The position numbers were made by a program, and so were the translations under genes. From contig NZ_CP128848.1 in the NCBI RefSeq assembly GCF_030388665.1, positions 5,612 to 69,611 of the forward strand: a stretch of DNA of 64,000 nucleotides. Direction: 5' to 3'. The DNA comes from Streptomyces flavofungini (GTDB lineage: Bacteria > Actinomycetota > Actinomycetes > Streptomycetales > Streptomycetaceae). Each line of letters opens with the position of its first letter. Position 1 is the first letter of the stretch. The notes under the pieces were generated by a model. The model was not told the DNA's origin, made no database searches, and saw only the letters and a list, made by a program, of their open reading frames with translations. Positions 1 through 64,000 of this stretch are shown here, piece after piece.

Positions 1-1
1 A

Positions 2-421
2 AAAGAGTTAAAGGAGAAGGTTTTAGAAGATAATTTAACTCAAGCTGATAAGATAAAATTCATAATGTTGCCACTTATGAAGAGTGAGCATGATGATAGC
101 AATATTTTAAGAGATTGTGTTCAGTTAGCAAAATCAATAAAATCTGAAAGAGATGAGGCAATTATATTAAATGGAATAATTGAATCTACAGATAAGTTTA
201 TTAGTGAAGAAGAAGCAAGAGAACTTAAGGAGTTGTTAGAAATGACTAAGATTGAGAGATTATATAATGAAGAAAGAGATTTAGCTGTTAAAAATGCAAG
301 AAAAGAAGAGCAATTAAGAATAGCAAAAAGCCTTGCAGGCATATTATCACCTGAGTTAATATCAGAAAAGCTAGGTATAACAATAGAGGAAATTTACGAG
401 CTTCAAAATGCAGAAGGCTAA
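2..421 (+). CDS. C-terminal part of an Rpn-like nuclease/transposase-type protein (5' end outside window)
   Basis: The reading frame is open from the first bases of the window, so the gene starts upstream and only about the last 139 residues are seen. The visible part is charged and helical (many Glu, Lys, Leu) and ends in a short segment of the type LGITIEEIYEL, a helix-turn-helix-like tail. This layout is typical of the C-terminal half of Rpn/YhgA-like PD-(D/E)XK nucleases common in clostridia; the catalytic N-terminal domain is not visible, so the family call is inferred from the tail only. A rho-independent terminator follows directly. An internal ATG at 65 is not a likely start because the frame continues upstream. 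Confidence 0.5.
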   Translation, partial: KELKEKVLEDNLTQADKIKFIMLPLMKSEHDDSNILRDCVQLAKSIKSERDEAIILNGIIESTDKFISEEEARELKELLEMTKIERLYNEERDLAVKNARKEEQLRIAKSLAGILSPELISEKLGITIEEIYELQNAEG

Positions 422-444
422 AGAGAATAGAAAAATTTACTTTT

Positions 445-512
445 AATAAAAAGCTTTGGATGAGAATAATTTTTAGAGATGAAAGTTATTTTCCACCAAA
501 GCTTATTTTAGT
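445..512 (+). terminator. Rho-independent terminator after the Rpn-like gene
   Basis: Inverted arms AATAAAAAGCTTTGG (445-459) and CCAAAGCTTATTTT (496-509) pair over about 13 bases with an A-rich upstream and T-rich downstream flank; the loop is about 36 bases. Confidence 0.6.
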
Positions 513-556
513 ATTTTAAATAATATATTTAAAATATGAACATCATAAAGAAGATA

Positions 557-584
557 TTCATAAAAATGAAAAATGTGCTATAAT
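557..584 (+). promoter_or_regulatory. Likely sigma-A promoter for the 61-residue gene
   Basis: An extended -10 element TGCTATAAT ends at 584 with a TTCATA -35-like hexamer 16 bases upstream. It lies about 40 bases before the start of the small gene at 625. Confidence 0.45.
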
Positions 585-624
585 TAAAATCATTATAGAT
601 TTTTTAAAGGAGAGAAGTTAAAGA

Positions 625-810
625 ATGGAACTTTTAGTTTATGTTAAAGGAAGAAGGGATCCTTTTACTTATAGTGGTGATAGAATAGATGTTTTAGATT
701 TTGAAATGAATGGGATAAAGTATAAGCAAATAAGATATTTTAGAAAAGGTTTTTCCAAATCAGAACTTATAGAAAGTGAATTAATAACTAGAATGAGAGA
801 AAACAAGTAG
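625..810 (+). CDS. Small conserved-type protein of unknown function, 61 aa
   Basis: ATG at 625 is preceded by a strong AAAGGAGAG ribosome binding site and by an extended -10 promoter. The product is 61 residues, soluble, rich in charged and aromatic residues, with no membrane segment or cysteine motif. I do not recognise a family. The codon use fits the AT-rich neighbours, so it is very probably real. It stands alone between two short non-coding gaps. Confidence 0.65.
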   Translation: MELLVYVKGRRDPFTYSGDRIDVLDFEMNGIKYKQIRYFRKGFSKSELIESELITRMRENK

Positions 811-883
811 ATTAATTTTGCCATGAATAAAATAAGCCTTTACTCATAAAATAAAACTGATTTAAGATGAGGAGGTGAGATTT

Positions 884-985
884 ATGGCAAAGAAAGATCA
901 ACAATCTTCTTGGAATTCAAAAAGATTTAAAGCACCTAAAAAGAATAATGAAGAACCAGTGCCAGAAATTCAAGGAAAAAAATAG
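884..985 (+). CDS. Very small basic protein, 33 aa
   Basis: ATG at 884 lies seven bases after a near-perfect GAGGAGGTGA ribosome binding site. The 33-residue product is lysine-, glutamine- and proline-rich (begins MAKKDQQSSW) and has no recognisable domain. The strong ribosome binding site is the main support. It sits about 70 bases upstream of the ABC transporter operon and could be read with it. No function can be inferred. Confidence 0.5.
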   Translation: MAKKDQQSSWNSKRFKAPKKNNEEPVPEIQGKK

Positions 986-1056
986 ATATATATTGAAAAA
1001 ATAATGAATAAGTGGCAAAATAAAACATAGAAAATTTATTATATGGAGGTGCAGGG

Positions 1057-2061
1057 GTGAAAAAATTAAATAAGTTTTTATCATTAGGTCTAATGGTATT
1101 ATTTTCATTAAGTATATTAGTAGGATGTAATACTTCTAAGAAAGAAGAAGCTAAGGCACCAGAAGAAAAAACATCCATAGAAATAGTAGTACCAGATGGA
1201 CTTCCAGCTATTAGTATAGTTAAAATGATAAAAGAAAAACCAGAAATAATGAAAGGCTTAGATATAAATTATTCAATAGTAAAGGGATCAGATGCTTTAG
1301 TTTCTAAGGTGTTAAAAGGAGAGGGAGATATATGTATAGTTCCTTCAAATGTAGCTGCTATTGCATATAACAAGGAAGCTAAATATAAACTTGCAGGAAC
1401 AGTAGGTTTTGGTTCATTATATGTTATAAGCAGTGATGATTCTGTTAATAGCTTAGAAGATCTTAAAGGAAAAGATGTTTACAATGTTGGTCAAGGATTG
1501 ACTCCTGATTTAATATTTAAAATATTACTTCAAAATGATGGAATAAATCCTGAAAAAGATTTAACATTAAGTTATGTAAATGCAGCTTCAGAATTAGCTC
1601 CTTTATTTATAGAGGGAAAAGCTAAATATGCAGTTGTTCCAGAACCTATGTTAACTCAAATAATGACAAAGAAACCAGAAACAAAAATAGTAGCATCATT
1701 AAATGAACAGTGGAAAAAAATGAGTGATTCAAAAATGGGATATCCTCAGTCTAGTGTTATAGTTAAAGAGGACCTAGCAAAAAATAATTCAGAGGCTGTT
1801 CAAAAGATCTTAAAGGAAATAGATAATAGTACTAAGTGGGCAAATGAAAATAAAGAAGAAGCAGGTGCCTTTGCAGAAGAAGTTGGCATAACAGGCAAAA
1901 AAGAAATAATAGCTAAATCTCTAGAAAGAGCAAATTTAAATTACGTAAGTGCTTTAGATAGTGAAAGTGAATATATTAAATATTATGACAAGATTTACAG
2001 CTTAGAGCCTAAAGCTATAGGAGGTAAAAAGGTAAATGAAGAAATTTTCTTACAAAAATAA
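1057..2061 (+). CDS. ABC transporter substrate-binding lipoprotein (SsuA/TauA/NMT1-like)
   Basis: The 334-residue product starts with GTG at 1057 behind GGAGGTG. Residues 1-23 form a signal peptide ending in a lipobox (LVGC), so Cys24 is the predicted lipidation site and the mature protein is anchored outside the membrane. The remainder has the two-lobe periplasmic-binding pattern of the nitrate/sulfonate/thiamine-precursor class: an early DGLPAIS segment and a central LEDLKGK segment that introduces the second lobe. It should capture a small organic substrate and pass it to the permease and ATPase encoded next. The gene overlaps the permease gene by 26 bases, showing translational coupling. 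The substrate cannot be told from the sequence. Confidence 0.85.
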   Translation: MKKLNKFLSLGLMVLFSLSILVGCNTSKKEEAKAPEEKTSIEIVVPDGLPAISIVKMIKEKPEIMKGLDINYSIVKGSDALVSKVLKGEGDICIVPSNVAAIAYNKEAKYKLAGTVGFGSLYVISSDDSVNSLEDLKGKDVYNVGQGLTPDLIFKILLQNDGINPEKDLTLSYVNAASELAPLFIEGKAKYAVVPEPMLTQIMTKKPETKIVASLNEQWKKMSDSKMGYPQSSVIVKEDLAKNNSEAVQKILKEIDNSTKWANENKEEAGAFAEEVGITGKKEIIAKSLERANLNYVSALDSESEYIKYYDKIYSLEPKAIGGKKVNEEIFLQK

Positions 2062-2791
2062 GAAATTAATATTTTTATCTTCAGTTATACTTTTTATTTT
2101 ATGGCAATTAGCTAGTATGATTATAGGGAGTGAGGTAATATTACCTTCTCCCTATTTAACGTTTAAGGGGTTAATTGAAGTAATAAAATCAAATGATTTT
2201 TTCAAAATAATAATAAGTACTTTAGGAAGAACTTTCATAAGTTTTACCTTAGCCTTAGTTATTGCTTTATTTTTAGGTGTGTTTAGTGCTTTTAATAAAT
2301 ATGTTTATAATTTTATGATACCTATATTAAATGTAATGAGATCTTTACCAACAATAGGCTTTATAATACTTGCTTTAATTTGGTTAAGTCAAGGCATAGC
2401 TCCTATATTAGTTGGGTTTGTAATGAGTTTTCCTATATTTTATGATGCCATAATAGGAGCTATATTAAATATAGACAAAAATATACTAGAGATGGCTAAG
2501 GTTTATGAGATTGGTATGGGTAATTTAATAAAGAATATATATTTGCCAAGCATAAGTTTTGCTATATGTAGAATAATGGTTTCAACCTTTTCTCTAACTA
2601 TGAAGTTAGTAGTTGGAGGAGAAGTTATTGGACAACCTAAATATGGTATAGGAACGGCACTTTTTGTGGAAAAGAATTATTTAAATACTAATATGGTATT
2701 TGCATGGATAATAGTAGTAATTATTATAGGAATAATTTTTTCTTTAATACAAAAAACTATTGATGGTAGAGTTTTTAGGTGGATGAAATAA
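2036..2791 (+). CDS. ABC transporter permease (SsuC/TauC/ThiX-like)
   Basis: 251 residues with about six hydrophobic membrane segments, the first at residues 11-30. The cytoplasmic EAA-type loop is visible near residues 155-175 (EMAKVYEIGMGNLIKNIYLP), which docks to the ATPase. Size and layout match the BPD_transp_1 permeases of the sulfonate/taurine/thiamine-precursor group. It overlaps the lipoprotein gene by 26 bases and ends one base before the ATPase gene begins, so the three genes form one operon. Confidence 0.85.
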   Translation: MKKFSYKNKKLIFLSSVILFILWQLASMIIGSEVILPSPYLTFKGLIEVIKSNDFFKIIISTLGRTFISFTLALVIALFLGVFSAFNKYVYNFMIPILNVMRSLPTIGFIILALIWLSQGIAPILVGFVMSFPIFYDAIIGAILNIDKNILEMAKVYEIGMGNLIKNIYLPSISFAICRIMVSTFSLTMKLVVGGEVIGQPKYGIGTALFVEKNYLNTNMVFAWIIVVIIIGIIFSLIQKTIDGRVFRWMK

Positions 2792-2792
2792 A

Positions 2793-3479
2793 ATGAGTAT
2801 TAAATTAATAAATATAGAAAAGAATTTTGGAAGTAAAAAAATATATGATAAATTTTCTTTAACCTTTGAAGAGGGAAAAATAAACTGTATTTTAGGGAAA
2901 TCTGGGTGTGGAAAAAGCACTTTATTAAATATAATAGCTAATCTTGAAGAGATTAACTCAGGCGAAATTATAGGAGTTCCTAAAAAAATAGCCTATGTGT
3001 TTCAAGAGGATAGGCTTATTGAATGGAATAGTATATACACTAACATGGAACTTCCCTTATTAAAAACTTACGCAAAGGATGAAAGAAAAGAAAAAATTAA
3101 AAATATCCTAAGAGAAGTTGAACTAGGAGATTGTATGAACTCATATCCTAAAGAGTTAAGTGGAGGGATGAGGCAAAGAGCAAATATAGCTAGGGCACTT
3201 CTTTATAATGGAGAACTTCTTTTAATGGATGAACCCTTTAAATCCTTAGATAAAAGTAGCAAAGAAGATATTATTGAGATATTTAAAAAAAATCATTTAG
3301 AAAAAAATAATACAGTTATAATGGTTACCCATGACATAAATGAGGCCTTAAGCTTAGGAGATAATATATTTTTATTAGGTGGTAACCCAGTTAGTTTAAT
3401 GGATAAATTTAAAGATGTACAAAAGTCAAAAGAAAAAAATAATATAGAAGATAAAATTCTACTTATTTTAAAAGAATAA
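2793..3479 (+). CDS. ABC transporter ATP-binding protein
   Basis: 228 residues with all ABC ATPase motifs in order: Walker A GKSGCGKST (35-43), a Q-loop with FQEDRL, the signature LSGGMRQR, Walker B LLLMDEP and the switch histidine in THD. It powers uptake through the permease encoded just upstream; the ATG follows the permease stop with no gap. Closest in layout to SsuB/TauB/ThiZ-type subunits. The ribosome binding site is weak, which suggests translation is coupled to the permease gene. Confidence 0.9.
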   Translation: MSIKLINIEKNFGSKKIYDKFSLTFEEGKINCILGKSGCGKSTLLNIIANLEEINSGEIIGVPKKIAYVFQEDRLIEWNSIYTNMELPLLKTYAKDERKEKIKNILREVELGDCMNSYPKELSGGMRQRANIARALLYNGELLLMDEPFKSLDKSSKEDIIEIFKKNHLEKNNTVIMVTHDINEALSLGDNIFLLGGNPVSLMDKFKDVQKSKEKNNIEDKILLILKE

Positions 3480-3499
3480 GATTATAAAGGAGGGGTACA

Positions 3500-4829
3500 A
3501 TGAGCAAAAAATTAGATTTACTACAGGATAAAGAAAGTACATTATTAAGAAAATATATGATACCTTCAGTTGCTAGGAATGTTAGGCTTATCAGTGTGTA
3601 TATTATTTGACACCATGTTTATAGGTCATAAAATCGGAGAATTAGGCTTAGCTGCACTAAATATAGCCTTGCCAATATATAATTTATATAGTGCCATAGG
3701 GCTTACTATTGGAGTTGGAGGAGCAACAGCTCTATCCGTAGCTATGGGGCAAAATAAATTCCATAGGGTAAATAGAATATTTACTTCGGCAGTATTTGCA
3801 ACTATCATATTTTGTATAATAATAAGTTTATTAGAAGTTTTCTTTTTAGATAAAATAGTTTATATGCTTGGAGCTTCAGAAGCAACCTTTCCTTTAGCTA
3901 AAGAATATTTAAAGATTATTTTAGCCTTTAATCCTGCTTTTATTTTTGCATCTGCATTTATTGTTTTTGTTAGAAATGATAGAGAGCCTAAATTAGCTAT
4001 GTATGCAGTAATAGGATCAAATACAACTAATATAGTACTAGACTATGTATTTATATATATATTTAATCTAGGAATGTTTGGAGCAGCTTTAGCAACATCT
4101 ATAGGGCAATTGGTAGCCTTAGGAGTTTTATCAATACATTTTATAAAGAAAAATAATACCATGCATATAGAACTTGGAGGAATAAATTTAGATAATATAG
4201 GAAAGGTACTTAAAAATGGAGTGCCTAGTTTCTTAAATGAAATATCAGCAGGCTTTGTCATATTTATTTTTAATATTGTAATATATAAATTTGAAGGAGA
4301 CTTAGGAGTTTCAGCCTATGGAATAATTACAAACATAGTTTTAATATTCATGGCAGTCTTTAATGGAGTATCCCAAGGGGTTCAACCTTTAATAAGCGTA
4401 AATTTTGGAGCTAAAAAGGAAGAACGTGTTAAAGAATTCTTAAGGTTAACAAGAATAATAGTACTAATTTTAGGGGTAGGTTTTCTAGGTATGGGACTAT
4501 TATTACCAAATCAAATGATAGGACTATTTACAAGTGATAGGGGAAGATTATTAAGTATAACTAGACAGGGAATATATCTATACTTTATAGCATTCTTATT
4601 TAATGGAAGCAACATACTTAACATAGCTTATTTACAAGCAGTTGAAAAATCAAAGGAATCATCTCTTTTATCAACACTTAGAGGATTAGTATTTGTTATT
4701 ATATTTATAATAGTCTTACCAAGAATTATAGGGGTTTATGGAGTATGGCTAACAATTCCAATAACTGAGTTAAGTACACTTTTATTATTTTTAATATTTG
4801 AAATAAAAAGTAAAAGAAAAAATATATAA
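3500..4829 (+). pseudogene. MATE-family multidrug exporter, frameshifted near its 5' end
   Basis: A strong ribosome binding site (AAGGAGGGG) precedes ATG at 3500, but this frame runs into a stop after about 36 codons. The other frame then encodes a full MATE transporter (about 419 residues, roughly 12 membrane segments, with the early DTMFIGHKIGELGLAALN segment typical of the family). Removing one base near 3575 joins the two parts as ...IPSVA then GMLGLS..., the expected MATE N-terminus, so the original protein is about 443 residues. The single-base shift is either a real mutation or, more likely given similar cases nearby, a sequencing error. MATE proteins export cationic compounds using a sodium or proton gradient. 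A terminator follows. Confidence 0.8.
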
Positions 4830-4835
4830 AACAAT

Positions 4836-4865
4836 AAAAACCGTTGATTATCAACGGTTTTTATT
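4836..4865 (+). terminator. Rho-independent terminator after the MATE gene
   Basis: AAACCGTTGA (4838-4847), loop TTA, TCAACGGTTT (4851-4860), followed by more T residues: a 10-bp stem with a U-tract. The next 220 bases up to 5086 are AT-rich and hold no gene I can see. Confidence 0.85.
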
Positions 4866-5086
4866 GTAAATGCAAAGAAGTAAATATAGTATAGTAAGAG
4901 TTATAGTGATTTTTTAAACAGGAGGTTAAGTTAGTATAATTAACCTAATAACATACTATGCAGATTTATTAAAATGTGATAATAAATTAAATAAAAATAT
5001 GATAATAAATTAAATAAAAAATTGTAGAAGTTAAATAAGTTGTATATAATAATATTAAAGCACTTTTTAAAGGAGAGATTTTTTTA

Positions 5087-5281
5087 ATGGACATTGGTAA
5101 TTATAGAGAGATGGATCCATATATGTTACTTAGTATTATAAATTTAAAATTAAGAGATTACTATAGTGATATAGAAAGTTTGTGTGATGATTTAGGAATT
5201 GAAAAAGATATTATTGGACAAAGACTTAAAGACTGTGGATACATATATAATAGAGAAAACAATCAGTTTGTTGCTGAATAA
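5087..5281 (+). CDS. DUF4250 domain-containing protein
   Basis: 64 residues, ATG at 5087 after AAAGGAGAG. The pattern DPYMLLSIINLKLRD near the N-terminus, the central SLCDDLGI and the final GYIYNRENNQF match the DUF4250 family, small cytoplasmic proteins of Firmicutes with a helix-turn-helix-like shape and no proven function. The whole domain is present and the length is normal. It lies 40 bases before the kinase gene and may be transcribed with it. Confidence 0.8.
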   Translation: MDIGNYREMDPYMLLSIINLKLRDYYSDIESLCDDLGIEKDIIGQRLKDCGYIYNRENNQFVAE

Positions 5282-5320
5282 TTATAATTTATGTTTTTTA
5301 AAATAGGGAGGATTAATTAA

Positions 5321-6286
5321 ATGAACTTAAGAAAAGAACCATATTTATTGGTATTTGGAGCTTCTGTAGTGGATGTGTTTGGATTTAGTAAGGCCAGTTA
5401 TAGACCCTATAACTCAACACCAGGTCATGTAAAGATATCTTTTGGGGGCGTTTGTAGAAACATTGCTGAAAATATGGCAAGAGTAGGCGTAAATACTAAT
5501 TTTATGTCCATATTAGGTAATGATGAGCATGGAAAGAGTATAGTAGAGCACTCAAAGAAAATAGGATATCATATGGACGATTCTATGGTAATAGAAGGTG
5601 GAAGCACTCCAACTTACTTAGCTATTTTAGATGAAAATGGTGAAATGGTTTCTGCTATTGCAGATATGAAAAGTATAGGAGCTATGAATACTGATTTCAT
5701 AGATTCTAAAAGAGAAATCTTTGAGAATGCTGAATATACAGTTTTAGATTCTGATAATCCAGAAATAATGGAATATTTATTAAAGAACTTTAAGGATAAA
5801 ACTAACTTTATCTTAGATCCAGTATCAGCAGAAAAAGCAAGCTGGGTAAAACATCTCATAAAGGATTTCCATACAATAAAACCTAATAGACATGAAGCAG
5901 AAATATTAGCAGGTTTCCCTATAACAGATACAGATGACTTAATAAAGGCAAGTAATTATTTCTTAGGTTTAGGAATTAAAAAGGTATTTATAAGTTTAGA
6001 TGCTGACGGTATATTCTATAATGACGGTGTATCTTGCGGTAAAATAAAGGCAACAGAAGTTGATGTTAAAAATGTTACAGGAGCAGGGGACTCTTTTGTA
6101 GCTGGATTAGGATACGGATATATGAATAAAATGCCTATAGAGGATATTGTTAAATTTGCTATGACTATGTCTAATATAACAATATCACATGAGGAAACAA
6201 TTCATCCAGACATGGCTTTAGATACTGTTTTAGCTAAATTAGAGAAAACAACTTGGGAAGAAGAAAAATACGATTTAAATAAATAG
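5321..6286 (+). CDS. PfkB-family carbohydrate/nucleoside kinase (pseudouridine-kinase-like)
   Basis: 321 residues of the ribokinase/PfkB fold. The N-terminal strand VFGASVVDVFG starts the substrate-binding domain; the first PfkB signature is represented by GGVCRNIAENMARVG; the second, NVTGAGDSFVAG near residue 250, carries the anion hole and the catalytic Asp of GAGD. The spacing is that of small-sugar or nucleoside kinases, and the overall pattern resembles PsuK/YeiC pseudouridine kinases. No psuG-type glycosidase lies beside it, so the substrate remains an inference. ATG at 5321 follows a GGGAGG ribosome binding site. Confidence 0.8.
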   Translation: MNLRKEPYLLVFGASVVDVFGFSKASYRPYNSTPGHVKISFGGVCRNIAENMARVGVNTNFMSILGNDEHGKSIVEHSKKIGYHMDDSMVIEGGSTPTYLAILDENGEMVSAIADMKSIGAMNTDFIDSKREIFENAEYTVLDSDNPEIMEYLLKNFKDKTNFILDPVSAEKASWVKHLIKDFHTIKPNRHEAEILAGFPITDTDDLIKASNYFLGLGIKKVFISLDADGIFYNDGVSCGKIKATEVDVKNVTGAGDSFVAGLGYGYMNKMPIEDIVKFAMTMSNITISHEETIHPDMALDTVLAKLEKTTWEEEKYDLNK

Positions 6287-6362
6287 AATAAAATATTTTG
6301 TATTTTCTTGTAGGCTTAAACTTTAATCCTACATAAATATATAAATGTGGTGAGGTGAGATT

Positions 6363-6514
6363 ATGAGTAAAAAAATAAAAAAGGAAAACTTGCTCTATTA
6401 GCCCTAGCAGGAAGTGCTTTTGTAGCATCACTGTTATATGATAAAAACCAAAAAAATAAAAAAGATATGGAAAACTTAGAATTAGAGTTACAAAATATAG
6501 AATCTGAAGAATAG
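6363..6514 (+). pseudogene. Small membrane-anchored protein (~50 aa), frameshifted in an A-run
   Basis: GGTGAGGTGAG precedes ATG at 6363. The first frame stops after 12 codons, but adding one A to the A-run near 6378 gives a continuous 50-residue product: a basic N-terminus (MSKKIKKGK), one hydrophobic segment (LALLALAGSAFVASLLY) and an acidic tail. This is typical of a small single-pass membrane protein. The missing base is probably an assembly error because A-runs elsewhere in this part are affected too. Function unknown. Confidence 0.55.
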
Positions 6515-6521
6515 AAAATGA

Positions 6522-6551
6522 AAAAGACACTAGTAATTACTAGTGTCTTTT
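6522..6551. terminator. Bidirectional terminator between the small gene and the SulP gene
   Basis: A perfect 30-base palindrome, AAAAGACACTAGTAA and its reverse complement, with A- and T-runs at both ends. It can stop transcription from both converging genes. Confidence 0.85.
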
Positions 6552-6554
6552 ATT

Positions 6555-8216
6555 TTAAATTAAAGAATTTGCTTTTTCTAAAGCTTCATCAAAATTTGTA
6601 GCAAAGTGATCTTCACCTAAAGTATCTATAAATCCCATAAGTCTCATAACTTTTTTTGGCTGTTCTTGTAATTCAGATATTATTAAAGTCATATTACGAG
6701 ACTTACAACTTAGAGCTATATTTTTTATTTGTTTATATCCTGTAACATCTAAAGTCTTAGTATGTCTCATTCTTAAAACAAGAACCTTTGCATCATCATT
6801 TATTTCCTTCATTGTATTCATAAATGTATCTACAGCACCAAAGAAAAGGTGACCTCTTATATCATAGACTAAGACATTTTCTCCAACCTTAAGATTTTCC
6901 ATATCAGTATCTATATTAGATTTATCAGAACAGTCACTTTCATTTAATTCATTTACTTCTATAGAAGTAGCAACTCTTCTCATAAATAAGCACATAGAAA
7001 CTACCATTCCTATTCCTATAGCAATTACTAAATCAAATAATACTGTTAAGAAAAATGTTGTTAGTAATATAGCTATATCACTTTTAGGAGCCTTAAGTAT
7101 TGCTTTAAAAGTTCTCCATTCACTCATGTTATATGAAACAATTATTAATATTGCTGATAAAGTAGTTAATGGAATGAATTTAGCAAGAGGCATAAATACA
7201 AGCATTATAAGTAATAAAGTTATTGAATGAACTATACCCGAAATAGGAGTTCTTCCCCCATTTTTAACATTGGCAGCAGTTCTAGCAATTGCTCCAGTAG
7301 CAGGAATTCCTCCAAATAGAGAAGAACCCATATTAGCTATTCCTTGTGCTATAAGTTCTGCATTTGAATTATGCTTGTCTCCAATCATACCATCTGAAAC
7401 AACAGCAGATAATAAAGATTCAATTCCACCTAAAAGCGCTATTGTAAAAGCAGGTCCGATTAATGCTTTTAATGTATTAAGATTTAGGTTAGGAATATGA
7501 GGCATTGGAATATTTGAGCTTATTTTACCAAATTGACTTCCTATTGTTGCAACTGGTAAATTAAATATAAATACTACTAAAGTTGTTACTATTAAAGCTA
7601 TTAAAGATCCTGGAATCTTTTTATTTATTTTTGGCCAAAAGATTAAAATAATAAGTGCTAGTAATCCTATAGCTAAGGTATAAAGGTTTGTAGTATTCAT
7701 ATGAGATATGTAAGCTTCCCACTTAGGTATAAACTCAGAAGGGGTTTTAGTAATTGAAAGTCCTAAAAAATCCTTAACCTGTGTTGATAAAAGAGTTATA
7801 GCTATACCAGAGGTAAATCCTACCGTTATTGGATAAGGTATATATTTTATTAAGCTACCAAATCGTAATAAACCAAATAAAACAAGAATAATACCAGCCA
7901 TAAATGTGGCAATTATTAGTCCATCAACTCCATGATTTTGTATAATACCAAACACTATAACAACAAAGGCGCCAGTAGGACCACCAATTTGAACTCTACT
8001 TCCTCCTAATAATGAAATTATGAATCCAGCTATGATTGCAGTTATTAATCCTTTTTCAGGAGATACCCCTGAAGAAATACCTAATGCAATGGATAGAGGA
8101 AGTGCGATAATAGCAACTATTATCCCAGCGATTAAATCTTTTAAAAATTGTTCTTTTGAAAATCCGCTCTCTTTATCATCTAAAAGAGAAATTAATTTTG
8201 GTTTGTATATTGAAAT
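6555..8216 (-). CDS. SulP-family anion transporter with C-terminal STAS domain
   Basis: The frame is open from 8219 down to 6555 (about 553 residues). It holds the N-terminal SulP segments (LIAGIIVAIIALPLSIALG, then GGPTGAFVV), about a dozen membrane spans, and a cytoplasmic STAS domain at the C-terminus (from about LVYDIRGHLFFGAVDTF onward), as in sulfate/bicarbonate permeases. The start is unclear: AAGGAG at 8224-8229 is well placed for an ATT codon at 8216, no ATG or GTG is available near it, and an in-frame stop lies just upstream. A GTG at 7955 would cut off conserved membrane segments and is unlikely. A small indel at the start codon is possible. Substrate (sulfate or other anion) not determinable. 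Confidence 0.8.
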   Translation of the reverse strand: MSIYKPKLISLLDDKESGFSKEQFLKDLIAGIIVAIIALPLSIALGISSGVSPEKGLITAIIAGFIISLLGGSRVQIGGPTGAFVVIVFGIIQNHGVDGLIIATFMAGIILVLFGLLRFGSLIKYIPYPITVGFTSGIAITLLSTQVKDFLGLSITKTPSEFIPKWEAYISHMNTTNLYTLAIGLLALIILIFWPKINKKIPGSLIALIVTTLVVFIFNLPVATIGSQFGKISSNIPMPHIPNLNLNTLKALIGPAFTIALLGGIESLLSAVVSDGMIGDKHNSNAELIAQGIANMGSSLFGGIPATGAIARTAANVKNGGRTPISGIVHSITLLLIMLVFMPLAKFIPLTTLSAILIIVSYNMSEWRTFKAILKAPKSDIAILLTTFFLTVLFDLVIAIGIGMVVSMCLFMRRVATSIEVNELNESDCSDKSNIDTDMENLKVGENVLVYDIRGHLFFGAVDTFMNTMKEINDDAKVLVLRMRHTKTLDVTGYKQIKNIALSCKSRNMTLIISELQEQPKKVMRLMGFIDTLGEDHFATNFDEALEKANSLI

Positions 8217-8429
8217 ATATCAACTCCTTATAAAACAGTCGATTTCTATTATATTACTTAAATGGTATATTTACAATTTCGTAGAACGATTTGAAACGTT
8301 ATTAATCAAGGAAGAACTATTTTATTCACAAAAAGTTTACATAAATTATATTGAAGGTAACCTATGTTACAGAAGAATTGGGAAAGATAAAATATAATTG
8401 ATTTATAAATTATATGAAGAGGTGAAAGT

Positions 8430-9065
8430 ATGAGTTTATTTTTAGGAAAAATCCATTTTTGGTTATTTGATAAAATAAAGTGGTTTGAAAATCTAGAGGA
8501 AGAAGTTTTAAAAATTGCAAAGGAAAGAAATATGCCAGTAGAGGAGTGGATTTCTTATGCAAATTTAAATTTTGGAGAAAAAACTCCAAATAAACCTTTA
8601 GATGAAATAATAGATGAAAGTAATATACATGGTTGGTTAGAAGGAAGAATAAATTCAGCTGAGAGTAGATGTGCATATTATATAACTAATATGTTAAAGG
8701 AAGATAGTGAAGTAAAGAAGGAGCTTATAGAGCTTTATGAAAACCATGGAAAAATAAATGCAGACGAGTGTAAAGGGCAAATAGATGGGGAAAATATTTT
8801 AGAAGTTTACAATTCTTTAAATGATTATATATTAGATGGTATGCCTTGTGATAGAATTAATGAGGTTTTAGAAAATTCTCCTGAAAAAATAGTATGGCAT
8901 ATGAGTAGAGACCTACATGAAAGATTTTGGGAAAGTGTAGGAGGAGATGTAAATGAATTTCATGATTTAAGAAATTCATGGATAAAAGCCTTTGTTGAAG
9001 AAATTAATCCACAATTAGAATTAGTTATTTATGAAAATGGACATAAGGCTATAGTAAGAAAATAG
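8430..9065 (+). CDS. Uncharacterised protein, 211 aa
   Basis: ATG at 8430 follows GAAGAGGTGAAAG. The product is soluble, acidic and tryptophan-containing, with no signal peptide, membrane span or catalytic signature that I recognise. The 210 bases upstream (8220-8429) are non-coding, contain the SulP start region and AT-rich promoter-like DNA. The gene is followed by a 118-base gap. It is probably a clostridial conserved hypothetical. Confidence 0.7.
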   Translation: MSLFLGKIHFWLFDKIKWFENLEEEVLKIAKERNMPVEEWISYANLNFGEKTPNKPLDEIIDESNIHGWLEGRINSAESRCAYYITNMLKEDSEVKKELIELYENHGKINADECKGQIDGENILEVYNSLNDYILDGMPCDRINEVLENSPEKIVWHMSRDLHERFWESVGGDVNEFHDLRNSWIKAFVEEINPQLELVIYENGHKAIVRK

Positions 9066-9183
9066 GTTAGACTATTAATTTTTAAATATTATAAATAAAA
9101 GTATAGTGAAATAGGTAAGATAATGGCACTTTGACAATTAAGTACATATTATAAATTAAAACTCTTTAACATAGGAGGATAAT

Positions 9184-9720
9184 ATGTATTTAGCTCAAGG
9201 TGCCATTATAAGTTTGGACTTAGGTAAAGGGCATATTATAGACAAAGATACATCAGATGATTTAAAAGAAAAAATTCAAAGAACTATTCTTTATTTTTTT
9301 AAGAAGGAAGTAGATAAAAATAATTTAAAGCTTATTGATTTTACTCCCTATAATAAATTTTTTATTTCAAATGGAGAAAAGTTAAAAAGCATAGTGAAAA
9401 GAGTAAATAGAAGTGAATCAGATTTGCATATCACTTTAAACATTAATTTTTCAAAGTCAAATGAGATTTTTTGTTTTGTAGAAGAATTTGATTCAAAAGG
9501 GAAAAAGTTTGCAGAGAATATATGCTCATTTTTTGAATTAATCAATTATAAGAATAAGGGTATTAAGGAGTCAGATGTCTATAATCTTTTGTATATAGAT
9601 AAACCAAGTATAATAATAGACTTGAATTTAAACATTAATGATGAATCTGAAGTGGATGAAAAAGGGGAATGCATAGCTAAAACCTTAGTTGAATCTATTT
9701 TATCATTAGGGACAAAATAA
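9184..9720 (+). CDS. Uncharacterised protein, possibly a degenerate amidase_3-like fold, 178 aa
   Basis: ATG at 9184 follows ATAGGAGG. The middle segment SDLHITLNINFSKSN and the late segment DKPSIIIDLNLNINDESE mirror the positions of the 'ADLFVSIHLN' and 'PAVLIELGFLSN' strands of N-acetylmuramoyl-L-alanine amidases, but the zinc-binding His and catalytic Glu of that family are not present. It has no signal peptide. So the similarity suggests at most an inactive relative; this is an inference from pattern only. A terminator overlaps its stop codon. Confidence 0.6.
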   Translation: MYLAQGAIISLDLGKGHIIDKDTSDDLKEKIQRTILYFFKKEVDKNNLKLIDFTPYNKFFISNGEKLKSIVKRVNRSESDLHITLNINFSKSNEIFCFVEEFDSKGKKFAENICSFFELINYKNKGIKESDVYNLLYIDKPSIIIDLNLNINDESEVDEKGECIAKTLVESILSLGTK

Positions 9721-9749
9721 ATGTTGAGAGATAATCTCAACATTTATTT
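9715..9749. terminator. Bidirectional terminator between converging genes
   Basis: AAATAAATGTTGAGA, loop GATAA, TCTCAACATTTATTT: a 15-bp perfect stem with T-runs on both strands. It overlaps the stop codon of the upstream gene and the 3' end of the deacetylase gene. Confidence 0.85.
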
Positions 9750-10453
9750 TTTAATCTATAAATTTCAGGAGTACTTTCATCTATTACTTCAAAGCTATAT
9801 CCAGCTGATTTAAAATGTTTTATGATTGATGGCAATGCTTTAGCAGAATTATTATTAGAATATCCACAATGCATTAAAAGTACAATATAATCAGAATTAG
9901 AAATTGACTTTTGAACTATAGAACTTGGGCTTAGGTTTGGATTAAGGGCGTCAGTACTATCTACTGTCCAATCATATATTCTAAAGCCTTGTTCATGTAA
10001 GGAGTCTACTAAGGATTTTTTTAAGGTATATGTACTGTTATTAGAACCAAATGGAAATCTAAGAGAAAATACTTTCTTTCCAATAACTTTTTCTATGGAT
10101 TCTTGAGCTTTTAAGTTTTCTTCTAGGAATGAGGAGTCATTTCTGTAAATTTTATTTCTCTCATGGGTAAAGGTGTGTACTCCTATGGAATGACCCTCAT
10201 CATTCATTCTTTTAACTAAATCAGGGTGTTTTTCTACTAGTTCTCCTATTAAAAAAAATGTAGCTTTTACATCATTTTCTTTAAGGGTGTTTAAAATTTC
10301 TTCTGTAACCTTACCACCAGGGCCATCATCAAAGGTTAAAAATATTTTTTTTGTGCTTTCTTCTAATTCAGCTGCTTTAATAGGTTTTGAAGAGGTAGCT
10401 AAGCCTGAAAAAGAAAATATTAATGTAATTAGTAAAAAAACAAATTTTTTCAT
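9737..10453 (-). CDS. Secreted polysaccharide deacetylase (NodB/CE4 family)
   Basis: 238 residues with an N-terminal signal peptide (residues 1 to about 27). All five NodB motifs are visible: TFDDGP (metal ligand Asp pair), HTFTH (two zinc-binding His), RFPFG, DWTVDS and LLMH. It should remove acetyl groups from N-acetylglucosamine or N-acetylmuramic acid in peptidoglycan outside the cell, often giving lysozyme resistance. The catalytic set is complete, so it is probably active. Monocistronic: terminator on the 3' side and about 175 non-coding bases on the 5' side. Confidence 0.9.
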   Translation of the reverse strand: MKKFVFLLITLIFSFSGLATSSKPIKAAELEESTKKIFLTFDDGPGGKVTEEILNTLKENDVKATFFLIGELVEKHPDLVKRMNDEGHSIGVHTFTHERNKIYRNDSSFLEENLKAQESIEKVIGKKVFSLRFPFGSNNSTYTLKKSLVDSLHEQGFRIYDWTVDSTDALNPNLSPSSIVQKSISNSDYIVLLMHCGYSNNNSAKALPSIIKHFKSAGYSFEVIDESTPEIYRLKNKC

Positions 10454-10629
10454 TTTATCACTTCCTTAAGTATTATTTCTATATTTAAGACATCTTAATT
10501 AGTATTTTCAAAAAAAGCATTAAATATAAGCACATTAGGTTACAAATTAGAAAGGAATAATTGTTTTTTATTTCTTTCACTTTATGTTATAATTAATAAA
10601 ATAAAAAATATAAAAGAGAGTGATAATAT

Positions 10630-10914
10630 ATGGAGAAGTATTTAAGAATATTATTAGGAATAATTGTTACAATACTTATATTCGCTTTTGCAATTTGGGT
10701 ATTACCTTATGTTTTAATAGGAGTTGCAATACTGATCCTTATAGGATGGGTGTACTTTAAATTTATAAGAAAGTATGTTAATAAAAACAAAAAAGAAAAA
10801 ACAGAAACTTATACTTACACATTTACAAAAGAAGAAAAGAAATCAGAGGCTGATATGCAAGATGATGGCCCTGTTATTGATGTTGATTTTGAAGAAGTAA
10901 AAGATGATAAATAA
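10630..10914 (+). CDS. Small membrane protein with acidic cytoplasmic tail, 94 aa
   Basis: Two adjacent hydrophobic segments (about residues 7-24 and 26-44) form a membrane hairpin, followed by a lysine-rich stretch and an acidic C-terminal tail ending in EEVKDDK. A TATAAT element lies at 10588-10593. The gene ends 11 bases before the hybrid regulator gene. No family recognised. Confidence 0.65.
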   Translation: MEKYLRILLGIIVTILIFAFAIWVLPYVLIGVAILILIGWVYFKFIRKYVNKNKKEKTETYTYTFTKEEKKSEADMQDDGPVIDVDFEEVKDDK

Positions 10915-10925
10915 GGATTGATTTA

Positions 10926-11729
10926 ATGAATTTTAGAAAGTTAAAAATATTTTTTGAAACAGCTAAATGTTTAAATATGACTAAAGTAGCTAAGTCTATG
11001 TATATAAGTCAGCCATCTATAAGTCAAGCCATAGCTGAATTAGAAAGTGATCTTGATGTTAAACTTTTTGATAGAATAGGTAAAAGACTTTATCTTACTC
11101 ATGAGGGTGAAGTATACTTTGAATATAGTAGAAGAATTTTAAACCTTTATGAAGAGGCAAATAGTACCATTAGAAGTAGTAAAGAAGGTCAGAAAGGGAA
11201 AATAGTTATAGGTGCAAGTACAACAATAGGTATATATATACTTCCAGAGTTAATAAAGGAATTCAATGAGTTACATAAAAATATAGAAATCTCTTTAATA
11301 ATAGAGAATACACAGTTAATAGGGGCAGATGATTACGTTACAAAACCTTTTAATCACTTAGAACTTGTTGCAAGAGTAAAATCTCAATTAAGAAGGTATG
11401 ATTATCCTTTAAATAGGGAAAATACTCAAGATTTAATAGTAATAAAAGATTTAACTATAGATACTGTAAATAAGCAGGTTTCTTTAAGAGGAGAAAATAT
11501 AAAATTAACTGCAACAGAGTATAAGATATTAACACTTTTAGCATCACATCCAGGAAGAATATTTTCAATTAAGGAAATTTATGAAAGAGTTTGGGAAGAA
11601 CCTTTTTATAAAAGTGAAAATACAGTAACAGTTCATATAAGAAGAATGAGAGAAAAAATAGAAATAAATTCGAAAGAACCTGAGTATATAAAGGTGGTGT
11701 GGGGACTTGGGTATAAAATTGACAAATAG
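10926..11729 (+). CDS. Hybrid regulator: LysR-type N-terminus fused to OmpR/PhoB-type C-terminus
   Basis: Residues 1 to about 60 are a LysR winged helix (KVAKSMYISQPSISQAIAEL), and residues 90-132 begin a LysR effector domain (GKIVIGASTTIGIYILPEL). At about residue 133 (base ~11,319) the sequence changes abruptly to the end of a response-regulator receiver domain (GADDYVTKPFNHLELVARV) and a complete OmpR-type winged helix ending VWGLGYKIDK. The phospho-acceptor Asp and most of the receiver are absent. The frame is unbroken. The kinase gene directly downstream is the natural partner of the OmpR half. The simplest reading is a deletion, real or in the assembly, that removed the 3' part of a lysR gene and the 5' part of the response-regulator gene. 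Confidence 0.8.
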   Translation: MNFRKLKIFFETAKCLNMTKVAKSMYISQPSISQAIAELESDLDVKLFDRIGKRLYLTHEGEVYFEYSRRILNLYEEANSTIRSSKEGQKGKIVIGASTTIGIYILPELIKEFNELHKNIEISLIIENTQLIGADDYVTKPFNHLELVARVKSQLRRYDYPLNRENTQDLIVIKDLTIDTVNKQVSLRGENIKLTATEYKILTLLASHPGRIFSIKEIYERVWEEPFYKSENTVTVHIRRMREKIEINSKEPEYIKVVWGLGYKIDK

Positions 11730-13533
11730 TTTTTCAAGATGGTGGAAAAACTATAGCCTTTCAGTAAGAAGCATAGAAAATATGTTTATAGTAATATTTG
11801 CTGTGTTTATACCTGTTTTATATATTATCTTATTTGGAGGATACTCCTTTGATAATATAGCAAAATTAAATTCTAAGGCAAATCCTGATATATGTAATAG
11901 AGTTATTTATAGGGATGCATTAATAAATCCACATAAGTATAAAGAGTGTAGGTTATTAGCTCAATCTGTAGATATATCAGATTTTCTTTATAATGAGACT
12001 AACTATTTAAGCAAATTAGATAGCTTAGAGACAAAAGAACAAAAACAAGCATTTATTGCAAAGCTTCAAGAAAGGGCTACTAGTTATTCTGGTGTAGTTC
12101 TTATAAATAAGAAAACAGGAGAATATTACTCTAATAGAGTATGGTTTTATGAAAAACCTTATAATCTTTCAACGCCAAAAGAAGTTTTAGAAAGTTTATC
12201 TAAAAATGATAATGTAGTCTTTAAAGAAATAAATTCTTCAGATAATTATGAAGAAATATATTTCTCAAGAGGAGAACTTTATGATTCTGAAATAAATTCA
12301 ATTAGAATTGCTTTTATAGCAACTATGACTACAACTCTTTTAATGTTACTTTTAATCATAAAAAAATTAGTTATGATTAAAAATATGGGAATAAGAGCAT
12401 ATAAAGACAGCTGGAAAAATGGATATTTCTTTAGATTTTTAGATAGTTTAAATGTTTTAATAACAAAGAAGATGTTTATAGAAGAATTTTTAAAAGATAA
12501 GGTTGTTATGTTTGTTATTTCATTTACTATAATATATATTCTTATAAATGGATTTATGAGAAATATAGAATTTGTATGGAAGCAATATCACTATGTTTTA
12601 ACAGACAATAGATACCTATGGATAATTCCAATTGTTTTAGTTATTCATTTTATAGTAAAGTTTATAAGAAAATATGATGGATTAGATACTGTAATAAAAG
12701 GAATAGAAAAAGTTAAAAAAGGTGATACGGATATAGAGATAAAAGATAATGACGATAGACAAATAAGGGAATTAGCAGATGATGTTAATGATTTAAGATT
12801 AGGCTATAAGGAACTTGTTGAAGAAGGTATAAAGAATGAAAAGTTAAAAACTGAGCTTATATCAAATGTTTCACATGATTTAAAAACTCCATTAACATCC
12901 ATAATAAATTATGTAAATATACTTCAGTTAAATAATATAAAGGAAGAGGAAAGAAAAGAATATATAGAAATACTAGATAAAAAATCTCAAACTTTAAAGA
13001 AACTTATAGATGATTTGTTTGAGGTTTCTAAGATGTCTTCAGGAAAGGTAGAATTATTTAAATACAATATAGATATAATTCAACTTGTATATCAATGTAT
13101 AGCTGAAGTAGAAGATGTATATTCAGAAAAGGAAATTGAATTTAAAATAAATGGGCCAGAGGAATGCATGGTTAAAATAGATCCTCAAAGAATGTCTAGG
13201 GTATTCCAAAACCTAACTACTAATGCTTTAAAATATAGTTTAGAAAAAACTAGGGTCTATGTGGAAATAAAAGATTTAGAAAATTACGTGGAAATATCAT
13301 TTAAAAATATTTCTTCCTATGCTTTAGATTTTGATGAGAAGGATATTTTAGAAAGATTTGCAAGAGGAGATGAATCAAGAAATTCAACCATAGAAGGATC
13401 TGGATTAGGATTAGCAATCGCTAAAACTATTGTAGAACTTCACAACGGAAAGTTTAGGGTTGAATGTGAAGGTGACTTATTTAAAGCCTTTGTAATAATT
13501 CCTAAAAATAAAGATGATAATAATGAAGAATAA
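11707..13533 (+). CDS. Membrane sensor histidine kinase
   Basis: 608 residues. Hydrophobic segments lie near residues 26-45, 198-215, 265-285 and 300-320, with an extracellular region of about 150 residues between the first two. A HAMP-like linker (VKKGDTDIEI...) leads to a HisKA domain with the H-box SNVSHDLKTPL, then an ATPase domain with N-box NLTTNALKYS and G-box GSGLGLAIAK. It should autophosphorylate on the H-box His and signal to the OmpR-type partner encoded upstream, whose receiver domain is missing here. Start TTG at 11707 follows AAGGTGG and overlaps the regulator gene by 23 bases; TTG at 11719 is an alternative. Signal unknown. Confidence 0.85.
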   Translation: MGIKLTNSFSRWWKNYSLSVRSIENMFIVIFAVFIPVLYIILFGGYSFDNIAKLNSKANPDICNRVIYRDALINPHKYKECRLLAQSVDISDFLYNETNYLSKLDSLETKEQKQAFIAKLQERATSYSGVVLINKKTGEYYSNRVWFYEKPYNLSTPKEVLESLSKNDNVVFKEINSSDNYEEIYFSRGELYDSEINSIRIAFIATMTTTLLMLLLIIKKLVMIKNMGIRAYKDSWKNGYFFRFLDSLNVLITKKMFIEEFLKDKVVMFVISFTIIYILINGFMRNIEFVWKQYHYVLTDNRYLWIIPIVLVIHFIVKFIRKYDGLDTVIKGIEKVKKGDTDIEIKDNDDRQIRELADDVNDLRLGYKELVEEGIKNEKLKTELISNVSHDLKTPLTSIINYVNILQLNNIKEEERKEYIEILDKKSQTLKKLIDDLFEVSKMSSGKVELFKYNIDIIQLVYQCIAEVEDVYSEKEIEFKINGPEECMVKIDPQRMSRVFQNLTTNALKYSLEKTRVYVEIKDLENYVEISFKNISSYALDFDEKDILERFARGDESRNSTIEGSGLGLAIAKTIVELHNGKFRVECEGDLFKAFVIIPKNKDDNNEE

Positions 13534-13704
13534 TAACATAGAGGTTGTTTAACTTAATTTCAATAAATTTTAAAAAATCTATAGCTGTAAAAATTTATGA
13601 AGGTTTTTAATTAACATATTTAAAAATAAAGTTATAAGGAGTATAATTACTATATAATAATTTTTATTGTATAAATATTATGATTTTAAAGAAGGTGTAA
13701 GAAA

Positions 13705-14061
13705 ATGAGTTGTTTATTTTTAGAATATCCTAAATGTAGTACTTGTAGAAAAGCTAAGAAATGGTTAGAAGAAAACAATATAGATTTTACAGATAGAATG
13801 ATTGTGGAAGAAAATCCTACTAAAGAAGAATTAAAGGCTTGGTACGATAAGAGCGGAGTTAAATTAAATAAGTTCTTTAACACTTCAGGCAAGCTTTATA
13901 GAGAGATGAATCTTAAGGATAAAGTAAAAACAGCTAGTGAAGATGAACTTTTAGACATCTTATCAAGCAATGGTATGTTAGTAAAAAGACCTTTACTTAT
14001 AAAAGAGGATTTAGTTCTTATAGGATTTAAGGAAGAAGAATGGGCTGAAAATTTAAAATAA
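13705..14061 (+). CDS. ArsC/Spx-family thioredoxin-fold protein
   Basis: 118 residues, usual length for the family. The N-terminal YPKCSTCRKAKKWLEE holds a CxxC redox pair at the position used by Spx and ArsC-like proteins; the later KRPLLI segment is the conserved cis-proline region. It is either an Spx-type redox regulator or a reductase of the YffB/ArsC group; arsenic genes are absent nearby, which favours the former groups. A terminator follows two bases after the stop. Confidence 0.85.
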   Translation: MSCLFLEYPKCSTCRKAKKWLEENNIDFTDRMIVEENPTKEELKAWYDKSGVKLNKFFNTSGKLYREMNLKDKVKTASEDELLDILSSNGMLVKRPLLIKEDLVLIGFKEEEWAENLK

Positions 14062-14062
14062 T

Positions 14063-14097
14063 AAAAAGACTACAGAGTAAATATCTGTAGTCTTTTT
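14063..14097 (+). terminator. Rho-independent terminator after the ArsC/Spx-like gene
   Basis: AAAAAGACTACAGA, 7-base loop, TCTGTAGTCTTTTT: a 14-bp stem ending in a T-run. Confidence 0.9.
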
Positions 14098-14253
14098 ATT
14101 TATGCCTACTTAAAAGCTTTAGTACTCTTATTGCAGAAGTAACTTTAAAATGTCAATAATCATTATTAGTCGAATAAAACTAAAAAAAGAAAATATGACT
14201 TATATAATAAGAGTTATTCATAGAATAAGCTAACTTTTTCAAGAAATCTGAGT

Positions 14254-14282
14254 TTTACAAAACAACTTTAAATTATTATAAT
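14254..14282 (+). promoter_or_regulatory. Sigma-A promoter of the nrdAB genes
   Basis: -35 TTTACA (14254-14259), 17-base spacer, -10 TATAAT (14277-14282). It lies about 60 bases upstream of the nrdA start, with NrdR-like boxes just downstream. Confidence 0.6.
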
Positions 14283-14289
14283 AAATTGT

Positions 14290-14335
14290 CAAGATATTGT
14301 GCGAAATTTAAAAATAATTACTATATATTGTGGAG
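14290..14335. promoter_or_regulatory. Tandem NrdR-box-like operators
   Basis: Two copies of ATATTGTG (14294-14301 and 14325-14332) sit 31 bases apart, three helical turns, between the -10 element and the nrdA ribosome binding site. Paired boxes with about 31-base spacing upstream of nrd genes are the known pattern for the repressor NrdR. The match is to the core of the box, not to the full consensus. Confidence 0.55.
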
Positions 14336-14344
14336 GGCTAGTTG

Positions 14345-16575
14345 ATGACACTATTAGAGAGATATTGTGCATGGTCTATAGAAGAACTGAATGATGAAAC
14401 AGGATTATATACTGAAGAAAAGTTAATGGTTGCTTTAGATAATATAGTTACATCAAAAATGGGAGAAAAAGAGATAATAAAATCTTTCATACAAGTTTCG
14501 TTAGAGTTAACTTCTCAAGTAGAACCAAGATGGCAGGAAATTGCGGCGAAGTTATATGTTAAAAATTTATATGAAGAAGTAAGAGTAAATAGAGGACTAG
14601 AAGAAGGGGCAAATCCATATGATAATTTCTATGGTTTTATAAAGGAACTTACTGATAAAGGATTATACGGAAAATATATTTTAGATAATTACTCTAAGGA
14701 AGATATAGAAGAATTAGAAAAAGAAATAAAAAGAGAGAGAGACTTTTTATTTACATACAGTGGAATAAATTTATTAGCAAAAAGATATTTAGTTCAAGAT
14801 TTTAATAGATTACCATTAGAACTTCCTCAACAAATGTTTATGGGAATTGCTATGCACCTTGCTATCCCTGAGAAGAAGGAAAAAAGACTTTATTGGGCAA
14901 AAAGATTTTATGATGTTTTAAGTTCTATAAAGGCTACAATGGCTACTCCAACTATGTCTAATGCTAGAAAGCCATTCTACCAATTAAGTTCATGTTTTAT
15001 AGATACTGTAGATGATAGCTTAGCTGGTATATATAAATCATTAGATAATTTCTCAAAGGTTTCTAAGTTTGGTGGCGGAATGGGAATTTATATGGGTAAG
15101 GTAAGAGCCTTAGGCTCAGCCATAAGAGGTTTTAAAGGTGCATCAGGTGGAATTATACCTTGGATAAAATTATTCAATGATACAGCCATAGCTGTTGACC
15201 AATTAGGAGTTAGAAACGGATCAGTTGCTATTTGGTTAGATGCATGGCATAAAGATTTACCAGAGTTTCTTCAAATAAGAACAAACAACGGAGATGATAG
15301 AAAGAAAGCTCATGATATATTCCCAGGACTTTGTTATCCAGATTTATTCTGGAAGTTAGCAGAAAATGATATAGATGCTAACTGGTATATGATGTGTCCT
15401 CATGAAATAAAAACTGTTAAAGGATATTCTTTAGAAGATTTCTATGGGGAAGAATGGGAAAAGAAATATTATGAGTGTGTAGAAGATGATAGAATAGAAA
15501 AGAGAGTTATGAGTGTTAAGGATATTGTAAGACTTATCATAAAAAGTGCTGCAGAAACAGGAACACCATTTGCTTTCTATAGAGATACAGTAAATAAATT
15601 TAATCCTAATAAACACAAAGGAATGATATATTCATCAAATCTTTGTACTGAAATAATGCAAAACATGAGTGCTATGGAGATAGAACAAACAGAAATTAAG
15701 GACGAAAATGGTGATGTAGTAGTTATTGAAAAAACTAAGCCAGGAGACTTTGTTGTTTGTAACCTTTCTTCAGTGGTATTAGGAAATGTTGATGTTACAT
15801 CAGATGAAGAAGTGGAATACGTTGTTGAAACTCAAATAAGAGCAATGGATAACGTAATAGACTTAAATTATTATTCAGTTCCATTTGCTGAAATAACAAA
15901 CAAGAAATATAGAGCTGTTGGATTAGGAACATCAGGATACCATCATATGCTTGTAAATAATAAGATTGTATGGGATTCAGAGGAACACTTAAACTTTGTA
16001 GATAAAGTTTATGAGAGAATAAACTTCTATGCTATAAAAGCTAGTTTAAACATAGCAAAGGAAAAGGGAAGCTATCCATTATTTGAAGGATCCGACTGGA
16101 GTAATGGTGATTATTTTGAACTAAGAGAATATAATTCACCACAGTGGAAAGAACTAAAAGAAGAGATTGCTAAATATGGTATGAGAAATGGATACCTATT
16201 TGCGGTAGCTCCAAATGGTTCAACTGCCACTTTAGCTGGAACTTCAGAGGGGGTAGATCCTGTTATGAATAGATTCTGGTTAGAAGAGAAAAAGGAAGCA
16301 TAACTCCAAAGGTAGCACCTGGATTATGTCAAGAAAATTTCTGGTACTATGTTTCAGCTTACAATGTAAATCAAGAATTTACAGTTAGAGCAAACGGAGT
16401 AAGACAAAGACATATAGACCAAGGACAATCATTTAACCTTTATATAACTACAGATTATACTATGAGACAAATAATGAATCTTTATATTTCAGCTTGTAAA
16501 AATGGAGTTAAAAGTATTTATTATGTAAGAAGTAAATCTCTAAGTGTTGACGAATGTGAGAGTTGTTCAGCTTAG
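14345..16575 (+). pseudogene. nrdA: Ribonucleotide reductase class I large subunit, frameshifted near its 3' end
   Basis: ATG at 14345 follows GGAGGG. The frame is continuous to about 16,290, where one A is missing from the run GAGAAAAAGG; after it the gene continues in another frame to TAG at 16575, giving about 743 residues in total. Catalytic features are present: the first redox cysteine in LSSCF, the active-site NLCTEI (Asn, Cys, Glu), PNGSTATLAG in the barrel core, and the shuttle cysteines at the very end (CESCSA), which lie after the shift. No N-terminal ATP-cone of the usual type is evident. It reduces ribonucleotides with NrdB, encoded next. The shift is likely a sequencing error. 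Confidence 0.85.
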
Positions 16576-16596
16576 AATATAAATTAAGAATTTTAA

Positions 16597-16626
16597 AGAT
16601 ACTCATCTAGGCTTAGGTGAGTATCT
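16597..16626 (+). terminator. Stem-loop between nrdA and nrdB
   Basis: AGATACTCA, 12-base loop, TGAGTATCT: a 9-bp perfect stem followed by only a weak T-run. It could be a partial terminator or an RNA-stability element that sets the nrdA:nrdB ratio. Confidence 0.5.
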
Positions 16627-16670
16627 ATTAATTATAGATAGATAAATAAAGAGATGAAAGGTGACGTAAA

Positions 16671-17706
16671 ATGGAAATAAATAAAAGACCGCTTTTTAAT
16701 GAGTTTGGAGATATTGAAACTAATAAAAAGAAAATGATAAACGGTAATACAACTAATTTAAATGACTTTAATAATATGAAATATACTTGGGTTTCAGAAT
16801 GGTACAGACAAGCAATGAATAATTTCTGGATACCAGAGGAAATAAACTTAGCTCAAGACTTAAAAGATTATAAAAAGTTAACTAAGGAAGAAAAAGCGGC
16901 ATATGATAAGATTCTTATCTTTCTTAATATTTTTAGATTCAATACAAACAGCTAACTTAGGAAATATAAATAGTTATATTACTGCTTCAGAAGTTAACTT
17001 ATGTTTAACTATACAAGCTTTTCAAGAAGCGGTTCACTCACAAAGCTATAGTTATATGCTAGACAGTATTTGTTCACCAGAGGAGAGAAACGAAATATTA
17101 TTCCAATGGAAAGACGATGCTATATTACTTCAAAGAAATAAATTTATAGGAGACCTATATAATAACTTCTTAGAAGACTCAAGCATGGAAAACTTTATAA
17201 AATCAGTAATGGCTAACTATATTTTAGAGGGTGTTTATTTCTACTCAGGATTTATGTTTTTCTATAATTTAGAGAGAAATGGAAAAATGCCTGGTTCAGC
17301 TCAAGAGATTAGATATATAAACAGAGATGAAAATACTCATTTATGGTTATTTAGAAGTATAATAAAGGAATTAAAAGAAGAAATACCAGAAGTATTCACT
17401 AAAGAGTTAAAAGAAGAACTAAGAGAAATGATGAGAACTGGTGTTGAACATGAAATTGCATGGGGGCACTATGTTATAGGTGATAATGTTACTGGAATAA
17501 ATAAAAATCTTATAGAAAGATATATAAAATACATAGGAAACTTAAGAGCTAAAGCTATAGGTTTAGAACCTTTATTTGAAGACTACAATGAGAATCCAGC
17601 ACCATGGGTAGATTATTATGCTGATGCAAACCAAGTAAAAACAGACTTCTTTGAGGCAAAATCAACAGCATATGCTAAAGCTGGAGCTTTAATAGACGAT
17701 CTATAA
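16671..17706 (+). pseudogene. nrdB: Ribonucleotide reductase class I small subunit, frameshifted
   Basis: The gene starts with ATG at 16671 and ends at 17706, but one extra base near 16,914 splits it into two frames; corrected, the product has about 345 residues. The iron ligands of class Ia subunits are all visible: Asp in LDSIQ, EAVH, the Glu of ILEGVYFY and ENTH. The radical Tyr is present in EAVHSQSY, four residues after the ligand His. It generates the tyrosyl radical used by NrdA. The shift, next to one in nrdA, points to assembly errors because the pair is normally essential for aerobic growth. Confidence 0.85.
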
Positions 17707-17743
17707 AAATAGAATTTAATATTTGACTGCATAAATTATAAAA

Positions 17744-17833
17744 GAGAGCTATATCAATACTATTTATGAGAGAATTTATAAATATAAAATTTATGAATTC
17801 TTATAAGTTAAGAGTTTGATATAGCCTTTTTTT
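17744..17833 (+). terminator. Long-loop terminator after nrdB
   Basis: GCTATATCAA (17748-17757) pairs with TTGATATAGC (17816-17825), which is followed by CTTTTTTT. The loop is about 58 bases and contains smaller AT-rich stems. Bases 17,834-18,026 are AT-rich and hold no gene I can see. Confidence 0.6.
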
Positions 17834-18026
17834 ATGTCTATACTAAAATTCATATATAAATAAGAGTGATTTAAGTGGAATAGATTGATAGCTAATTGAA
17901 TCTAGTTACTAAAATTAGAGTTTATTATAAATGAATTTATTTTATAGAATAAATAAGTTTAAATTTATAAGCATAAGTTAGTATTTTAAAGATTTAATAA
18001 GATAATTTTAATTAAACGAATCATAC

Positions 18027-18045
18027 AATAATGATAATCATTTTC
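18027..18045. promoter_or_regulatory. Fur box upstream of a missing gene
   Basis: AATAATGATAATCATTTTC matches 17 of 19 positions of the classic Fur consensus (GATAATGATAATCATTATC). A ribosome binding site (GTGAGG, 18051-18056) and an ATG (18061) follow, but the DNA turns into GC-rich foreign sequence right there, so the iron-regulated gene it controlled is not in the window. Confidence 0.75.
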
Positions 18046-18083
18046 AATGAGTGAGGTTTTATGTGCTTCGGAAAGACCAGAAA
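18046..18083. other. Junction between Clostridium and Streptomyces DNA
   Basis: Left of about 18,062 the sequence is AT-rich with Clostridium signals; from about 18,066 it aligns loosely to the sub-telomeric sequence found at 43,250-43,400 and is about 70% GC. No insertion-sequence end, integrase gene or target duplication is visible at the switch. Confidence 0.85.
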
Positions 18084-18385
18084 CCCCCACGGGTGCCCGG
18101 ACATGAAATGCAGAAACCGCATCACCAAACCAGCTGCGGCCCAACTCCCCGAATAGCAGACCCATTTGGACCGACGCCCCACCACCGCCCCGCCGGCTCG
18201 ACGAGCAGCACGTCGGCCGCCCGCGGCCGGCGAGGGCGGCGGCGAGCACGACGGCCACATGGCCGCCGCACGCCAGGCTCCGACGCCGACGAGGAAGCGC
18301 AGCAGGGCACGGGCGGCGCAACGCCCACGGCGGCCGCGGCCGCCGACGAGCATCAAGGCTCTTCTACTGGGTGCTGGACATGAAG
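18066..18385. repeat. Left sub-telomeric region, diverged copy of the right sub-telomeric region
   Basis: Bases 18,083-18,240 follow the same order as 43,250-43,400 (in the same direction relative to the plasmid end): CAGAAACC, CACCAAACC, CCCAACTCCCCGA, GCAGACCCAT, GGACC, CCCCACCACC, GGCTCGACGAGCA, then GC-rich NotI-like palindromes. About 560 bases separate the matching segment from the other telomere, but only about 20-40 do here. No gene is evident in this stretch. Confidence 0.7.
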
Positions 18386-18420
18386 CAACAGGCCCCGCCT
18401 GAGACAGACGGGGCCTGTTG
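18386..18420 (-). terminator. Terminator ending the leftward small-gene operon
   Basis: CAACAGGCCCCG, 11-base loop, CGGGGCCTGTTG: 12-bp stem just beyond the stop of the 72-residue gene. Confidence 0.75.
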
Positions 18421-18439
18421 TACGCAGCGAGGCGCGGGG

Positions 18440-18658
18440 TCAGTCGCGCCAATCGGGGTCGTTCTCCTGGCTCGGCAGGTCCCCGTGCCCCTCTGCCCAG
18501 TGGTTCACCCAGCCGCACACGCCGCATGCGTAGCGGCCGTTCAATCCGTCCACTTGCGTCCCGCACCGTCGACAGAACGTTGTGGTGATCTCTGTCTCCG
18601 GAGACGTGGTGACCACCGCCGTGTCCACCTCAGCTTCGTGCGGGCGCTGCTTCTTCAT
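18440..18658 (-). CDS. Small putative zinc-ribbon protein, 72 aa
   Basis: The chosen ATG (18658) gives MKKQRPHEAE...; two CxxC pairs (CRRC and CGVC) spaced about 15 residues apart form a likely zinc ribbon, followed by an acidic tail. It overlaps the next upstream gene by 29 bases in another frame, as is common in compact plasmid operons. Function unknown; nearby genes are also small zinc-binding and toxin-antitoxin types. Confidence 0.6.
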   Translation of the reverse strand: MKKQRPHEAEVDTAVVTTSPETEITTTFCRRCGTQVDGLNGRYACGVCGWVNHWAEGHGDLPSQENDPDWRD

Positions 18659-18755
18659 GCTGCGGAGCGTACCCAGAGATCGGACCGCACAGTTGGCAGT
18701 ACCAAGACCCATCAGGTGCCTGCTGTGCCTGGCCTCCGCACTTTGGACAGTTCAT
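18630..18755 (-). CDS. Very small zinc-ribbon protein, 41 aa
   Basis: ATG at 18755 follows GCGAGGGAG. The 41-residue product has CPKC and CQLC separated by about 14 residues, an arrangement typical of tiny zinc ribbons in Streptomyces. Overlap with the neighbouring gene supports an operon. No function assignable. Confidence 0.55.
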   Translation of the reverse strand: MNCPKCGGQAQQAPDGSWYCQLCGPISGYAPQHEEAAPARS

Positions 18756-18831
18756 GACATCTACTCCCTCGCTTCGCCGACCACGGGCAGGTCGTGCAGT
18801 GCCGGCCGCCGTCGGGCAGGGGCGCTTCGCG

Positions 18832-19095
18832 TCAGGGCAGTACGCGGGTGATGGTGATCGTGGGTGGGTCGATGCCGGGTGCGTCGCTGACGACGTAGCG
18901 CACGGCGACGGTGCCGACGAGAGCGACTCGGTCCCAGTGCCCGCCGCCTCCGGGCCGCTCGATGGACAGGCCACCGTAGGGGTCGGTGAGGGTCTGGGTG
19001 ATCGCGTCGCGCAGCTCCCTGCGCTCGCCGGGCGCAGCGAGGGCCACGATGTCGGCCACTGCTTCGGGGGCGTAGACGATGCGGTATCCGCTCAC
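18832..19095 (-). CDS. RelE/ParE-like toxin
   Basis: GTG at 19095 overlaps the stop of the upstream DUF6247 gene (GTGA). The 87-residue product has the RelE/ParE pattern: an N-terminal YRIVYAPEAVADIVAL strand-helix, a central DPYGG, and late strands ending in ITITRVLP. Such proteins are mRNA-cleaving or gyrase-targeting toxins, neutralised by the partner encoded next to them. The family is inferred from shape and size; catalytic residues are not certain. Confidence 0.7.
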   Translation of the reverse strand: MSGYRIVYAPEAVADIVALAAPGERRELRDAITQTLTDPYGGLSIERPGGGGHWDRVALVGTVAVRYVVSDAPGIDPPTITITRVLP

Positions 19096-19367
19096 AGGGC
19101 GCCCTCGGCCTCCCACTCCTCCCAGGTCCTGGCCTGGCTCGTGCCGTCGATGACGGCCTGGGTGGCCGCGTCCCCGGCGGGGTCGGCCAGGTCGCGGACG
19201 ACGGCGGACCACAGGAGCAGCACGCCCGGCCGCTCCGCCAGCGTCGCCCTGTCCAACGCCTCGTCGAATCGAGGCCGGGCGTCCTCAGGCAGGGCGCGGC
19301 GGATCTGCGGCGCGCTCGTGGGCCGCCACGGACCAGATGGTCCTGGCTCTGCAGGCTGTGCGCTCAT
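19092..19367 (-). CDS. DUF6247-type protein, likely antitoxin of the RelE-like toxin
   Basis: ATG at 19367 gives a 91-residue protein with PQIRRALPEDARPRFDEALD near the N-terminus and a C-terminal WEEWEAEGAL, matching the DUF6247 family that often precedes RelE-like toxins in Streptomyces. The start/stop overlap with the toxin gene indicates a coupled module for plasmid maintenance. Confidence 0.65.
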   Translation of the reverse strand: MSAQPAEPGPSGPWRPTSAPQIRRALPEDARPRFDEALDRATLAERPGVLLLWSAVVRDLADPAGDAATQAVIDGTSQARTWEEWEAEGAL

Positions 19368-19474
19368 CAGAACCCCCTCCACAGGCTCAGGACGTGCCAC
19401 CACCAACGTACCGGGGTTGGGGGCACCGGTGCCCCCAACCTCCGTCACCGAGCTAGGACGTATCTCTCCGGCTT

Positions 19475-19618
19475 TCAGCGGCCCGTGTCGTCGTCGTTGG
19501 CAGACGCCTTCAGGTGGTTGTCCATTATGGCGGCCTCGACGTCGACGGGTTCGCCTGCGGCGATGCGGGCGTACAGCTCCTCGTCAAGCTCAAAATTCCG
19601 GCGCTCGAATTCATTCAT
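19475..19618 (-). CDS. Small acidic protein, 47 aa, unknown
   Basis: ATG at 19618 is preceded by GTGAGGAAAC, a good ribosome binding site. The product (begins MNEFERRNFELDEEL) is acidic and helical, with no known motif. Coding is supported by the ribosome binding site and GC-rich third positions. It lies between the VirB4-like gene and the toxin-antitoxin pair. Confidence 0.5.
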   Translation of the reverse strand: MNEFERRNFELDEELYARIAAGEPVDVEAAIMDNHLKASANDDDTGR

Positions 19619-19689
19619 CAGAGTTTCCTCACTTCGGATAGGTGGTCAGGGTGCGAGGTTGAGCAAGGCGGCCGGTCGGCCTGCCCGGT

Positions 19690-19720
19690 CCTCGATACTC
19701 CGGAGCTTCCGGAGTATCGA
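19690..19720. terminator. Perfect hairpin between VirB4-like gene and the small genes
   Basis: CTCGATACTCCGGA, loop GCT, TCCGGAGTATCGAG: 14-bp perfect stem. No T-run; actinomycete terminators often lack one. Confidence 0.6.
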
Positions 19721-19754
19721 GAGCCAGGCGGAGCGACCGGAGAGCACACAAAAC

Positions 19755-19796
19755 GTTGATGGCCCGTGCCCTTTATGGAGAGCACAGGCCATCAAC
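19755..19796 (-). terminator. Terminator of the leftward transfer operon
   Basis: GTTGATGGCC pairs with GGCCATCAAC, with an inner GTGC/GCAC pairing and a 12-base loop. It lies 20 bases beyond the end of the VirB4-like gene. Confidence 0.65.
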
Positions 19797-19816
19797 GGGA
19801 GGGACGAGGAACCTCT

Positions 19817-22036
19817 TCAGAGGTCGGATGGCAATCTCTTCCCGGATTTAGCGTCGTAGGCACTTCCGGTGGGGGAAAGGCGAATTTCCTGTGAAGTTGC
19901 CCGGTGACCTTTTTTCCAGGTCTTTCCGCCAACTGCTATCCGGACTGTCACGTCGGCGAGAGGATCCTTGACGGGCACCCTGATTTCGGGGTCCTTAGGG
20001 ACTCGCCCGTCTTCCCGAGTGTTGTAGGCGCTTTTTCCGCTGGCGTCGATGCGCAGATACTTGGCGTCATCGTCGAAGTACGAACTCAGTTGCAGGATCA
20101 CGTGATCCTTGTCCCTGGTCCAACGAGCGGTCAGATCGGCTTCAACGCCATCGATGTCGAGTGCTGCCCCGGACCTGCCTTTGTACGCGGCGGTTTTCTC
20201 CTGGCGTTCCGTTTGCTCCTGGTCGCGTTTGTCGTCGTCGCCGCTCTTCCATACGCCTGCGGCGGCGATGGTCAGGGCTGCGATTGCGGCGACGTAGGGC
20301 CAGGTGCGGCGGCGCGACCGCACGTGCTGTTCGTCGCCGTCCGGGTTCGGTGCGGGTGTGGGTGGTTGGGGCCCGCGGTGCCAGTCCGGTGACGTGTCGA
20401 CGTCGGTCTCGTCGGGCATGCTGTCCCACCATTCGACCTGTTTGCCCATGCGGGTGACGGTAGCGCGTAGCTGTGCCGCGGTGTCGGGGCTTCCGCAGAG
20501 GTCGGCGACCCTGGCGCGGGTGGAGAGCCAGGAGACGGCCTCGTCGGAGTTGATGCCGTAGGTGCGGATGTCTTCCCGCTCGCCGATGACGGCCAGGTCG
20601 GCGGCCTCGTTGCACCGGCCCTGTGCGGCGGCCTGGACGGCGTCGTAGTGCCGGCGGTCGACGACGGTGGAGGGCATCGCCCAGTCCCAGTCGCCGCCGT
20701 GCACACGGGTGTCCTGCTCGATGGGCTCCTGCGCCAGGTCCTCGCCCTGGTCCTCGCCGCCGTCCACTTCTGCCTTGGTCTCCTCCTCCTTCACGAGGGT
20801 CAGGGCTGTGTCGTCGGTGTTCTGTTCGGTCAGGGCCTGCTGTGCCTGGCGTCGCCGTGACGAGGTGTCAGTGAGGCGCGCTTCTTCGTCGTCGAGGACG
20901 GTTTGGACGATGTCGACGTAGTCGGGTCCGACTTTCCATACGGCCTGTCCCGGATCGAGCGTCGGGATTTTCTCGATGGCCCATTGCGGGAGGTTGAGCA
21001 GAGCGCCGACTTTTGCGGCTTCTTTGGGGCCGAGCCGTCCGACGTGGACGATTTCGCAGAGCCTGGCAAGGTCTTTGGCGCGGCCCTCGCCGAGATCGGA
21101 CAGGGTGTGCATGACGACGTCCAGCGACAGCGCGGACCTGCGGCTGTTTTTCAACAGCCTCTGGATCAGTTCGGCTGTGGCCGGGCTGCGGAGGATTTGC
21201 CAGGCCTCTTCGAGGACCAGGTGTCGGTGGCCCGCGGTCGACTGCTTGAGCCAGATGTTTTCGACCCAGCACGAGATTGCGGCCATCAGGGCCGGAATTG
21301 CCGGGCTGTTCTTGTCCAGCTTGGTGAAATCGAAGCTGATCATCGGCAGATCGGTTTCGGGCAGGCCCGCGTTCGGGCCGTCGAAAATTCCGCGCAGACT
21401 GCCGTGCACGTAGCGGGAGAGGGCGAGCGTGACGCGCTGTCCCCATTTGGCCAGCTCCGATGCTGAGTACAGCCCGGCCTCGGGGTGCCTGAGCGCGTCG
21501 ATCAGGCCGCTCAACTCAGAGGCCTTGGGGCTGTTGAGTGCGTGCTGAAGTGCGTGGGCGGCCTCAGAATCGAGGGCCTTGGCATCGACTGCGACGATCA
21601 GCGAGCGGATCAGTTCCTCGCGGACCTCTGGGGTAAACAGGGTGCTGCACGGGTTGAGTGCGAATTCACCCGCCTCAATCACTCTGCCGTCGACCGAGCG
21701 CGTCAGGCGCGCCCACTCTCCCTCTTCGGCCTGGTTCTGCTGTTGTTCTCCGTGGCTGTCGAGAACGACGTACTGATGACCGTGTTCGAGGATCTCGCGA
21801 CGCGCACGGATCTCGCGGCGCGCGCGGATCTTCGCTGTGGTGGACTTTCCCGAGCCGAGCCCGCCCATGGCGAGCGAGTTCGTGGACGGCAGGATCTCGG
21901 AGTCGACCAGGACCGGTGAGAGGTGGAACGGCCGGCCGTCAGAGGTGGAACGGCCGATCGCGATGCCGGGGAACTCAGTGTTCGAGGCGACGAGCGGGGT
22001 GGTGATCGCGGCGTGGTTGGAGGGCAGGCGGATCAC
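19817..22036 (-). CDS. VirB4-like conjugation ATPase fused to a TPR-like region and a membrane-anchored tail
   Basis: GTG at 22036 overlaps the stop of the upstream gene (GTGA), giving 739 residues. Walker A is GGLGSGKST (58-66); a Walker B-type LVLEEAW lies near residue 300, followed by the conserved LKNSRR region, as in VirB4/TraC ATPases of actinomycete conjugative elements. After about residue 430 comes an acidic linker, then a helical segment (RHYDAVQAAAQGRCNEAADLA...) resembling TPR repeats, one membrane helix (579-596) and an outside domain of about 140 residues. The usual VirB4-like ATPase lacks such a tail. It should drive assembly or work of the transfer apparatus at the membrane. 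Confidence 0.75.
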   Translation of the reverse strand: MIRLPSNHAAITTPLVASNTEFPGIAIGRSTSDGRPFHLSPVLVDSEILPSTNSLAMGGLGSGKSTTAKIRARREIRARREILEHGHQYVVLDSHGEQQQNQAEEGEWARLTRSVDGRVIEAGEFALNPCSTLFTPEVREELIRSLIVAVDAKALDSEAAHALQHALNSPKASELSGLIDALRHPEAGLYSASELAKWGQRVTLALSRYVHGSLRGIFDGPNAGLPETDLPMISFDFTKLDKNSPAIPALMAAISCWVENIWLKQSTAGHRHLVLEEAWQILRSPATAELIQRLLKNSRRSALSLDVVMHTLSDLGEGRAKDLARLCEIVHVGRLGPKEAAKVGALLNLPQWAIEKIPTLDPGQAVWKVGPDYVDIVQTVLDDEEARLTDTSSRRRQAQQALTEQNTDDTALTLVKEEETKAEVDGGEDQGEDLAQEPIEQDTRVHGGDWDWAMPSTVVDRRHYDAVQAAAQGRCNEAADLAVIGEREDIRTYGINSDEAVSWLSTRARVADLCGSPDTAAQLRATVTRMGKQVEWWDSMPDETDVDTSPDWHRGPQPPTPAPNPDGDEQHVRSRRRTWPYVAAIAALTIAAAGVWKSGDDDKRDQEQTERQEKTAAYKGRSGAALDIDGVEADLTARWTRDKDHVILQLSSYFDDDAKYLRIDASGKSAYNTREDGRVPKDPEIRVPVKDPLADVTVRIAVGGKTWKKGHRATSQEIRLSPTGSAYDAKSGKRLPSDL

Positions 22037-23133
22037 AGGATCGCTCCCTTTCGGGTGGGTGCGCCGTGCGCGGTGGTCATCACGTGGGCGCGGTGCTGCT
22101 GGCCGATGAGCCAGTCGAGGCGCAGGCGCCGTTCGTCGGCGTCGAGTTGGGCCTTCCAGCGGGCCTGGGTCACGTCCTCGGGGCTCTCCCCCCACACGGT
22201 CAGGTAGGCGTCGATGTCAACGAGGGTGGCGCCGTGGACGAGCGCGTCGTGCATGGTGCCGCTGGACATCGCGTTCTCGTCCTTCTTGACCTTGTCGGTG
22301 GTGAAGGCTTCGCCCGCCGCGGTCGTCCACCGCGCGGAGCGGCGGGCCTGCGCCACGGGCAGGGGCCGGTAGAGCACCGACAGCGAGCGGTTTTTGATCT
22401 GGCGGTCCTTGAGCGGGCGGTCCTGGTCCAACAGCAGATTGGCCATCAGGTCGTCGTCCGTCGTGGCCGGCCAGCCCGTGATCCGGGCCGTGGCCGCGTA
22501 CCGGCCGTCCTCAAGGGCGACCCAGTCGCCCGCGCGGTCGCTGACGGCCGGTACCGGCTCGGGTGTGTGCGGGCGCAGCGCGCCGAGGGCGGCCAACTCC
22601 CGCTCGATGGTGTTCAGGACACGCTCCGGGCGGCTGATCAGGTTCCTGGGGATGTGGACGGAGATCGTCTGGTCGTGGGTGGTGGCGTCGGCGTCGGCCT
22701 GCGCGTGGTGGGTGACGTGGAGCTGGATGCCTGCGCTGCGGGTCTGGTTGCCGATGTAGGTGAGCGCGCGGGAGAACGCGGCGTGGAAACCGGCCCGGTC
22801 GTAGGGGTCCTGCATGGTGCCGTGGTACGGGTACAGGGTCCACGTGCGGGTCTCGCCTGCGGAGGTGCCCAGACGGGGCGTGGCGCGCCGCTCGTGCCAG
22901 TGCCGGACACCGACCGCCGCCCATCGGGCGATCGAGCGGTGCCCGGCCGTGACATTGAGCAGTGCAGCGTTCAGGGCGACCACGCCGAACGCCCAGATCG
23001 GGGGCGTTTCGACCATCGCCGATGCCATAACGGCGCCCCCTGCCCCGGCGTTGACCTTCGTCAGCAGGGTCTCCAGAGGGCTCAGCCCGCGCTGGATGGC
23101 AGGGACGCGATAGCCGGGGGTCAGGGAGTGCAA
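22033..23133 (-). CDS. SCO6880-like conjugation protein (VirB4 N-terminal part / PrgI-associated type)
   Basis: 366 residues; TTG at 23133 is chosen because GGAGGAAG sits eight bases upstream and no better start exists. Two hydrophobic segments near residues 27-70 anchor it in the membrane, and a long soluble part follows. Position directly before the ATPase gene, with overlapping stop and start, matches SCO6880-type proteins that together with a separate ATPase replace a full-length VirB4 in actinomycetes. No nucleotide-binding motif of its own. Substrate contacts unknown. Confidence 0.65.
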   Translation of the reverse strand: MHSLTPGYRVPAIQRGLSPLETLLTKVNAGAGGAVMASAMVETPPIWAFGVVALNAALLNVTAGHRSIARWAAVGVRHWHERRATPRLGTSAGETRTWTLYPYHGTMQDPYDRAGFHAAFSRALTYIGNQTRSAGIQLHVTHHAQADADATTHDQTISVHIPRNLISRPERVLNTIERELAALGALRPHTPEPVPAVSDRAGDWVALEDGRYAATARITGWPATTDDDLMANLLLDQDRPLKDRQIKNRSLSVLYRPLPVAQARRSARWTTAAGEAFTTDKVKKDENAMSSGTMHDALVHGATLVDIDAYLTVWGESPEDVTQARWKAQLDADERRLRLDWLIGQQHRAHVMTTAHGAPTRKGAIL

Positions 23134-23149
23134 CGTCTTCCTCCTTCTT

Positions 23150-24452
23150 CTATGGGGTGCCCGACCCGCCCGAAGGCGAGCCGGAGCCGGATGCCGGTGG
23201 CGTGGGCGTCGGTCGGGGCGGAGCAGCCGGGCTTGCCCCGGAGCTGCCGGACGCGGCCCTGGTCCGGGACGGCGCGTGCTCCGCGCGGGCCTCCCTGCGC
23301 TCGCGCATGACGCGCTCCTGGCGCTGCGCGTCGAACCGAACCTGGGCGACGACCGAATCGGTCGTCATCCGACCCGGGCGTTTGCGGGTCTTGAGCCCGT
23401 ACGCGCTCGCCAGGGCGTCGCCGTCCTGCGCCATGGCACGCCCCGGCGTCATGACGGTGCGCGGGCCGCGCGGGGTGTTCTCCTGCTCGTAGAAGTCCGG
23501 CACACCCGCACGCATCGCACGCTGCGCGAGCGGGCTGGAGACGCGGCCCTCGACCATCGAGCGGGCCGCACGCGCCATGCGGGGCCCGACGTACGGCACC
23601 CCGTGGAAAATCATCCTGAGCATCAGGACATCCGCGGCGACCAGCAACACCGCATCCACCACGAGCGAGCCCTTGGTGAACTCGACGAACGGTGAGAGCA
23701 GGAGCAGGGCGAACGGGGCGAACATCAACCCGAGGAGCCGCGTCGCCCAGGTCCTTGACCGCACCCATGTCGCCGCCACGGGCCAGGGAGGCCAGCACCA
23801 GGGGCGCCATGCACACGAACACCAGGATCCCGAGGTTCCGGGTGAGGAACACCAGCGCCGCGAACGCGAGCGCGACGACCAGGGCCGCAGTGATGATCAG
23901 GATCCCCAGCGGGTTGCCCGCGTCCGCCCCTTTGTCCAAGTCCTCCTTGATGGCGCCGAACAGGGTCGACTCGTTGCTGTCAAACGCCTTCGTGAACGCC
24001 TCCGACAGGGCCGTGTTAAGCAGTGCCACCGCCCCCGGGACGGACGCCATACCGGCGACAGCCGCGAGCGTCCATCCCGTCGACGCGCCCATCTGCCTGA
24101 GGCGGGGCGCGCCCTGCCATGCGGTCAGACCGCACACGACGACCACGCAGAAGAAGATCGACACGGCCAAGTGCTGCCCGAGCCACAGAAACGACTGGTA
24201 GACCGCATTGTCGGGCTCCTGCGGCGCCCAGGCGTCCTTCGGCGCGATGAGCCCCTTGATCGTCTTGATCAGGGTGTTGGCGAGGTCTGTGACGTGATCT
24301 GAGGCGCCGTCAGTGAGCCCACCGCCGCCGCCCCCGCCTCCTCCGCCTCCTCCGCCTCCTCCGCCGTCCTTCTCCCGTTCGCCCTCGCGGCAGAATTCGA
24401 CCGCAGGGCCACGCAGCAGGCCGCAGGGGTCCTTGTCTGCCATAAATGTCAT
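23150..24452 (-). pseudogene. VirB6-like polytopic membrane protein, frameshifted in this copy
   Basis: Compared with the intact copy at 60,991-62,292, this copy has one extra T at 23,752, which breaks the frame in the middle of the membrane domain. The protein (433 residues when intact) starts with a short soluble part, a run of 17 glycines, then about six to seven membrane segments, and ends in a Pro/Ser-rich tail. VirB6-like proteins form the inner-membrane channel of type IV systems. The single-base difference between two otherwise identical copies is most likely a sequencing error. Confidence 0.7.
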
Positions 24453-24458
24453 GGCAGA

Positions 24459-24740
24459 TCAGCTCTGCTTGCCGTTGGTGATGGTCGAGAAAAGGGCGTC
24501 ACCGTAGAGCGCGAGGACCAGGGCGACGAACAGCGTGCCGACGGCCATGCTGCCCTTCCGCAGGGCGCGCTTGGGGTCGTTGGGAAGCGAGAAGAGCATA
24601 ATCACGGCGATCACGGCGATCACGGCAGCGCTTCCCTTGGTGACGAGGCCGCCACCGGTGAGACCGATGGTGTCGAAGAAGTCGGAAAATCCGGTGGACA
24701 GGTCCTGCGGCTTGGCCAGGATGGTGGTGAACTTCGCCAT
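24459..24740 (-). CDS. Small two-span membrane protein, pilin-like, 93 aa
   Basis: ATG at 24740 lies one base after the stop of the wall-hydrolase gene. Two hydrophobic segments (about residues 38-52 and 66-84) are separated by a short basic loop (NDPKRALRK). Size, topology and position before the VirB6-like gene resemble VirB2-type pilins or small channel subunits of conjugation systems, but there is no clear sequence signature. Confidence 0.6.
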   Translation of the reverse strand: MAKFTTILAKPQDLSTGFSDFFDTIGLTGGGLVTKGSAAVIAVIAVIMLFSLPNDPKRALRKGSMAVGTLFVALVLALYGDALFSTITNGKQS

Positions 24741-24741
24741 T

Positions 24742-25752
24742 TCAGATCTCCTTGTTCGCGTTGGGTACGGGACGTGCGACACCGAATTTGTCCGGCATCG
24801 AGTCGATGGCCGAGTAGCGGACCTTCGTGCCCGGCCGGGGCGCATCGATCATGTGCCCACCGCCGACATAGATGCCGACGTGGTGGAGGCTCTCGGCGGA
24901 TTTTCCGTAGAAAATGAGATCGCCGACACGCATCTGTCCAGCCTTTACCGGCTCGGATGCGGCGTATTGCTGTGATGCCGTGCGGGGCAGGGTGATACCG
25001 GCCTGCGCGTAGGCGTAGAGCGTGAGACCGGAGCAGTCGAAACCCTTTATTCCCTTTCCGGAGCGGCCGCGGGGGGAGCAGCACGTTCCCGTGCTCGGTC
25101 CGTTCGCGTCTCCGCCGCCCCATGAATACGGTTTGCCGACCATGTCATTCGCCGCATTCACGGCGGTGACAGCCTGCGTGGTGGTTGCCTTTTTCCCGCC
25201 GGACGACATCTTTCCAACGAGTGAGCCGATGGATTTGACGTAGTTCTGGGTTTCCCTGTACGGGGGGACGCCCCCGTAGTGCACGACGGCCCCGCTTCCC
25301 GCGTTGTAGGCAGCGAGTATGTTGTTCTGCTTGCTGCCCGGGACGTCTTTGACTTCCTTCGCGATTTTGCAGAGATGTACGCCTGCCGAGGGAATCGCGT
25401 CCTTGGGGTCCCAGACATCACGGTCGCCGTCGCCGTCGCCGTCGACAGCATCCTTTTCCCAGGTGGACGGAATGAACTGCGCGATCCCCTGAGCCCCTGC
25501 CGGACTTTTCGCTTTGGGATTGAAACCAGATTCTTGTGTGAGGAGCCCAGCGAGCAGATTTGGGCTGATTTCAGGGCAGGTGTTTCCTGCCTCCTGCACC
25601 AGGTCTTTGTACTTGTCGGGCACGGCCACGGACAAGCCCATCGCCCCCATCGCCTTGCCCGCGGGCGTGTCACCGGCGGCCTGGATGAGCGCGGCCGCGA
25701 TGACGACCACGGTTGACCCCACGCCCACGGCTGCTACGACGCCAGATCTCAA
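24742..25752 (-). CDS. Bifunctional wall hydrolase: lytic transglycosylase + NlpC/P60 peptidase
   Basis: 336 residues; TTG at 25752 follows GGGAGGGGGAAG. An N-terminal membrane anchor (about 6-24) is followed by an SLT domain with the catalytic Glu in QESGFNPKAKS (Glu74) and AQGIAQF, a DGDGDGDRD calcium-loop-like segment (104-112), and an NlpC/P60 domain with the nucleophile in FDCSG (Cys240) and the catalytic His in HHVGIYVG (about 291). It should open peptidoglycan locally for the transfer apparatus, as VirB1-type proteins do. The promoter region upstream holds the clt-like repeat array. Confidence 0.9.
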   Translation of the reverse strand: MRSGVVAAVGVGSTVVVIAAALIQAAGDTPAGKAMGAMGLSVAVPDKYKDLVQEAGNTCPEISPNLLAGLLTQESGFNPKAKSPAGAQGIAQFIPSTWEKDAVDGDGDGDRDVWDPKDAIPSAGVHLCKIAKEVKDVPGSKQNNILAAYNAGSGAVVHYGGVPPYRETQNYVKSIGSLVGKMSSGGKKATTTQAVTAVNAANDMVGKPYSWGGGDANGPSTGTCCSPRGRSGKGIKGFDCSGLTLYAYAQAGITLPRTASQQYAASEPVKAGQMRVGDLIFYGKSAESLHHVGIYVGGGHMIDAPRPGTKVRYSAIDSMPDKFGVARPVPNANKEI

Positions 25753-25795
25753 CGAACTTCCCCCTCCCTGTGTTCTCAGTGTTTTCGCTGGTCAG

Positions 25796-25905
25796 ATCCG
25801 TCAGACGGTTCCGTCGGGGATCCGTCGGGGATCTGTCAGGCCGACGGATGGATCTGTCAGGCCGACGGATCACCGACGGATGCCCTGACGGATGTTCTGA
25901 CGGAT
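25796..25905. repeat. clt-like array of GACGGAT repeats beside the TraB-like gene
   Basis: Ten copies of GACGGAT or its complement (two with ATCTGTC, one with TTCCGTC) occur between 25,796 and 25,905. Starts at 25,820, 25,831, 25,843, 25,852, 25,864, 25,875, 25,887 and 25,899 are spaced about one helical turn apart. It lies between the 3' end of the FtsK/TraB gene and the wall-hydrolase gene, where Streptomyces plasmids usually carry the clt site with 8-bp TRS repeats bound by TraB. Confidence 0.65.
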
Positions 25906-25912
25906 GCTGAGG

Positions 25913-27565
25913 TCAGGCGTTGGCCTGTGCGGCGGCGACCAGCCGTGCGAGGTCGTACCCGCGCCTGGTGCCCTCTTTGTTCGGTGCAGGCTTGATCCCC
26001 AGAAGCGCGGAAACGGCCTTTCCCCGCTGCGTTGCATTCGTCTCCACGACGCCGAGGAACGGAGCGAGTTCAGCGGCAGACATGAACGCGGCACCGTTTT
26101 TCTGCATCACATCGATCGCCTTCACGAGCGGCGTATCCGGCGTCTCCTCCAGCGCCGTTTTGAGCACCTTATGGCGTCGCTCATACACATCGTCGACCAC
26201 CCCGAAGATGAACTCATCATCGAAGCGGATTCCTCGAATGAGCTTCGACGAGACACCGTCGAAGTAGACACCTTGGCCTTGGATACTCGCGTCCATCAGC
26301 GCGGGGTGAATCGGGGATTCGGTCTTGAAATAGTCCGAACCGAGCGCAACCTCCGCGCTCCCCTTACCGGAGACGTAGAGGCAGATTCGCCTCTTAAATT
26401 GATCACGCACTTCGACGGGGACAGCCCTGTCGGATGGGCGCTGCGTCATCATGATGACGGTGATGCCGCATTCGAGGCCCTTGCGGACAAGCTCTGAAGA
26501 GTTCTTCACGAGCCGCGCCCGCTCCTTCTTCGACTCGGCGCTTCCATCGCTGACGTAGTAGTCCGCCACCTCGTCCGCGATGAAAAGCGTCTGCCGGTGA
26601 CGAGGCTTGGGCTTGCGTTCCCGCATAGCCGCGTTGTCCATTTCGTAGCGCTCTTGCTGCTTCTTGAGGAGTTCGCAGACCATCGAGTCGAACACAGATG
26701 TCTTGCTGGACGCTTCATAGCGCACAGCCACCTTCTCGAACCGGACCAGAGCGCCCGGCTTTCCTTCGATGAGGTACACATCGAGTTCAGGACCGTACGC
26801 GATATAGGCGCAGGTGATGAGAGCGATGGTCAGGGTCGATTTACCGGTCTGCGTCATACCCGCTACGAAGAGTGCGCCCTTGGTGAAATCGTCGATGCCG
26901 ACGAGTTCACCGGTCATGCTGTGCGAGAACGGAATTCCCTCGTGCGCGAGAATCATTTCCCTGGTCGGCGGGGCGAACGGCTCGGTGAACGGCGGCCTTG
27001 TCAGCACGGTCATGTCGACGTCGCGTTCGCTGAGTTCACCGCGCTCGACCTGCATCCGCAGCCGGGTTGCGCCCAGGGCACCGGCGACTTCACCGGCCTT
27101 GGTGGCCACGTGCTTGTAGGTACGGCCGAGGGGGACCTTGAACTCGTGCCGGGTGCCGAGTCCGTGGGGCAGCGGTGTCACGACGGACTCGTCCGCGCGA
27201 ACGAACTGGTCCTTCGCGATGGCGCCGCTCGCTACGAGAGCCTTGGTCAGGCCTTCGTCCCGGGCAGGCCCCTCATCCTCAGCGCCTGCCTCCTGCGCCA
27301 GGACGGTCTTGGTGGCTCCCTCCTGGCCCTTGCTGGCCCATGCGCGCTGAATGCGAGTCTTGAGCCACCAGGCGCCGTACCCGAGCGCGACCAGCACTCC
27401 CGCGGTGAGCAGCACCGTGGCAGGCCACGACAGGCCCAACTTGTCCTTGATGGCGGCCAGGCCCCCGAAGCTGATGACCAGAACGCCGATCGCGCCCGCC
27501 ATCTGGCCGTAGGTGTCCTCGCCGCGCTCGTACCGTTCGTCCCGTTCGTGTCTCCTCTTCCCCAC
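25913..27565 (-). CDS. traB: FtsK/SpoIIIE-type DNA translocase, TraB-like conjugation protein
   Basis: 550 residues; GTG at 27565 follows AAGGAGGGGGA. Two membrane helices (about 23-38 and 49-67) are followed by an FtsK-type motor with Walker A GMTQTGKST (236-244) and Walker B TLFIADE (326-332), then a C-terminal winged-helix-like region (AAELAPFLGVVETNATQRGKA) suited to reading the repeat array directly downstream. TraB-type hexamers move double-stranded plasmid DNA between Streptomyces mycelia. The symbol is by role rather than by proven orthology. The start is preceded by a 280-base gap with a promoter-like, less GC-rich segment near 27,600-27,650. Confidence 0.8.
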   Translation of the reverse strand: MGKRRHERDERYERGEDTYGQMAGAIGVLVISFGGLAAIKDKLGLSWPATVLLTAGVLVALGYGAWWLKTRIQRAWASKGQEGATKTVLAQEAGAEDEGPARDEGLTKALVASGAIAKDQFVRADESVVTPLPHGLGTRHEFKVPLGRTYKHVATKAGEVAGALGATRLRMQVERGELSERDVDMTVLTRPPFTEPFAPPTREMILAHEGIPFSHSMTGELVGIDDFTKGALFVAGMTQTGKSTLTIALITCAYIAYGPELDVYLIEGKPGALVRFEKVAVRYEASSKTSVFDSMVCELLKKQQERYEMDNAAMRERKPKPRHRQTLFIADEVADYYVSDGSAESKKERARLVKNSSELVRKGLECGITVIMMTQRPSDRAVPVEVRDQFKRRICLYVSGKGSAEVALGSDYFKTESPIHPALMDASIQGQGVYFDGVSSKLIRGIRFDDEFIFGVVDDVYERRHKVLKTALEETPDTPLVKAIDVMQKNGAAFMSAAELAPFLGVVETNATQRGKAVSALLGIKPAPNKEGTRRGYDLARLVAAAQANA

Positions 27566-27754
27566 TCCCCCTCCTTCTTGCCTGTGAGCGATCAAGAGTT
27601 TGCACAGAGTAACTCGCTTGATGGTTCGAATAGTTCTGGTTTTCACAGTTCAGTCCCGGGTCTGCTCTGCGGGTCTGCGGGCGCGGGGCTCGCTCGCCGT
27701 TCACTCGCCGGTTCTGCACTGCTCGACTGCAACGACTTCCGGCAGTCGCGACAC

Positions 27755-27782
27755 AGCCCACCCAGGCGTTGCTGGGTGGGCT
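27755..27782 (-). terminator. Hairpin after the SpdB-like gene
   Basis: AGCCCACCCAG, loop GCGTTG, CTGGGTGGGCT: 11-bp perfect stem in the 280-base gap between the SpdB-like gene and the TraB-like gene. Confidence 0.7.
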
Positions 27783-27845
27783 GCATCGGTGGTGCCGGAC
27801 TAGTGCCCGTCAGCGGGCCTTCTCCGCCGTCTCCCTGGCGGCCGG

Positions 27846-28931
27846 TCAGACGAGGTCGGTCTCCTCTTCGGTCTCCTCTTCGGTCTCGTCCGACTCGGTC
27901 AGGACCTCTGTGCTCCACACACGGCGCACGCGGTCCTCAGCCCCGACAAAGCCGGAACGGCGAAACAGCTTGACGGCCTGGCGGTAGGAGCGGGGCGGGT
28001 CCTCGGAGTAGCGCAGGTGCCGCAGCACGACCCCGAGCTGAGCGTCCGTCAGCGGCGCGCCCGGCTCCGGGGTCGGCACGCCCCTGACCTCCGCGAGGTC
28101 GGCGAGCGTGACGGCCGTGCCGCGAGACGTGCCGGTCTGCGGTCCCATCAGAGCGCCCACCTGCGTGCCGAGGGCGTGACGGTCCGCGACGGGCAGGGCG
28201 AGCGCGGTCGGCGCCCACCCCTCCAGCTCCGGCAGCGCGATGTACGCGACCGCATCAGGAAGCCGCTTCTCCTCGATCGCCTTCGCGGTGTCCAGCGCCT
28301 GCTTGTGCAGCTGCTCCGTCCTGCGCTGTTCTGCCTTGAGCGTCGCCTTGCGGTAGTCGGTCTCCGCCTCGCCCACCTGCCGTTCGAGCGCTTCCGCGAC
28401 CCGCAACAGCTCGATGCGGTGCGCGGCGTCGGCCTCCATCTGCTCCAGCCGGTCAGCGACTTCCTGACGGCGTGCCGCGATGGCCTTGAGCGTCGCAGGC
28501 GAGACCTTCCGGCCGAGCGAGGGCAGCACGAGCCACCACGCCGTCTTGGTCGCCACGATCGCAAACGGCGCGATGATGACGGCCAGGTCGAAGTCGCCGC
28601 TGGTGCGGTTCAGGACCAGATCCGCGGTGGGGATCGCCGCGATCACCGCCGTCAGCGCGAGGCCCGCCCACTGGACACGCCGAGCGCGCCGAACATTGTT
28701 GGCCGCCAGGATCTCGGTCGCCTGGAGCACCACCCACAGCGCGTCGAGCGCCCCGACGGTCGGCCAGGCCCACACCCCGAAGCGCGGGGTCAGGATCTGG
28801 TAGCTGACGGCGATGGACAGCACCGCCACGCCCACGGTGATCGTGCCGAGGACGCCGAGGACCAGCGTCCGCAGGGACCAGGCCCCGGGCTCTGGAGACC
28901 AGGAACGGGGTTCTCCCTTGCTCTTGAACAT
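27846..28931 (-). CDS. SpdB-like membrane protein (plasmid spread)
   Basis: 361 residues. Four hydrophobic segments lie within residues 22-140, followed by a long coiled-coil-like, Glu/Arg/Gln-rich region (about 140-225) and an acidic C-terminal tail (ETEEETEEETDLV). A location upstream of traB and this topology match SpdB-type proteins that help spread a plasmid within the recipient mycelium. The ribosome binding site GAAGGAGAAGC precedes ATG. The spread role is inferred from family and position. Confidence 0.65.
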   Translation of the reverse strand: MFKSKGEPRSWSPEPGAWSLRTLVLGVLGTITVGVAVLSIAVSYQILTPRFGVWAWPTVGALDALWVVLQATEILAANNVRRARRVQWAGLALTAVIAAIPTADLVLNRTSGDFDLAVIIAPFAIVATKTAWWLVLPSLGRKVSPATLKAIAARRQEVADRLEQMEADAAHRIELLRVAEALERQVGEAETDYRKATLKAEQRRTEQLHKQALDTAKAIEEKRLPDAVAYIALPELEGWAPTALALPVADRHALGTQVGALMGPQTGTSRGTAVTLADLAEVRGVPTPEPGAPLTDAQLGVVLRHLRYSEDPPRSYRQAVKLFRRSGFVGAEDRVRRVWSTEVLTESDETEEETEEETDLV

Positions 28932-28940
28932 GCTTCTCCT

Positions 28941-29183
28941 TCAGGCCGCGAGGGCTACGGGGGAGTCGGCGCACCCCGGGCAGCAGCCCAGGGACGTCGG
29001 GATCACGTGGTTGAAGGTGACCTGGCAGTCCGGACAGGTGCGGCGCGCACGCATCATGGCGTGCACGGCGCGCCACCGTCCCGGCGTCATCGGCCGCACC
29101 GGCGCGGCCAAGCCGTCCGGCGCGAGCCGCTTCGGGTAGGTCGGGATGCCGTACTCGGTCCCGTCCGGGTCGTAGAACCTCAC
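28941..29183 (-). CDS. Small zinc-binding protein of the RRQRL type, shortened
   Basis: 80 residues; GTG overlaps the stop of the previous gene. The N-terminal DPDGTEYGIPTYP and the C-terminal CPDC...PTSLGCCPGC are the two ends of RRQRL-motif zinc-binding proteins found next to tra genes in Streptomyces, but the middle part with the RRQRL motif is absent. The four cysteines should still bind zinc. Function unknown. Confidence 0.6.
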   Translation of the reverse strand: MRFYDPDGTEYGIPTYPKRLAPDGLAAPVRPMTPGRWRAVHAMMRARRTCPDCQVTFNHVIPTSLGCCPGCADSPVALAA

Positions 29184-29437
29184 AGGCCGTCGCCGTCGCC
29201 GTCGACGAGGCGGGACCGGAGGTAGTCGAGCCCCGCCTCGTCGAACCGAATGAAGCTGCGACCGATGCGCCCGTTGTCGCCGTCCTGGGAGTACGCGACG
29301 AGGACCGCGCCCCTCCGGTCGGTCTGCAAGGACATCTTGTAGACGGTGCCGATGATCTGGACGTCCGGGACGTCGAACCGCGGCTCGTCCTCATCCGCCA
29401 TGGGCTCGTTCGGGGTGCGTGCCATGCTGATCTCCAT
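29180..29437 (-). CDS. Unknown small protein in the tra operon, 85 aa
   Basis: ATG at 29437 follows GTGGAGGACCTG and overlaps the stop of the gene before it (TGATG), which favours this start over two nearby ATGs. The product begins MEISMARTPNE, is acidic and ends in a Gly/Asp-rich tail. It contains a likely beta-rich core (VQIIGTVYKMSLQTD). No family recognised; its place in a tightly overlapping operon implies a transfer-linked role. Confidence 0.55.
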   Translation of the reverse strand: MEISMARTPNEPMADEDEPRFDVPDVQIIGTVYKMSLQTDRRGAVLVAYSQDGDNGRIGRSFIRFDEAGLDYLRSRLVDGDGDGL

Positions 29438-29715
29438 CAGGTCCTCCACTCAGGTCCTGGTGGACAGCCCCGGGGGCTCTCCTCCCCAAGGCTGTCGTCG
29501 TGTCGGTGGTGTCGGTGCGCACCGCGCTTTCGGGTGTGCGGGTGGGCGGGGTGGACGTCGACCACCCAGTGGCCGGCCTCCCACGCCGCGGCCGCCGCCA
29601 CAGCGGCGGCCGCCAGGAGAAGCCGGGCACGGGGGTGGTCGGGTCCGAAGACGTGGGCGGCGCGGGCGGCACGGTGCTGCGCTGCCCGCGCCGCCCGTAT
29701 GAGGCGCGCTCTCAC
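29437..29715 (-). CDS. Small Ala/Arg/His-rich membrane protein, 92 aa
   Basis: GTG at 29715 overlaps the previous stop (GTGA) and the gene ends in a TGATG overlap with the next, so start and stop are well supported. A basic N-terminus is followed by one hydrophobic segment (LLLAAAAVAAAAAW) and a His-rich, basic tail. It is a typical small accessory membrane protein of Streptomyces plasmids; function unknown. Confidence 0.5.
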   Translation of the reverse strand: MRARLIRAARAAQHRAARAAHVFGPDHPRARLLLAAAAVAAAAAWEAGHWVVDVHPAHPHTRKRGAHRHHRHDDSLGEESPRGCPPGPEWRT

Positions 29716-30128
29716 CGGCAGATTGCGCGGCAGGCGTCGCAGACGCCCCCGTTCCAGCCCTGGAACCACATGCCGCACGTGCTGCACTGGCCGTCACCGG
29801 ACGCGCGGACCGGCGCCGCCGGGGCGGCCGGGGCGGCGGAAAAGATCTCGTCGCAGCGGCAGCGCCAGAACTCGCACAGTGGGCAGACGTCGTCTGCTCC
29901 CTGCCGGGGCCTGCGGGGCTGCTGACTGCCCGTCATCAGCGGGCGGTGCAGGATGAGCACGGGCTGTCGCACGTGGCCTGGCACCATCTCCTGCAACGTC
30001 CGGCGCGCGCGGCGGCCCGCGGTCGCCGCGCGCCCATCGCCGTCGGCGACCATGCCGAGCAGAAGCTCGTGCAGCTCCTGGACGTCGGTCTCGTCGCGCT
30101 CTACGGCGCGTGTCATGCTGTCGATCAC
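29712..30128 (-). CDS. Zinc-finger-like protein, 138 aa
   Basis: GTG at 30128 follows AGGAGTCCCT. The C-terminal half holds two cysteine clusters (CPLCEFWRCRC and CSTCGMWFQG...CDACR), each able to bind zinc; the N-terminal half is helical and charged. It is the first gene of the four-gene overlapping operon that leads to the SpdB-like gene. A strong hairpin lies in its 5' leader. Function unknown. Confidence 0.6.
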   Translation of the reverse strand: MIDSMTRAVERDETDVQELHELLLGMVADGDGRAATAGRRARRTLQEMVPGHVRQPVLILHRPLMTGSQQPRRPRQGADDVCPLCEFWRCRCDEIFSAAPAAPAAPVRASGDGQCSTCGMWFQGWNGGVCDACRAICR

Positions 30129-30154
30129 AGGGACTCCTAGTCAGTTCCTGTACA

Positions 30155-30187
30155 GGCGGCCCCGGAGCTATCACCTCCGGGGCCGCC
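30155..30187. terminator. Strong hairpin in the leader of the tra-side operon
   Basis: GGCGGCCCCGGAG, loop CTATCAC, CTCCGGGGCCGCC: 13-bp GC stem. It separates the tRNA-like segment from the operon and could end transcription from it. A second stem, GCCGCCAAC/GTTGGCGGC (30221-30255), lies just beyond. Confidence 0.6.
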
Positions 30188-30287
30188 GCCTTGTCGCTGC
30201 TCGGACGAGCAGCCGCGGCCGCCGCCAACCTGCCGTGCACCACGGAGTTGGCGGCGACTGCGGCGGCTGGTCAGCCGCAAAAGGGGG

Positions 30288-30326
30288 TGCCCCGGACCGG
30301 ACTCGAACCGGTCGACTGCTGCCTAC
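30288..30326 (-). other. tRNA 3'-half-like segment, possible attachment-site remnant
   Basis: On the minus strand the sequence reads like the end of a tRNA gene: GGCAGCAG, a T-arm ACCGG-TTCGAGT-CCGGT and an acceptor strand CCGGGGCA. A matching 5' half with a foldable anticodon arm is not found upstream. Such tRNA ends are the usual attP core of integrating actinomycete elements, yet no integrase gene is in the plasmid. The surrounding 600 bases (30,129-30,729) hold no other gene I can support. Confidence 0.55.
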
Positions 30327-30654
30327 GGGGCCCGCGATCTTCGCCCTTGTCTCACCTGTGCGCATCGGTCCCTGTCCACCCGAAAGGGGGCATGGGAGAA
30401 GGTGCGTGCTGCCACGCACAGGCAGGGCCTACGGCTTGTCGCTGTTGCCTGATCCCGGGTGGCCAGAGGACTCGCCGTGGTGGCACCTCTCCGCAGATCT
30501 CTTGCTCGGAGGTGCCGACGAGTCGTGGCTCCGGGTGTCCATGTGGAGTTGAGAAGGAACGAACACTCCGTCCGGGCCGCCATGACGCGCTGCCATCAGG
30601 GCGCTTTGACCTGCGGGTTAGCTGGCTTGCTGGCTAGTCAGCCAACCGACCATC

Positions 30655-30689
30655 TGTTTCCATGGTGCCAGATTTATTTCCTGGAAACA
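30655..30689. promoter_or_regulatory. Inverted-repeat operator upstream of a small HTH gene
   Basis: TGTTTCCA (30655-30662) and TGGAAACA (30682-30689) form an 8-bp inverted repeat with centres 27 bases apart, about 40 bases upstream of the HTH gene at 30,730. Likely its autoregulatory site. Confidence 0.5.
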
Positions 30690-30729
30690 ACCAGAGGACC
30701 CAGGGTCTGCCTCCTGGTATCGTCTCCGT

Positions 30730-30981
30730 ATGGTTGAGCTTCCGGAGGAGCAGCGCGCCGCTGCGCTGAGACAGGTAGCCGAGATCGGCACACGCCGCAC
30801 AGGGCTGCTCGCCGAGGCCGAGCAACTGAACGGCCCGCTGCGGGCGGCGGCTGTCGAGGCGGCACGCGTCGGCGCGCAGCGGAGTCGTATCCGGGAACTC
30901 GCCGGGGTCAGCTCCAAGACCTTGTACGGCTGGCTCGAAGAGGCTGGCCTTGAAGTACGCACCACGCGAAAGAGCCGCTGA
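30730..30981 (+). CDS. Small helix-turn-helix protein, 83 aa
   Basis: ATG at 30730. The N-terminal half is a long charged helix (EEQRAAALRQVAEIG...); the C-terminal half carries a helix-turn-helix (RIRELAGVSSKTLYGWLEEAG). It resembles small DNA-binding proteins that sit between tra and rep regions of Streptomyces plasmids. No clear ribosome binding site: a leaderless transcript is possible, since the start lies close to promoter-like sequence. Confidence 0.6.
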   Translation: MVELPEEQRAAALRQVAEIGTRRTGLLAEAEQLNGPLRAAAVEAARVGAQRSRIRELAGVSSKTLYGWLEEAGLEVRTTRKSR

Positions 30982-31073
30982 CCCCCACGCTCCGACCTGC
31001 CCGTGACAGCCACGCAAGCCACCCCGTTCCGTCTGCCGGTTGGGCAACCAACCTGACAACCGGAGGGGTGATC

Positions 31074-31107
31074 TTGACAGTGACTCTTCAAGGGGACCTT
31101 TGAAGGT
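31074..31107 (+). promoter_or_regulatory. Putative promoter/operator of the Xre regulator gene
   Basis: TTGACA at 31074-31079 is followed by a near-perfect inverted repeat TGACTCTTCAAGG / CCTTTGAAGGTCA and then by ACCCATGGGT. The -10 element is weak. The repeats suggest an autoregulatory operator over the promoter. Confidence 0.45.
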
Positions 31108-31179
31108 CACCCATGGGTGTCACCTGCCGCGGAGCGCTCTCGCTGTCACACTCGGCCCCAGTTTCCGGAGGTGATCACC

Positions 31180-32412
31180 ATGGACGACCGGCCCACCTGG
31201 GCACGTCGGATGCGCGAGGAACGGCTTGCCCGCCAGTGGTCTCAGATCACGGCGGTCCGCTCCCTGATGGCCCGGCTCCCGTACGACCCTGGAGGGCCGG
31301 ACGAGCAGAGCATGCTGCGGCAGTGGAAGCGCTGGGAGGCCGGAGAGAAGTTCCCGGAGAAGTACAAGATCGAGATCGCGGCCACCTTCGGGACGACCAC
31401 GAACGCCTTTTTCCCGCCGACCGGCCGCGAGCCCCGCTCTCAACTTCAGGTCGTGGGCGGCGTGGACACAGTGGAGATCGTGGCCCGCATGAGGGCCTCA
31501 GACGTCGACCAGGCCACCCTGGACGCGCTGCGGATCACCGTGGACCGGCTCTGCTCCGAGTACGCCTACCTGCCCACGGCGCAGCTCCTCACGGAGGGGC
31601 GGGCGTGGATGAGCCGGGTTGTGGCGATGCTCGACCGGCGGGTGAGCCTGTCCCAGATGCGCGACCTGTACGCGCTCGCCGGGAAGTTGGCGCTCCTGGT
31701 CGGCTGTGTCGAGTACGACTCGGGCGATCCCCGCCAGGCCGAAGCGACCCGTCGCGCCGCGCTCTCCCTCGGGGACGAGGCCGGCCACCTCGGCGTGATC
31801 GGGTGGGGCCATGAGATGCGGTGCTGGTTCTCGCTGACGCGCGGCGACTACCGCGGCGTCATCCAGGCCGCCCGCGAAGGAGTCGCGCTCGCCCCGAACG
31901 AGTCGGTGGCAGCCCAGCTCTTCGCCCAAGAGGCCAAGGCATGGGCGCGGCTGGGCGATCGGCAGCAGACGGAAATCGCGCTCGACAAGGGCCGCCAGGT
32001 CCTCGAAGCCCTGCCCTACCCGGACAACATCGAGGACCACTTCGTCGTCGACCCCGCGAAGTACGACTTCTACCGCATGGACTGCTACCGCAAGGTCGGT
32101 GAAGACCAACTCGCCGAGCAGCTTGCGGGTGAGGTCATCCGGGCGAGCACCGACTTCGACGGCACGGAGCGCGCGCCCATGCGGATCGCAGAGGCCCGCA
32201 TCACGCTCGCCGTCGCAGCAGCCCGCAGCGGAGACCTCGACTCCGCCCTGTCCTACGGCGAACGCGCCCTCGGCGGCGAACGCCAGTCCCTCCCCAGCCT
32301 GACCATGGTCGCCAGCGACCTCGGCCAGATCCTCAAGACCAACTACGCCAAGGTCCCCGACGCAGTGGACTTTCGCGCCCACCTGCGGAACCTCAACACT
32401 CCTGACCACTGA
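31180..32412 (+). CDS. Xre-type regulator with TPR-like C-terminal domain
   Basis: ATG at 31180 (GGAGGTG eight bases upstream) gives 410 residues. An N-terminal DNA-binding domain contains a diverged Xre helix-turn-helix (WARRMREERLARQWSQITAV...WKRWEAGEKFPEKY), followed by many helical repeats resembling the TPR-type sensory domains of Streptomyces Xre regulators. It lies between the transfer and replication blocks and reads toward rep1, so it may control either. The 380 bases after it (32,413-32,794) are non-coding and contain an imperfect hairpin near 32,525-32,550. Confidence 0.75.
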   Translation: MDDRPTWARRMREERLARQWSQITAVRSLMARLPYDPGGPDEQSMLRQWKRWEAGEKFPEKYKIEIAATFGTTTNAFFPPTGREPRSQLQVVGGVDTVEIVARMRASDVDQATLDALRITVDRLCSEYAYLPTAQLLTEGRAWMSRVVAMLDRRVSLSQMRDLYALAGKLALLVGCVEYDSGDPRQAEATRRAALSLGDEAGHLGVIGWGHEMRCWFSLTRGDYRGVIQAAREGVALAPNESVAAQLFAQEAKAWARLGDRQQTEIALDKGRQVLEALPYPDNIEDHFVVDPAKYDFYRMDCYRKVGEDQLAEQLAGEVIRASTDFDGTERAPMRIAEARITLAVAAARSGDLDSALSYGERALGGERQSLPSLTMVASDLGQILKTNYAKVPDAVDFRAHLRNLNTPDH

Positions 32413-32794
32413 CGAGGTGAAGAGCGCATGCCCCCTATGCATGGAGAGAACCCGCAGGTCACTGCGGGAACGCACGGAGAGTCACAAGGGGAGTACGCTG
32501 ACTCCCAGTAATACGTGATCTAGAAAAACCGAACCCCCCGGTTCCGGCTGGAGCAGGTGCGTCAACACCTACTTGAACCCAGCCCCGGGGGGCCCACACG
32601 CTGCCGAGTGTAGAGCAGGCGAGGACGGATTTCGATCCGAGTCTCGGCCTTTCACACCCGGTCAGCGGCTACGAGAGGCCGCAACAGGTGCTACAGAATG
32701 CCCCCGCACCCACATTCAGTCGGGCCATCGAGGGGCCCGAGACAGCCGTGCCGCACTCATCGGACGCCGTCCGTTCCGCTCCCGAGGTGGACCG

Positions 32795-33900
32795 ATGACG
32801 AGACCGCAGCAGATGAGCGAGACGTGGGTTCGGGCGATCGAGCCCGAGCCGAGTGTGACGATCACCGAGGAAACGTTCTTCGGGCACGGCTGGCAGCCGC
32901 TGACGATCGCCGTGGTACAGGCCCTGTGGTTCATGCCGCCCGGCGAGGACTTCGACGTCGCCGAACTGGTGGGCTGGTTCCGCGCGATGGGCTGGAAGTC
33001 CGCGAACGGCAAGCCGCTCGGCGAGGACGCCGTACGGCGTGAGCTCGCTCTGATCCGCAAGGCCGGATACATCCGCGCGTACCGGATCAAGGGCGAGGGC
33101 GGCCGGATGGTCGGGATGCGTTACGAGATCTCGAAGCGTCCGAAGCCTCCCCAGGAGCGGATCGAGGTCGTCTCTGCCGAGCAGGTAAACACGCAGGTCG
33201 CGCCATGTGCCTCCAATGAAGGCACATGGAATGGGGGTAAAAGGGAAACCCGCAGGTCGCACCATGTGCCTCCAATCACCACACATGGTGAACCGCCACA
33301 CATGGTGGATGCGGCAAACCCGCAGGTCGCACCATGTGCCTCCAATGGCGGTTCCCCCCCACACCCCCCCCGGAGGTGGTGGATACCACCTCCCCCAACC
33401 CCCTCACCGGCACCGAGGGTCACAGCGACCCCGCTTCGCGGGGGGAGGCGGCGGAAGCCGAGTTCGACGCAGGGGCTATCGCGGACGCGGAGGAGTTCCT
33501 TCAGGAGCTGCCCGCGCCGTTCGCGGTCGGCCGTCCGACGGCGAAGCGATACGCCCCACTGCTCGTGGACAGCACCACGGCCCAGGGGTGGAAGCTCGAT
33601 GACGCCCTGGTCGCTGAACTGACCAAGGGCCAGCGGCCGAACAACCCGCAGGGCGCGCTCAAGACGCGGATTGAGAACCTGGTCCGCCGCCATCGCGCGG
33701 CCGCCACCGCCACCGTGCCCGGCCAGGTCCGGCAACTCCGGCAGTCCGGCGCCGAGTTGCCGCCGCACTGTGGTGATCTGGACTGTGACGAGCTCACCCG
33801 GATGAAGACCACGGAGAACGAGGAGGGGTGGCGCACCACTGCGCCATGCGCCGATTGCCACCCCGGCAAGGTCCGGAAGTCCGCAGCCGCCGGAACCTGA
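32795..33900 (+). CDS. Rep1-like replication protein with internal origin; frame changes at a C-run
   Basis: ATG at 32795 follows GAGGTGG. The N-terminal ~130 residues contain a winged-helix-like region (DFDVAELVGWFRAMGW...VRRELALIRKAGYIRAYRI). The frame continues through three iterons and into two C-runs (C7 at 33,354-33,360; C8 at 33,364-33,371). After them the gene clearly continues in the -1 frame to TGA at 33900, with good codon usage (EFLQELPAPFAVGRPTAKRY... and a CxDC...CADCH zinc-like end). Joined product: about 368 residues. A Rep1-like gene with iterons inside it and a DnaB-like gene downstream is the layout of the pSLA2-type origin. The shift may be an error or true slippage. Confidence 0.7.
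33192..33346. repeat. Origin iterons inside the Rep1-like gene
   Basis: Three near-identical 26-mers, CGCAGGTCGC followed by RCCATGTGCCTCCAAT, start at 33,192, 33,251 and 33,321. Between them lie inverted CACATGG/CCATGTG elements (33,277-33,310). This is a typical iteron array and the best candidate for the internal origin of bidirectional replication. Confidence 0.75.
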
Positions 33901-34091
33901 TCCGGAGATCGCAGACGGCCCTGTGGCGGCCCAAGCGATCACCGGATGTCCGGAAGGCCCGAGGGCCCCTCGTCGGCGCGCTCGGGGGCGCTCAGGCCCC
34001 TCTGTGGGCCCTCTGAACATGACGGCGGCGGCCGGGAATCCTCGCCAGGGTCCGGCCGCCGCTCGAAACTCCCCGAACAGGAGCTCTACGC

Positions 34092-35480
34092 GTGAGCATC
34101 GCAGAACTTCCCGACACCGCAGAGACCGACGACGCCGGGTTCAACCGGGTCCCGCCGAACGACACCGGAGCCGAACAAGCCGTCCTCGGCGCAATGCTGG
34201 TGCCCTCCCCCGCCACGGCTACGCAGGTCGTCGACGAGGTCTCCTCGATCCTGCGCGGCCCGGAGGACTTCTACCGCCCCGCGCACGAAACGATCTACCG
34301 GGCCATCCTCGACATGTACGCCACCAGCATCGGCAAGCCGCGAATCGACCCGATCACGGTTGCCGCCGAGCTCACCAAACGCGGTGAGCTCACCAAGGTC
34401 GGGGGCGCCTCGTATCTGCACACTCTGGTGCAGACGGTGCCTACGGCGGCGAACGGCGCATACTATGCCGAAATTGTCCGCGGGCGCGCCGCGCTGCGGC
34501 AGGTCATCGAGGCCGGTACCCGCATGGTGGCGCAGGCGTACGCGCAGACCGAGGACGCCGACCAGATCGTTCAGGACGCCATGGCCCAGGTGCAAGCGGC
34601 CGCGACCGGCACCGTCGAGGCCGCGCCGCCGCTGTCGGTCGCCGACCGCTGGCAGGGCTTCGTCGACGAGCTCCAGGACGGCGCCGACCCCAACGCGCTC
34701 GACACCCCGTGGCCCGACCTGAACGACGTGATCCAACTCAAGCCCGGCCAGTTGGTCACCGTGGGCGCCGCGACGGCAGGCGGCAAGTCGCTGTTCGGCA
34801 TGAACCTCGTCGCTCACGCCGCGCTCAAGCACGGCAAGCCTGCGATGGTCGCCAGCATGGAAATGAGCGGCAGTGAGCTGATGGCCCGGCTCACCGCTGC
34901 CGAAGCCGGGGTCAACCTCGACAGCCTCGTCCGACGCAAGGTCACCGACCGGGACTGGGAGCGCATCCGCAAAATCAGCGAACGCCTCGCCACCGCCCAC
35001 CACTTCGTCCTGGACGACAGCGCGAACCTCTCGCTGTCGAAGATCCGCGCACGGATGCGCTGGATGACCGCACGCGGCCACGCCCCCGCGATCGTCGTCG
35101 CCGACTACCTGCAACTCATGACTCCCGAGGGCACCAACAAGAACTCCAACCGTGCGCAGGAAGTCGCCGACATCAGCCGCGGCCTCAAGCTCCTCGCTGT
35201 GGAGTTCCAGGTGCCCGTCGTCGCCCTCGCCCAGTTCAACCGCGGCGCCGTCGGCCGCCGCCCGCTCGTCTCGGACTTCAAGGAGTCCAGCGCCATCGAG
35301 CAGGACTCCAACATCATCGTGCTGCTCCACCGGGAACTCGCCGAGGACGGCACCGACACCGGCCCCACGTCGGGCACGGTCGAGGCCATCGTGGCGAAGA
35401 ACAGGAACGGAGCCAGCGGCCGGATCGTAGAACTGGCCTTCCAAGGTCACCTGGCGCGGCTGTCCTCCATGGGCTGTTGA
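34092..35480 (+). CDS. DnaB-like replicative helicase (Rep2-type)
   Basis: 462 residues; GTG at 34092 after CAGGAG. The N-terminal DnaB domain (GAEQAVLGAMLVPS...FYRPAHETIYRAI) is followed by the RecA-like motor: Walker A in AATAGGKS (the usual P-loop Gly-x-Gly is changed to an Ala/Gly-rich form), a Walker B-type IVVADYLQLM, and AQFNRG / DFKESSAIEQD of DnaB motif 4 and neighbours. Length and motifs are complete. It unwinds DNA at the origin recognised by Rep1. In pSLA2-type linear plasmids the second replication gene is of this kind. Confidence 0.85.
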   Translation: MSIAELPDTAETDDAGFNRVPPNDTGAEQAVLGAMLVPSPATATQVVDEVSSILRGPEDFYRPAHETIYRAILDMYATSIGKPRIDPITVAAELTKRGELTKVGGASYLHTLVQTVPTAANGAYYAEIVRGRAALRQVIEAGTRMVAQAYAQTEDADQIVQDAMAQVQAAATGTVEAAPPLSVADRWQGFVDELQDGADPNALDTPWPDLNDVIQLKPGQLVTVGAATAGGKSLFGMNLVAHAALKHGKPAMVASMEMSGSELMARLTAAEAGVNLDSLVRRKVTDRDWERIRKISERLATAHHFVLDDSANLSLSKIRARMRWMTARGHAPAIVVADYLQLMTPEGTNKNSNRAQEVADISRGLKLLAVEFQVPVVALAQFNRGAVGRRPLVSDFKESSAIEQDSNIIVLLHRELAEDGTDTGPTSGTVEAIVAKNRNGASGRIVELAFQGHLARLSSMGC

Positions 35481-35516
35481 CCTGACCCGGTGAAATAGCA
35501 GGTCAAGTGATCGATG

Positions 35517-35560
35517 CCGTCACAACGGCATGACGGTATGACGTCGTGCCGTTGTGACGG
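35517..35560. repeat. Centromere-like site A (TGACGG repeats)
   Basis: A 14-bp perfect inverted repeat, CCGTCACAACGGCA and its complement, flanks TGACGGTATGACGTCG. It shares TGACGGYA units with four other sites on the plasmid and sits between the converging helicase and Xre genes. Confidence 0.6.
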
Positions 35561-35580
35561 TGGCTCGGTACTGAGGGCTG

Positions 35581-36768
35581 TCAGGGGCTGACGCCGGAGA
35601 GCCGAGCGAGCCGCAGCAACTGAGGGTTTGAGCGTCGGTGCAGCGACACGAGGACACGCAGGACTTCGCGCCCCATGGGGTGGATGCGGGCCATCTGCGG
35701 CGCCGCGTCGAACGCTGCGCCCAGGCTTTCCAGTGCGCCGTCGCGGTCGCCGACGGCGAGTTGAGCGCGCGCATAGTTGATCTTGGTGGGTGCGACCCGG
35801 GTCGGTGGAAGCCCTGCGACGGCCGCGTCCAGGTCGTCGGTGAGCGCGAGTGCGTCCCGCGTCCGGCCGAGGTCCACGCGGGTCGCCAGGACGTGCGTGA
35901 AACAGTTCTGCGGTCCGAAGGTGAGCCCGTGTGCATCGACGTCGTGGCTGAAGGCGCCGGCCGCGTTCCACGCGGAGCGGATGTGTCGTTCAGCCTCCCG
36001 CAGACCCTGCCGCTTGTCGGTGAGTCGGCCCGCGAGGGTCATGCCGCGAAGGTTCAGGATGCCCACGGCCAGGTCGCGGTCGGTGGTCGAGAGCGGGGTG
36101 GACTGCACGGTCACGATCGCGCGGTCGACGACGTCCAGGCCGCGCTCGACGTCGCCGAAGTTCAGGTAAGTGCCTGCCCGGTCGCGATCGGCGAAGGCCT
36201 CGCCGATCGGGTTGGGCTGCTGCTCGATGGCCCACCGCTGGCGCGTCACGGCGAGTTCGGCCAAGTCCATCCAGCGGTGCCGGGCGGCGAGCCAGTACAC
36301 CGTGCTGTAGGTGTCGGCGAGCGCCGACCACGACTCGGCCGTGTTCTGCGTGTGCGCGTACGTGGTGGCGTCCCGCAGCAGTGCGGGCAGCATCCGGAGC
36401 AGGGCGGCGACGTCGACCGCATCGCGACGCCGGTCGGCCGTCTCCAGGTCGGCCCTGATGCGGCCCTCGGGCACGGCCTGGCCCTGGGGTAGGTCGTAGT
36501 CCCGCATCGCCGACCGCAGTTCGGACAGCAGGGGTTCGTCGTCAGCGGCGACGGACGCCTGTCCCTGTACCTCCGCCATGCTCAGGCCCAGCGCCCGGCC
36601 CAGCGCGGCCGCCACGGCCGGGGTGAGCGGACGGTCCCCCACCTCGACCTTGCTCAGCAGGGAGTGGGAGACGTGCGCTTCGCGGGCGAGCCGGGCCTGA
36701 GACCAGCCGCGCGTCGTGCGGAGCAGGGCGACGTTCGCGCCCGGTGCCGGATCCGTCGTAGTGCCCAT
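35581..36768 (-). CDS. Xre-type regulator with TPR-like C-terminal domain
   Basis: ATG at 36768 gives 395 residues. The helix-turn-helix (LLRTTRGWSQARLAREAHVSHSLLSKVEVG) is a canonical Xre domain at residues 15-70; the rest is made of TPR-like helices. It is transcribed away from the primase-like small gene, with a shared upstream region of about 190 bases. Probably senses a peptide or metabolite signal; target unknown. Confidence 0.8.
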   Translation of the reverse strand: MGTTTDPAPGANVALLRTTRGWSQARLAREAHVSHSLLSKVEVGDRPLTPAVAAALGRALGLSMAEVQGQASVAADDEPLLSELRSAMRDYDLPQGQAVPEGRIRADLETADRRRDAVDVAALLRMLPALLRDATTYAHTQNTAESWSALADTYSTVYWLAARHRWMDLAELAVTRQRWAIEQQPNPIGEAFADRDRAGTYLNFGDVERGLDVVDRAIVTVQSTPLSTTDRDLAVGILNLRGMTLAGRLTDKRQGLREAERHIRSAWNAAGAFSHDVDAHGLTFGPQNCFTHVLATRVDLGRTRDALALTDDLDAAVAGLPPTRVAPTKINYARAQLAVGDRDGALESLGAAFDAAPQMARIHPMGREVLRVLVSLHRRSNPQLLRLARLSGVSP

Positions 36769-36954
36769 GGCAATCAAGTCTTTCTGGGAGCCACATAGCC
36801 GTTCCGTCCATGCTCACAGGCCGGACGGGTGCCCGCAGCGGCTCTGTGCAAAACCTGTGCAAGTCGACGGGTGCTCGGAGGAGTTGACTCAGATGTACGG
36901 ACCCCCGCGACCGCCGTTACGGCCCGGGGGCATGGCCGACCACAAGGAGTCGAC

Positions 36955-37470
36955 ATGGCCGAGAGTAAGGTCCCCCTGCCGGGCCCGGAAAGCAGCGCAC
37001 GGGAGCAGAGCCCCGACCACGGCGCTATCGCCGACTGGTTCGCACACGCCCACCCCGTAGCGCGTCAGGCTGTATCGGAGTGGGCTGACCATGGAGTCGC
37101 GCTCCTGCCGCTCGGCGAGCGCTTCGACGCCATCCGCGTCCCCGGCCGGCTCGTCCACGCCGCGCTGGGCAGCGACCAGGCGGACGTGGTGGATCAGGCC
37201 CTGGCCGACTGGCTGTACGGCCCCGTCATCTGCGACACCCGCACGGGCAGCGGCTGCTACTACGTGCTCGTGGCCCCCGACGCCGCATGGCGGGGGCCCG
37301 CAGACCGGCTCCGGAGCGGCACGTACCTCGCCGTGCCGCGGATCGGGAAGAGGGTCTCGCCTGTCACGTACTGGGCGGTGCCACCGTCGCGCCGCGGGCA
37401 CCTGTGCGACCCCGCCCACCTCACCGCACTACTGTCCACCGTCGAGGCGCTGAAGGCGGTTGAGTCGTGA
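36955..37470 (+). CDS. Primase/polymerase-domain-like protein, 171 aa, unknown role
   Basis: ATG at 36955 follows AAGGAG; a longer frame upstream is not credible. The segment HGVALLPLGERFDAIRVPGRLVHAAL and the later GCYYVLVAPDAAW...WAVPP match a Streptomyces family related to the N-terminal part of bifunctional DNA primase/polymerases, without visible catalytic residues. These proteins usually sit beside Xre-TPR regulators, as here. A role in regulation is more likely than priming. Confidence 0.55.
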   Translation: MAESKVPLPGPESSAREQSPDHGAIADWFAHAHPVARQAVSEWADHGVALLPLGERFDAIRVPGRLVHAALGSDQADVVDQALADWLYGPVICDTRTGSGCYYVLVAPDAAWRGPADRLRSGTYLAVPRIGKRVSPVTYWAVPPSRRGHLCDPAHLTALLSTVEALKAVES

Positions 37471-37658
37471 ACGCCACCGACCAGGCCGCATCGCGTGCGG
37501 ACGAGCTGTACGCGCGCTACATGGGGCACCTCTACGGCTGTGCTCCCTGCCAGCGAGAGAACTACTGCCCGGTGGGGAACCGGATGCGCGCCGCGTGGAA
37601 GTGCGCCCAGTCCGCAGCCATGCAGACCTACCGGGCACGCACGGAAAGGCGGCAGTGA
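37467..37658 (+). CDS. Small cysteine-containing protein, 63 aa
   Basis: GTG at 37467 overlaps the previous stop (GTGA). The product begins MNATDQAASRADELY and carries CAPC...CPVG and one more Cys, suggesting zinc or disulfide binding. It is a conserved-type partner of the preceding gene in Streptomyces; function unknown. Confidence 0.55.
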   Translation: MNATDQAASRADELYARYMGHLYGCAPCQRENYCPVGNRMRAAWKCAQSAAMQTYRARTERRQ

Positions 37659-37920
37659 CGCCCCATCGAGCAGGGCGAACCCGTAGGCGGGGCCCCCACC
37701 GGACGACGCGGTGAGGGCCCCGTTCGCAGCGGTTGCGGCTCGTCGGCCGCAACGCGCGGCCCCGGACGCGCGACGCGAACCGGGGCGCTCACCGAAGTCT
37801 GTGGAAGCCTGTTTCCAGGCTTTCTGCGGATGCTCTCGCCGTTCCCGAGAGCCCGCAAGCCACTGTGCTGTCACCCACATGAGGGGTTCTCTCACTAGAT
37901 CATGGCAGGTCAGTTGCTTT

Positions 37921-37970
37921 GTGACGGCACACCGTTATGCCGTTGCACCGTCGTAACGGTGTGCCGTCAC
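37921..37970. repeat. Centromere-like site B / parA operator
   Basis: A perfect 17-bp inverted repeat (GTGACGGCACACCGTTA and its complement) surrounds TGCCGTTGCACCGTCG, ending 18 bases before the parA start and abutting a TAGAGT -10-like element. It can serve both as operator and as partition site. Confidence 0.7.
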
Positions 37971-37988
37971 GCGGTAGAGTCCCGGGCC

Positions 37989-38783
37989 ATGACAACCACC
38001 AGGACCGCGATGCTGAACCAGAAGGGCGGCGTCGCGAAGACCACCACGACCATGCACTTGGGGGGCACGCTCGCAGCCGCGGGGAAGCGCGTCCTCCTGG
38101 TCGACCTCGACCCGCAGGGCAACCTGACGACCGGACTCGGCATGAGCCGGCTGAACCCCACCGACGAGTTGACGCTCACTCAGGCCATGCTCAAGGACAC
38201 CGGCCTTGAGGAAGCGCGGAACCTGATCCGGCAGCACAGCGAGAACCTGTGGGTGATCCCGAGCGCGCTCGACATGTTCACCCTCGCCCGGCACCTGTAC
38301 GGCACCCGCTCCAAGGAGCACCGACTGGAGTGGGTCCTGGAACACTTCGACGAAGACTTCGACCACATCATCGTGGACTGCCGCCCGGCGCTGGAGATCG
38401 ACACTGACAACGTCATCGTCTGGGCCAAAGACGCGCTCGTGCCGATGGACGTCGACACCTTCGCGATCGAGGCACTGAAGCTGTTCCTCGGGCAGACGGC
38501 GACCCTGACCAAGGAGACCCGCACCACTCCGCCGCTCTACCGGGGCATCGTCCTCAACCGCGTCGCGCGCCCCTTCTCGACCTTCACTCAGGGTGTGTAC
38601 GAGGCGATCCACGCGCTGTCGCTGCCCGTGGTCGGGGAGATCCCGATGCGTACCGCTGTGACCGAGTCCAAGCACAAGGGGCAGACCATCGCCCAGTACG
38701 CGCCCAAGAGCGACGTCGCCGAGATGTTCCGCGACCTTGCGGTGAAGTCCGGTCTCCTGACCGATGTGGAGGTCTCCGCCTGA
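37989..38783 (+). CDS. parA: ParA-type partition ATPase
   Basis: ATG at 37989 gives 264 residues with the deviant Walker A KGGVAKTT (12-19), DLDPQGN (39-45) and a Walker B-like HIIVDCRPAL. It lacks an N-terminal DNA-binding domain, as in ParA proteins of type Ib systems that pair with small ribbon-helix-helix partners. It overlaps parB by the TGATG junction. The upstream inverted repeat probably mediates autorepression by ParB. Confidence 0.85.
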   Translation: MTTTRTAMLNQKGGVAKTTTTMHLGGTLAAAGKRVLLVDLDPQGNLTTGLGMSRLNPTDELTLTQAMLKDTGLEEARNLIRQHSENLWVIPSALDMFTLARHLYGTRSKEHRLEWVLEHFDEDFDHIIVDCRPALEIDTDNVIVWAKDALVPMDVDTFAIEALKLFLGQTATLTKETRTTPPLYRGIVLNRVARPFSTFTQGVYEAIHALSLPVVGEIPMRTAVTESKHKGQTIAQYAPKSDVAEMFRDLAVKSGLLTDVEVSA

Positions 38784-39175
38784 TGGCAAAGAACTTCGAC
38801 CCCGTCGACACCTCGGGCGTTGACGATCTCCTCGCTGGCCTGAGCAGCCGATTCGACGACAACGCCGCAGATCAAGGGAAGCCTGACGGCACAACGGCAC
38901 GACGGCGCAACGGCATGACGGCATCGGATGCGAAGGGTGGGCCGAAGGAGGAACAGCCGCCGGCCGCCGCCTCCCGCAGCAAGTACACGCTGCTCCTCGA
39001 CTCCGCCGATGCTGTCGCTTTCGATGAGATCGCCCTCGGGCTGCGCCGGTACCTGGGCCGTCCCGTCGACAAGTCCGCCATCGTCCGAGCCTTGATTCAG
39101 CTTGCCCACAGCCGCGAGGACCTGGCCCACGCTCTCGCCGAACAGATCCGTCCCCGTCCCACTCCCGCCGCCTGA
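38783..39175 (+). CDS. parB: Small ribbon-helix-helix ParB-like partition protein
   Basis: 130 residues. The C-terminal part (about 64-115: SRSKYTLLLDSADAVAFDEI...VDKSAIVRALIQLA) fits a ribbon-helix-helix DNA-binding domain; the N-terminal ~30 residues should contact ParA. The linker, residues 35-48, is encoded by centromere-like repeats (38,885-38,924). The gene overlaps parA. Classification is by position, size and fold pattern. Confidence 0.7.
   Translation: MAKNFDPVDTSGVDDLLAGLSSRFDDNAADQGKPDGTTARRRNGMTASDAKGGPKEEQPPAAASRSKYTLLLDSADAVAFDEIALGLRRYLGRPVDKSAIVRALIQLAHSREDLAHALAEQIRPRPTPAA
38885..38924. repeat. Centromere-like site C inside parB
   Basis: Two and a half direct copies of the 16-mer GACGGCRCAACGGCAY (38,885-38,900, 38,901-38,916, 38,917-38,924) in frame within parB. 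Confidence 0.6.
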
Positions 39176-39348
39176 CGCGGTCTGGGCAACAGCCCCCGGC
39201 CGCCCCGACGTCGCCGTGCCCGGCGGCGGGTCGGGGCGGTTCTTCGTGTCGCGGCTGTGGTGTGGCGCGGGCATACCGTCAGGGTGGAGTAGCGCCAGTT
39301 ACGCATCATGTATGCGGAAATCGCATTGCGGATGCTAGATTAGGGTCC

Positions 39349-40923
39349 ATGATGAGTACCGAGGAACTACTCAGACTCACTGTGACGGCGCTCATGACCC
39401 GGGCGGGAGAGCGCCAGGCGACGCTCGCCGAAGGGATCGGCCTGGCACAGGCGCAGGTCTCGCGGAAGCAGACCGGCAAGGCGCACTGGACCCTGGATGA
39501 CTGCGACCAACTCGCCGCGCACTACGGCATGTCGGTGCTCGACCTACTCGCCGGCCCCACCCACGCCGTGACGGCACTGCCCGCCGACCGCGGCCCTGCG
39601 CAGGCCTCGCTCCCGCTCGCCGCACCGCCCACCGCTCCCGCCCCCAAGCCGGTGTCGGTGCCGCGCAGCGAGGCCCTGAGCGGGCCGTGCGTACTGTGCG
39701 GGCAGACGGCCACGGACGCGGTGGAAGGCATCTGGCAGCACCTGACGAGCCAGGAGTGCGCCGAAGCCCTCGACGAGGCCGCCCCGCTCGACGACCACCC
39801 GGAAGACGAGGACCAGGAGGAGTACGCGCCCACGGGCCCGGGGGAGCCCGCGACGCCGTACCGCGGCGACCCGCAGCCCGGTCCGGCGGTCGCCGAGGGC
39901 TCCTCCCCTGTGCCCGCTCCTGCTGTGGAGGACCCGCGGCCTACAGCGGTCCGGGCGCCTGGGTACGCGTCAGGCACGCTCGTCGACCAGATCCACGCTC
40001 GGGTGCGCGATGTCCTGAACGGGGCGCAGGGCGACATCGAGGCGGCACAGGCCGCGCTCATCAAGACCGCGATCCCCGACGTGATGGCGCTTTTCGACCG
40101 GTCCCGGGTCGGCGGACGCTACGCGCACTCGAAGTTCCCGCCCACCGATAGCATTCTGCGGAAGAAGTCGCAGAAGGGTGCTGACGAGATCTGGGAGGGC
40201 CGCCCGAAGTGGCGGAACAAGACGGTTCTCGACGCGGTGAAAAAGGGTGAACGTATTGGGGTGACCGCCCTCGATATGAACGCGGCCTATCTCGCCGCGT
40301 TCAAATGCTGGCTCCCCGTCGGGAAACTCGTGGAAGACACCACGGGTGTCCATGACCCGAAGCGGTCCGGCGTCTACCAGATCACCCCGCCCGCATGGGA
40401 TCACAAGGACCTGCCCAACCCCCTCGGGGCCCGCAAGGAACCTGGTCCGGTCTGGGTCCCCGACTCCCTGGTCCGGCTGCTGCTCGACTGTGCGGGCCCG
40501 AAGTGGAATCTGTGCGACCCGCCCCAGATTCACCGCGCGATGCTCTCCGGCGCCACCGAAAATCTCCTCGAAAAGCTGCGCCGTGCTCTCGCGGAATCCC
40601 GCGATACTGCGATCACTGAGAATGATGAAGTCGCCGTGGAGTACGTGAAATCCATGTACTCTAAGTTCGTGTCCACGATCGGCGAGTCCAGCGCGAACAC
40701 AGATATCCGCCGCCCAGACTGGATGCACATTATTCGGTCAAAGGCGTTCACGAACCTGTGGCGCAAGGCCTACAAAGCCAAGAATGCGGGTCTGACTGTG
40801 GTGGAGATTTCCGGTACCGATGAACTGCATGTGGCCGGGGACTGGCGACCGGTTTTCCCTGAGGGCCGTGCGCTGAGCCAGGTGAAGGTCAAGAACCTGT
40901 ACACGCTCGGGGGTGAACGGTAA
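39349..40923 (+). CDS. tap: Tap-like telomere-associated protein
   Basis: ATG at 39349 (524 residues) is preferred over a GTG at 39,262 because the Xre-type helix-turn-helix begins directly (LTVTALMTRAG...LAEGIGLAQAQVSRKQTG). A cysteine cluster (CVLCGQ...SQEC, about 114-137), an acidic Pro-rich linker, and a C-terminal domain with TALDMNAAYLAAF (about 307-318) follow. Its stop overlaps the start of the Tpg-like gene (TAATG), and the telomere lies 1.8 kb downstream. This is the tap-tpg arrangement of Streptomyces replicons, where Tap binds the 3' overhang and recruits the terminal protein. It is shorter than chromosomal Tap. An imperfect repeat (39,301-39,340) lies upstream. Confidence 0.65.
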   Translation: MMSTEELLRLTVTALMTRAGERQATLAEGIGLAQAQVSRKQTGKAHWTLDDCDQLAAHYGMSVLDLLAGPTHAVTALPADRGPAQASLPLAAPPTAPAPKPVSVPRSEALSGPCVLCGQTATDAVEGIWQHLTSQECAEALDEAAPLDDHPEDEDQEEYAPTGPGEPATPYRGDPQPGPAVAEGSSPVPAPAVEDPRPTAVRAPGYASGTLVDQIHARVRDVLNGAQGDIEAAQAALIKTAIPDVMALFDRSRVGGRYAHSKFPPTDSILRKKSQKGADEIWEGRPKWRNKTVLDAVKKGERIGVTALDMNAAYLAAFKCWLPVGKLVEDTTGVHDPKRSGVYQITPPAWDHKDLPNPLGARKEPGPVWVPDSLVRLLLDCAGPKWNLCDPPQIHRAMLSGATENLLEKLRRALAESRDTAITENDEVAVEYVKSMYSKFVSTIGESSANTDIRRPDWMHIIRSKAFTNLWRKAYKAKNAGLTVVEISGTDELHVAGDWRPVFPEGRALSQVKVKNLYTLGGER

Positions 40924-41522
40924 TGGCGGGATCGCCGGGACTGTGGGCTGAATGGGGCGAATGGCGGAAGTACAACGCCCGCGGACTGAAGGGCGGCCAG
41001 GCCCTGATTCTGGAACTGAACCGCATCGTCTACCAGTCCGGCATCGCCTCGCCGATCGGCTCCACGCGCGGGCAGAACGCCCGCCTGCGCTACCTCGACA
41101 GCAAGGCCGGCCGCGAGGAGCTGCGCGCGCAGGGCGTCAGCGACCGCGCCATGAAGTCCTGGTTCAAGGGCAAGGCCCGCCCCTCCACAGCAAACCTGGA
41201 ACGCCTCGACGCCGCGTACTGGGTGCGCCGCCGCGAGAACCTGATCCGCTCCGGCTGGCTCAAGCGCCACCTCGACAACGACGGCCGCGGCCGGAACGTC
41301 GAGATCTACCCCGTAGACCAGAGCGCCGTCGTCCGGGGCCGAGAGCGCCCGAACCTCACCGACCGCTCGATCACCGTCCGGTCCGTGTGGGGCGACCTCG
41401 TCGACGCCTGGGCCGCCCAGGACGCCGACGCGCTCGACGAGATCTGGGACGACATCATCACCGACCTCGACAGCGACTATGCGGCTTACGCCTACGTGTC
41501 TGCTGTCGGCATCAGTGCCTGA
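40923..41522 (+). CDS. tpg: Tpg-like terminal protein
   Basis: 199 residues, close to the ~184 of known Tpg proteins. ATG overlaps the tap stop codon. A helix-turn-helix-like segment (LRAQGVSDRAMKSWFKGKARPSTANLERLD) occupies the middle, as in Tpg, and the C-terminus is acidic. Terminal proteins are covalently attached to the 5' ends and prime synthesis that fills the telomeric gap. Identification rests on size, HTH, pairing with a Tap-like gene and nearness to the telomere; overall similarity to the archetype may be low. Confidence 0.65.
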   Translation: MAGSPGLWAEWGEWRKYNARGLKGGQALILELNRIVYQSGIASPIGSTRGQNARLRYLDSKAGREELRAQGVSDRAMKSWFKGKARPSTANLERLDAAYWVRRRENLIRSGWLKRHLDNDGRGRNVEIYPVDQSAVVRGRERPNLTDRSITVRSVWGDLVDAWAAQDADALDEIWDDIITDLDSDYAAYAYVSAVGISA

Positions 41523-41550
41523 CCATGCTGTTTGTACTGCTCAAGTGCTT

Positions 41551-41610
41551 GTTGCCGTCATACCGTCATGCCGTTGCAACGGCATGACGGTATGACGGTA
41601 TGACGGCAAC
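41551..41610. repeat. Centromere-like site D (longest)
   Basis: Units of CCGTCATR and TATGACGG form a 22-bp inverted repeat around GTTGCAAC, plus one additional TATGACGG copy. Located 30 bases after the tpg stop. Confidence 0.65.
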
Positions 41611-41764
41611 TGTCCGCCGTCCCGTCCAGGTGAGGAGCGAGGGCGCGCTGGGCTCCGGTGACAGTTTGTATTACCCATTGTTGCATCTCGGATCTTGAAC
41701 AGTTCCAGGCGTTCAGATGTCTCAAAATATGGGACGGTGCGATGGTGGCCCATCCGGGCGACGC

Positions 41765-41795
41765 CGTCGTGCCGTCATGCCGTCATGACGGCACG
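41765..41795. repeat. Centromere-like site E
   Basis: GCCGTCAT followed by the 16-bp palindrome TGCCGTCATGACGGCA (41,778-41,793). Confidence 0.5.
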
Positions 41796-42519
41796 AGGTG
41801 GCCGCGGCCGCCTCGTGCTCTGCTGCGCCTTCTTCGTCGGCGGCCGTCGCCGGTGTCGGCTGTGGGTGTGGTCCTGGTGGTGCTTGGCGGCGGCCGCCTG
41901 TGCTCCGCAGAGGCCCGAGCGCGGGTGCCGTGCCCCACGGCCGGCCGCGGTGGTCCTCGTGGTGCGCCGTCCTCGTCGAGCCGTCGGCCCCGTGCTGCTT
42001 GTCCTCGTCGGGCCGCCGGCGGTCGTCCGGCGGCGGCGGGGCGGCCGCGGGCGGCGGCGTGGTGCTCGTCGAGCGGCGGGTGCGGGTGGTGGGGTGTGGG
42101 TCCAGATGGGTCTGCTTGTCGGGGAGTTGGGTCAGGGTGGGTTTGGTGGTGTGGTTTCTGTATGTGGTGTGCGGGGGATTCTGGGTTCCGTAGATCGGTC
42201 TGTCGCGCGCTTCTCTATGCGGGTTTCGCATGGAATCGCTGCCCTTTCTGGATTCGGTTTTGCATTTCCGTCGATTCGCCTCATGCTGTGATCCGATCCG
42301 GATTTCCATTCCTTGCCTTTCTGTAGTGGTGTAGACCAGTGTTCTGGTCGTGTTCGCGTCGGTTGTGACGGTGTGTGGTTATCATCGGATTCGGGCGAGG
42401 TGCTTGACACGGCCCCCCTCGTGGCTGCATTCTGTAGTTGCAAGGGAGCGCGGGAGCGCGACCCGGTGACCGGAGGCCCGCAGGGCCGGAGGGATCAGAC
42501 ACCGGGATTCAGCGGCCGA
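41796..42519. other. Non-coding sub-telomeric region, GC-rich palindromes
   Basis: About 720 bases without a credible gene. Bases 41,800-42,080 are dense in GGCCGC palindromes; 42,080-42,440 are less GC-rich and contain the segment that also occurs, diverged, at the left plasmid end. Such regions separate tap/tpg from the telomere in linear replicons. Confidence 0.6.
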
Positions 42520-42721
42520 TTAGCCCCTTGAGCAGGGAAAATGCTCCCCGTCAGGGGAGCAGGCGGAAAGGCCGGCCCCACGAGACGGCCGGTAGACCCG
42601 GACAGGCCGGGACCGCCCCGCAGTCACCGCAGGTGACTGCCAGCCGGGTTCACTCCCCCCGGCGCCGCGCAGCGGCGCAGTCCCCTTGGGAGTGACGCAG
42701 TCACTCCGCGTCATGTCTCCG
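42520..42721. repeat. Telomere, left-arm copy
   Basis: From the outside inward: GGAGTGAC-GCA-GTCACTCC (42,689-42,707), GCGCCGC-GCA-GCGGCGC (42,662-42,678), GCAGTCACC-GCA-GGTGACTGC (42,620-42,640) and TGCTCCCC-GTCA-GGGGAGCA (42,542-42,561). Three share a GCA trinucleotide loop, the known loop type of Streptomyces telomere hairpins. Confidence 0.8.
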
Positions 42722-42740
42722 CAGGAGACATGACGCGGAG
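42704..42740. repeat. Fold-back centre of the inverted duplication
   Basis: A 17-bp arm (42,704-42,720), loop GCA (42,721-42,723) and the complementary arm (42,724-42,740). This is where the left copy of the plasmid turns into the inverted right copy. It has the same loop as the other telomeric hairpins. Confidence 0.85.
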
Positions 42741-42923
42741 TGACTGCGTCACTCCCAAGGGGACTGCGCCGCTGCGCGGCGCCGGGGGAGTGAACCCGGC
42801 TGGCAGTCACCTGCGGTGACTGCGGGGCGGTCCCGGCCTGTCCGGGTCTACCGGCCGTCTCGTGGGGCCGGCCTTTCCGCCTGCTCCCCTGACGGGGAGC
42901 ATTTTCCCTGCTCAAGGGGCTAA
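42723..42923. repeat. Telomere, right-arm copy
   Basis: Mirror of the left-arm telomere; hairpins at 42,737-42,755, 42,766-42,782, 42,803-42,823 and 42,882-42,901. It differs by one base in a G/C-run (G5 at 42,784-42,788 against C6 at 42,655-42,660). Confidence 0.8.
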
Positions 42924-43832
42924 TCGGCCGCTGAATCCCGGTGTCTGATCCCTCCGGCCCTGCGGGCCTCCGGTCACCGGGTCGCGCTCCCGCGCTCCCT
43001 TGCAACTACAGAATGCAGCCACGAGGGGGGCCGTGTCAAGCACCTCGCCCGAATCCGATGATAACCACACACCGTCACAACCGACGCGAACACGACCAGA
43101 ACACTGGTCTACACCACTACAGAAAGGCAAGGAATGGAAATCCGGATCGGATCACAGCATGAGGCGAATCGACGGAAATGCAAAACCGAATCCAGAAAGG
43201 GCAGCGATTCCATGCGAAACCCGCATAGAGAAGCGCGCGACAGACCGATCTACGGAACCCAGAATCCCCCGCACACCACATACAGAAACCACACCACCAA
43301 ACCCACCCTGACCCAACTCCCCGACAAGCAGACCCATCTGGACCCACACCCCACCACCCGCACCCGCCGCTCGACGAGCACCACGCCGCCGCCCGCGGCC
43401 GCCCCGCCGCCGCCGGACGACCGCCGGCGGCCCGACGAGGACAAGCAGCACGGGGCCGACGGCTCGACGAGGACGGCGCACCACGAGGACCACCGCGGCC
43501 GGCCGTGGGGCACGGCACCCGCGCTCGGGCCTCTGCGGAGCACAGGCGGCCGCCGCCAAGCACCACCAGGACCACACCCACAGCCGACACCGGCGACGGC
43601 CGCCGACGAAGAAGGCGCAGCAGAGCACGAGGCGGCCGCGGCCACCTCGTGCCGTCATGACGGCATGACGGCACGACGGCGTCGCCCGGATGGGCCACCA
43701 TCGCACCGTCCCATATTTTGAGACATCTGAACGCCTGGAACTGTTCAAGATCCGAGATGCAACAATGGGTAATACAAACTGTCACCGGAGCCCAGCGCGC
43801 CCTCGCTCCTCACCTGGACGGGACGGCGGACA
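42924..43832. other. Non-coding sub-telomeric region, right copy
   Basis: Mirror of 41,611-42,519, without credible genes. Includes site E (43,648-43,678) and the 43,250-43,400 segment that matches the left plasmid end. Confidence 0.6.
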
Positions 43833-43892
43833 GTTGCCGTCATACCGTCATACCGTCATGCCGTTGCAACGGCATGACGGTATGACGGCAAC
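43833..43892. repeat. Centromere-like site D, right copy
   Basis: Mirror of 41,551-41,610, identical. Confidence 0.65.
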
Positions 43893-43920
43893 AAGCACTT
43901 GAGCAGTACAAACAGCATGG

Positions 43921-44520
43921 TCAGGCACTGATGCCGACAGCAGACACGTAGGCGTAAGCCGCATAGTCGCTGTCGAGGTCGGTGATGATGTCGTCCCAGA
44001 TCTCGTCGAGCGCGTCGGCGTCCTGGGCGGCCCAGGCGTCGACGAGGTCGCCCCACACGGACCGGACGGTGATCGAGCGGTCGGTGAGGTTCGGGCGCTC
44101 TCGGCCCCGGACGACGGCGCTCTGGTCTACGGGGTAGATCTCGACGTTCCGGCCGCGGCCGTCGTTGTCGAGGTGGCGCTTGAGCCAGCCGGAGCGGATC
44201 AGGTTCTCGCGGCGGCGCACCCAGTACGCGGCGTCGAGGCGTTCCAGGTTTGCTGTGGAGGGGCGGGCCTTGCCCTTGAACCAGGACTTCATGGCGCGGT
44301 CGCTGACGCCCTGCGCGCGCAGCTCCTCGCGGCCGGCCTTGCTGTCGAGGTAGCGCAGGCGGGCGTTCTGCCCGCGCGTGGAGCCGATCGGCGAGGCGAT
44401 GCCGGACTGGTAGACGATGCGGTTCAGTTCCAGAATCAGGGCCTGGCCGCCCTTCAGTCCGCGGGCGTTGTACTTCCGCCATTCGCCCCATTCAGCCCAC
44501 AGTCCCGGCGATCCCGCCAT
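43921..44520 (-). CDS. tpg: Tpg-like terminal protein, right copy
   Basis: Identical inverted copy of the gene at 40,923-41,522; see there for motifs. It ends about 1.2 kb from the fold-back centre. Confidence 0.65.
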   Translation of the reverse strand: MAGSPGLWAEWGEWRKYNARGLKGGQALILELNRIVYQSGIASPIGSTRGQNARLRYLDSKAGREELRAQGVSDRAMKSWFKGKARPSTANLERLDAAYWVRRRENLIRSGWLKRHLDNDGRGRNVEIYPVDQSAVVRGRERPNLTDRSITVRSVWGDLVDAWAAQDADALDEIWDDIITDLDSDYAAYAYVSAVGISA

Positions 44521-46094
44521 TACCGTTCACCCCCGAGCGTGTACAGGTTCTTGACCTTCACCTGGCTCAGCGCACGGCCCTCAGGGAAAACCGGTCGCCA
44601 GTCCCCGGCCACATGCAGTTCATCGGTACCGGAAATCTCCACCACAGTCAGACCCGCATTCTTGGCTTTGTAGGCCTTGCGCCACAGGTTCGTGAACGCC
44701 TTTGACCGAATAATGTGCATCCAGTCTGGGCGGCGGATATCTGTGTTCGCGCTGGACTCGCCGATCGTGGACACGAACTTAGAGTACATGGATTTCACGT
44801 ACTCCACGGCGACTTCATCATTCTCAGTGATCGCAGTATCGCGGGATTCCGCGAGAGCACGGCGCAGCTTTTCGAGGAGATTTTCGGTGGCGCCGGAGAG
44901 CATCGCGCGGTGAATCTGGGGCGGGTCGCACAGATTCCACTTCGGGCCCGCACAGTCGAGCAGCAGCCGGACCAGGGAGTCGGGGACCCAGACCGGACCA
45001 GGTTCCTTGCGGGCCCCGAGGGGGTTGGGCAGGTCCTTGTGATCCCATGCGGGCGGGGTGATCTGGTAGACGCCGGACCGCTTCGGGTCATGGACACCCG
45101 TGGTGTCTTCCACGAGTTTCCCGACGGGGAGCCAGCATTTGAACGCGGCGAGATAGGCCGCGTTCATATCGAGGGCGGTCACCCCAATACGTTCACCCTT
45201 TTTCACCGCGTCGAGAACCGTCTTGTTCCGCCACTTCGGGCGGCCCTCCCAGATCTCGTCAGCACCCTTCTGCGACTTCTTCCGCAGAATGCTATCGGTG
45301 GGCGGGAACTTCGAGTGCGCGTAGCGTCCGCCGACCCGGGACCGGTCGAAAAGCGCCATCACGTCGGGGATCGCGGTCTTGATGAGCGCGGCCTGTGCCG
45401 CCTCGATGTCGCCCTGCGCCCCGTTCAGGACATCGCGCACCCGAGCGTGGATCTGGTCGACGAGCGTGCCTGACGCGTACCCAGGCGCCCGGACCGCTGT
45501 AGGCCGCGGGTCCTCCACAGCAGGAGCGGGCACAGGGGAGGAGCCCTCGGCGACCGCCGGACCGGGCTGCGGGTCGCCGCGGTACGGCGTCGCGGGCTCC
45601 CCCGGGCCCGTGGGCGCGTACTCCTCCTGGTCCTCGTCTTCCGGGTGGTCGTCGAGCGGGGCGGCCTCGTCGAGGGCTTCGGCGCACTCCTGGCTCGTCA
45701 GGTGCTGCCAGATGCCTTCCACCGCGTCCGTGGCCGTCTGCCCGCACAGTACGCACGGCCCGCTCAGGGCCTCGCTGCGCGGCACCGACACCGGCTTGGG
45801 GGCGGGAGCGGTGGGCGGTGCGGCGAGCGGGAGCGAGGCCTGCGCAGGGCCGCGGTCGGCGGGCAGTGCCGTCACGGCGTGGGTGGGGCCGGCGAGTAGG
45901 TCGAGCACCGACATGCCGTAGTGCGCGGCGAGTTGGTCGCAGTCATCCAGGGTCCAGTGCGCCTTGCCGGTCTGCTTCCGCGAGACCTGCGCCTGTGCCA
46001 GGCCGATCCCTTCGGCGAGCGTCGCCTGGCGCTCTCCCGCCCGGGTCATGAGCGCCGTCACAGTGAGTCTGAGTAGTTCCTCGGTACTCATCAT
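44520..46094 (-). CDS. tap: Tap-like telomere-associated protein, right copy
   Basis: Identical inverted copy of the gene at 39,349-40,923, with the same TAATG overlap into the Tpg-like gene. Confidence 0.65.
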   Translation of the reverse strand: MMSTEELLRLTVTALMTRAGERQATLAEGIGLAQAQVSRKQTGKAHWTLDDCDQLAAHYGMSVLDLLAGPTHAVTALPADRGPAQASLPLAAPPTAPAPKPVSVPRSEALSGPCVLCGQTATDAVEGIWQHLTSQECAEALDEAAPLDDHPEDEDQEEYAPTGPGEPATPYRGDPQPGPAVAEGSSPVPAPAVEDPRPTAVRAPGYASGTLVDQIHARVRDVLNGAQGDIEAAQAALIKTAIPDVMALFDRSRVGGRYAHSKFPPTDSILRKKSQKGADEIWEGRPKWRNKTVLDAVKKGERIGVTALDMNAAYLAAFKCWLPVGKLVEDTTGVHDPKRSGVYQITPPAWDHKDLPNPLGARKEPGPVWVPDSLVRLLLDCAGPKWNLCDPPQIHRAMLSGATENLLEKLRRALAESRDTAITENDEVAVEYVKSMYSKFVSTIGESSANTDIRRPDWMHIIRSKAFTNLWRKAYKAKNAGLTVVEISGTDELHVAGDWRPVFPEGRALSQVKVKNLYTLGGER

Positions 46095-46267
46095 GGACCC
46101 TAATCTAGCATCCGCAATGCGATTTCCGCATACATGATGCGTAACTGGCGCTACTCCACCCTGACGGTATGCCCGCGCCACACCACAGCCGCGACACGAA
46201 GAACCGCCCCGACCCGCCGCCGGGCACGGCGACGTCGGGGCGGCCGGGGGCTGTTGCCCAGACCGCG

Positions 46268-46660
46268 TCAGGCGGCGGGAGTGGGACGGGGACGGATCTG
46301 TTCGGCGAGAGCGTGGGCCAGGTCCTCGCGGCTGTGGGCAAGCTGAATCAAGGCTCGGACGATGGCGGACTTGTCGACGGGACGGCCCAGGTACCGGCGC
46401 AGCCCGAGGGCGATCTCATCGAAAGCGACAGCATCGGCGGAGTCGAGGAGCAGCGTGTACTTGCTGCGGGAGGCGGCGGCCGGCGGCTGTTCCTCCTTCG
46501 GCCCACCCTTCGCATCCGATGCCGTCATGCCGTTGCGCCGTCGTGCCGTTGTGCCGTCAGGCTTCCCTTGATCTGCGGCGTTGTCGTCGAATCGGCTGCT
46601 CAGGCCAGCGAGGAGATCGTCAACGCCCGAGGTGTCGACGGGGTCGAAGTTCTTTGCCAT
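46268..46660 (-). CDS. parB: Small ParB-like partition protein, right copy
   Basis: Identical inverted copy of 38,783-39,175; the in-gene repeats (site C) lie at 46,519-46,558. Confidence 0.7.
   Translation of the reverse strand: MAKNFDPVDTSGVDDLLAGLSSRFDDNAADQGKPDGTTARRRNGMTASDAKGGPKEEQPPAAASRSKYTLLLDSADAVAFDEIALGLRRYLGRPVDKSAIVRALIQLAHSREDLAHALAEQIRPRPTPAA
46519..46558. repeat. Centromere-like site C, right copy
   Basis: Mirror of 38,885-38,924, within parB. Confidence 0.6.
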
Positions 46661-47454
46661 CAGGCGGAGACCTCCACATCGGTCAGGAGACCGGACTTCA
46701 CCGCAAGGTCGCGGAACATCTCGGCGACGTCGCTCTTGGGCGCGTACTGGGCGATGGTCTGCCCCTTGTGCTTGGACTCGGTCACAGCGGTACGCATCGG
46801 GATCTCCCCGACCACGGGCAGCGACAGCGCGTGGATCGCCTCGTACACACCCTGAGTGAAGGTCGAGAAGGGGCGCGCGACGCGGTTGAGGACGATGCCC
46901 CGGTAGAGCGGCGGAGTGGTGCGGGTCTCCTTGGTCAGGGTCGCCGTCTGCCCGAGGAACAGCTTCAGTGCCTCGATCGCGAAGGTGTCGACGTCCATCG
47001 GCACGAGCGCGTCTTTGGCCCAGACGATGACGTTGTCAGTGTCGATCTCCAGCGCCGGGCGGCAGTCCACGATGATGTGGTCGAAGTCTTCGTCGAAGTG
47101 TTCCAGGACCCACTCCAGTCGGTGCTCCTTGGAGCGGGTGCCGTACAGGTGCCGGGCGAGGGTGAACATGTCGAGCGCGCTCGGGATCACCCACAGGTTC
47201 TCGCTGTGCTGCCGGATCAGGTTCCGCGCTTCCTCAAGGCCGGTGTCCTTGAGCATGGCCTGAGTGAGCGTCAACTCGTCGGTGGGGTTCAGCCGGCTCA
47301 TGCCGAGTCCGGTCGTCAGGTTGCCCTGCGGGTCGAGGTCGACCAGGAGGACGCGCTTCCCCGCGGCTGCGAGCGTGCCCCCCAAGTGCATGGTCGTGGT
47401 GGTCTTCGCGACGCCGCCCTTCTGGTTCAGCATCGCGGTCCTGGTGGTTGTCAT
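46660..47454 (-). CDS. parA: ParA-type partition ATPase, right copy
   Basis: Identical inverted copy of 37,989-38,783. Confidence 0.85.
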   Translation of the reverse strand: MTTTRTAMLNQKGGVAKTTTTMHLGGTLAAAGKRVLLVDLDPQGNLTTGLGMSRLNPTDELTLTQAMLKDTGLEEARNLIRQHSENLWVIPSALDMFTLARHLYGTRSKEHRLEWVLEHFDEDFDHIIVDCRPALEIDTDNVIVWAKDALVPMDVDTFAIEALKLFLGQTATLTKETRTTPPLYRGIVLNRVARPFSTFTQGVYEAIHALSLPVVGEIPMRTAVTESKHKGQTIAQYAPKSDVAEMFRDLAVKSGLLTDVEVSA

Positions 47455-47472
47455 GGCCCGGGACTCTACCGC

Positions 47473-47522
47473 GTGACGGCACACCGTTACGACGGTGCAA
47501 CGGCATAACGGTGTGCCGTCAC
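47473..47522. repeat. Centromere-like site B, right copy
   Basis: Mirror of 37,921-37,970, upstream of the inverted parA. Confidence 0.7.
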
Positions 47523-47784
47523 AAAGCAACTGACCTGCCATGATCTAGTGAGAGAACCCCTCATGTGGGTGACAGCACAGTGGCTTGCGGGCTCTCGGGA
47601 ACGGCGAGAGCATCCGCAGAAAGCCTGGAAACAGGCTTCCACAGACTTCGGTGAGCGCCCCGGTTCGCGTCGCGCGTCCGGGGCCGCGCGTTGCGGCCGA
47701 CGAGCCGCAACCGCTGCGAACGGGGCCCTCACCGCGTCGTCCGGTGGGGGCCCCGCCTACGGGTTCGCCCTGCTCGATGGGGCG

Positions 47785-47976
47785 TCACTGCCGCCTTTCC
47801 GTGCGTGCCCGGTAGGTCTGCATGGCTGCGGACTGGGCGCACTTCCACGCGGCGCGCATCCGGTTCCCCACCGGGCAGTAGTTCTCTCGCTGGCAGGGAG
47901 CACAGCCGTAGAGGTGCCCCATGTAGCGCGCGTACAGCTCGTCCGCACGCGATGCGGCCTGGTCGGTGGCGTTCAC
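47785..47976 (-). CDS. Small cysteine-containing protein, right copy
   Basis: Identical inverted copy of 37,467-37,658. Confidence 0.55.
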   Translation of the reverse strand: MNATDQAASRADELYARYMGHLYGCAPCQRENYCPVGNRMRAAWKCAQSAAMQTYRARTERRQ

Positions 47977-48488
47977 GACTCAACCGCCTTCAGCGCCTCG
48001 ACGGTGGACAGTAGTGCGGTGAGGTGGGCGGGGTCGCACAGGTGCCCGCGGCGCGACGGTGGCACCGCCCAGTACGTGACAGGCGAGACCCTCTTCCCGA
48101 TCCGCGGCACGGCGAGGTACGTGCCGCTCCGGAGCCGGTCTGCGGGCCCCCGCCATGCGGCGTCGGGGGCCACGAGCACGTAGTAGCAGCCGCTGCCCGT
48201 GCGGGTGTCGCAGATGACGGGGCCGTACAGCCAGTCGGCCAGGGCCTGATCCACCACGTCCGCCTGGTCGCTGCCCAGCGCGGCGTGGACGAGCCGGCCG
48301 GGGACGCGGATGGCGTCGAAGCGCTCGCCGAGCGGCAGGAGCGCGACTCCATGGTCAGCCCACTCCGATACAGCCTGACGCGCTACGGGGTGGGCGTGTG
48401 CGAACCAGTCGGCGATAGCGCCGTGGTCGGGGCTCTGCTCCCGTGCGCTGCTTTCCGGGCCCGGCAGGGGGACCTTACTCTCGGCCAT
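47973..48488 (-). CDS. Primase/polymerase-domain-like protein, right copy
   Basis: Identical inverted copy of 36,955-37,470. Confidence 0.55.
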   Translation of the reverse strand: MAESKVPLPGPESSAREQSPDHGAIADWFAHAHPVARQAVSEWADHGVALLPLGERFDAIRVPGRLVHAALGSDQADVVDQALADWLYGPVICDTRTGSGCYYVLVAPDAAWRGPADRLRSGTYLAVPRIGKRVSPVTYWAVPPSRRGHLCDPAHLTALLSTVEALKAVES

Positions 48489-48674
48489 GTCGACTCCTTG
48501 TGGTCGGCCATGCCCCCGGGCCGTAACGGCGGTCGCGGGGGTCCGTACATCTGAGTCAACTCCTCCGAGCACCCGTCGACTTGCACAGGTTTTGCACAGA
48601 GCCGCTGCGGGCACCCGTCCGGCCTGTGAGCATGGACGGAACGGCTATGTGGCTCCCAGAAAGACTTGATTGCC

Positions 48675-49862
48675 ATGGGCACTACGACGGATCCGGCACC
48701 GGGCGCGAACGTCGCCCTGCTCCGCACGACGCGCGGCTGGTCTCAGGCCCGGCTCGCCCGCGAAGCGCACGTCTCCCACTCCCTGCTGAGCAAGGTCGAG
48801 GTGGGGGACCGTCCGCTCACCCCGGCCGTGGCGGCCGCGCTGGGCCGGGCGCTGGGCCTGAGCATGGCGGAGGTACAGGGACAGGCGTCCGTCGCCGCTG
48901 ACGACGAACCCCTGCTGTCCGAACTGCGGTCGGCGATGCGGGACTACGACCTACCCCAGGGCCAGGCCGTGCCCGAGGGCCGCATCAGGGCCGACCTGGA
49001 GACGGCCGACCGGCGTCGCGATGCGGTCGACGTCGCCGCCCTGCTCCGGATGCTGCCCGCACTGCTGCGGGACGCCACCACGTACGCGCACACGCAGAAC
49101 ACGGCCGAGTCGTGGTCGGCGCTCGCCGACACCTACAGCACGGTGTACTGGCTCGCCGCCCGGCACCGCTGGATGGACTTGGCCGAACTCGCCGTGACGC
49201 GCCAGCGGTGGGCCATCGAGCAGCAGCCCAACCCGATCGGCGAGGCCTTCGCCGATCGCGACCGGGCAGGCACTTACCTGAACTTCGGCGACGTCGAGCG
49301 CGGCCTGGACGTCGTCGACCGCGCGATCGTGACCGTGCAGTCCACCCCGCTCTCGACCACCGACCGCGACCTGGCCGTGGGCATCCTGAACCTTCGCGGC
49401 ATGACCCTCGCGGGCCGACTCACCGACAAGCGGCAGGGTCTGCGGGAGGCTGAACGACACATCCGCTCCGCGTGGAACGCGGCCGGCGCCTTCAGCCACG
49501 ACGTCGATGCACACGGGCTCACCTTCGGACCGCAGAACTGTTTCACGCACGTCCTGGCGACCCGCGTGGACCTCGGCCGGACGCGGGACGCACTCGCGCT
49601 CACCGACGACCTGGACGCGGCCGTCGCAGGGCTTCCACCGACCCGGGTCGCACCCACCAAGATCAACTATGCGCGCGCTCAACTCGCCGTCGGCGACCGC
49701 GACGGCGCACTGGAAAGCCTGGGCGCAGCGTTCGACGCGGCGCCGCAGATGGCCCGCATCCACCCCATGGGGCGCGAAGTCCTGCGTGTCCTCGTGTCGC
49801 TGCACCGACGCTCAAACCCTCAGTTGCTGCGGCTCGCTCGGCTCTCCGGCGTCAGCCCCTGA
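48675..49862 (+). CDS. Xre-TPR regulator, right copy
   Basis: Identical inverted copy of 35,581-36,768. Confidence 0.8.
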   Translation: MGTTTDPAPGANVALLRTTRGWSQARLAREAHVSHSLLSKVEVGDRPLTPAVAAALGRALGLSMAEVQGQASVAADDEPLLSELRSAMRDYDLPQGQAVPEGRIRADLETADRRRDAVDVAALLRMLPALLRDATTYAHTQNTAESWSALADTYSTVYWLAARHRWMDLAELAVTRQRWAIEQQPNPIGEAFADRDRAGTYLNFGDVERGLDVVDRAIVTVQSTPLSTTDRDLAVGILNLRGMTLAGRLTDKRQGLREAERHIRSAWNAAGAFSHDVDAHGLTFGPQNCFTHVLATRVDLGRTRDALALTDDLDAAVAGLPPTRVAPTKINYARAQLAVGDRDGALESLGAAFDAAPQMARIHPMGREVLRVLVSLHRRSNPQLLRLARLSGVSP

Positions 49863-49882
49863 CAGCCCTCAGTACCGAGCCA

Positions 49883-49926
49883 CCGTCACAACGGCACGAC
49901 GTCATACCGTCATGCCGTTGTGACGG
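49883..49926. repeat. Centromere-like site A, right copy
   Basis: Mirror of 35,517-35,560. Confidence 0.6.
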
Positions 49927-49962
49927 CATCGATCACTTGACCTGCTATTTCACCGGGTCAGG

Positions 49963-51351
49963 TCAACAGCCCATGGAGGACAGCCGCGCCAGGTGACCTT
50001 GGAAGGCCAGTTCTACGATCCGGCCGCTGGCTCCGTTCCTGTTCTTCGCCACGATGGCCTCGACCGTGCCCGACGTGGGGCCGGTGTCGGTGCCGTCCTC
50101 GGCGAGTTCCCGGTGGAGCAGCACGATGATGTTGGAGTCCTGCTCGATGGCGCTGGACTCCTTGAAGTCCGAGACGAGCGGGCGGCGGCCGACGGCGCCG
50201 CGGTTGAACTGGGCGAGGGCGACGACGGGCACCTGGAACTCCACAGCGAGGAGCTTGAGGCCGCGGCTGATGTCGGCGACTTCCTGCGCACGGTTGGAGT
50301 TCTTGTTGGTGCCCTCGGGAGTCATGAGTTGCAGGTAGTCGGCGACGACGATCGCGGGGGCGTGGCCGCGTGCGGTCATCCAGCGCATCCGTGCGCGGAT
50401 CTTCGACAGCGAGAGGTTCGCGCTGTCGTCCAGGACGAAGTGGTGGGCGGTGGCGAGGCGTTCGCTGATTTTGCGGATGCGCTCCCAGTCCCGGTCGGTG
50501 ACCTTGCGTCGGACGAGGCTGTCGAGGTTGACCCCGGCTTCGGCAGCGGTGAGCCGGGCCATCAGCTCACTGCCGCTCATTTCCATGCTGGCGACCATCG
50601 CAGGCTTGCCGTGCTTGAGCGCGGCGTGAGCGACGAGGTTCATGCCGAACAGCGACTTGCCGCCTGCCGTCGCGGCGCCCACGGTGACCAACTGGCCGGG
50701 CTTGAGTTGGATCACGTCGTTCAGGTCGGGCCACGGGGTGTCGAGCGCGTTGGGGTCGGCGCCGTCCTGGAGCTCGTCGACGAAGCCCTGCCAGCGGTCG
50801 GCGACCGACAGCGGCGGCGCGGCCTCGACGGTGCCGGTCGCGGCCGCTTGCACCTGGGCCATGGCGTCCTGAACGATCTGGTCGGCGTCCTCGGTCTGCG
50901 CGTACGCCTGCGCCACCATGCGGGTACCGGCCTCGATGACCTGCCGCAGCGCGGCGCGCCCGCGGACAATTTCGGCATAGTATGCGCCGTTCGCCGCCGT
51001 AGGCACCGTCTGCACCAGAGTGTGCAGATACGAGGCGCCCCCGACCTTGGTGAGCTCACCGCGTTTGGTGAGCTCGGCGGCAACCGTGATCGGGTCGATT
51101 CGCGGCTTGCCGATGCTGGTGGCGTACATGTCGAGGATGGCCCGGTAGATCGTTTCGTGCGCGGGGCGGTAGAAGTCCTCCGGGCCGCGCAGGATCGAGG
51201 AGACCTCGTCGACGACCTGCGTAGCCGTGGCGGGGGAGGGCACCAGCATTGCGCCGAGGACGGCTTGTTCGGCTCCGGTGTCGTTCGGCGGGACCCGGTT
51301 GAACCCGGCGTCGTCGGTCTCTGCGGTGTCGGGAAGTTCTGCGATGCTCAC
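49963..51351 (-). CDS. DnaB-like replicative helicase, right copy
   Basis: Identical inverted copy of 34,092-35,480. Confidence 0.85.
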   Translation of the reverse strand: MSIAELPDTAETDDAGFNRVPPNDTGAEQAVLGAMLVPSPATATQVVDEVSSILRGPEDFYRPAHETIYRAILDMYATSIGKPRIDPITVAAELTKRGELTKVGGASYLHTLVQTVPTAANGAYYAEIVRGRAALRQVIEAGTRMVAQAYAQTEDADQIVQDAMAQVQAAATGTVEAAPPLSVADRWQGFVDELQDGADPNALDTPWPDLNDVIQLKPGQLVTVGAATAGGKSLFGMNLVAHAALKHGKPAMVASMEMSGSELMARLTAAEAGVNLDSLVRRKVTDRDWERIRKISERLATAHHFVLDDSANLSLSKIRARMRWMTARGHAPAIVVADYLQLMTPEGTNKNSNRAQEVADISRGLKLLAVEFQVPVVALAQFNRGAVGRRPLVSDFKESSAIEQDSNIIVLLHRELAEDGTDTGPTSGTVEAIVAKNRNGASGRIVELAFQGHLARLSSMGC

Positions 51352-51542
51352 GCGTAGAGCTCCTGTTCGGGGAGTTTCGAGCGGCGGCCGGACCCTGGCG
51401 AGGATTCCCGGCCGCCGCCGTCATGTTCAGAGGGCCCACAGAGGGGCCTGAGCGCCCCCGAGCGCGCCGACGAGGGGCCCTCGGGCCTTCCGGACATCCG
51501 GTGATCGCTTGGGCCGCCACAGGGCCGTCTGCGATCTCCGGA

Positions 51543-52648
51543 TCAGGTTCCGGCGGCTGCGGACTTCCGGACCTTGCCGGGGTGGCAATCGGCGCATGGC
51601 GCAGTGGTGCGCCACCCCTCCTCGTTCTCCGTGGTCTTCATCCGGGTGAGCTCGTCACAGTCCAGATCACCACAGTGCGGCGGCAACTCGGCGCCGGACT
51701 GCCGGAGTTGCCGGACCTGGCCGGGCACGGTGGCGGTGGCGGCCGCGCGATGGCGGCGGACCAGGTTCTCAATCCGCGTCTTGAGCGCGCCCTGCGGGTT
51801 GTTCGGCCGCTGGCCCTTGGTCAGTTCAGCGACCAGGGCGTCATCGAGCTTCCACCCCTGGGCCGTGGTGCTGTCCACGAGCAGTGGGGCGTATCGCTTC
51901 GCCGTCGGACGGCCGACCGCGAACGGCGCGGGCAGCTCCTGAAGGAACTCCTCCGCGTCCGCGATAGCCCCTGCGTCGAACTCGGCTTCCGCCGCCTCCC
52001 CCCGCGAAGCGGGGTCGCTGTGACCCTCGGTGCCGGTGAGGGGGTTGGGGGAGGTGGTATCCACCACCTCCGGGGGGGGTGTGGGGGGGAACCGCCATTG
52101 GAGGCACATGGTGCGACCTGCGGGTTTGCCGCATCCACCATGTGTGGCGGTTCACCATGTGTGGTGATTGGAGGCACATGGTGCGACCTGCGGGTTTCCC
52201 TTTTACCCCCATTCCATGTGCCTTCATTGGAGGCACATGGCGCGACCTGCGTGTTTACCTGCTCGGCAGAGACGACCTCGATCCGCTCCTGGGGAGGCTT
52301 CGGACGCTTCGAGATCTCGTAACGCATCCCGACCATCCGGCCGCCCTCGCCCTTGATCCGGTACGCGCGGATGTATCCGGCCTTGCGGATCAGAGCGAGC
52401 TCACGCCGTACGGCGTCCTCGCCGAGCGGCTTGCCGTTCGCGGACTTCCAGCCCATCGCGCGGAACCAGCCCACCAGTTCGGCGACGTCGAAGTCCTCGC
52501 CGGGCGGCATGAACCACAGGGCCTGTACCACGGCGATCGTCAGCGGCTGCCAGCCGTGCCCGAAGAACGTTTCCTCGGTGATCGTCACACTCGGCTCGGG
52601 CTCGATCGCCCGAACCCACGTCTCGCTCATCTGCTGCGGTCTCGTCAT
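51543..52648 (-). CDS. Rep1-like replication protein, right copy, same frame change
   Basis: Identical inverted copy of 32,795-33,900. The same two runs, here as G8 and G7 near 52,072-52,089, are present, so the frame change is shared by both arms. Confidence 0.7.
52097..52251. repeat. Origin iterons, right copy
   Basis: Mirror of 33,192-33,346 with three 26-mer iterons inside the Rep1-like gene. Confidence 0.75.
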
Positions 52649-53030
52649 CGGTCCACCTCGGGAGCGGAACGGACGGCGTCCGATGAGTGCGGCACGGCTG
52701 TCTCGGGCCCCTCGATGGCCCGACTGAATGTGGGTGCGGGGGCATTCTGTAGCACCTGTTGCGGCCTCTCGTAGCCGCTGACCGGGTGTGAAAGGCCGAG
52801 ACTCGGATCGAAATCCGTCCTCGCCTGCTCTACACTCGGCAGCGTGTGGGCCCCCCGGGGCTGGGTTCAAGTAGGTGTTGACGCACCTGCTCCAGCCGGA
52901 ACCGGGGGGTTCGGTTTTTCTAGATCACGTATTACTGGGAGTCAGCGTACTCCCCTTGTGACTCTCCGTGCGTTCCCGCAGTGACCTGCGGGTTCTCTCC
53001 ATGCATAGGGGGCATGCGCTCTTCACCTCG

Positions 53031-54263
53031 TCAGTGGTCAGGAGTGTTGAGGTTCCGCAGGTGGGCGCGAAAGTCCACTGCGTCGGGGACCTTGGCGTAG
53101 TTGGTCTTGAGGATCTGGCCGAGGTCGCTGGCGACCATGGTCAGGCTGGGGAGGGACTGGCGTTCGCCGCCGAGGGCGCGTTCGCCGTAGGACAGGGCGG
53201 AGTCGAGGTCTCCGCTGCGGGCTGCTGCGACGGCGAGCGTGATGCGGGCCTCTGCGATCCGCATGGGCGCGCGCTCCGTGCCGTCGAAGTCGGTGCTCGC
53301 CCGGATGACCTCACCCGCAAGCTGCTCGGCGAGTTGGTCTTCACCGACCTTGCGGTAGCAGTCCATGCGGTAGAAGTCGTACTTCGCGGGGTCGACGACG
53401 AAGTGGTCCTCGATGTTGTCCGGGTAGGGCAGGGCTTCGAGGACCTGGCGGCCCTTGTCGAGCGCGATTTCCGTCTGCTGCCGATCGCCCAGCCGCGCCC
53501 ATGCCTTGGCCTCTTGGGCGAAGAGCTGGGCTGCCACCGACTCGTTCGGGGCGAGCGCGACTCCTTCGCGGGCGGCCTGGATGACGCCGCGGTAGTCGCC
53601 GCGCGTCAGCGAGAACCAGCACCGCATCTCATGGCCCCACCCGATCACGCCGAGGTGGCCGGCCTCGTCCCCGAGGGAGAGCGCGGCGCGACGGGTCGCT
53701 TCGGCCTGGCGGGGATCGCCCGAGTCGTACTCGACACAGCCGACCAGGAGCGCCAACTTCCCGGCGAGCGCGTACAGGTCGCGCATCTGGGACAGGCTCA
53801 CCCGCCGGTCGAGCATCGCCACAACCCGGCTCATCCACGCCCGCCCCTCCGTGAGGAGCTGCGCCGTGGGCAGGTAGGCGTACTCGGAGCAGAGCCGGTC
53901 CACGGTGATCCGCAGCGCGTCCAGGGTGGCCTGGTCGACGTCTGAGGCCCTCATGCGGGCCACGATCTCCACTGTGTCCACGCCGCCCACGACCTGAAGT
54001 TGAGAGCGGGGCTCGCGGCCGGTCGGCGGGAAAAAGGCGTTCGTGGTCGTCCCGAAGGTGGCCGCGATCTCGATCTTGTACTTCTCCGGGAACTTCTCTC
54101 CGGCCTCCCAGCGCTTCCACTGCCGCAGCATGCTCTGCTCGTCCGGCCCTCCAGGGTCGTACGGGAGCCGGGCCATCAGGGAGCGGACCGCCGTGATCTG
54201 AGACCACTGGCGGGCAAGCCGTTCCTCGCGCATCCGACGTGCCCAGGTGGGCCGGTCGTCCAT
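53031..54263 (-). CDS. Xre regulator with TPR-like domain, right copy
   Basis: Identical inverted copy of 31,180-32,412. The 380 bases between it and the Rep1-like gene are non-coding. Confidence 0.75.
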   Translation of the reverse strand: MDDRPTWARRMREERLARQWSQITAVRSLMARLPYDPGGPDEQSMLRQWKRWEAGEKFPEKYKIEIAATFGTTTNAFFPPTGREPRSQLQVVGGVDTVEIVARMRASDVDQATLDALRITVDRLCSEYAYLPTAQLLTEGRAWMSRVVAMLDRRVSLSQMRDLYALAGKLALLVGCVEYDSGDPRQAEATRRAALSLGDEAGHLGVIGWGHEMRCWFSLTRGDYRGVIQAAREGVALAPNESVAAQLFAQEAKAWARLGDRQQTEIALDKGRQVLEALPYPDNIEDHFVVDPAKYDFYRMDCYRKVGEDQLAEQLAGEVIRASTDFDGTERAPMRIAEARITLAVAAARSGDLDSALSYGERALGGERQSLPSLTMVASDLGQILKTNYAKVPDAVDFRAHLRNLNTPDH

Positions 54264-54461
54264 GGTGATCACCTCCGGAAACTGGGGCCGAGTGTGACAG
54301 CGAGAGCGCTCCGCGGCAGGTGACACCCATGGGTGACCTTCAAAGGTCCCCTTGAAGAGTCACTGTCAAGATCACCCCTCCGGTTGTCAGGTTGGTTGCC
54401 CAACCGGCAGACGGAACGGGGTGGCTTGCGTGGCTGTCACGGGCAGGTCGGAGCGTGGGGG

Positions 54462-54713
54462 TCAGCGGCTCTTTCGCGTGGTGCGTACTTCAAGGCCAGC
54501 CTCTTCGAGCCAGCCGTACAAGGTCTTGGAGCTGACCCCGGCGAGTTCCCGGATACGACTCCGCTGCGCGCCGACGCGTGCCGCCTCGACAGCCGCCGCC
54601 CGCAGCGGGCCGTTCAGTTGCTCGGCCTCGGCGAGCAGCCCTGTGCGGCGTGTGCCGATCTCGGCTACCTGTCTCAGCGCAGCGGCGCGCTGCTCCTCCG
54701 GAAGCTCAACCAT
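54462..54713 (-). CDS. Small helix-turn-helix protein, right copy
   Basis: Identical inverted copy of 30,730-30,981; its inverted-repeat operator is at 54,754-54,788. Confidence 0.6.
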   Translation of the reverse strand: MVELPEEQRAAALRQVAEIGTRRTGLLAEAEQLNGPLRAAAVEAARVGAQRSRIRELAGVSSKTLYGWLEEAGLEVRTTRKSR

Positions 54714-55116
54714 ACGGAGACGATACCAGGAGGCAGACCCTGGGTCCTCTGGTTGTTTCCAGGAAATAAATCTGGCACCATGGAAACAGATGGTCGGTTG
54801 GCTGACTAGCCAGCAAGCCAGCTAACCCGCAGGTCAAAGCGCCCTGATGGCAGCGCGTCATGGCGGCCCGGACGGAGTGTTCGTTCCTTCTCAACTCCAC
54901 ATGGACACCCGGAGCCACGACTCGTCGGCACCTCCGAGCAAGAGATCTGCGGAGAGGTGCCACCACGGCGAGTCCTCTGGCCACCCGGGATCAGGCAACA
55001 GCGACAAGCCGTAGGCCCTGCCTGTGCGTGGCAGCACGCACCTTCTCCCATGCCCCCTTTCGGGTGGACAGGGACCGATGCGCACAGGTGAGACAAGGGC
55101 GAAGATCGCGGGCCCC

Positions 55117-55155
55117 GTAGGCAGCAGTCGACCGGTTCGAGTCCGGTCCGGGGCA
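55117..55155 (+). other. tRNA 3'-half-like segment, right copy
   Basis: Mirror of 30,288-30,326, here readable on the plus strand: T-arm ACCGG-TTCGAGT-CCGGT followed by CCGGGGCA and a T-run (CCCCCTTTT). The flanking 54,714-55,314 holds no gene I can support; a strong hairpin is at 55,256-55,288. Confidence 0.55.
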
Positions 55156-55314
55156 CCCCCTTTTGCGGCTGACCAGCCGCCGCAGTCGCCGCCAACTCCG
55201 TGGTGCACGGCAGGTTGGCGGCGGCCGCGGCTGCTCGTCCGAGCAGCGACAAGGCGGCGGCCCCGGAGGTGATAGCTCCGGGGCCGCCTGTACAGGAACT
55301 GACTAGGAGTCCCT

Positions 55315-55731
55315 GTGATCGACAGCATGACACGCGCCGTAGAGCGCGACGAGACCGACGTCCAGGAGCTGCACGAGCTTCTGCTCGGCATGGTCGCCGA
55401 CGGCGATGGGCGCGCGGCGACCGCGGGCCGCCGCGCGCGCCGGACGTTGCAGGAGATGGTGCCAGGCCACGTGCGACAGCCCGTGCTCATCCTGCACCGC
55501 CCGCTGATGACGGGCAGTCAGCAGCCCCGCAGGCCCCGGCAGGGAGCAGACGACGTCTGCCCACTGTGCGAGTTCTGGCGCTGCCGCTGCGACGAGATCT
55601 TTTCCGCCGCCCCGGCCGCCCCGGCGGCGCCGGTCCGCGCGTCCGGTGACGGCCAGTGCAGCACGTGCGGCATGTGGTTCCAGGGCTGGAACGGGGGCGT
55701 CTGCGACGCCTGCCGCGCAATCTGCCGGTGA
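55315..55731 (+). CDS. Zinc-finger-like protein, right copy
   Basis: Identical inverted copy of 29,712-30,128. Confidence 0.6.
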   Translation: MIDSMTRAVERDETDVQELHELLLGMVADGDGRAATAGRRARRTLQEMVPGHVRQPVLILHRPLMTGSQQPRRPRQGADDVCPLCEFWRCRCDEIFSAAPAAPAAPVRASGDGQCSTCGMWFQGWNGGVCDACRAICR

Positions 55732-56006
55732 GAGCGCGCCTCATACGGGCGGCGCGGGCAGCGCAGCACCGTGCCGCCCGCGCCGCCCACGTCTTCGGAC
55801 CCGACCACCCCCGTGCCCGGCTTCTCCTGGCGGCCGCCGCTGTGGCGGCGGCCGCGGCGTGGGAGGCCGGCCACTGGGTGGTCGACGTCCACCCCGCCCA
55901 CCCGCACACCCGAAAGCGCGGTGCGCACCGACACCACCGACACGACGACAGCCTTGGGGAGGAGAGCCCCCGGGGCTGTCCACCAGGACCTGAGTGGAGG
56001 ACCTGA
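55728..56006 (+). CDS. Small Ala/Arg/His-rich membrane protein, right copy
   Basis: Identical inverted copy of 29,437-29,715, with the same GTGA and TGATG overlaps. Confidence 0.5.
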   Translation: MRARLIRAARAAQHRAARAAHVFGPDHPRARLLLAAAAVAAAAAWEAGHWVVDVHPAHPHTRKRGAHRHHRHDDSLGEESPRGCPPGPEWRT

Positions 56007-56263
56007 TGGAGATCAGCATGGCACGCACCCCGAACGAGCCCATGGCGGATGAGGACGAGCCGCGGTTCGACGTCCCGGACGTCCAGATCATCGGCACCGT
56101 CTACAAGATGTCCTTGCAGACCGACCGGAGGGGCGCGGTCCTCGTCGCGTACTCCCAGGACGGCGACAACGGGCGCATCGGTCGCAGCTTCATTCGGTTC
56201 GACGAGGCGGGGCTCGACTACCTCCGGTCCCGCCTCGTCGACGGCGACGGCGACGGCCTGTGA
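56006..56263 (+). CDS. Unknown small tra-operon protein, right copy
   Basis: Identical inverted copy of 29,180-29,437. Confidence 0.55.
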   Translation: MEISMARTPNEPMADEDEPRFDVPDVQIIGTVYKMSLQTDRRGAVLVAYSQDGDNGRIGRSFIRFDEAGLDYLRSRLVDGDGDGL

Positions 56264-56502
56264 GGTTCTACGACCCGGACGGGACCGAGTACGGCATCCC
56301 GACCTACCCGAAGCGGCTCGCGCCGGACGGCTTGGCCGCGCCGGTGCGGCCGATGACGCCGGGACGGTGGCGCGCCGTGCACGCCATGATGCGTGCGCGC
56401 CGCACCTGTCCGGACTGCCAGGTCACCTTCAACCACGTGATCCCGACGTCCCTGGGCTGCTGCCCGGGGTGCGCCGACTCCCCCGTAGCCCTCGCGGCCT
56501 GA
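56260..56502 (+). CDS. Shortened RRQRL-type zinc-binding protein, right copy
   Basis: Identical inverted copy of 28,941-29,183. Confidence 0.6.
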   Translation: MRFYDPDGTEYGIPTYPKRLAPDGLAAPVRPMTPGRWRAVHAMMRARRTCPDCQVTFNHVIPTSLGCCPGCADSPVALAA

Positions 56503-56511
56503 AGGAGAAGC

Positions 56512-57597
56512 ATGTTCAAGAGCAAGGGAGAACCCCGTTCCTGGTCTCCAGAGCCCGGGGCCTGGTCCCTGCGGACGCTGGTCCTCGGCGTCCTCGGCAC
56601 GATCACCGTGGGCGTGGCGGTGCTGTCCATCGCCGTCAGCTACCAGATCCTGACCCCGCGCTTCGGGGTGTGGGCCTGGCCGACCGTCGGGGCGCTCGAC
56701 GCGCTGTGGGTGGTGCTCCAGGCGACCGAGATCCTGGCGGCCAACAATGTTCGGCGCGCTCGGCGTGTCCAGTGGGCGGGCCTCGCGCTGACGGCGGTGA
56801 TCGCGGCGATCCCCACCGCGGATCTGGTCCTGAACCGCACCAGCGGCGACTTCGACCTGGCCGTCATCATCGCGCCGTTTGCGATCGTGGCGACCAAGAC
56901 GGCGTGGTGGCTCGTGCTGCCCTCGCTCGGCCGGAAGGTCTCGCCTGCGACGCTCAAGGCCATCGCGGCACGCCGTCAGGAAGTCGCTGACCGGCTGGAG
57001 CAGATGGAGGCCGACGCCGCGCACCGCATCGAGCTGTTGCGGGTCGCGGAAGCGCTCGAACGGCAGGTGGGCGAGGCGGAGACCGACTACCGCAAGGCGA
57101 CGCTCAAGGCAGAACAGCGCAGGACGGAGCAGCTGCACAAGCAGGCGCTGGACACCGCGAAGGCGATCGAGGAGAAGCGGCTTCCTGATGCGGTCGCGTA
57201 CATCGCGCTGCCGGAGCTGGAGGGGTGGGCGCCGACCGCGCTCGCCCTGCCCGTCGCGGACCGTCACGCCCTCGGCACGCAGGTGGGCGCTCTGATGGGA
57301 CCGCAGACCGGCACGTCTCGCGGCACGGCCGTCACGCTCGCCGACCTCGCGGAGGTCAGGGGCGTGCCGACCCCGGAGCCGGGCGCGCCGCTGACGGACG
57401 CTCAGCTCGGGGTCGTGCTGCGGCACCTGCGCTACTCCGAGGACCCGCCCCGCTCCTACCGCCAGGCCGTCAAGCTGTTTCGCCGTTCCGGCTTTGTCGG
57501 GGCTGAGGACCGCGTGCGCCGTGTGTGGAGCACAGAGGTCCTGACCGAGTCGGACGAGACCGAAGAGGAGACCGAAGAGGAGACCGACCTCGTCTGA
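56512..57597 (+). CDS. SpdB-like membrane protein, right copy
   Basis: Identical inverted copy of 27,846-28,931; followed by the same hairpin (57,661-57,688). Confidence 0.65.
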   Translation: MFKSKGEPRSWSPEPGAWSLRTLVLGVLGTITVGVAVLSIAVSYQILTPRFGVWAWPTVGALDALWVVLQATEILAANNVRRARRVQWAGLALTAVIAAIPTADLVLNRTSGDFDLAVIIAPFAIVATKTAWWLVLPSLGRKVSPATLKAIAARRQEVADRLEQMEADAAHRIELLRVAEALERQVGEAETDYRKATLKAEQRRTEQLHKQALDTAKAIEEKRLPDAVAYIALPELEGWAPTALALPVADRHALGTQVGALMGPQTGTSRGTAVTLADLAEVRGVPTPEPGAPLTDAQLGVVLRHLRYSEDPPRSYRQAVKLFRRSGFVGAEDRVRRVWSTEVLTESDETEEETEEETDLV

Positions 57598-57877
57598 CCG
57601 GCCGCCAGGGAGACGGCGGAGAAGGCCCGCTGACGGGCACTAGTCCGGCACCACCGATGCAGCCCACCCAGCAACGCCTGGGTGGGCTGTGTCGCGACTG
57701 CCGGAAGTCGTTGCAGTCGAGCAGTGCAGAACCGGCGAGTGAACGGCGAGCGAGCCCCGCGCCCGCAGACCCGCAGAGCAGACCCGGGACTGAACTGTGA
57801 AAACCAGAACTATTCGAACCATCAAGCGAGTTACTCTGTGCAAACTCTTGATCGCTCACAGGCAAGAAGGAGGGGGA

Positions 57878-59530
57878 GTGGGGAAGAGGAGACACGAACG
57901 GGACGAACGGTACGAGCGCGGCGAGGACACCTACGGCCAGATGGCGGGCGCGATCGGCGTTCTGGTCATCAGCTTCGGGGGCCTGGCCGCCATCAAGGAC
58001 AAGTTGGGCCTGTCGTGGCCTGCCACGGTGCTGCTCACCGCGGGAGTGCTGGTCGCGCTCGGGTACGGCGCCTGGTGGCTCAAGACTCGCATTCAGCGCG
58101 CATGGGCCAGCAAGGGCCAGGAGGGAGCCACCAAGACCGTCCTGGCGCAGGAGGCAGGCGCTGAGGATGAGGGGCCTGCCCGGGACGAAGGCCTGACCAA
58201 GGCTCTCGTAGCGAGCGGCGCCATCGCGAAGGACCAGTTCGTTCGCGCGGACGAGTCCGTCGTGACACCGCTGCCCCACGGACTCGGCACCCGGCACGAG
58301 TTCAAGGTCCCCCTCGGCCGTACCTACAAGCACGTGGCCACCAAGGCCGGTGAAGTCGCCGGTGCCCTGGGCGCAACCCGGCTGCGGATGCAGGTCGAGC
58401 GCGGTGAACTCAGCGAACGCGACGTCGACATGACCGTGCTGACAAGGCCGCCGTTCACCGAGCCGTTCGCCCCGCCGACCAGGGAAATGATTCTCGCGCA
58501 CGAGGGAATTCCGTTCTCGCACAGCATGACCGGTGAACTCGTCGGCATCGACGATTTCACCAAGGGCGCACTCTTCGTAGCGGGTATGACGCAGACCGGT
58601 AAATCGACCCTGACCATCGCTCTCATCACCTGCGCCTATATCGCGTACGGTCCTGAACTCGATGTGTACCTCATCGAAGGAAAGCCGGGCGCTCTGGTCC
58701 GGTTCGAGAAGGTGGCTGTGCGCTATGAAGCGTCCAGCAAGACATCTGTGTTCGACTCGATGGTCTGCGAACTCCTCAAGAAGCAGCAAGAGCGCTACGA
58801 AATGGACAACGCGGCTATGCGGGAACGCAAGCCCAAGCCTCGTCACCGGCAGACGCTTTTCATCGCGGACGAGGTGGCGGACTACTACGTCAGCGATGGA
58901 AGCGCCGAGTCGAAGAAGGAGCGGGCGCGGCTCGTGAAGAACTCTTCAGAGCTTGTCCGCAAGGGCCTCGAATGCGGCATCACCGTCATCATGATGACGC
59001 AGCGCCCATCCGACAGGGCTGTCCCCGTCGAAGTGCGTGATCAATTTAAGAGGCGAATCTGCCTCTACGTCTCCGGTAAGGGGAGCGCGGAGGTTGCGCT
59101 CGGTTCGGACTATTTCAAGACCGAATCCCCGATTCACCCCGCGCTGATGGACGCGAGTATCCAAGGCCAAGGTGTCTACTTCGACGGTGTCTCGTCGAAG
59201 CTCATTCGAGGAATCCGCTTCGATGATGAGTTCATCTTCGGGGTGGTCGACGATGTGTATGAGCGACGCCATAAGGTGCTCAAAACGGCGCTGGAGGAGA
59301 CGCCGGATACGCCGCTCGTGAAGGCGATCGATGTGATGCAGAAAAACGGTGCCGCGTTCATGTCTGCCGCTGAACTCGCTCCGTTCCTCGGCGTCGTGGA
59401 GACGAATGCAACGCAGCGGGGAAAGGCCGTTTCCGCGCTTCTGGGGATCAAGCCTGCACCGAACAAAGAGGGCACCAGGCGCGGGTACGACCTCGCACGG
59501 CTGGTCGCCGCCGCACAGGCCAACGCCTGA
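57878..59530 (+). CDS. traB: FtsK/TraB-like DNA translocase, right copy
   Basis: Identical inverted copy of 25,913-27,565. Confidence 0.8.
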   Translation: MGKRRHERDERYERGEDTYGQMAGAIGVLVISFGGLAAIKDKLGLSWPATVLLTAGVLVALGYGAWWLKTRIQRAWASKGQEGATKTVLAQEAGAEDEGPARDEGLTKALVASGAIAKDQFVRADESVVTPLPHGLGTRHEFKVPLGRTYKHVATKAGEVAGALGATRLRMQVERGELSERDVDMTVLTRPPFTEPFAPPTREMILAHEGIPFSHSMTGELVGIDDFTKGALFVAGMTQTGKSTLTIALITCAYIAYGPELDVYLIEGKPGALVRFEKVAVRYEASSKTSVFDSMVCELLKKQQERYEMDNAAMRERKPKPRHRQTLFIADEVADYYVSDGSAESKKERARLVKNSSELVRKGLECGITVIMMTQRPSDRAVPVEVRDQFKRRICLYVSGKGSAEVALGSDYFKTESPIHPALMDASIQGQGVYFDGVSSKLIRGIRFDDEFIFGVVDDVYERRHKVLKTALEETPDTPLVKAIDVMQKNGAAFMSAAELAPFLGVVETNATQRGKAVSALLGIKPAPNKEGTRRGYDLARLVAAAQANA

Positions 59531-59537
59531 CCTCAGC

Positions 59538-59647
59538 ATCCGTCAGAACATCCGTCAGGGCATCCGTCGGTGATCCGTCGGCCTGACAGATCCATCCGTC
59601 GGCCTGACAGATCCCCGACGGATCCCCGACGGAACCGTCTGACGGAT
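59538..59647. repeat. clt-like array, right copy
   Basis: Mirror of 25,796-25,905, again between the TraB-like and wall-hydrolase genes. Confidence 0.65.
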
Positions 59648-59690
59648 CTGACCAGCGAAAACACTGAGAACACAGGGAGGGGGAAGTTCG

Positions 59691-60701
59691 TTGAGATCTG
59701 GCGTCGTAGCAGCCGTGGGCGTGGGGTCAACCGTGGTCGTCATCGCGGCCGCGCTCATCCAGGCCGCCGGTGACACGCCCGCGGGCAAGGCGATGGGGGC
59801 GATGGGCTTGTCCGTGGCCGTGCCCGACAAGTACAAAGACCTGGTGCAGGAGGCAGGAAACACCTGCCCTGAAATCAGCCCAAATCTGCTCGCTGGGCTC
59901 CTCACACAAGAATCTGGTTTCAATCCCAAAGCGAAAAGTCCGGCAGGGGCTCAGGGGATCGCGCAGTTCATTCCGTCCACCTGGGAAAAGGATGCTGTCG
60001 ACGGCGACGGCGACGGCGACCGTGATGTCTGGGACCCCAAGGACGCGATTCCCTCGGCAGGCGTACATCTCTGCAAAATCGCGAAGGAAGTCAAAGACGT
60101 CCCGGGCAGCAAGCAGAACAACATACTCGCTGCCTACAACGCGGGAAGCGGGGCCGTCGTGCACTACGGGGGCGTCCCCCCGTACAGGGAAACCCAGAAC
60201 TACGTCAAATCCATCGGCTCACTCGTTGGAAAGATGTCGTCCGGCGGGAAAAAGGCAACCACCACGCAGGCTGTCACCGCCGTGAATGCGGCGAATGACA
60301 TGGTCGGCAAACCGTATTCATGGGGCGGCGGAGACGCGAACGGACCGAGCACGGGAACGTGCTGCTCCCCCCGCGGCCGCTCCGGAAAGGGAATAAAGGG
60401 TTTCGACTGCTCCGGTCTCACGCTCTACGCCTACGCGCAGGCCGGTATCACCCTGCCCCGCACGGCATCACAGCAATACGCCGCATCCGAGCCGGTAAAG
60501 GCTGGACAGATGCGTGTCGGCGATCTCATTTTCTACGGAAAATCCGCCGAGAGCCTCCACCACGTCGGCATCTATGTCGGCGGTGGGCACATGATCGATG
60601 CGCCCCGGCCGGGCACGAAGGTCCGCTACTCGGCCATCGACTCGATGCCGGACAAATTCGGTGTCGCACGTCCCGTACCCAACGCGAACAAGGAGATCTG
60701 A
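59691..60701 (+). CDS. SLT + NlpC/P60 wall hydrolase, right copy
   Basis: Identical inverted copy of 24,742-25,752. Confidence 0.9.
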   Translation: MRSGVVAAVGVGSTVVVIAAALIQAAGDTPAGKAMGAMGLSVAVPDKYKDLVQEAGNTCPEISPNLLAGLLTQESGFNPKAKSPAGAQGIAQFIPSTWEKDAVDGDGDGDRDVWDPKDAIPSAGVHLCKIAKEVKDVPGSKQNNILAAYNAGSGAVVHYGGVPPYRETQNYVKSIGSLVGKMSSGGKKATTTQAVTAVNAANDMVGKPYSWGGGDANGPSTGTCCSPRGRSGKGIKGFDCSGLTLYAYAQAGITLPRTASQQYAASEPVKAGQMRVGDLIFYGKSAESLHHVGIYVGGGHMIDAPRPGTKVRYSAIDSMPDKFGVARPVPNANKEI

Positions 60702-60702
60702 A

Positions 60703-60984
60703 ATGGCGAAGTTCACCACCATCCTGGCCAAGCCGCAGGACCTGTCCACCGGATTTTCCGACTTCTTCGACACCATCGGTCTCACCGGTGGCGGCCTCGT
60801 CACCAAGGGAAGCGCTGCCGTGATCGCCGTGATCGCCGTGATTATGCTCTTCTCGCTTCCCAACGACCCCAAGCGCGCCCTGCGGAAGGGCAGCATGGCC
60901 GTCGGCACGCTGTTCGTCGCCCTGGTCCTCGCGCTCTACGGTGACGCCCTTTTCTCGACCATCACCAACGGCAAGCAGAGCTGA
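60703..60984 (+). CDS. Small pilin-like membrane protein, right copy
   Basis: Identical inverted copy of 24,459-24,740. Confidence 0.6.
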   Translation: MAKFTTILAKPQDLSTGFSDFFDTIGLTGGGLVTKGSAAVIAVIAVIMLFSLPNDPKRALRKGSMAVGTLFVALVLALYGDALFSTITNGKQS

Positions 60985-60990
60985 TCTGCC

Positions 60991-62292
60991 ATGACATTTA
61001 TGGCAGACAAGGACCCCTGCGGCCTGCTGCGTGGCCCTGCGGTCGAATTCTGCCGCGAGGGCGAACGGGAGAAGGACGGCGGAGGAGGCGGAGGAGGCGG
61101 AGGAGGCGGGGGCGGCGGCGGTGGGCTCACTGACGGCGCCTCAGATCACGTCACAGACCTCGCCAACACCCTGATCAAGACGATCAAGGGGCTCATCGCG
61201 CCGAAGGACGCCTGGGCGCCGCAGGAGCCCGACAATGCGGTCTACCAGTCGTTTCTGTGGCTCGGGCAGCACTTGGCCGTGTCGATCTTCTTCTGCGTGG
61301 TCGTCGTGTGCGGTCTGACCGCATGGCAGGGCGCGCCCCGCCTCAGGCAGATGGGCGCGTCGACGGGATGGACGCTCGCGGCTGTCGCCGGTATGGCGTC
61401 CGTCCCGGGGGCGGTGGCACTGCTTAACACGGCCCTGTCGGAGGCGTTCACGAAGGCGTTTGACAGCAACGAGTCGACCCTGTTCGGCGCCATCAAGGAG
61501 GACTTGGACAAAGGGGCGGACGCGGGCAACCCGCTGGGGATCCTGATCATCACTGCGGCCCTGGTCGTCGCGCTCGCGTTCGCGGCGCTGGTGTTCCTCA
61601 CCCGGAACCTCGGGATCCTGGTGTTCGTGTGCATGGCGCCCCTGGTGCTGGCCTCCCTGGCCCGTGGCGGCGACATGGGTGCGGTCAAGGCCTGGGCGAC
61701 GCGGCTCCTCGGGTTGATGTTCGCCCCGTTCGCCCTGCTCCTGCTCTCACCGTTCGTCGAGTTCACCAAGGGCTCGCTCGTGGTGGATGCGGTGTTGCTG
61801 GTCGCCGCGGATGTCCTGATGCTCAGGATGATTTTCCACGGGGTGCCGTACGTCGGGCCCCGCATGGCGCGTGCGGCCCGCTCGATGGTCGAGGGCCGCG
61901 TCTCCAGCCCGCTCGCGCAGCGTGCGATGCGTGCGGGTGTGCCGGACTTCTACGAGCAGGAGAACACCCCGCGCGGCCCGCGCACCGTCATGACGCCGGG
62001 GCGTGCCATGGCGCAGGACGGCGACGCCCTGGCGAGCGCGTACGGGCTCAAGACCCGCAAACGCCCGGGTCGGATGACGACCGATTCGGTCGTCGCCCAG
62101 GTTCGGTTCGACGCGCAGCGCCAGGAGCGCGTCATGCGCGAGCGCAGGGAGGCCCGCGCGGAGCACGCGCCGTCCCGGACCAGGGCCGCGTCCGGCAGCT
62201 CCGGGGCAAGCCCGGCTGCTCCGCCCCGACCGACGCCCACGCCACCGGCATCCGGCTCCGGCTCGCCTTCGGGCGGGTCGGGCACCCCATAG
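60991..62292 (+). CDS. VirB6-like polytopic membrane protein, intact copy
   Basis: 433 residues, the intact version of the gene broken at 23,150-24,452. A soluble N-terminus with two Cys (DPCGLL, EFCREG) leads to 17 consecutive glycines encoded by GGAGGCGGA-type repeats (61,080-61,130), then about six to seven membrane segments (for example SIFFCVVVVCGLTAW, GILIITAALVVALAFAALVFL and LLGLMFAPFALLLLSP), a cytoplasmic basic region and a Pro/Ser/Gly-rich tail. It likely forms the inner-membrane pore of the transfer apparatus together with the VirB4-like and SCO6880-like proteins. The start ATG at 60991 lies six bases after the preceding stop; an in-frame ATG four codons later is an alternative. 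Confidence 0.75.
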   Translation: MTFMADKDPCGLLRGPAVEFCREGEREKDGGGGGGGGGGGGGGGGLTDGASDHVTDLANTLIKTIKGLIAPKDAWAPQEPDNAVYQSFLWLGQHLAVSIFFCVVVVCGLTAWQGAPRLRQMGASTGWTLAAVAGMASVPGAVALLNTALSEAFTKAFDSNESTLFGAIKEDLDKGADAGNPLGILIITAALVVALAFAALVFLTRNLGILVFVCMAPLVLASLARGGDMGAVKAWATRLLGLMFAPFALLLLSPFVEFTKGSLVVDAVLLVAADVLMLRMIFHGVPYVGPRMARAARSMVEGRVSSPLAQRAMRAGVPDFYEQENTPRGPRTVMTPGRAMAQDGDALASAYGLKTRKRPGRMTTDSVVAQVRFDAQRQERVMRERREARAEHAPSRTRAASGSSGASPAAPPRPTPTPPASGSGSPSGGSGTP

Positions 62293-62308
62293 AAGAAGGA
62301 GGAAGACG

Positions 62309-63409
62309 TTGCACTCCCTGACCCCCGGCTATCGCGTCCCTGCCATCCAGCGCGGGCTGAGCCCTCTGGAGACCCTGCTGACGAAGGTCAACGCCGGGGC
62401 AGGGGGCGCCGTTATGGCATCGGCGATGGTCGAAACGCCCCCGATCTGGGCGTTCGGCGTGGTCGCCCTGAACGCTGCACTGCTCAATGTCACGGCCGGG
62501 CACCGCTCGATCGCCCGATGGGCGGCGGTCGGTGTCCGGCACTGGCACGAGCGGCGCGCCACGCCCCGTCTGGGCACCTCCGCAGGCGAGACCCGCACGT
62601 GGACCCTGTACCCGTACCACGGCACCATGCAGGACCCCTACGACCGGGCCGGTTTCCACGCCGCGTTCTCCCGCGCGCTCACCTACATCGGCAACCAGAC
62701 CCGCAGCGCAGGCATCCAGCTCCACGTCACCCACCACGCGCAGGCCGACGCCGACGCCACCACCCACGACCAGACGATCTCCGTCCACATCCCCAGGAAC
62801 CTGATCAGCCGCCCGGAGCGTGTCCTGAACACCATCGAGCGGGAGTTGGCCGCCCTCGGCGCGCTGCGCCCGCACACACCCGAGCCGGTACCGGCCGTCA
62901 GCGACCGCGCGGGCGACTGGGTCGCCCTTGAGGACGGCCGGTACGCGGCCACGGCCCGGATCACGGGCTGGCCGGCCACGACGGACGACGACCTGATGGC
63001 CAATCTGCTGTTGGACCAGGACCGCCCGCTCAAGGACCGCCAGATCAAAAACCGCTCGCTGTCGGTGCTCTACCGGCCCCTGCCCGTGGCGCAGGCCCGC
63101 CGCTCCGCGCGGTGGACGACCGCGGCGGGCGAAGCCTTCACCACCGACAAGGTCAAGAAGGACGAGAACGCGATGTCCAGCGGCACCATGCACGACGCGC
63201 TCGTCCACGGCGCCACCCTCGTTGACATCGACGCCTACCTGACCGTGTGGGGGGAGAGCCCCGAGGACGTGACCCAGGCCCGCTGGAAGGCCCAACTCGA
63301 CGCCGACGAACGGCGCCTGCGCCTCGACTGGCTCATCGGCCAGCAGCACCGCGCCCACGTGATGACCACCGCGCACGGCGCACCCACCCGAAAGGGAGCG
63401 ATCCTGTGA
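62309..63409 (+). CDS. SCO6880-like conjugation protein, right copy
   Basis: Identical inverted copy of 22,033-23,133, with TTG start after GGAGGAAG. Confidence 0.65.
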   Translation: MHSLTPGYRVPAIQRGLSPLETLLTKVNAGAGGAVMASAMVETPPIWAFGVVALNAALLNVTAGHRSIARWAAVGVRHWHERRATPRLGTSAGETRTWTLYPYHGTMQDPYDRAGFHAAFSRALTYIGNQTRSAGIQLHVTHHAQADADATTHDQTISVHIPRNLISRPERVLNTIERELAALGALRPHTPEPVPAVSDRAGDWVALEDGRYAATARITGWPATTDDDLMANLLLDQDRPLKDRQIKNRSLSVLYRPLPVAQARRSARWTTAAGEAFTTDKVKKDENAMSSGTMHDALVHGATLVDIDAYLTVWGESPEDVTQARWKAQLDADERRLRLDWLIGQQHRAHVMTTAHGAPTRKGAIL

Positions 63410-64000
63410 TCCGCCTGCCCTCCAACCACGCCGCGATCACCACCCCGCTCGTCGCCTCGAACACTGAGTTCCCCGGCATCGCGATCGGCCGTTCCACCTC
63501 TGACGGCCGGCCGTTCCACCTCTCACCGGTCCTGGTCGACTCCGAGATCCTGCCGTCCACGAACTCGCTCGCCATGGGCGGGCTCGGCTCGGGAAAGTCC
63601 ACCACAGCGAAGATCCGCGCGCGCCGCGAGATCCGTGCGCGTCGCGAGATCCTCGAACACGGTCATCAGTACGTCGTTCTCGACAGCCACGGAGAACAAC
63701 AGCAGAACCAGGCCGAAGAGGGAGAGTGGGCGCGCCTGACGCGCTCGGTCGACGGCAGAGTGATTGAGGCGGGTGAATTCGCACTCAACCCGTGCAGCAC
63801 CCTGTTTACCCCAGAGGTCCGCGAGGAACTGATCCGCTCGCTGATCGTCGCAGTCGATGCCAAGGCCCTCGATTCTGAGGCCGCCCACGCACTTCAGCAC
63901 GCACTCAACAGCCCCAGAACCTCTGAGTTGAGCGGCCTGATCGACGCGCTCAGGCACCCCGAGGCCGGGCTGTACTCAGCATCGGAGCTGGCCAAATGGG
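63406..64000 (+). CDS. VirB4-like ATPase, right copy, cut by the window end
   Basis: Inverted copy of the N-terminal ~198 codons of the gene at 19,817-22,036, including Walker A. Codons 171-172 read Arg-Thr here (63,917-63,919 changed) against Lys-Ala in the left copy. Confidence 0.75.
   Translation, partial: MIRLPSNHAAITTPLVASNTEFPGIAIGRSTSDGRPFHLSPVLVDSEILPSTNSLAMGGLGSGKSTTAKIRARREIRARREILEHGHQYVVLDSHGEQQQNQAEEGEWARLTRSVDGRVIEAGEFALNPCSTLFTPEVREELIRSLIVAVDAKALDSEAAHALQHALNSPRTSELSGLIDALRHPEAGLYSASELAKW

Follow-up and report, generated by a model that had tools for sequence, protein, structure and literature searches.

The large inverted duplication in the 64,000-base stretch of Streptomyces flavofungini DNA analysed here (the window, contig positions 5612-69611) is accounted for, with high probability, as the fold-back product of one ordinary telomere that the assembler retained in a chimeric contig. 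The back-to-back plasmid copies very probably represent an assembly error and no new kind of molecule; what exists in the cell is most likely a Streptomyces linear plasmid, about 25.2 kb long. The case is a clear one in which a linear replicon's own terminal hairpin has very probably produced a spurious inverted duplication of large size. In Streptomyces assemblies, such contigs can lead to wrong counts of gene copies, terminal repeats or horizontal transfers. Coordinates are collected in Table 1.

Table 1. Features of the window (position 1 is its first base)
Feature	Position	Strand	Basis or remark
Clostridium DNA	1..18064		25-30% G+C in 2-kb windows; MAG matches
Probable second chimeric joint, between two Clostridium loci	11319..11322		MAG contig switch
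Chimeric joint, Clostridium DNA to plasmid	18064..18065		MAG match ends at 18064
Single plasmid unit within the contig	18065..42729		24,665 bp; about 528 bp of left end missing
Left terminal inverted repeat, remnant	18066..18355		inverted alignment to 529-844 from right telomere
Left arm of inverted duplication	21442..42720	+	alignment to right arm
FtsK/SpoIIIE-type protein, probably plasmid transfer	25913..27646	-	family match
DnaB-like helicase	34092..35480	+	family match
ParA-type partition ATPase	37902..38783	+	family match
Candidate telomere-associated partner, 553 aa	39262..40923	+	pairs with 199-aa gene
Candidate terminal protein, 199 aa	40923..41522	+	relatives tend to sit near replicon ends
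Right telomeric region common to other Streptomyces linear plasmids	42403..42729		identity to plasmid ends
Terminal telomere hairpin (6-bp stem, GCA loop), palindrome centre	42715..42729		folding; relatives' ends
Right (mirror) arm	42724..64000	-	stops at contig end

Inverted copies and the hairpin between them

Upon alignment of the two arms, 21,277 bases of the right arm match the left arm in inverted orientation, and the copies differ at three sites only, comprising three adjacent mismatches and two one-base gaps. Comparison of the window with itself (megablast, E up to 1e-5) returned the same inverted match, all other repeats being of 31-44 bases; an inverted match of 21 kb is far beyond chance. 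The adjacent mismatches lie at 21523-21525 versus 63917-63919, where relatives match the left arm. A T at 23752 is missing near 61690; here relatives match the right arm, and it is the left copy that carries a frameshift. The third site is a C-run at 42655 that is one C shorter near 42788, where two relatives match the left arm. The differences look like consensus errors, distributed over both arms. Window position 64000 is the final base of the 69,611-base contig, so the right arm is only as long as the contig allows. For no part of 18000-21600 does the assembly contain a second long, near-identical copy, apart from 159 bases (98%) at the end of the contig.

The palindrome centre folds as a perfect 6-bp hairpin (stem 42715-42720, loop GCA 42721-42723, stem 42724-42729), and several hairpins are found in the last 150 bases of the right end. 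The 622 bases leading up to the centre find a match at an end of six plasmid records, all of them linear. Like two other Streptomyces contigs, these records stop inside the hairpin or at most nine bases away, and none of these sequences has a mirror arm; one of the two telomere-sharing contigs is probably from the same strain as one of the plasmid records. The right telomeric region is 85% identical to both ends of NZ_CP134204, and 42415-42714 is 82% identical to the left end of NZ_CP109436. Among 392 genomes of the genus the telomere motif occurs in three, lying no more than 20 bases from a contig end in the two other genomes, and the mirrored centre occurs in one, the S. flavofungini assembly itself. 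Judged from these comparisons, the centre is the telomere of a linear plasmid.

A first-pass annotation of this DNA had described a reversed repeat of at least 21.3 kb with three small differences, centred on a hairpin with a three-base loop, and had suggested a linear-plasmid telomere there. The arm alignment and the folding confirm the first two statements, and the ending of relatives at the same hairpin bears out the third. The duplication it reported thus stands; the chimerism with Clostridium DNA and the stop of the arm at the contig end were absent from it.

The plasmid unit and its chimeric contig

The ends of the unit form an imperfect terminal inverted repeat with packed palindromes, truncated on the left, where the remnant retains 82% identity over 134 bp. 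With its missing bases (about 0.5 kb) restored, the unit agrees with the size of about 25 kb that had been proposed for it, as do the related single-unit plasmids NZ_CP134204 (24,983 bp) and NZ_CP109436 (24,462 bp). Neither product of the gene pair next to the right telomere matches an NCBIfam family at E <= 0.01. The 553-aa protein gives a BetR match of 21.4 bits, slightly below the 21.6 cut-off, and has a chromosomal paralogue that is 50% identical. The 199-aa protein matches weakly (E = 0.014, over 76 residues only) a 184-aa SLP2 protein that we take to be Tpg from its size, its annotation being 'transcriptional regulator'; with this comparison and no NCBIfam family, its identity as a known terminal protein is unsupported. 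The GCA-loop telomere with its adjoining candidate terminal-protein gene pair is worth keeping as an observation. A phage origin of the unit was dropped, as a near-identity search of a phage collection gave no match.

The contig as a whole is, on its database matches, a chimera of Clostridium DNA and a Streptomyces plasmid. A Clostridium MAG match (92.8%) ends at 18064, from where the MAG continues with different sequence, and similarity to the plasmid's terminal repeat begins directly after the joint, at 18066. Because the MAG runs past the joint and the plasmid repeat is cut at the same place, horizontal transfer of A+T-rich DNA into the plasmid is rejected. Beyond the joint the MAG has an rpsD-like start, judged by eye. 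At the probable second joint both Clostridium MAGs searched switch contig, with a 4-base overlap, and the ORF spanning it has the N-terminus of a LysR-type protein and the C-terminus of a response regulator. The first 917 bases of the contig have distant matches only: unannotated records of Listeria phage and Bacteriophage, and Listeria and Monoglobus sequences with an annotated PFL-family gene. E. coli was considered as a source of the contig's first 2.5 kb and gave no match in a near-identity search. The Streptomyces assembly that holds the contig is rated 100% complete and 0.4% contaminated.

Origin of the mirrored copy

In the proposed sequence of events the 3' end of the plasmid, with its GCA-loop hairpin, would fold on itself and then be extended, or be sealed and read through. 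A library molecule or read would in this way follow one strand out to the tip and return on the other, and the assembler would take the palindrome into the contig until the data ended at window position 64000. Fold-back on a hairpin with a three-base loop explains the exact centre of the palindrome. At contig level the second half maps to the same place as the first on the opposite strand, with one turning point, which is how a fold-back artefact is described, the second half being the reverse complement of the first (PMC12870357). Mirrored tails, all short, also extend past a terminal hairpin at three other Streptomyces contig ends. On the other side, neither end of the strain's own chromosome has a fold-back longer than 150 bp in the 20 kb examined per end. 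Fold-back reads are reported in nanopore data in PMC12870357, whereas the PacBio HiFi data described there contain virtually none, which would count against fold-back if such reads underlie this assembly. A further counterpoint is that a mirror arm of 21 kb needs long fold-back reads, or several. The inverted copies reported in the pELF1 assembly (PMC6863802) count in favour of fold-back, the natural hairpin end that their authors see in them against it. A search of the open-access literature with limited terms returned no account of telomere fold-back in Streptomyces assemblies. We infer an origin in library preparation or sequencing rather than in the cell, and likewise the enzymatic step.

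Placing the same reaction in the cell is unlikely: the telomere's 3' overhang would self-prime on the GCA-loop hairpin, leaving part of the plasmid pool closed-ended or dimeric, as a fallback route of replication when capping fails. If it were so, the mirrored tails at telomeric contig ends in two further Streptomyces genomes would have the same origin, and the event would be relevant to the survival of protein-capped ends after a failure of capping.

A true head-to-head dimer, a palindromic linear molecule of about 50 kb that has the left telomere at both ends, is quite improbable. The route to it carries equally little probability: a self-annealed 3' overhang would be extended to a hairpin-capped end, which the next round of replication would copy. 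The hairpin does sit exactly at the centre, and a published report of Streptomyces palindromes arising through intra-strand annealing is cited (Qin and Cohen 2000). However, the contig stops at the mirror of 21442, short of a second left end (an incomplete contig would look identical), it is demonstrably chimeric, the relatives are single units, and no feature of the sequence demands a dimer. The first-pass annotation had offered self-priming of the 3' end, a read running round a hairpin and such a dimer as forms of fold-back at a telomere; either of the first two would explain the three-base-loop hairpin exactly at the centre, and nothing was found that favours the dimer over a fold-back product.

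Little more can be said for a natural covalently closed end read through by the sequencer, a reading of similarly slight probability. Reading through such an end would turn the palindrome at a short loop, and this is what has been described at the left end of pELF1 (PMC6863802). Against this, a PF16684 search found no telomere resolvase of the ResT/TelK type in the assembly; it is blind to resolvases of other families, and its control on 14 genomes, with one match (Synechococcus elongatus), says little about sensitivity. Past the hairpin NZ_CP134204 has nine non-mirrored bases and contig G329:C29 seven, which suggests open ends, and multiple hairpins such as those of this region are expected of protein-capped ends. 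The closed-hairpin plasmid was downgraded on the relatives' ends and the absence of a PF16684 match. A pure assembly join, in which two correct contigs or read piles overlapped head to head via the self-complementary hairpin with no fold-back molecule, is highly improbable: in contig G078:C380 two different telomeres (arms of about 280 bp, 78% alike) do meet head to head at the terminal hairpin, a product that such a join could give, but here the same 21-kb arm would have to be laid out twice, reads from the plasmid's own right end pile up at a single locus, and the arms differ at three sites only.

Comparison with known systems

Hairpin-telomere replicons such as N15 and those of Borrelia encode a telomere resolvase; a search for the PF16684 family gave no match in the present assembly. 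Long palindromes of Streptomyces are reportedly formed via intra-strand annealing in plasmids with a damaged or missing telomere, as Qin and Cohen are said to have described in 2000. Folding of a 3' end on itself is likewise proposed here, but the present palindrome turns at an intact telomere and is known from a contig. Protein-capped linear plasmids of Streptomyces have terminal inverted repeats and closely packed end palindromes, both of which are also present here. NZ_CP134204 and NZ_CP109436 resemble the window's unit in telomere type, approximate size and a gene pair like that at 39262-41522; they differ in being recorded as single units, and they show little nucleotide similarity to it beyond the telomeres and the gene pair.

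As in the long-read fold-back artefacts described in PMC12870357, no adapter-like insert lies between the halves. Those artefacts are seen in reads, whereas the present palindrome turns at a natural telomere hairpin and is known from the contig alone. Another likeness is to the left end of enterococcal pELF1, where inverted copies of about 5 kb surround a 4-base loop in an assembly that used nanopore reads, and where the authors' reported interpretation is a natural closed hairpin end with long-read support (PMC6863802). In both cases a linear plasmid has at its end long inverted copies joined by a short loop; here, however, the loop has three bases, the host is Streptomyces, the relatives end openly and the contig is chimeric.

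Layout of contig C3

Contig C3 holds 69,611 bases, in an assembly of four contigs and 9,362,490 bases in all, and its last base is window base 64000; therefore, no natural end of the mirror arm is present in the data. Over 21,277 aligned bases the two arms differ at three sites, one run of three mismatches and two gaps of one base each, and the first-pass annotation was correct in reporting only three small differences between the arms. They turn at a hairpin of six perfect base pairs with the loop GCA. At 21523-21525 the left arm matches both relatives compared, and at 23752 the right arm matches the same two relatives, the left copy being frameshifted. At the C-run site NZ_CP134204 and NZ_CP109436 side with the left arm, and the remaining related ends are unlike either arm. 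The differences look like errors on both arms, consensus errors rather than divergence of two real copies.

The plasmid unit present in the window (24,665 bp) encodes a DnaB-like helicase, a ParA ATPase and an FtsK-type protein. Its leftmost stretch, when inverted, aligns to positions 529-844 counted from the right telomere (best 134 bp at 82%) and is what remains of the left terminal repeat, from which ~528 bases on the outer side are missing. A full plasmid of ~25.2 kb is predicted, compared with relatives of 24,983 and 24,462 bp. Comparison of the window with itself also gave a pair of 34-base direct repeats (97%), each mirrored in the right arm, inside an ORF directly ahead of the DnaB-like helicase gene. 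These are possibly replication iterons.

In 2-kb windows, G+C is 25-30% in the first 18 kb and 62-72% in the remainder. A ribonucleotide reductase encoded in the A+T-rich part is closest, at 97% protein identity, to a relative in a Clostridium MAG, and the best 80 of 291 related loci are mostly Clostridium, with Peptoniphilus, Parvimonas and other Firmicutes lower down. The same MAG matches 11319-18064 at 92.8% DNA identity and, beyond 18064, carries on into its own next sequence. Neither Clostridium MAG gives a good match to the first 917 bases of C3. Window 1-18064 with the upstream C3:1-5611 (L008) is Clostridium DNA within a Streptomyces assembly contig. A further joint is probable at 11319-11322, where both Clostridium MAGs searched switch to another contig upstream with a 4-base overlap, and where one ORF combines the N-terminus of a LysR-type protein with the C-terminus of a response regulator. 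The joint at 18064 is the more secure of the two, because at 11319-11322 the contaminant may depart from the MAGs.

Features of the window and related loci
Feature	Location	Remark
Clostridium DNA	1-18064	
Probable further joint	11319-11322	
Plasmid unit present	18065-42729	
Left terminal repeat remnant	18066-18355	
ORF holding the direct repeats	32573-33622	
34-base direct repeats, left arm	33243-33276, 33313-33346	possible iterons
34-base direct repeats, right arm	52097-52130, 52167-52200	mirror copies
553-aa protein	39262-40923 (+)	candidate partner
199-aa protein	40923-41522 (+)	candidate terminal protein
199-aa family, chromosome	chromosome ends (L129, L130, L131)	
Hairpin	42715-42729	telomere tip
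Mirrored bases past hairpin	G078:C331 (L145 start)	contig end
Mirrored bases past hairpin	G078:C385 (L147 end)	contig end
Mirrored bases past hairpin	G321:C113 (L148 start)	contig end
Head-to-head joint, two different telomeres	G078:C380 (L146:8554-9115)	internal; arms ~280 bp, 78% alike

A telomere at the turning point

Plasmid records were searched in distant mode with the 622 bases preceding the centre, and six records matched, all from Streptomyces, all linear and all at the record end. Four of these ends lie inside the hairpin, NZ_CP109436 starts slightly short of it, and NZ_CP134204 (24,983 bp) carries the full 15-base hairpin 9 bases from each end, within 461-bp terminal inverted repeats (99.1% identical). 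The telomere motif occurs in 3/392 genomes of the genus sample, S. flavofungini and two others, and in both others it is ≤20 bases from a contig end; one of them, G199, may be the same strain as NZ_CP108520. The mirrored centre was found in S. flavofungini only (1/392). Because related ends stop at or near the hairpin, the motif lies at contig ends and the mirrored centre is unique among the 392 genomes, the hairpin is the tip of a telomere.

Past the terminal hairpin, NZ_CP134204 has 9 G+C-only bases at both ends (L022) and G329:C29 has 7 at its start (L117), mirrored in neither. These extra bases are either true tip or artefact.

A candidate terminal-protein pair

In relatives whose annotation was inspected, the gene for the 199-aa protein lies directly 3' of that for the larger partner, which is annotated as an acyltransferase or helix-turn-helix protein. 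Distances to record ends were computed by hand: in the first 60 rows of plasmid matches, from 147 matched records altogether, 13 of the first 15 place the 199-aa relative ≤5 kb from the record end, and positions in later rows are mixed. The S. flavofungini chromosome carries a paralogue of 42% identity 274 bp short of its right end, with the mirror copy, broken into two frames, at the left end. For the 553-aa protein there is a chromosomal paralogue of 50% identity at C1:8771918, away from the tip. The 199-aa family, often near replicon ends, may supply the terminal protein of GCA-loop telomeres.

An excerpt of PMC7205883 describes GCA loops at the telomeres of S. griseus 13350, use of a GtpB-GtpA pair in S. 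griseus, and co-occurrence of a GCA-loop plasmid telomere with an atypical Tap-Tpg operon; six telomere classes are listed in an excerpt of PMC8743542. The pair encoded here is a candidate for the same functional kind as those telomere protein pairs, and neither protein matches an NCBIfam family at E ≤ 0.01.

Origin of the palindrome

Fold-back at the terminal hairpin is most likely the way in which the palindrome arose. The 3' strand terminates in the hairpin and can therefore act as its own primer. Extension by a polymerase, or end repair, would yield a product that is closed or palindromic, and a long read would follow one arm to the tip and return on the other. Archetypal telomeres were searched for fold-back by motif, and mirrored bases past the hairpin were found in 2/392 genomes, at four places, the denominator being the whole genus sample and not the assemblies that reach such a telomere. 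Three of the places are contig ends, with 9, 14 and 16 base pairs countable outward from the loop; if the natural archetypal tip is a 5-bp stem, 4, 9 and 11 mirrored bases lie beyond it. Short fold-back tails at Streptomyces ends are recurrent yet rare in this sample. The beginning of contig C4 of the S. flavofungini assembly (L021, 17.5 kb) resembles sequence immediately internal to the G321:C113 telomere, and the strain may therefore have more than one telomere class.

Counting against fold-back, none >150 bp was found at either chromosome end, with 20 kb inspected at each, and a mirror arm of 21 kb takes either long fold-back reads or a number of them. The chromosomal terminal repeat measures 14.0 kb. 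Alternatively, the palindrome may have formed in the cell; Qin and Cohen reportedly described in 2000 the formation of Streptomyces palindromes through intra-strand annealing.

As to fold-back, the preferred origin, an excerpt of PMC12870357 puts reads of this kind at ~0.55-0.6% for genomic DNA sequenced by nanopore and at practically none for PacBio HiFi. In the assembly of pELF1, inverted copies of ~5 kb surround a 4-base loop, and its authors, as excerpted from PMC6863802, read this as a natural hairpin end.
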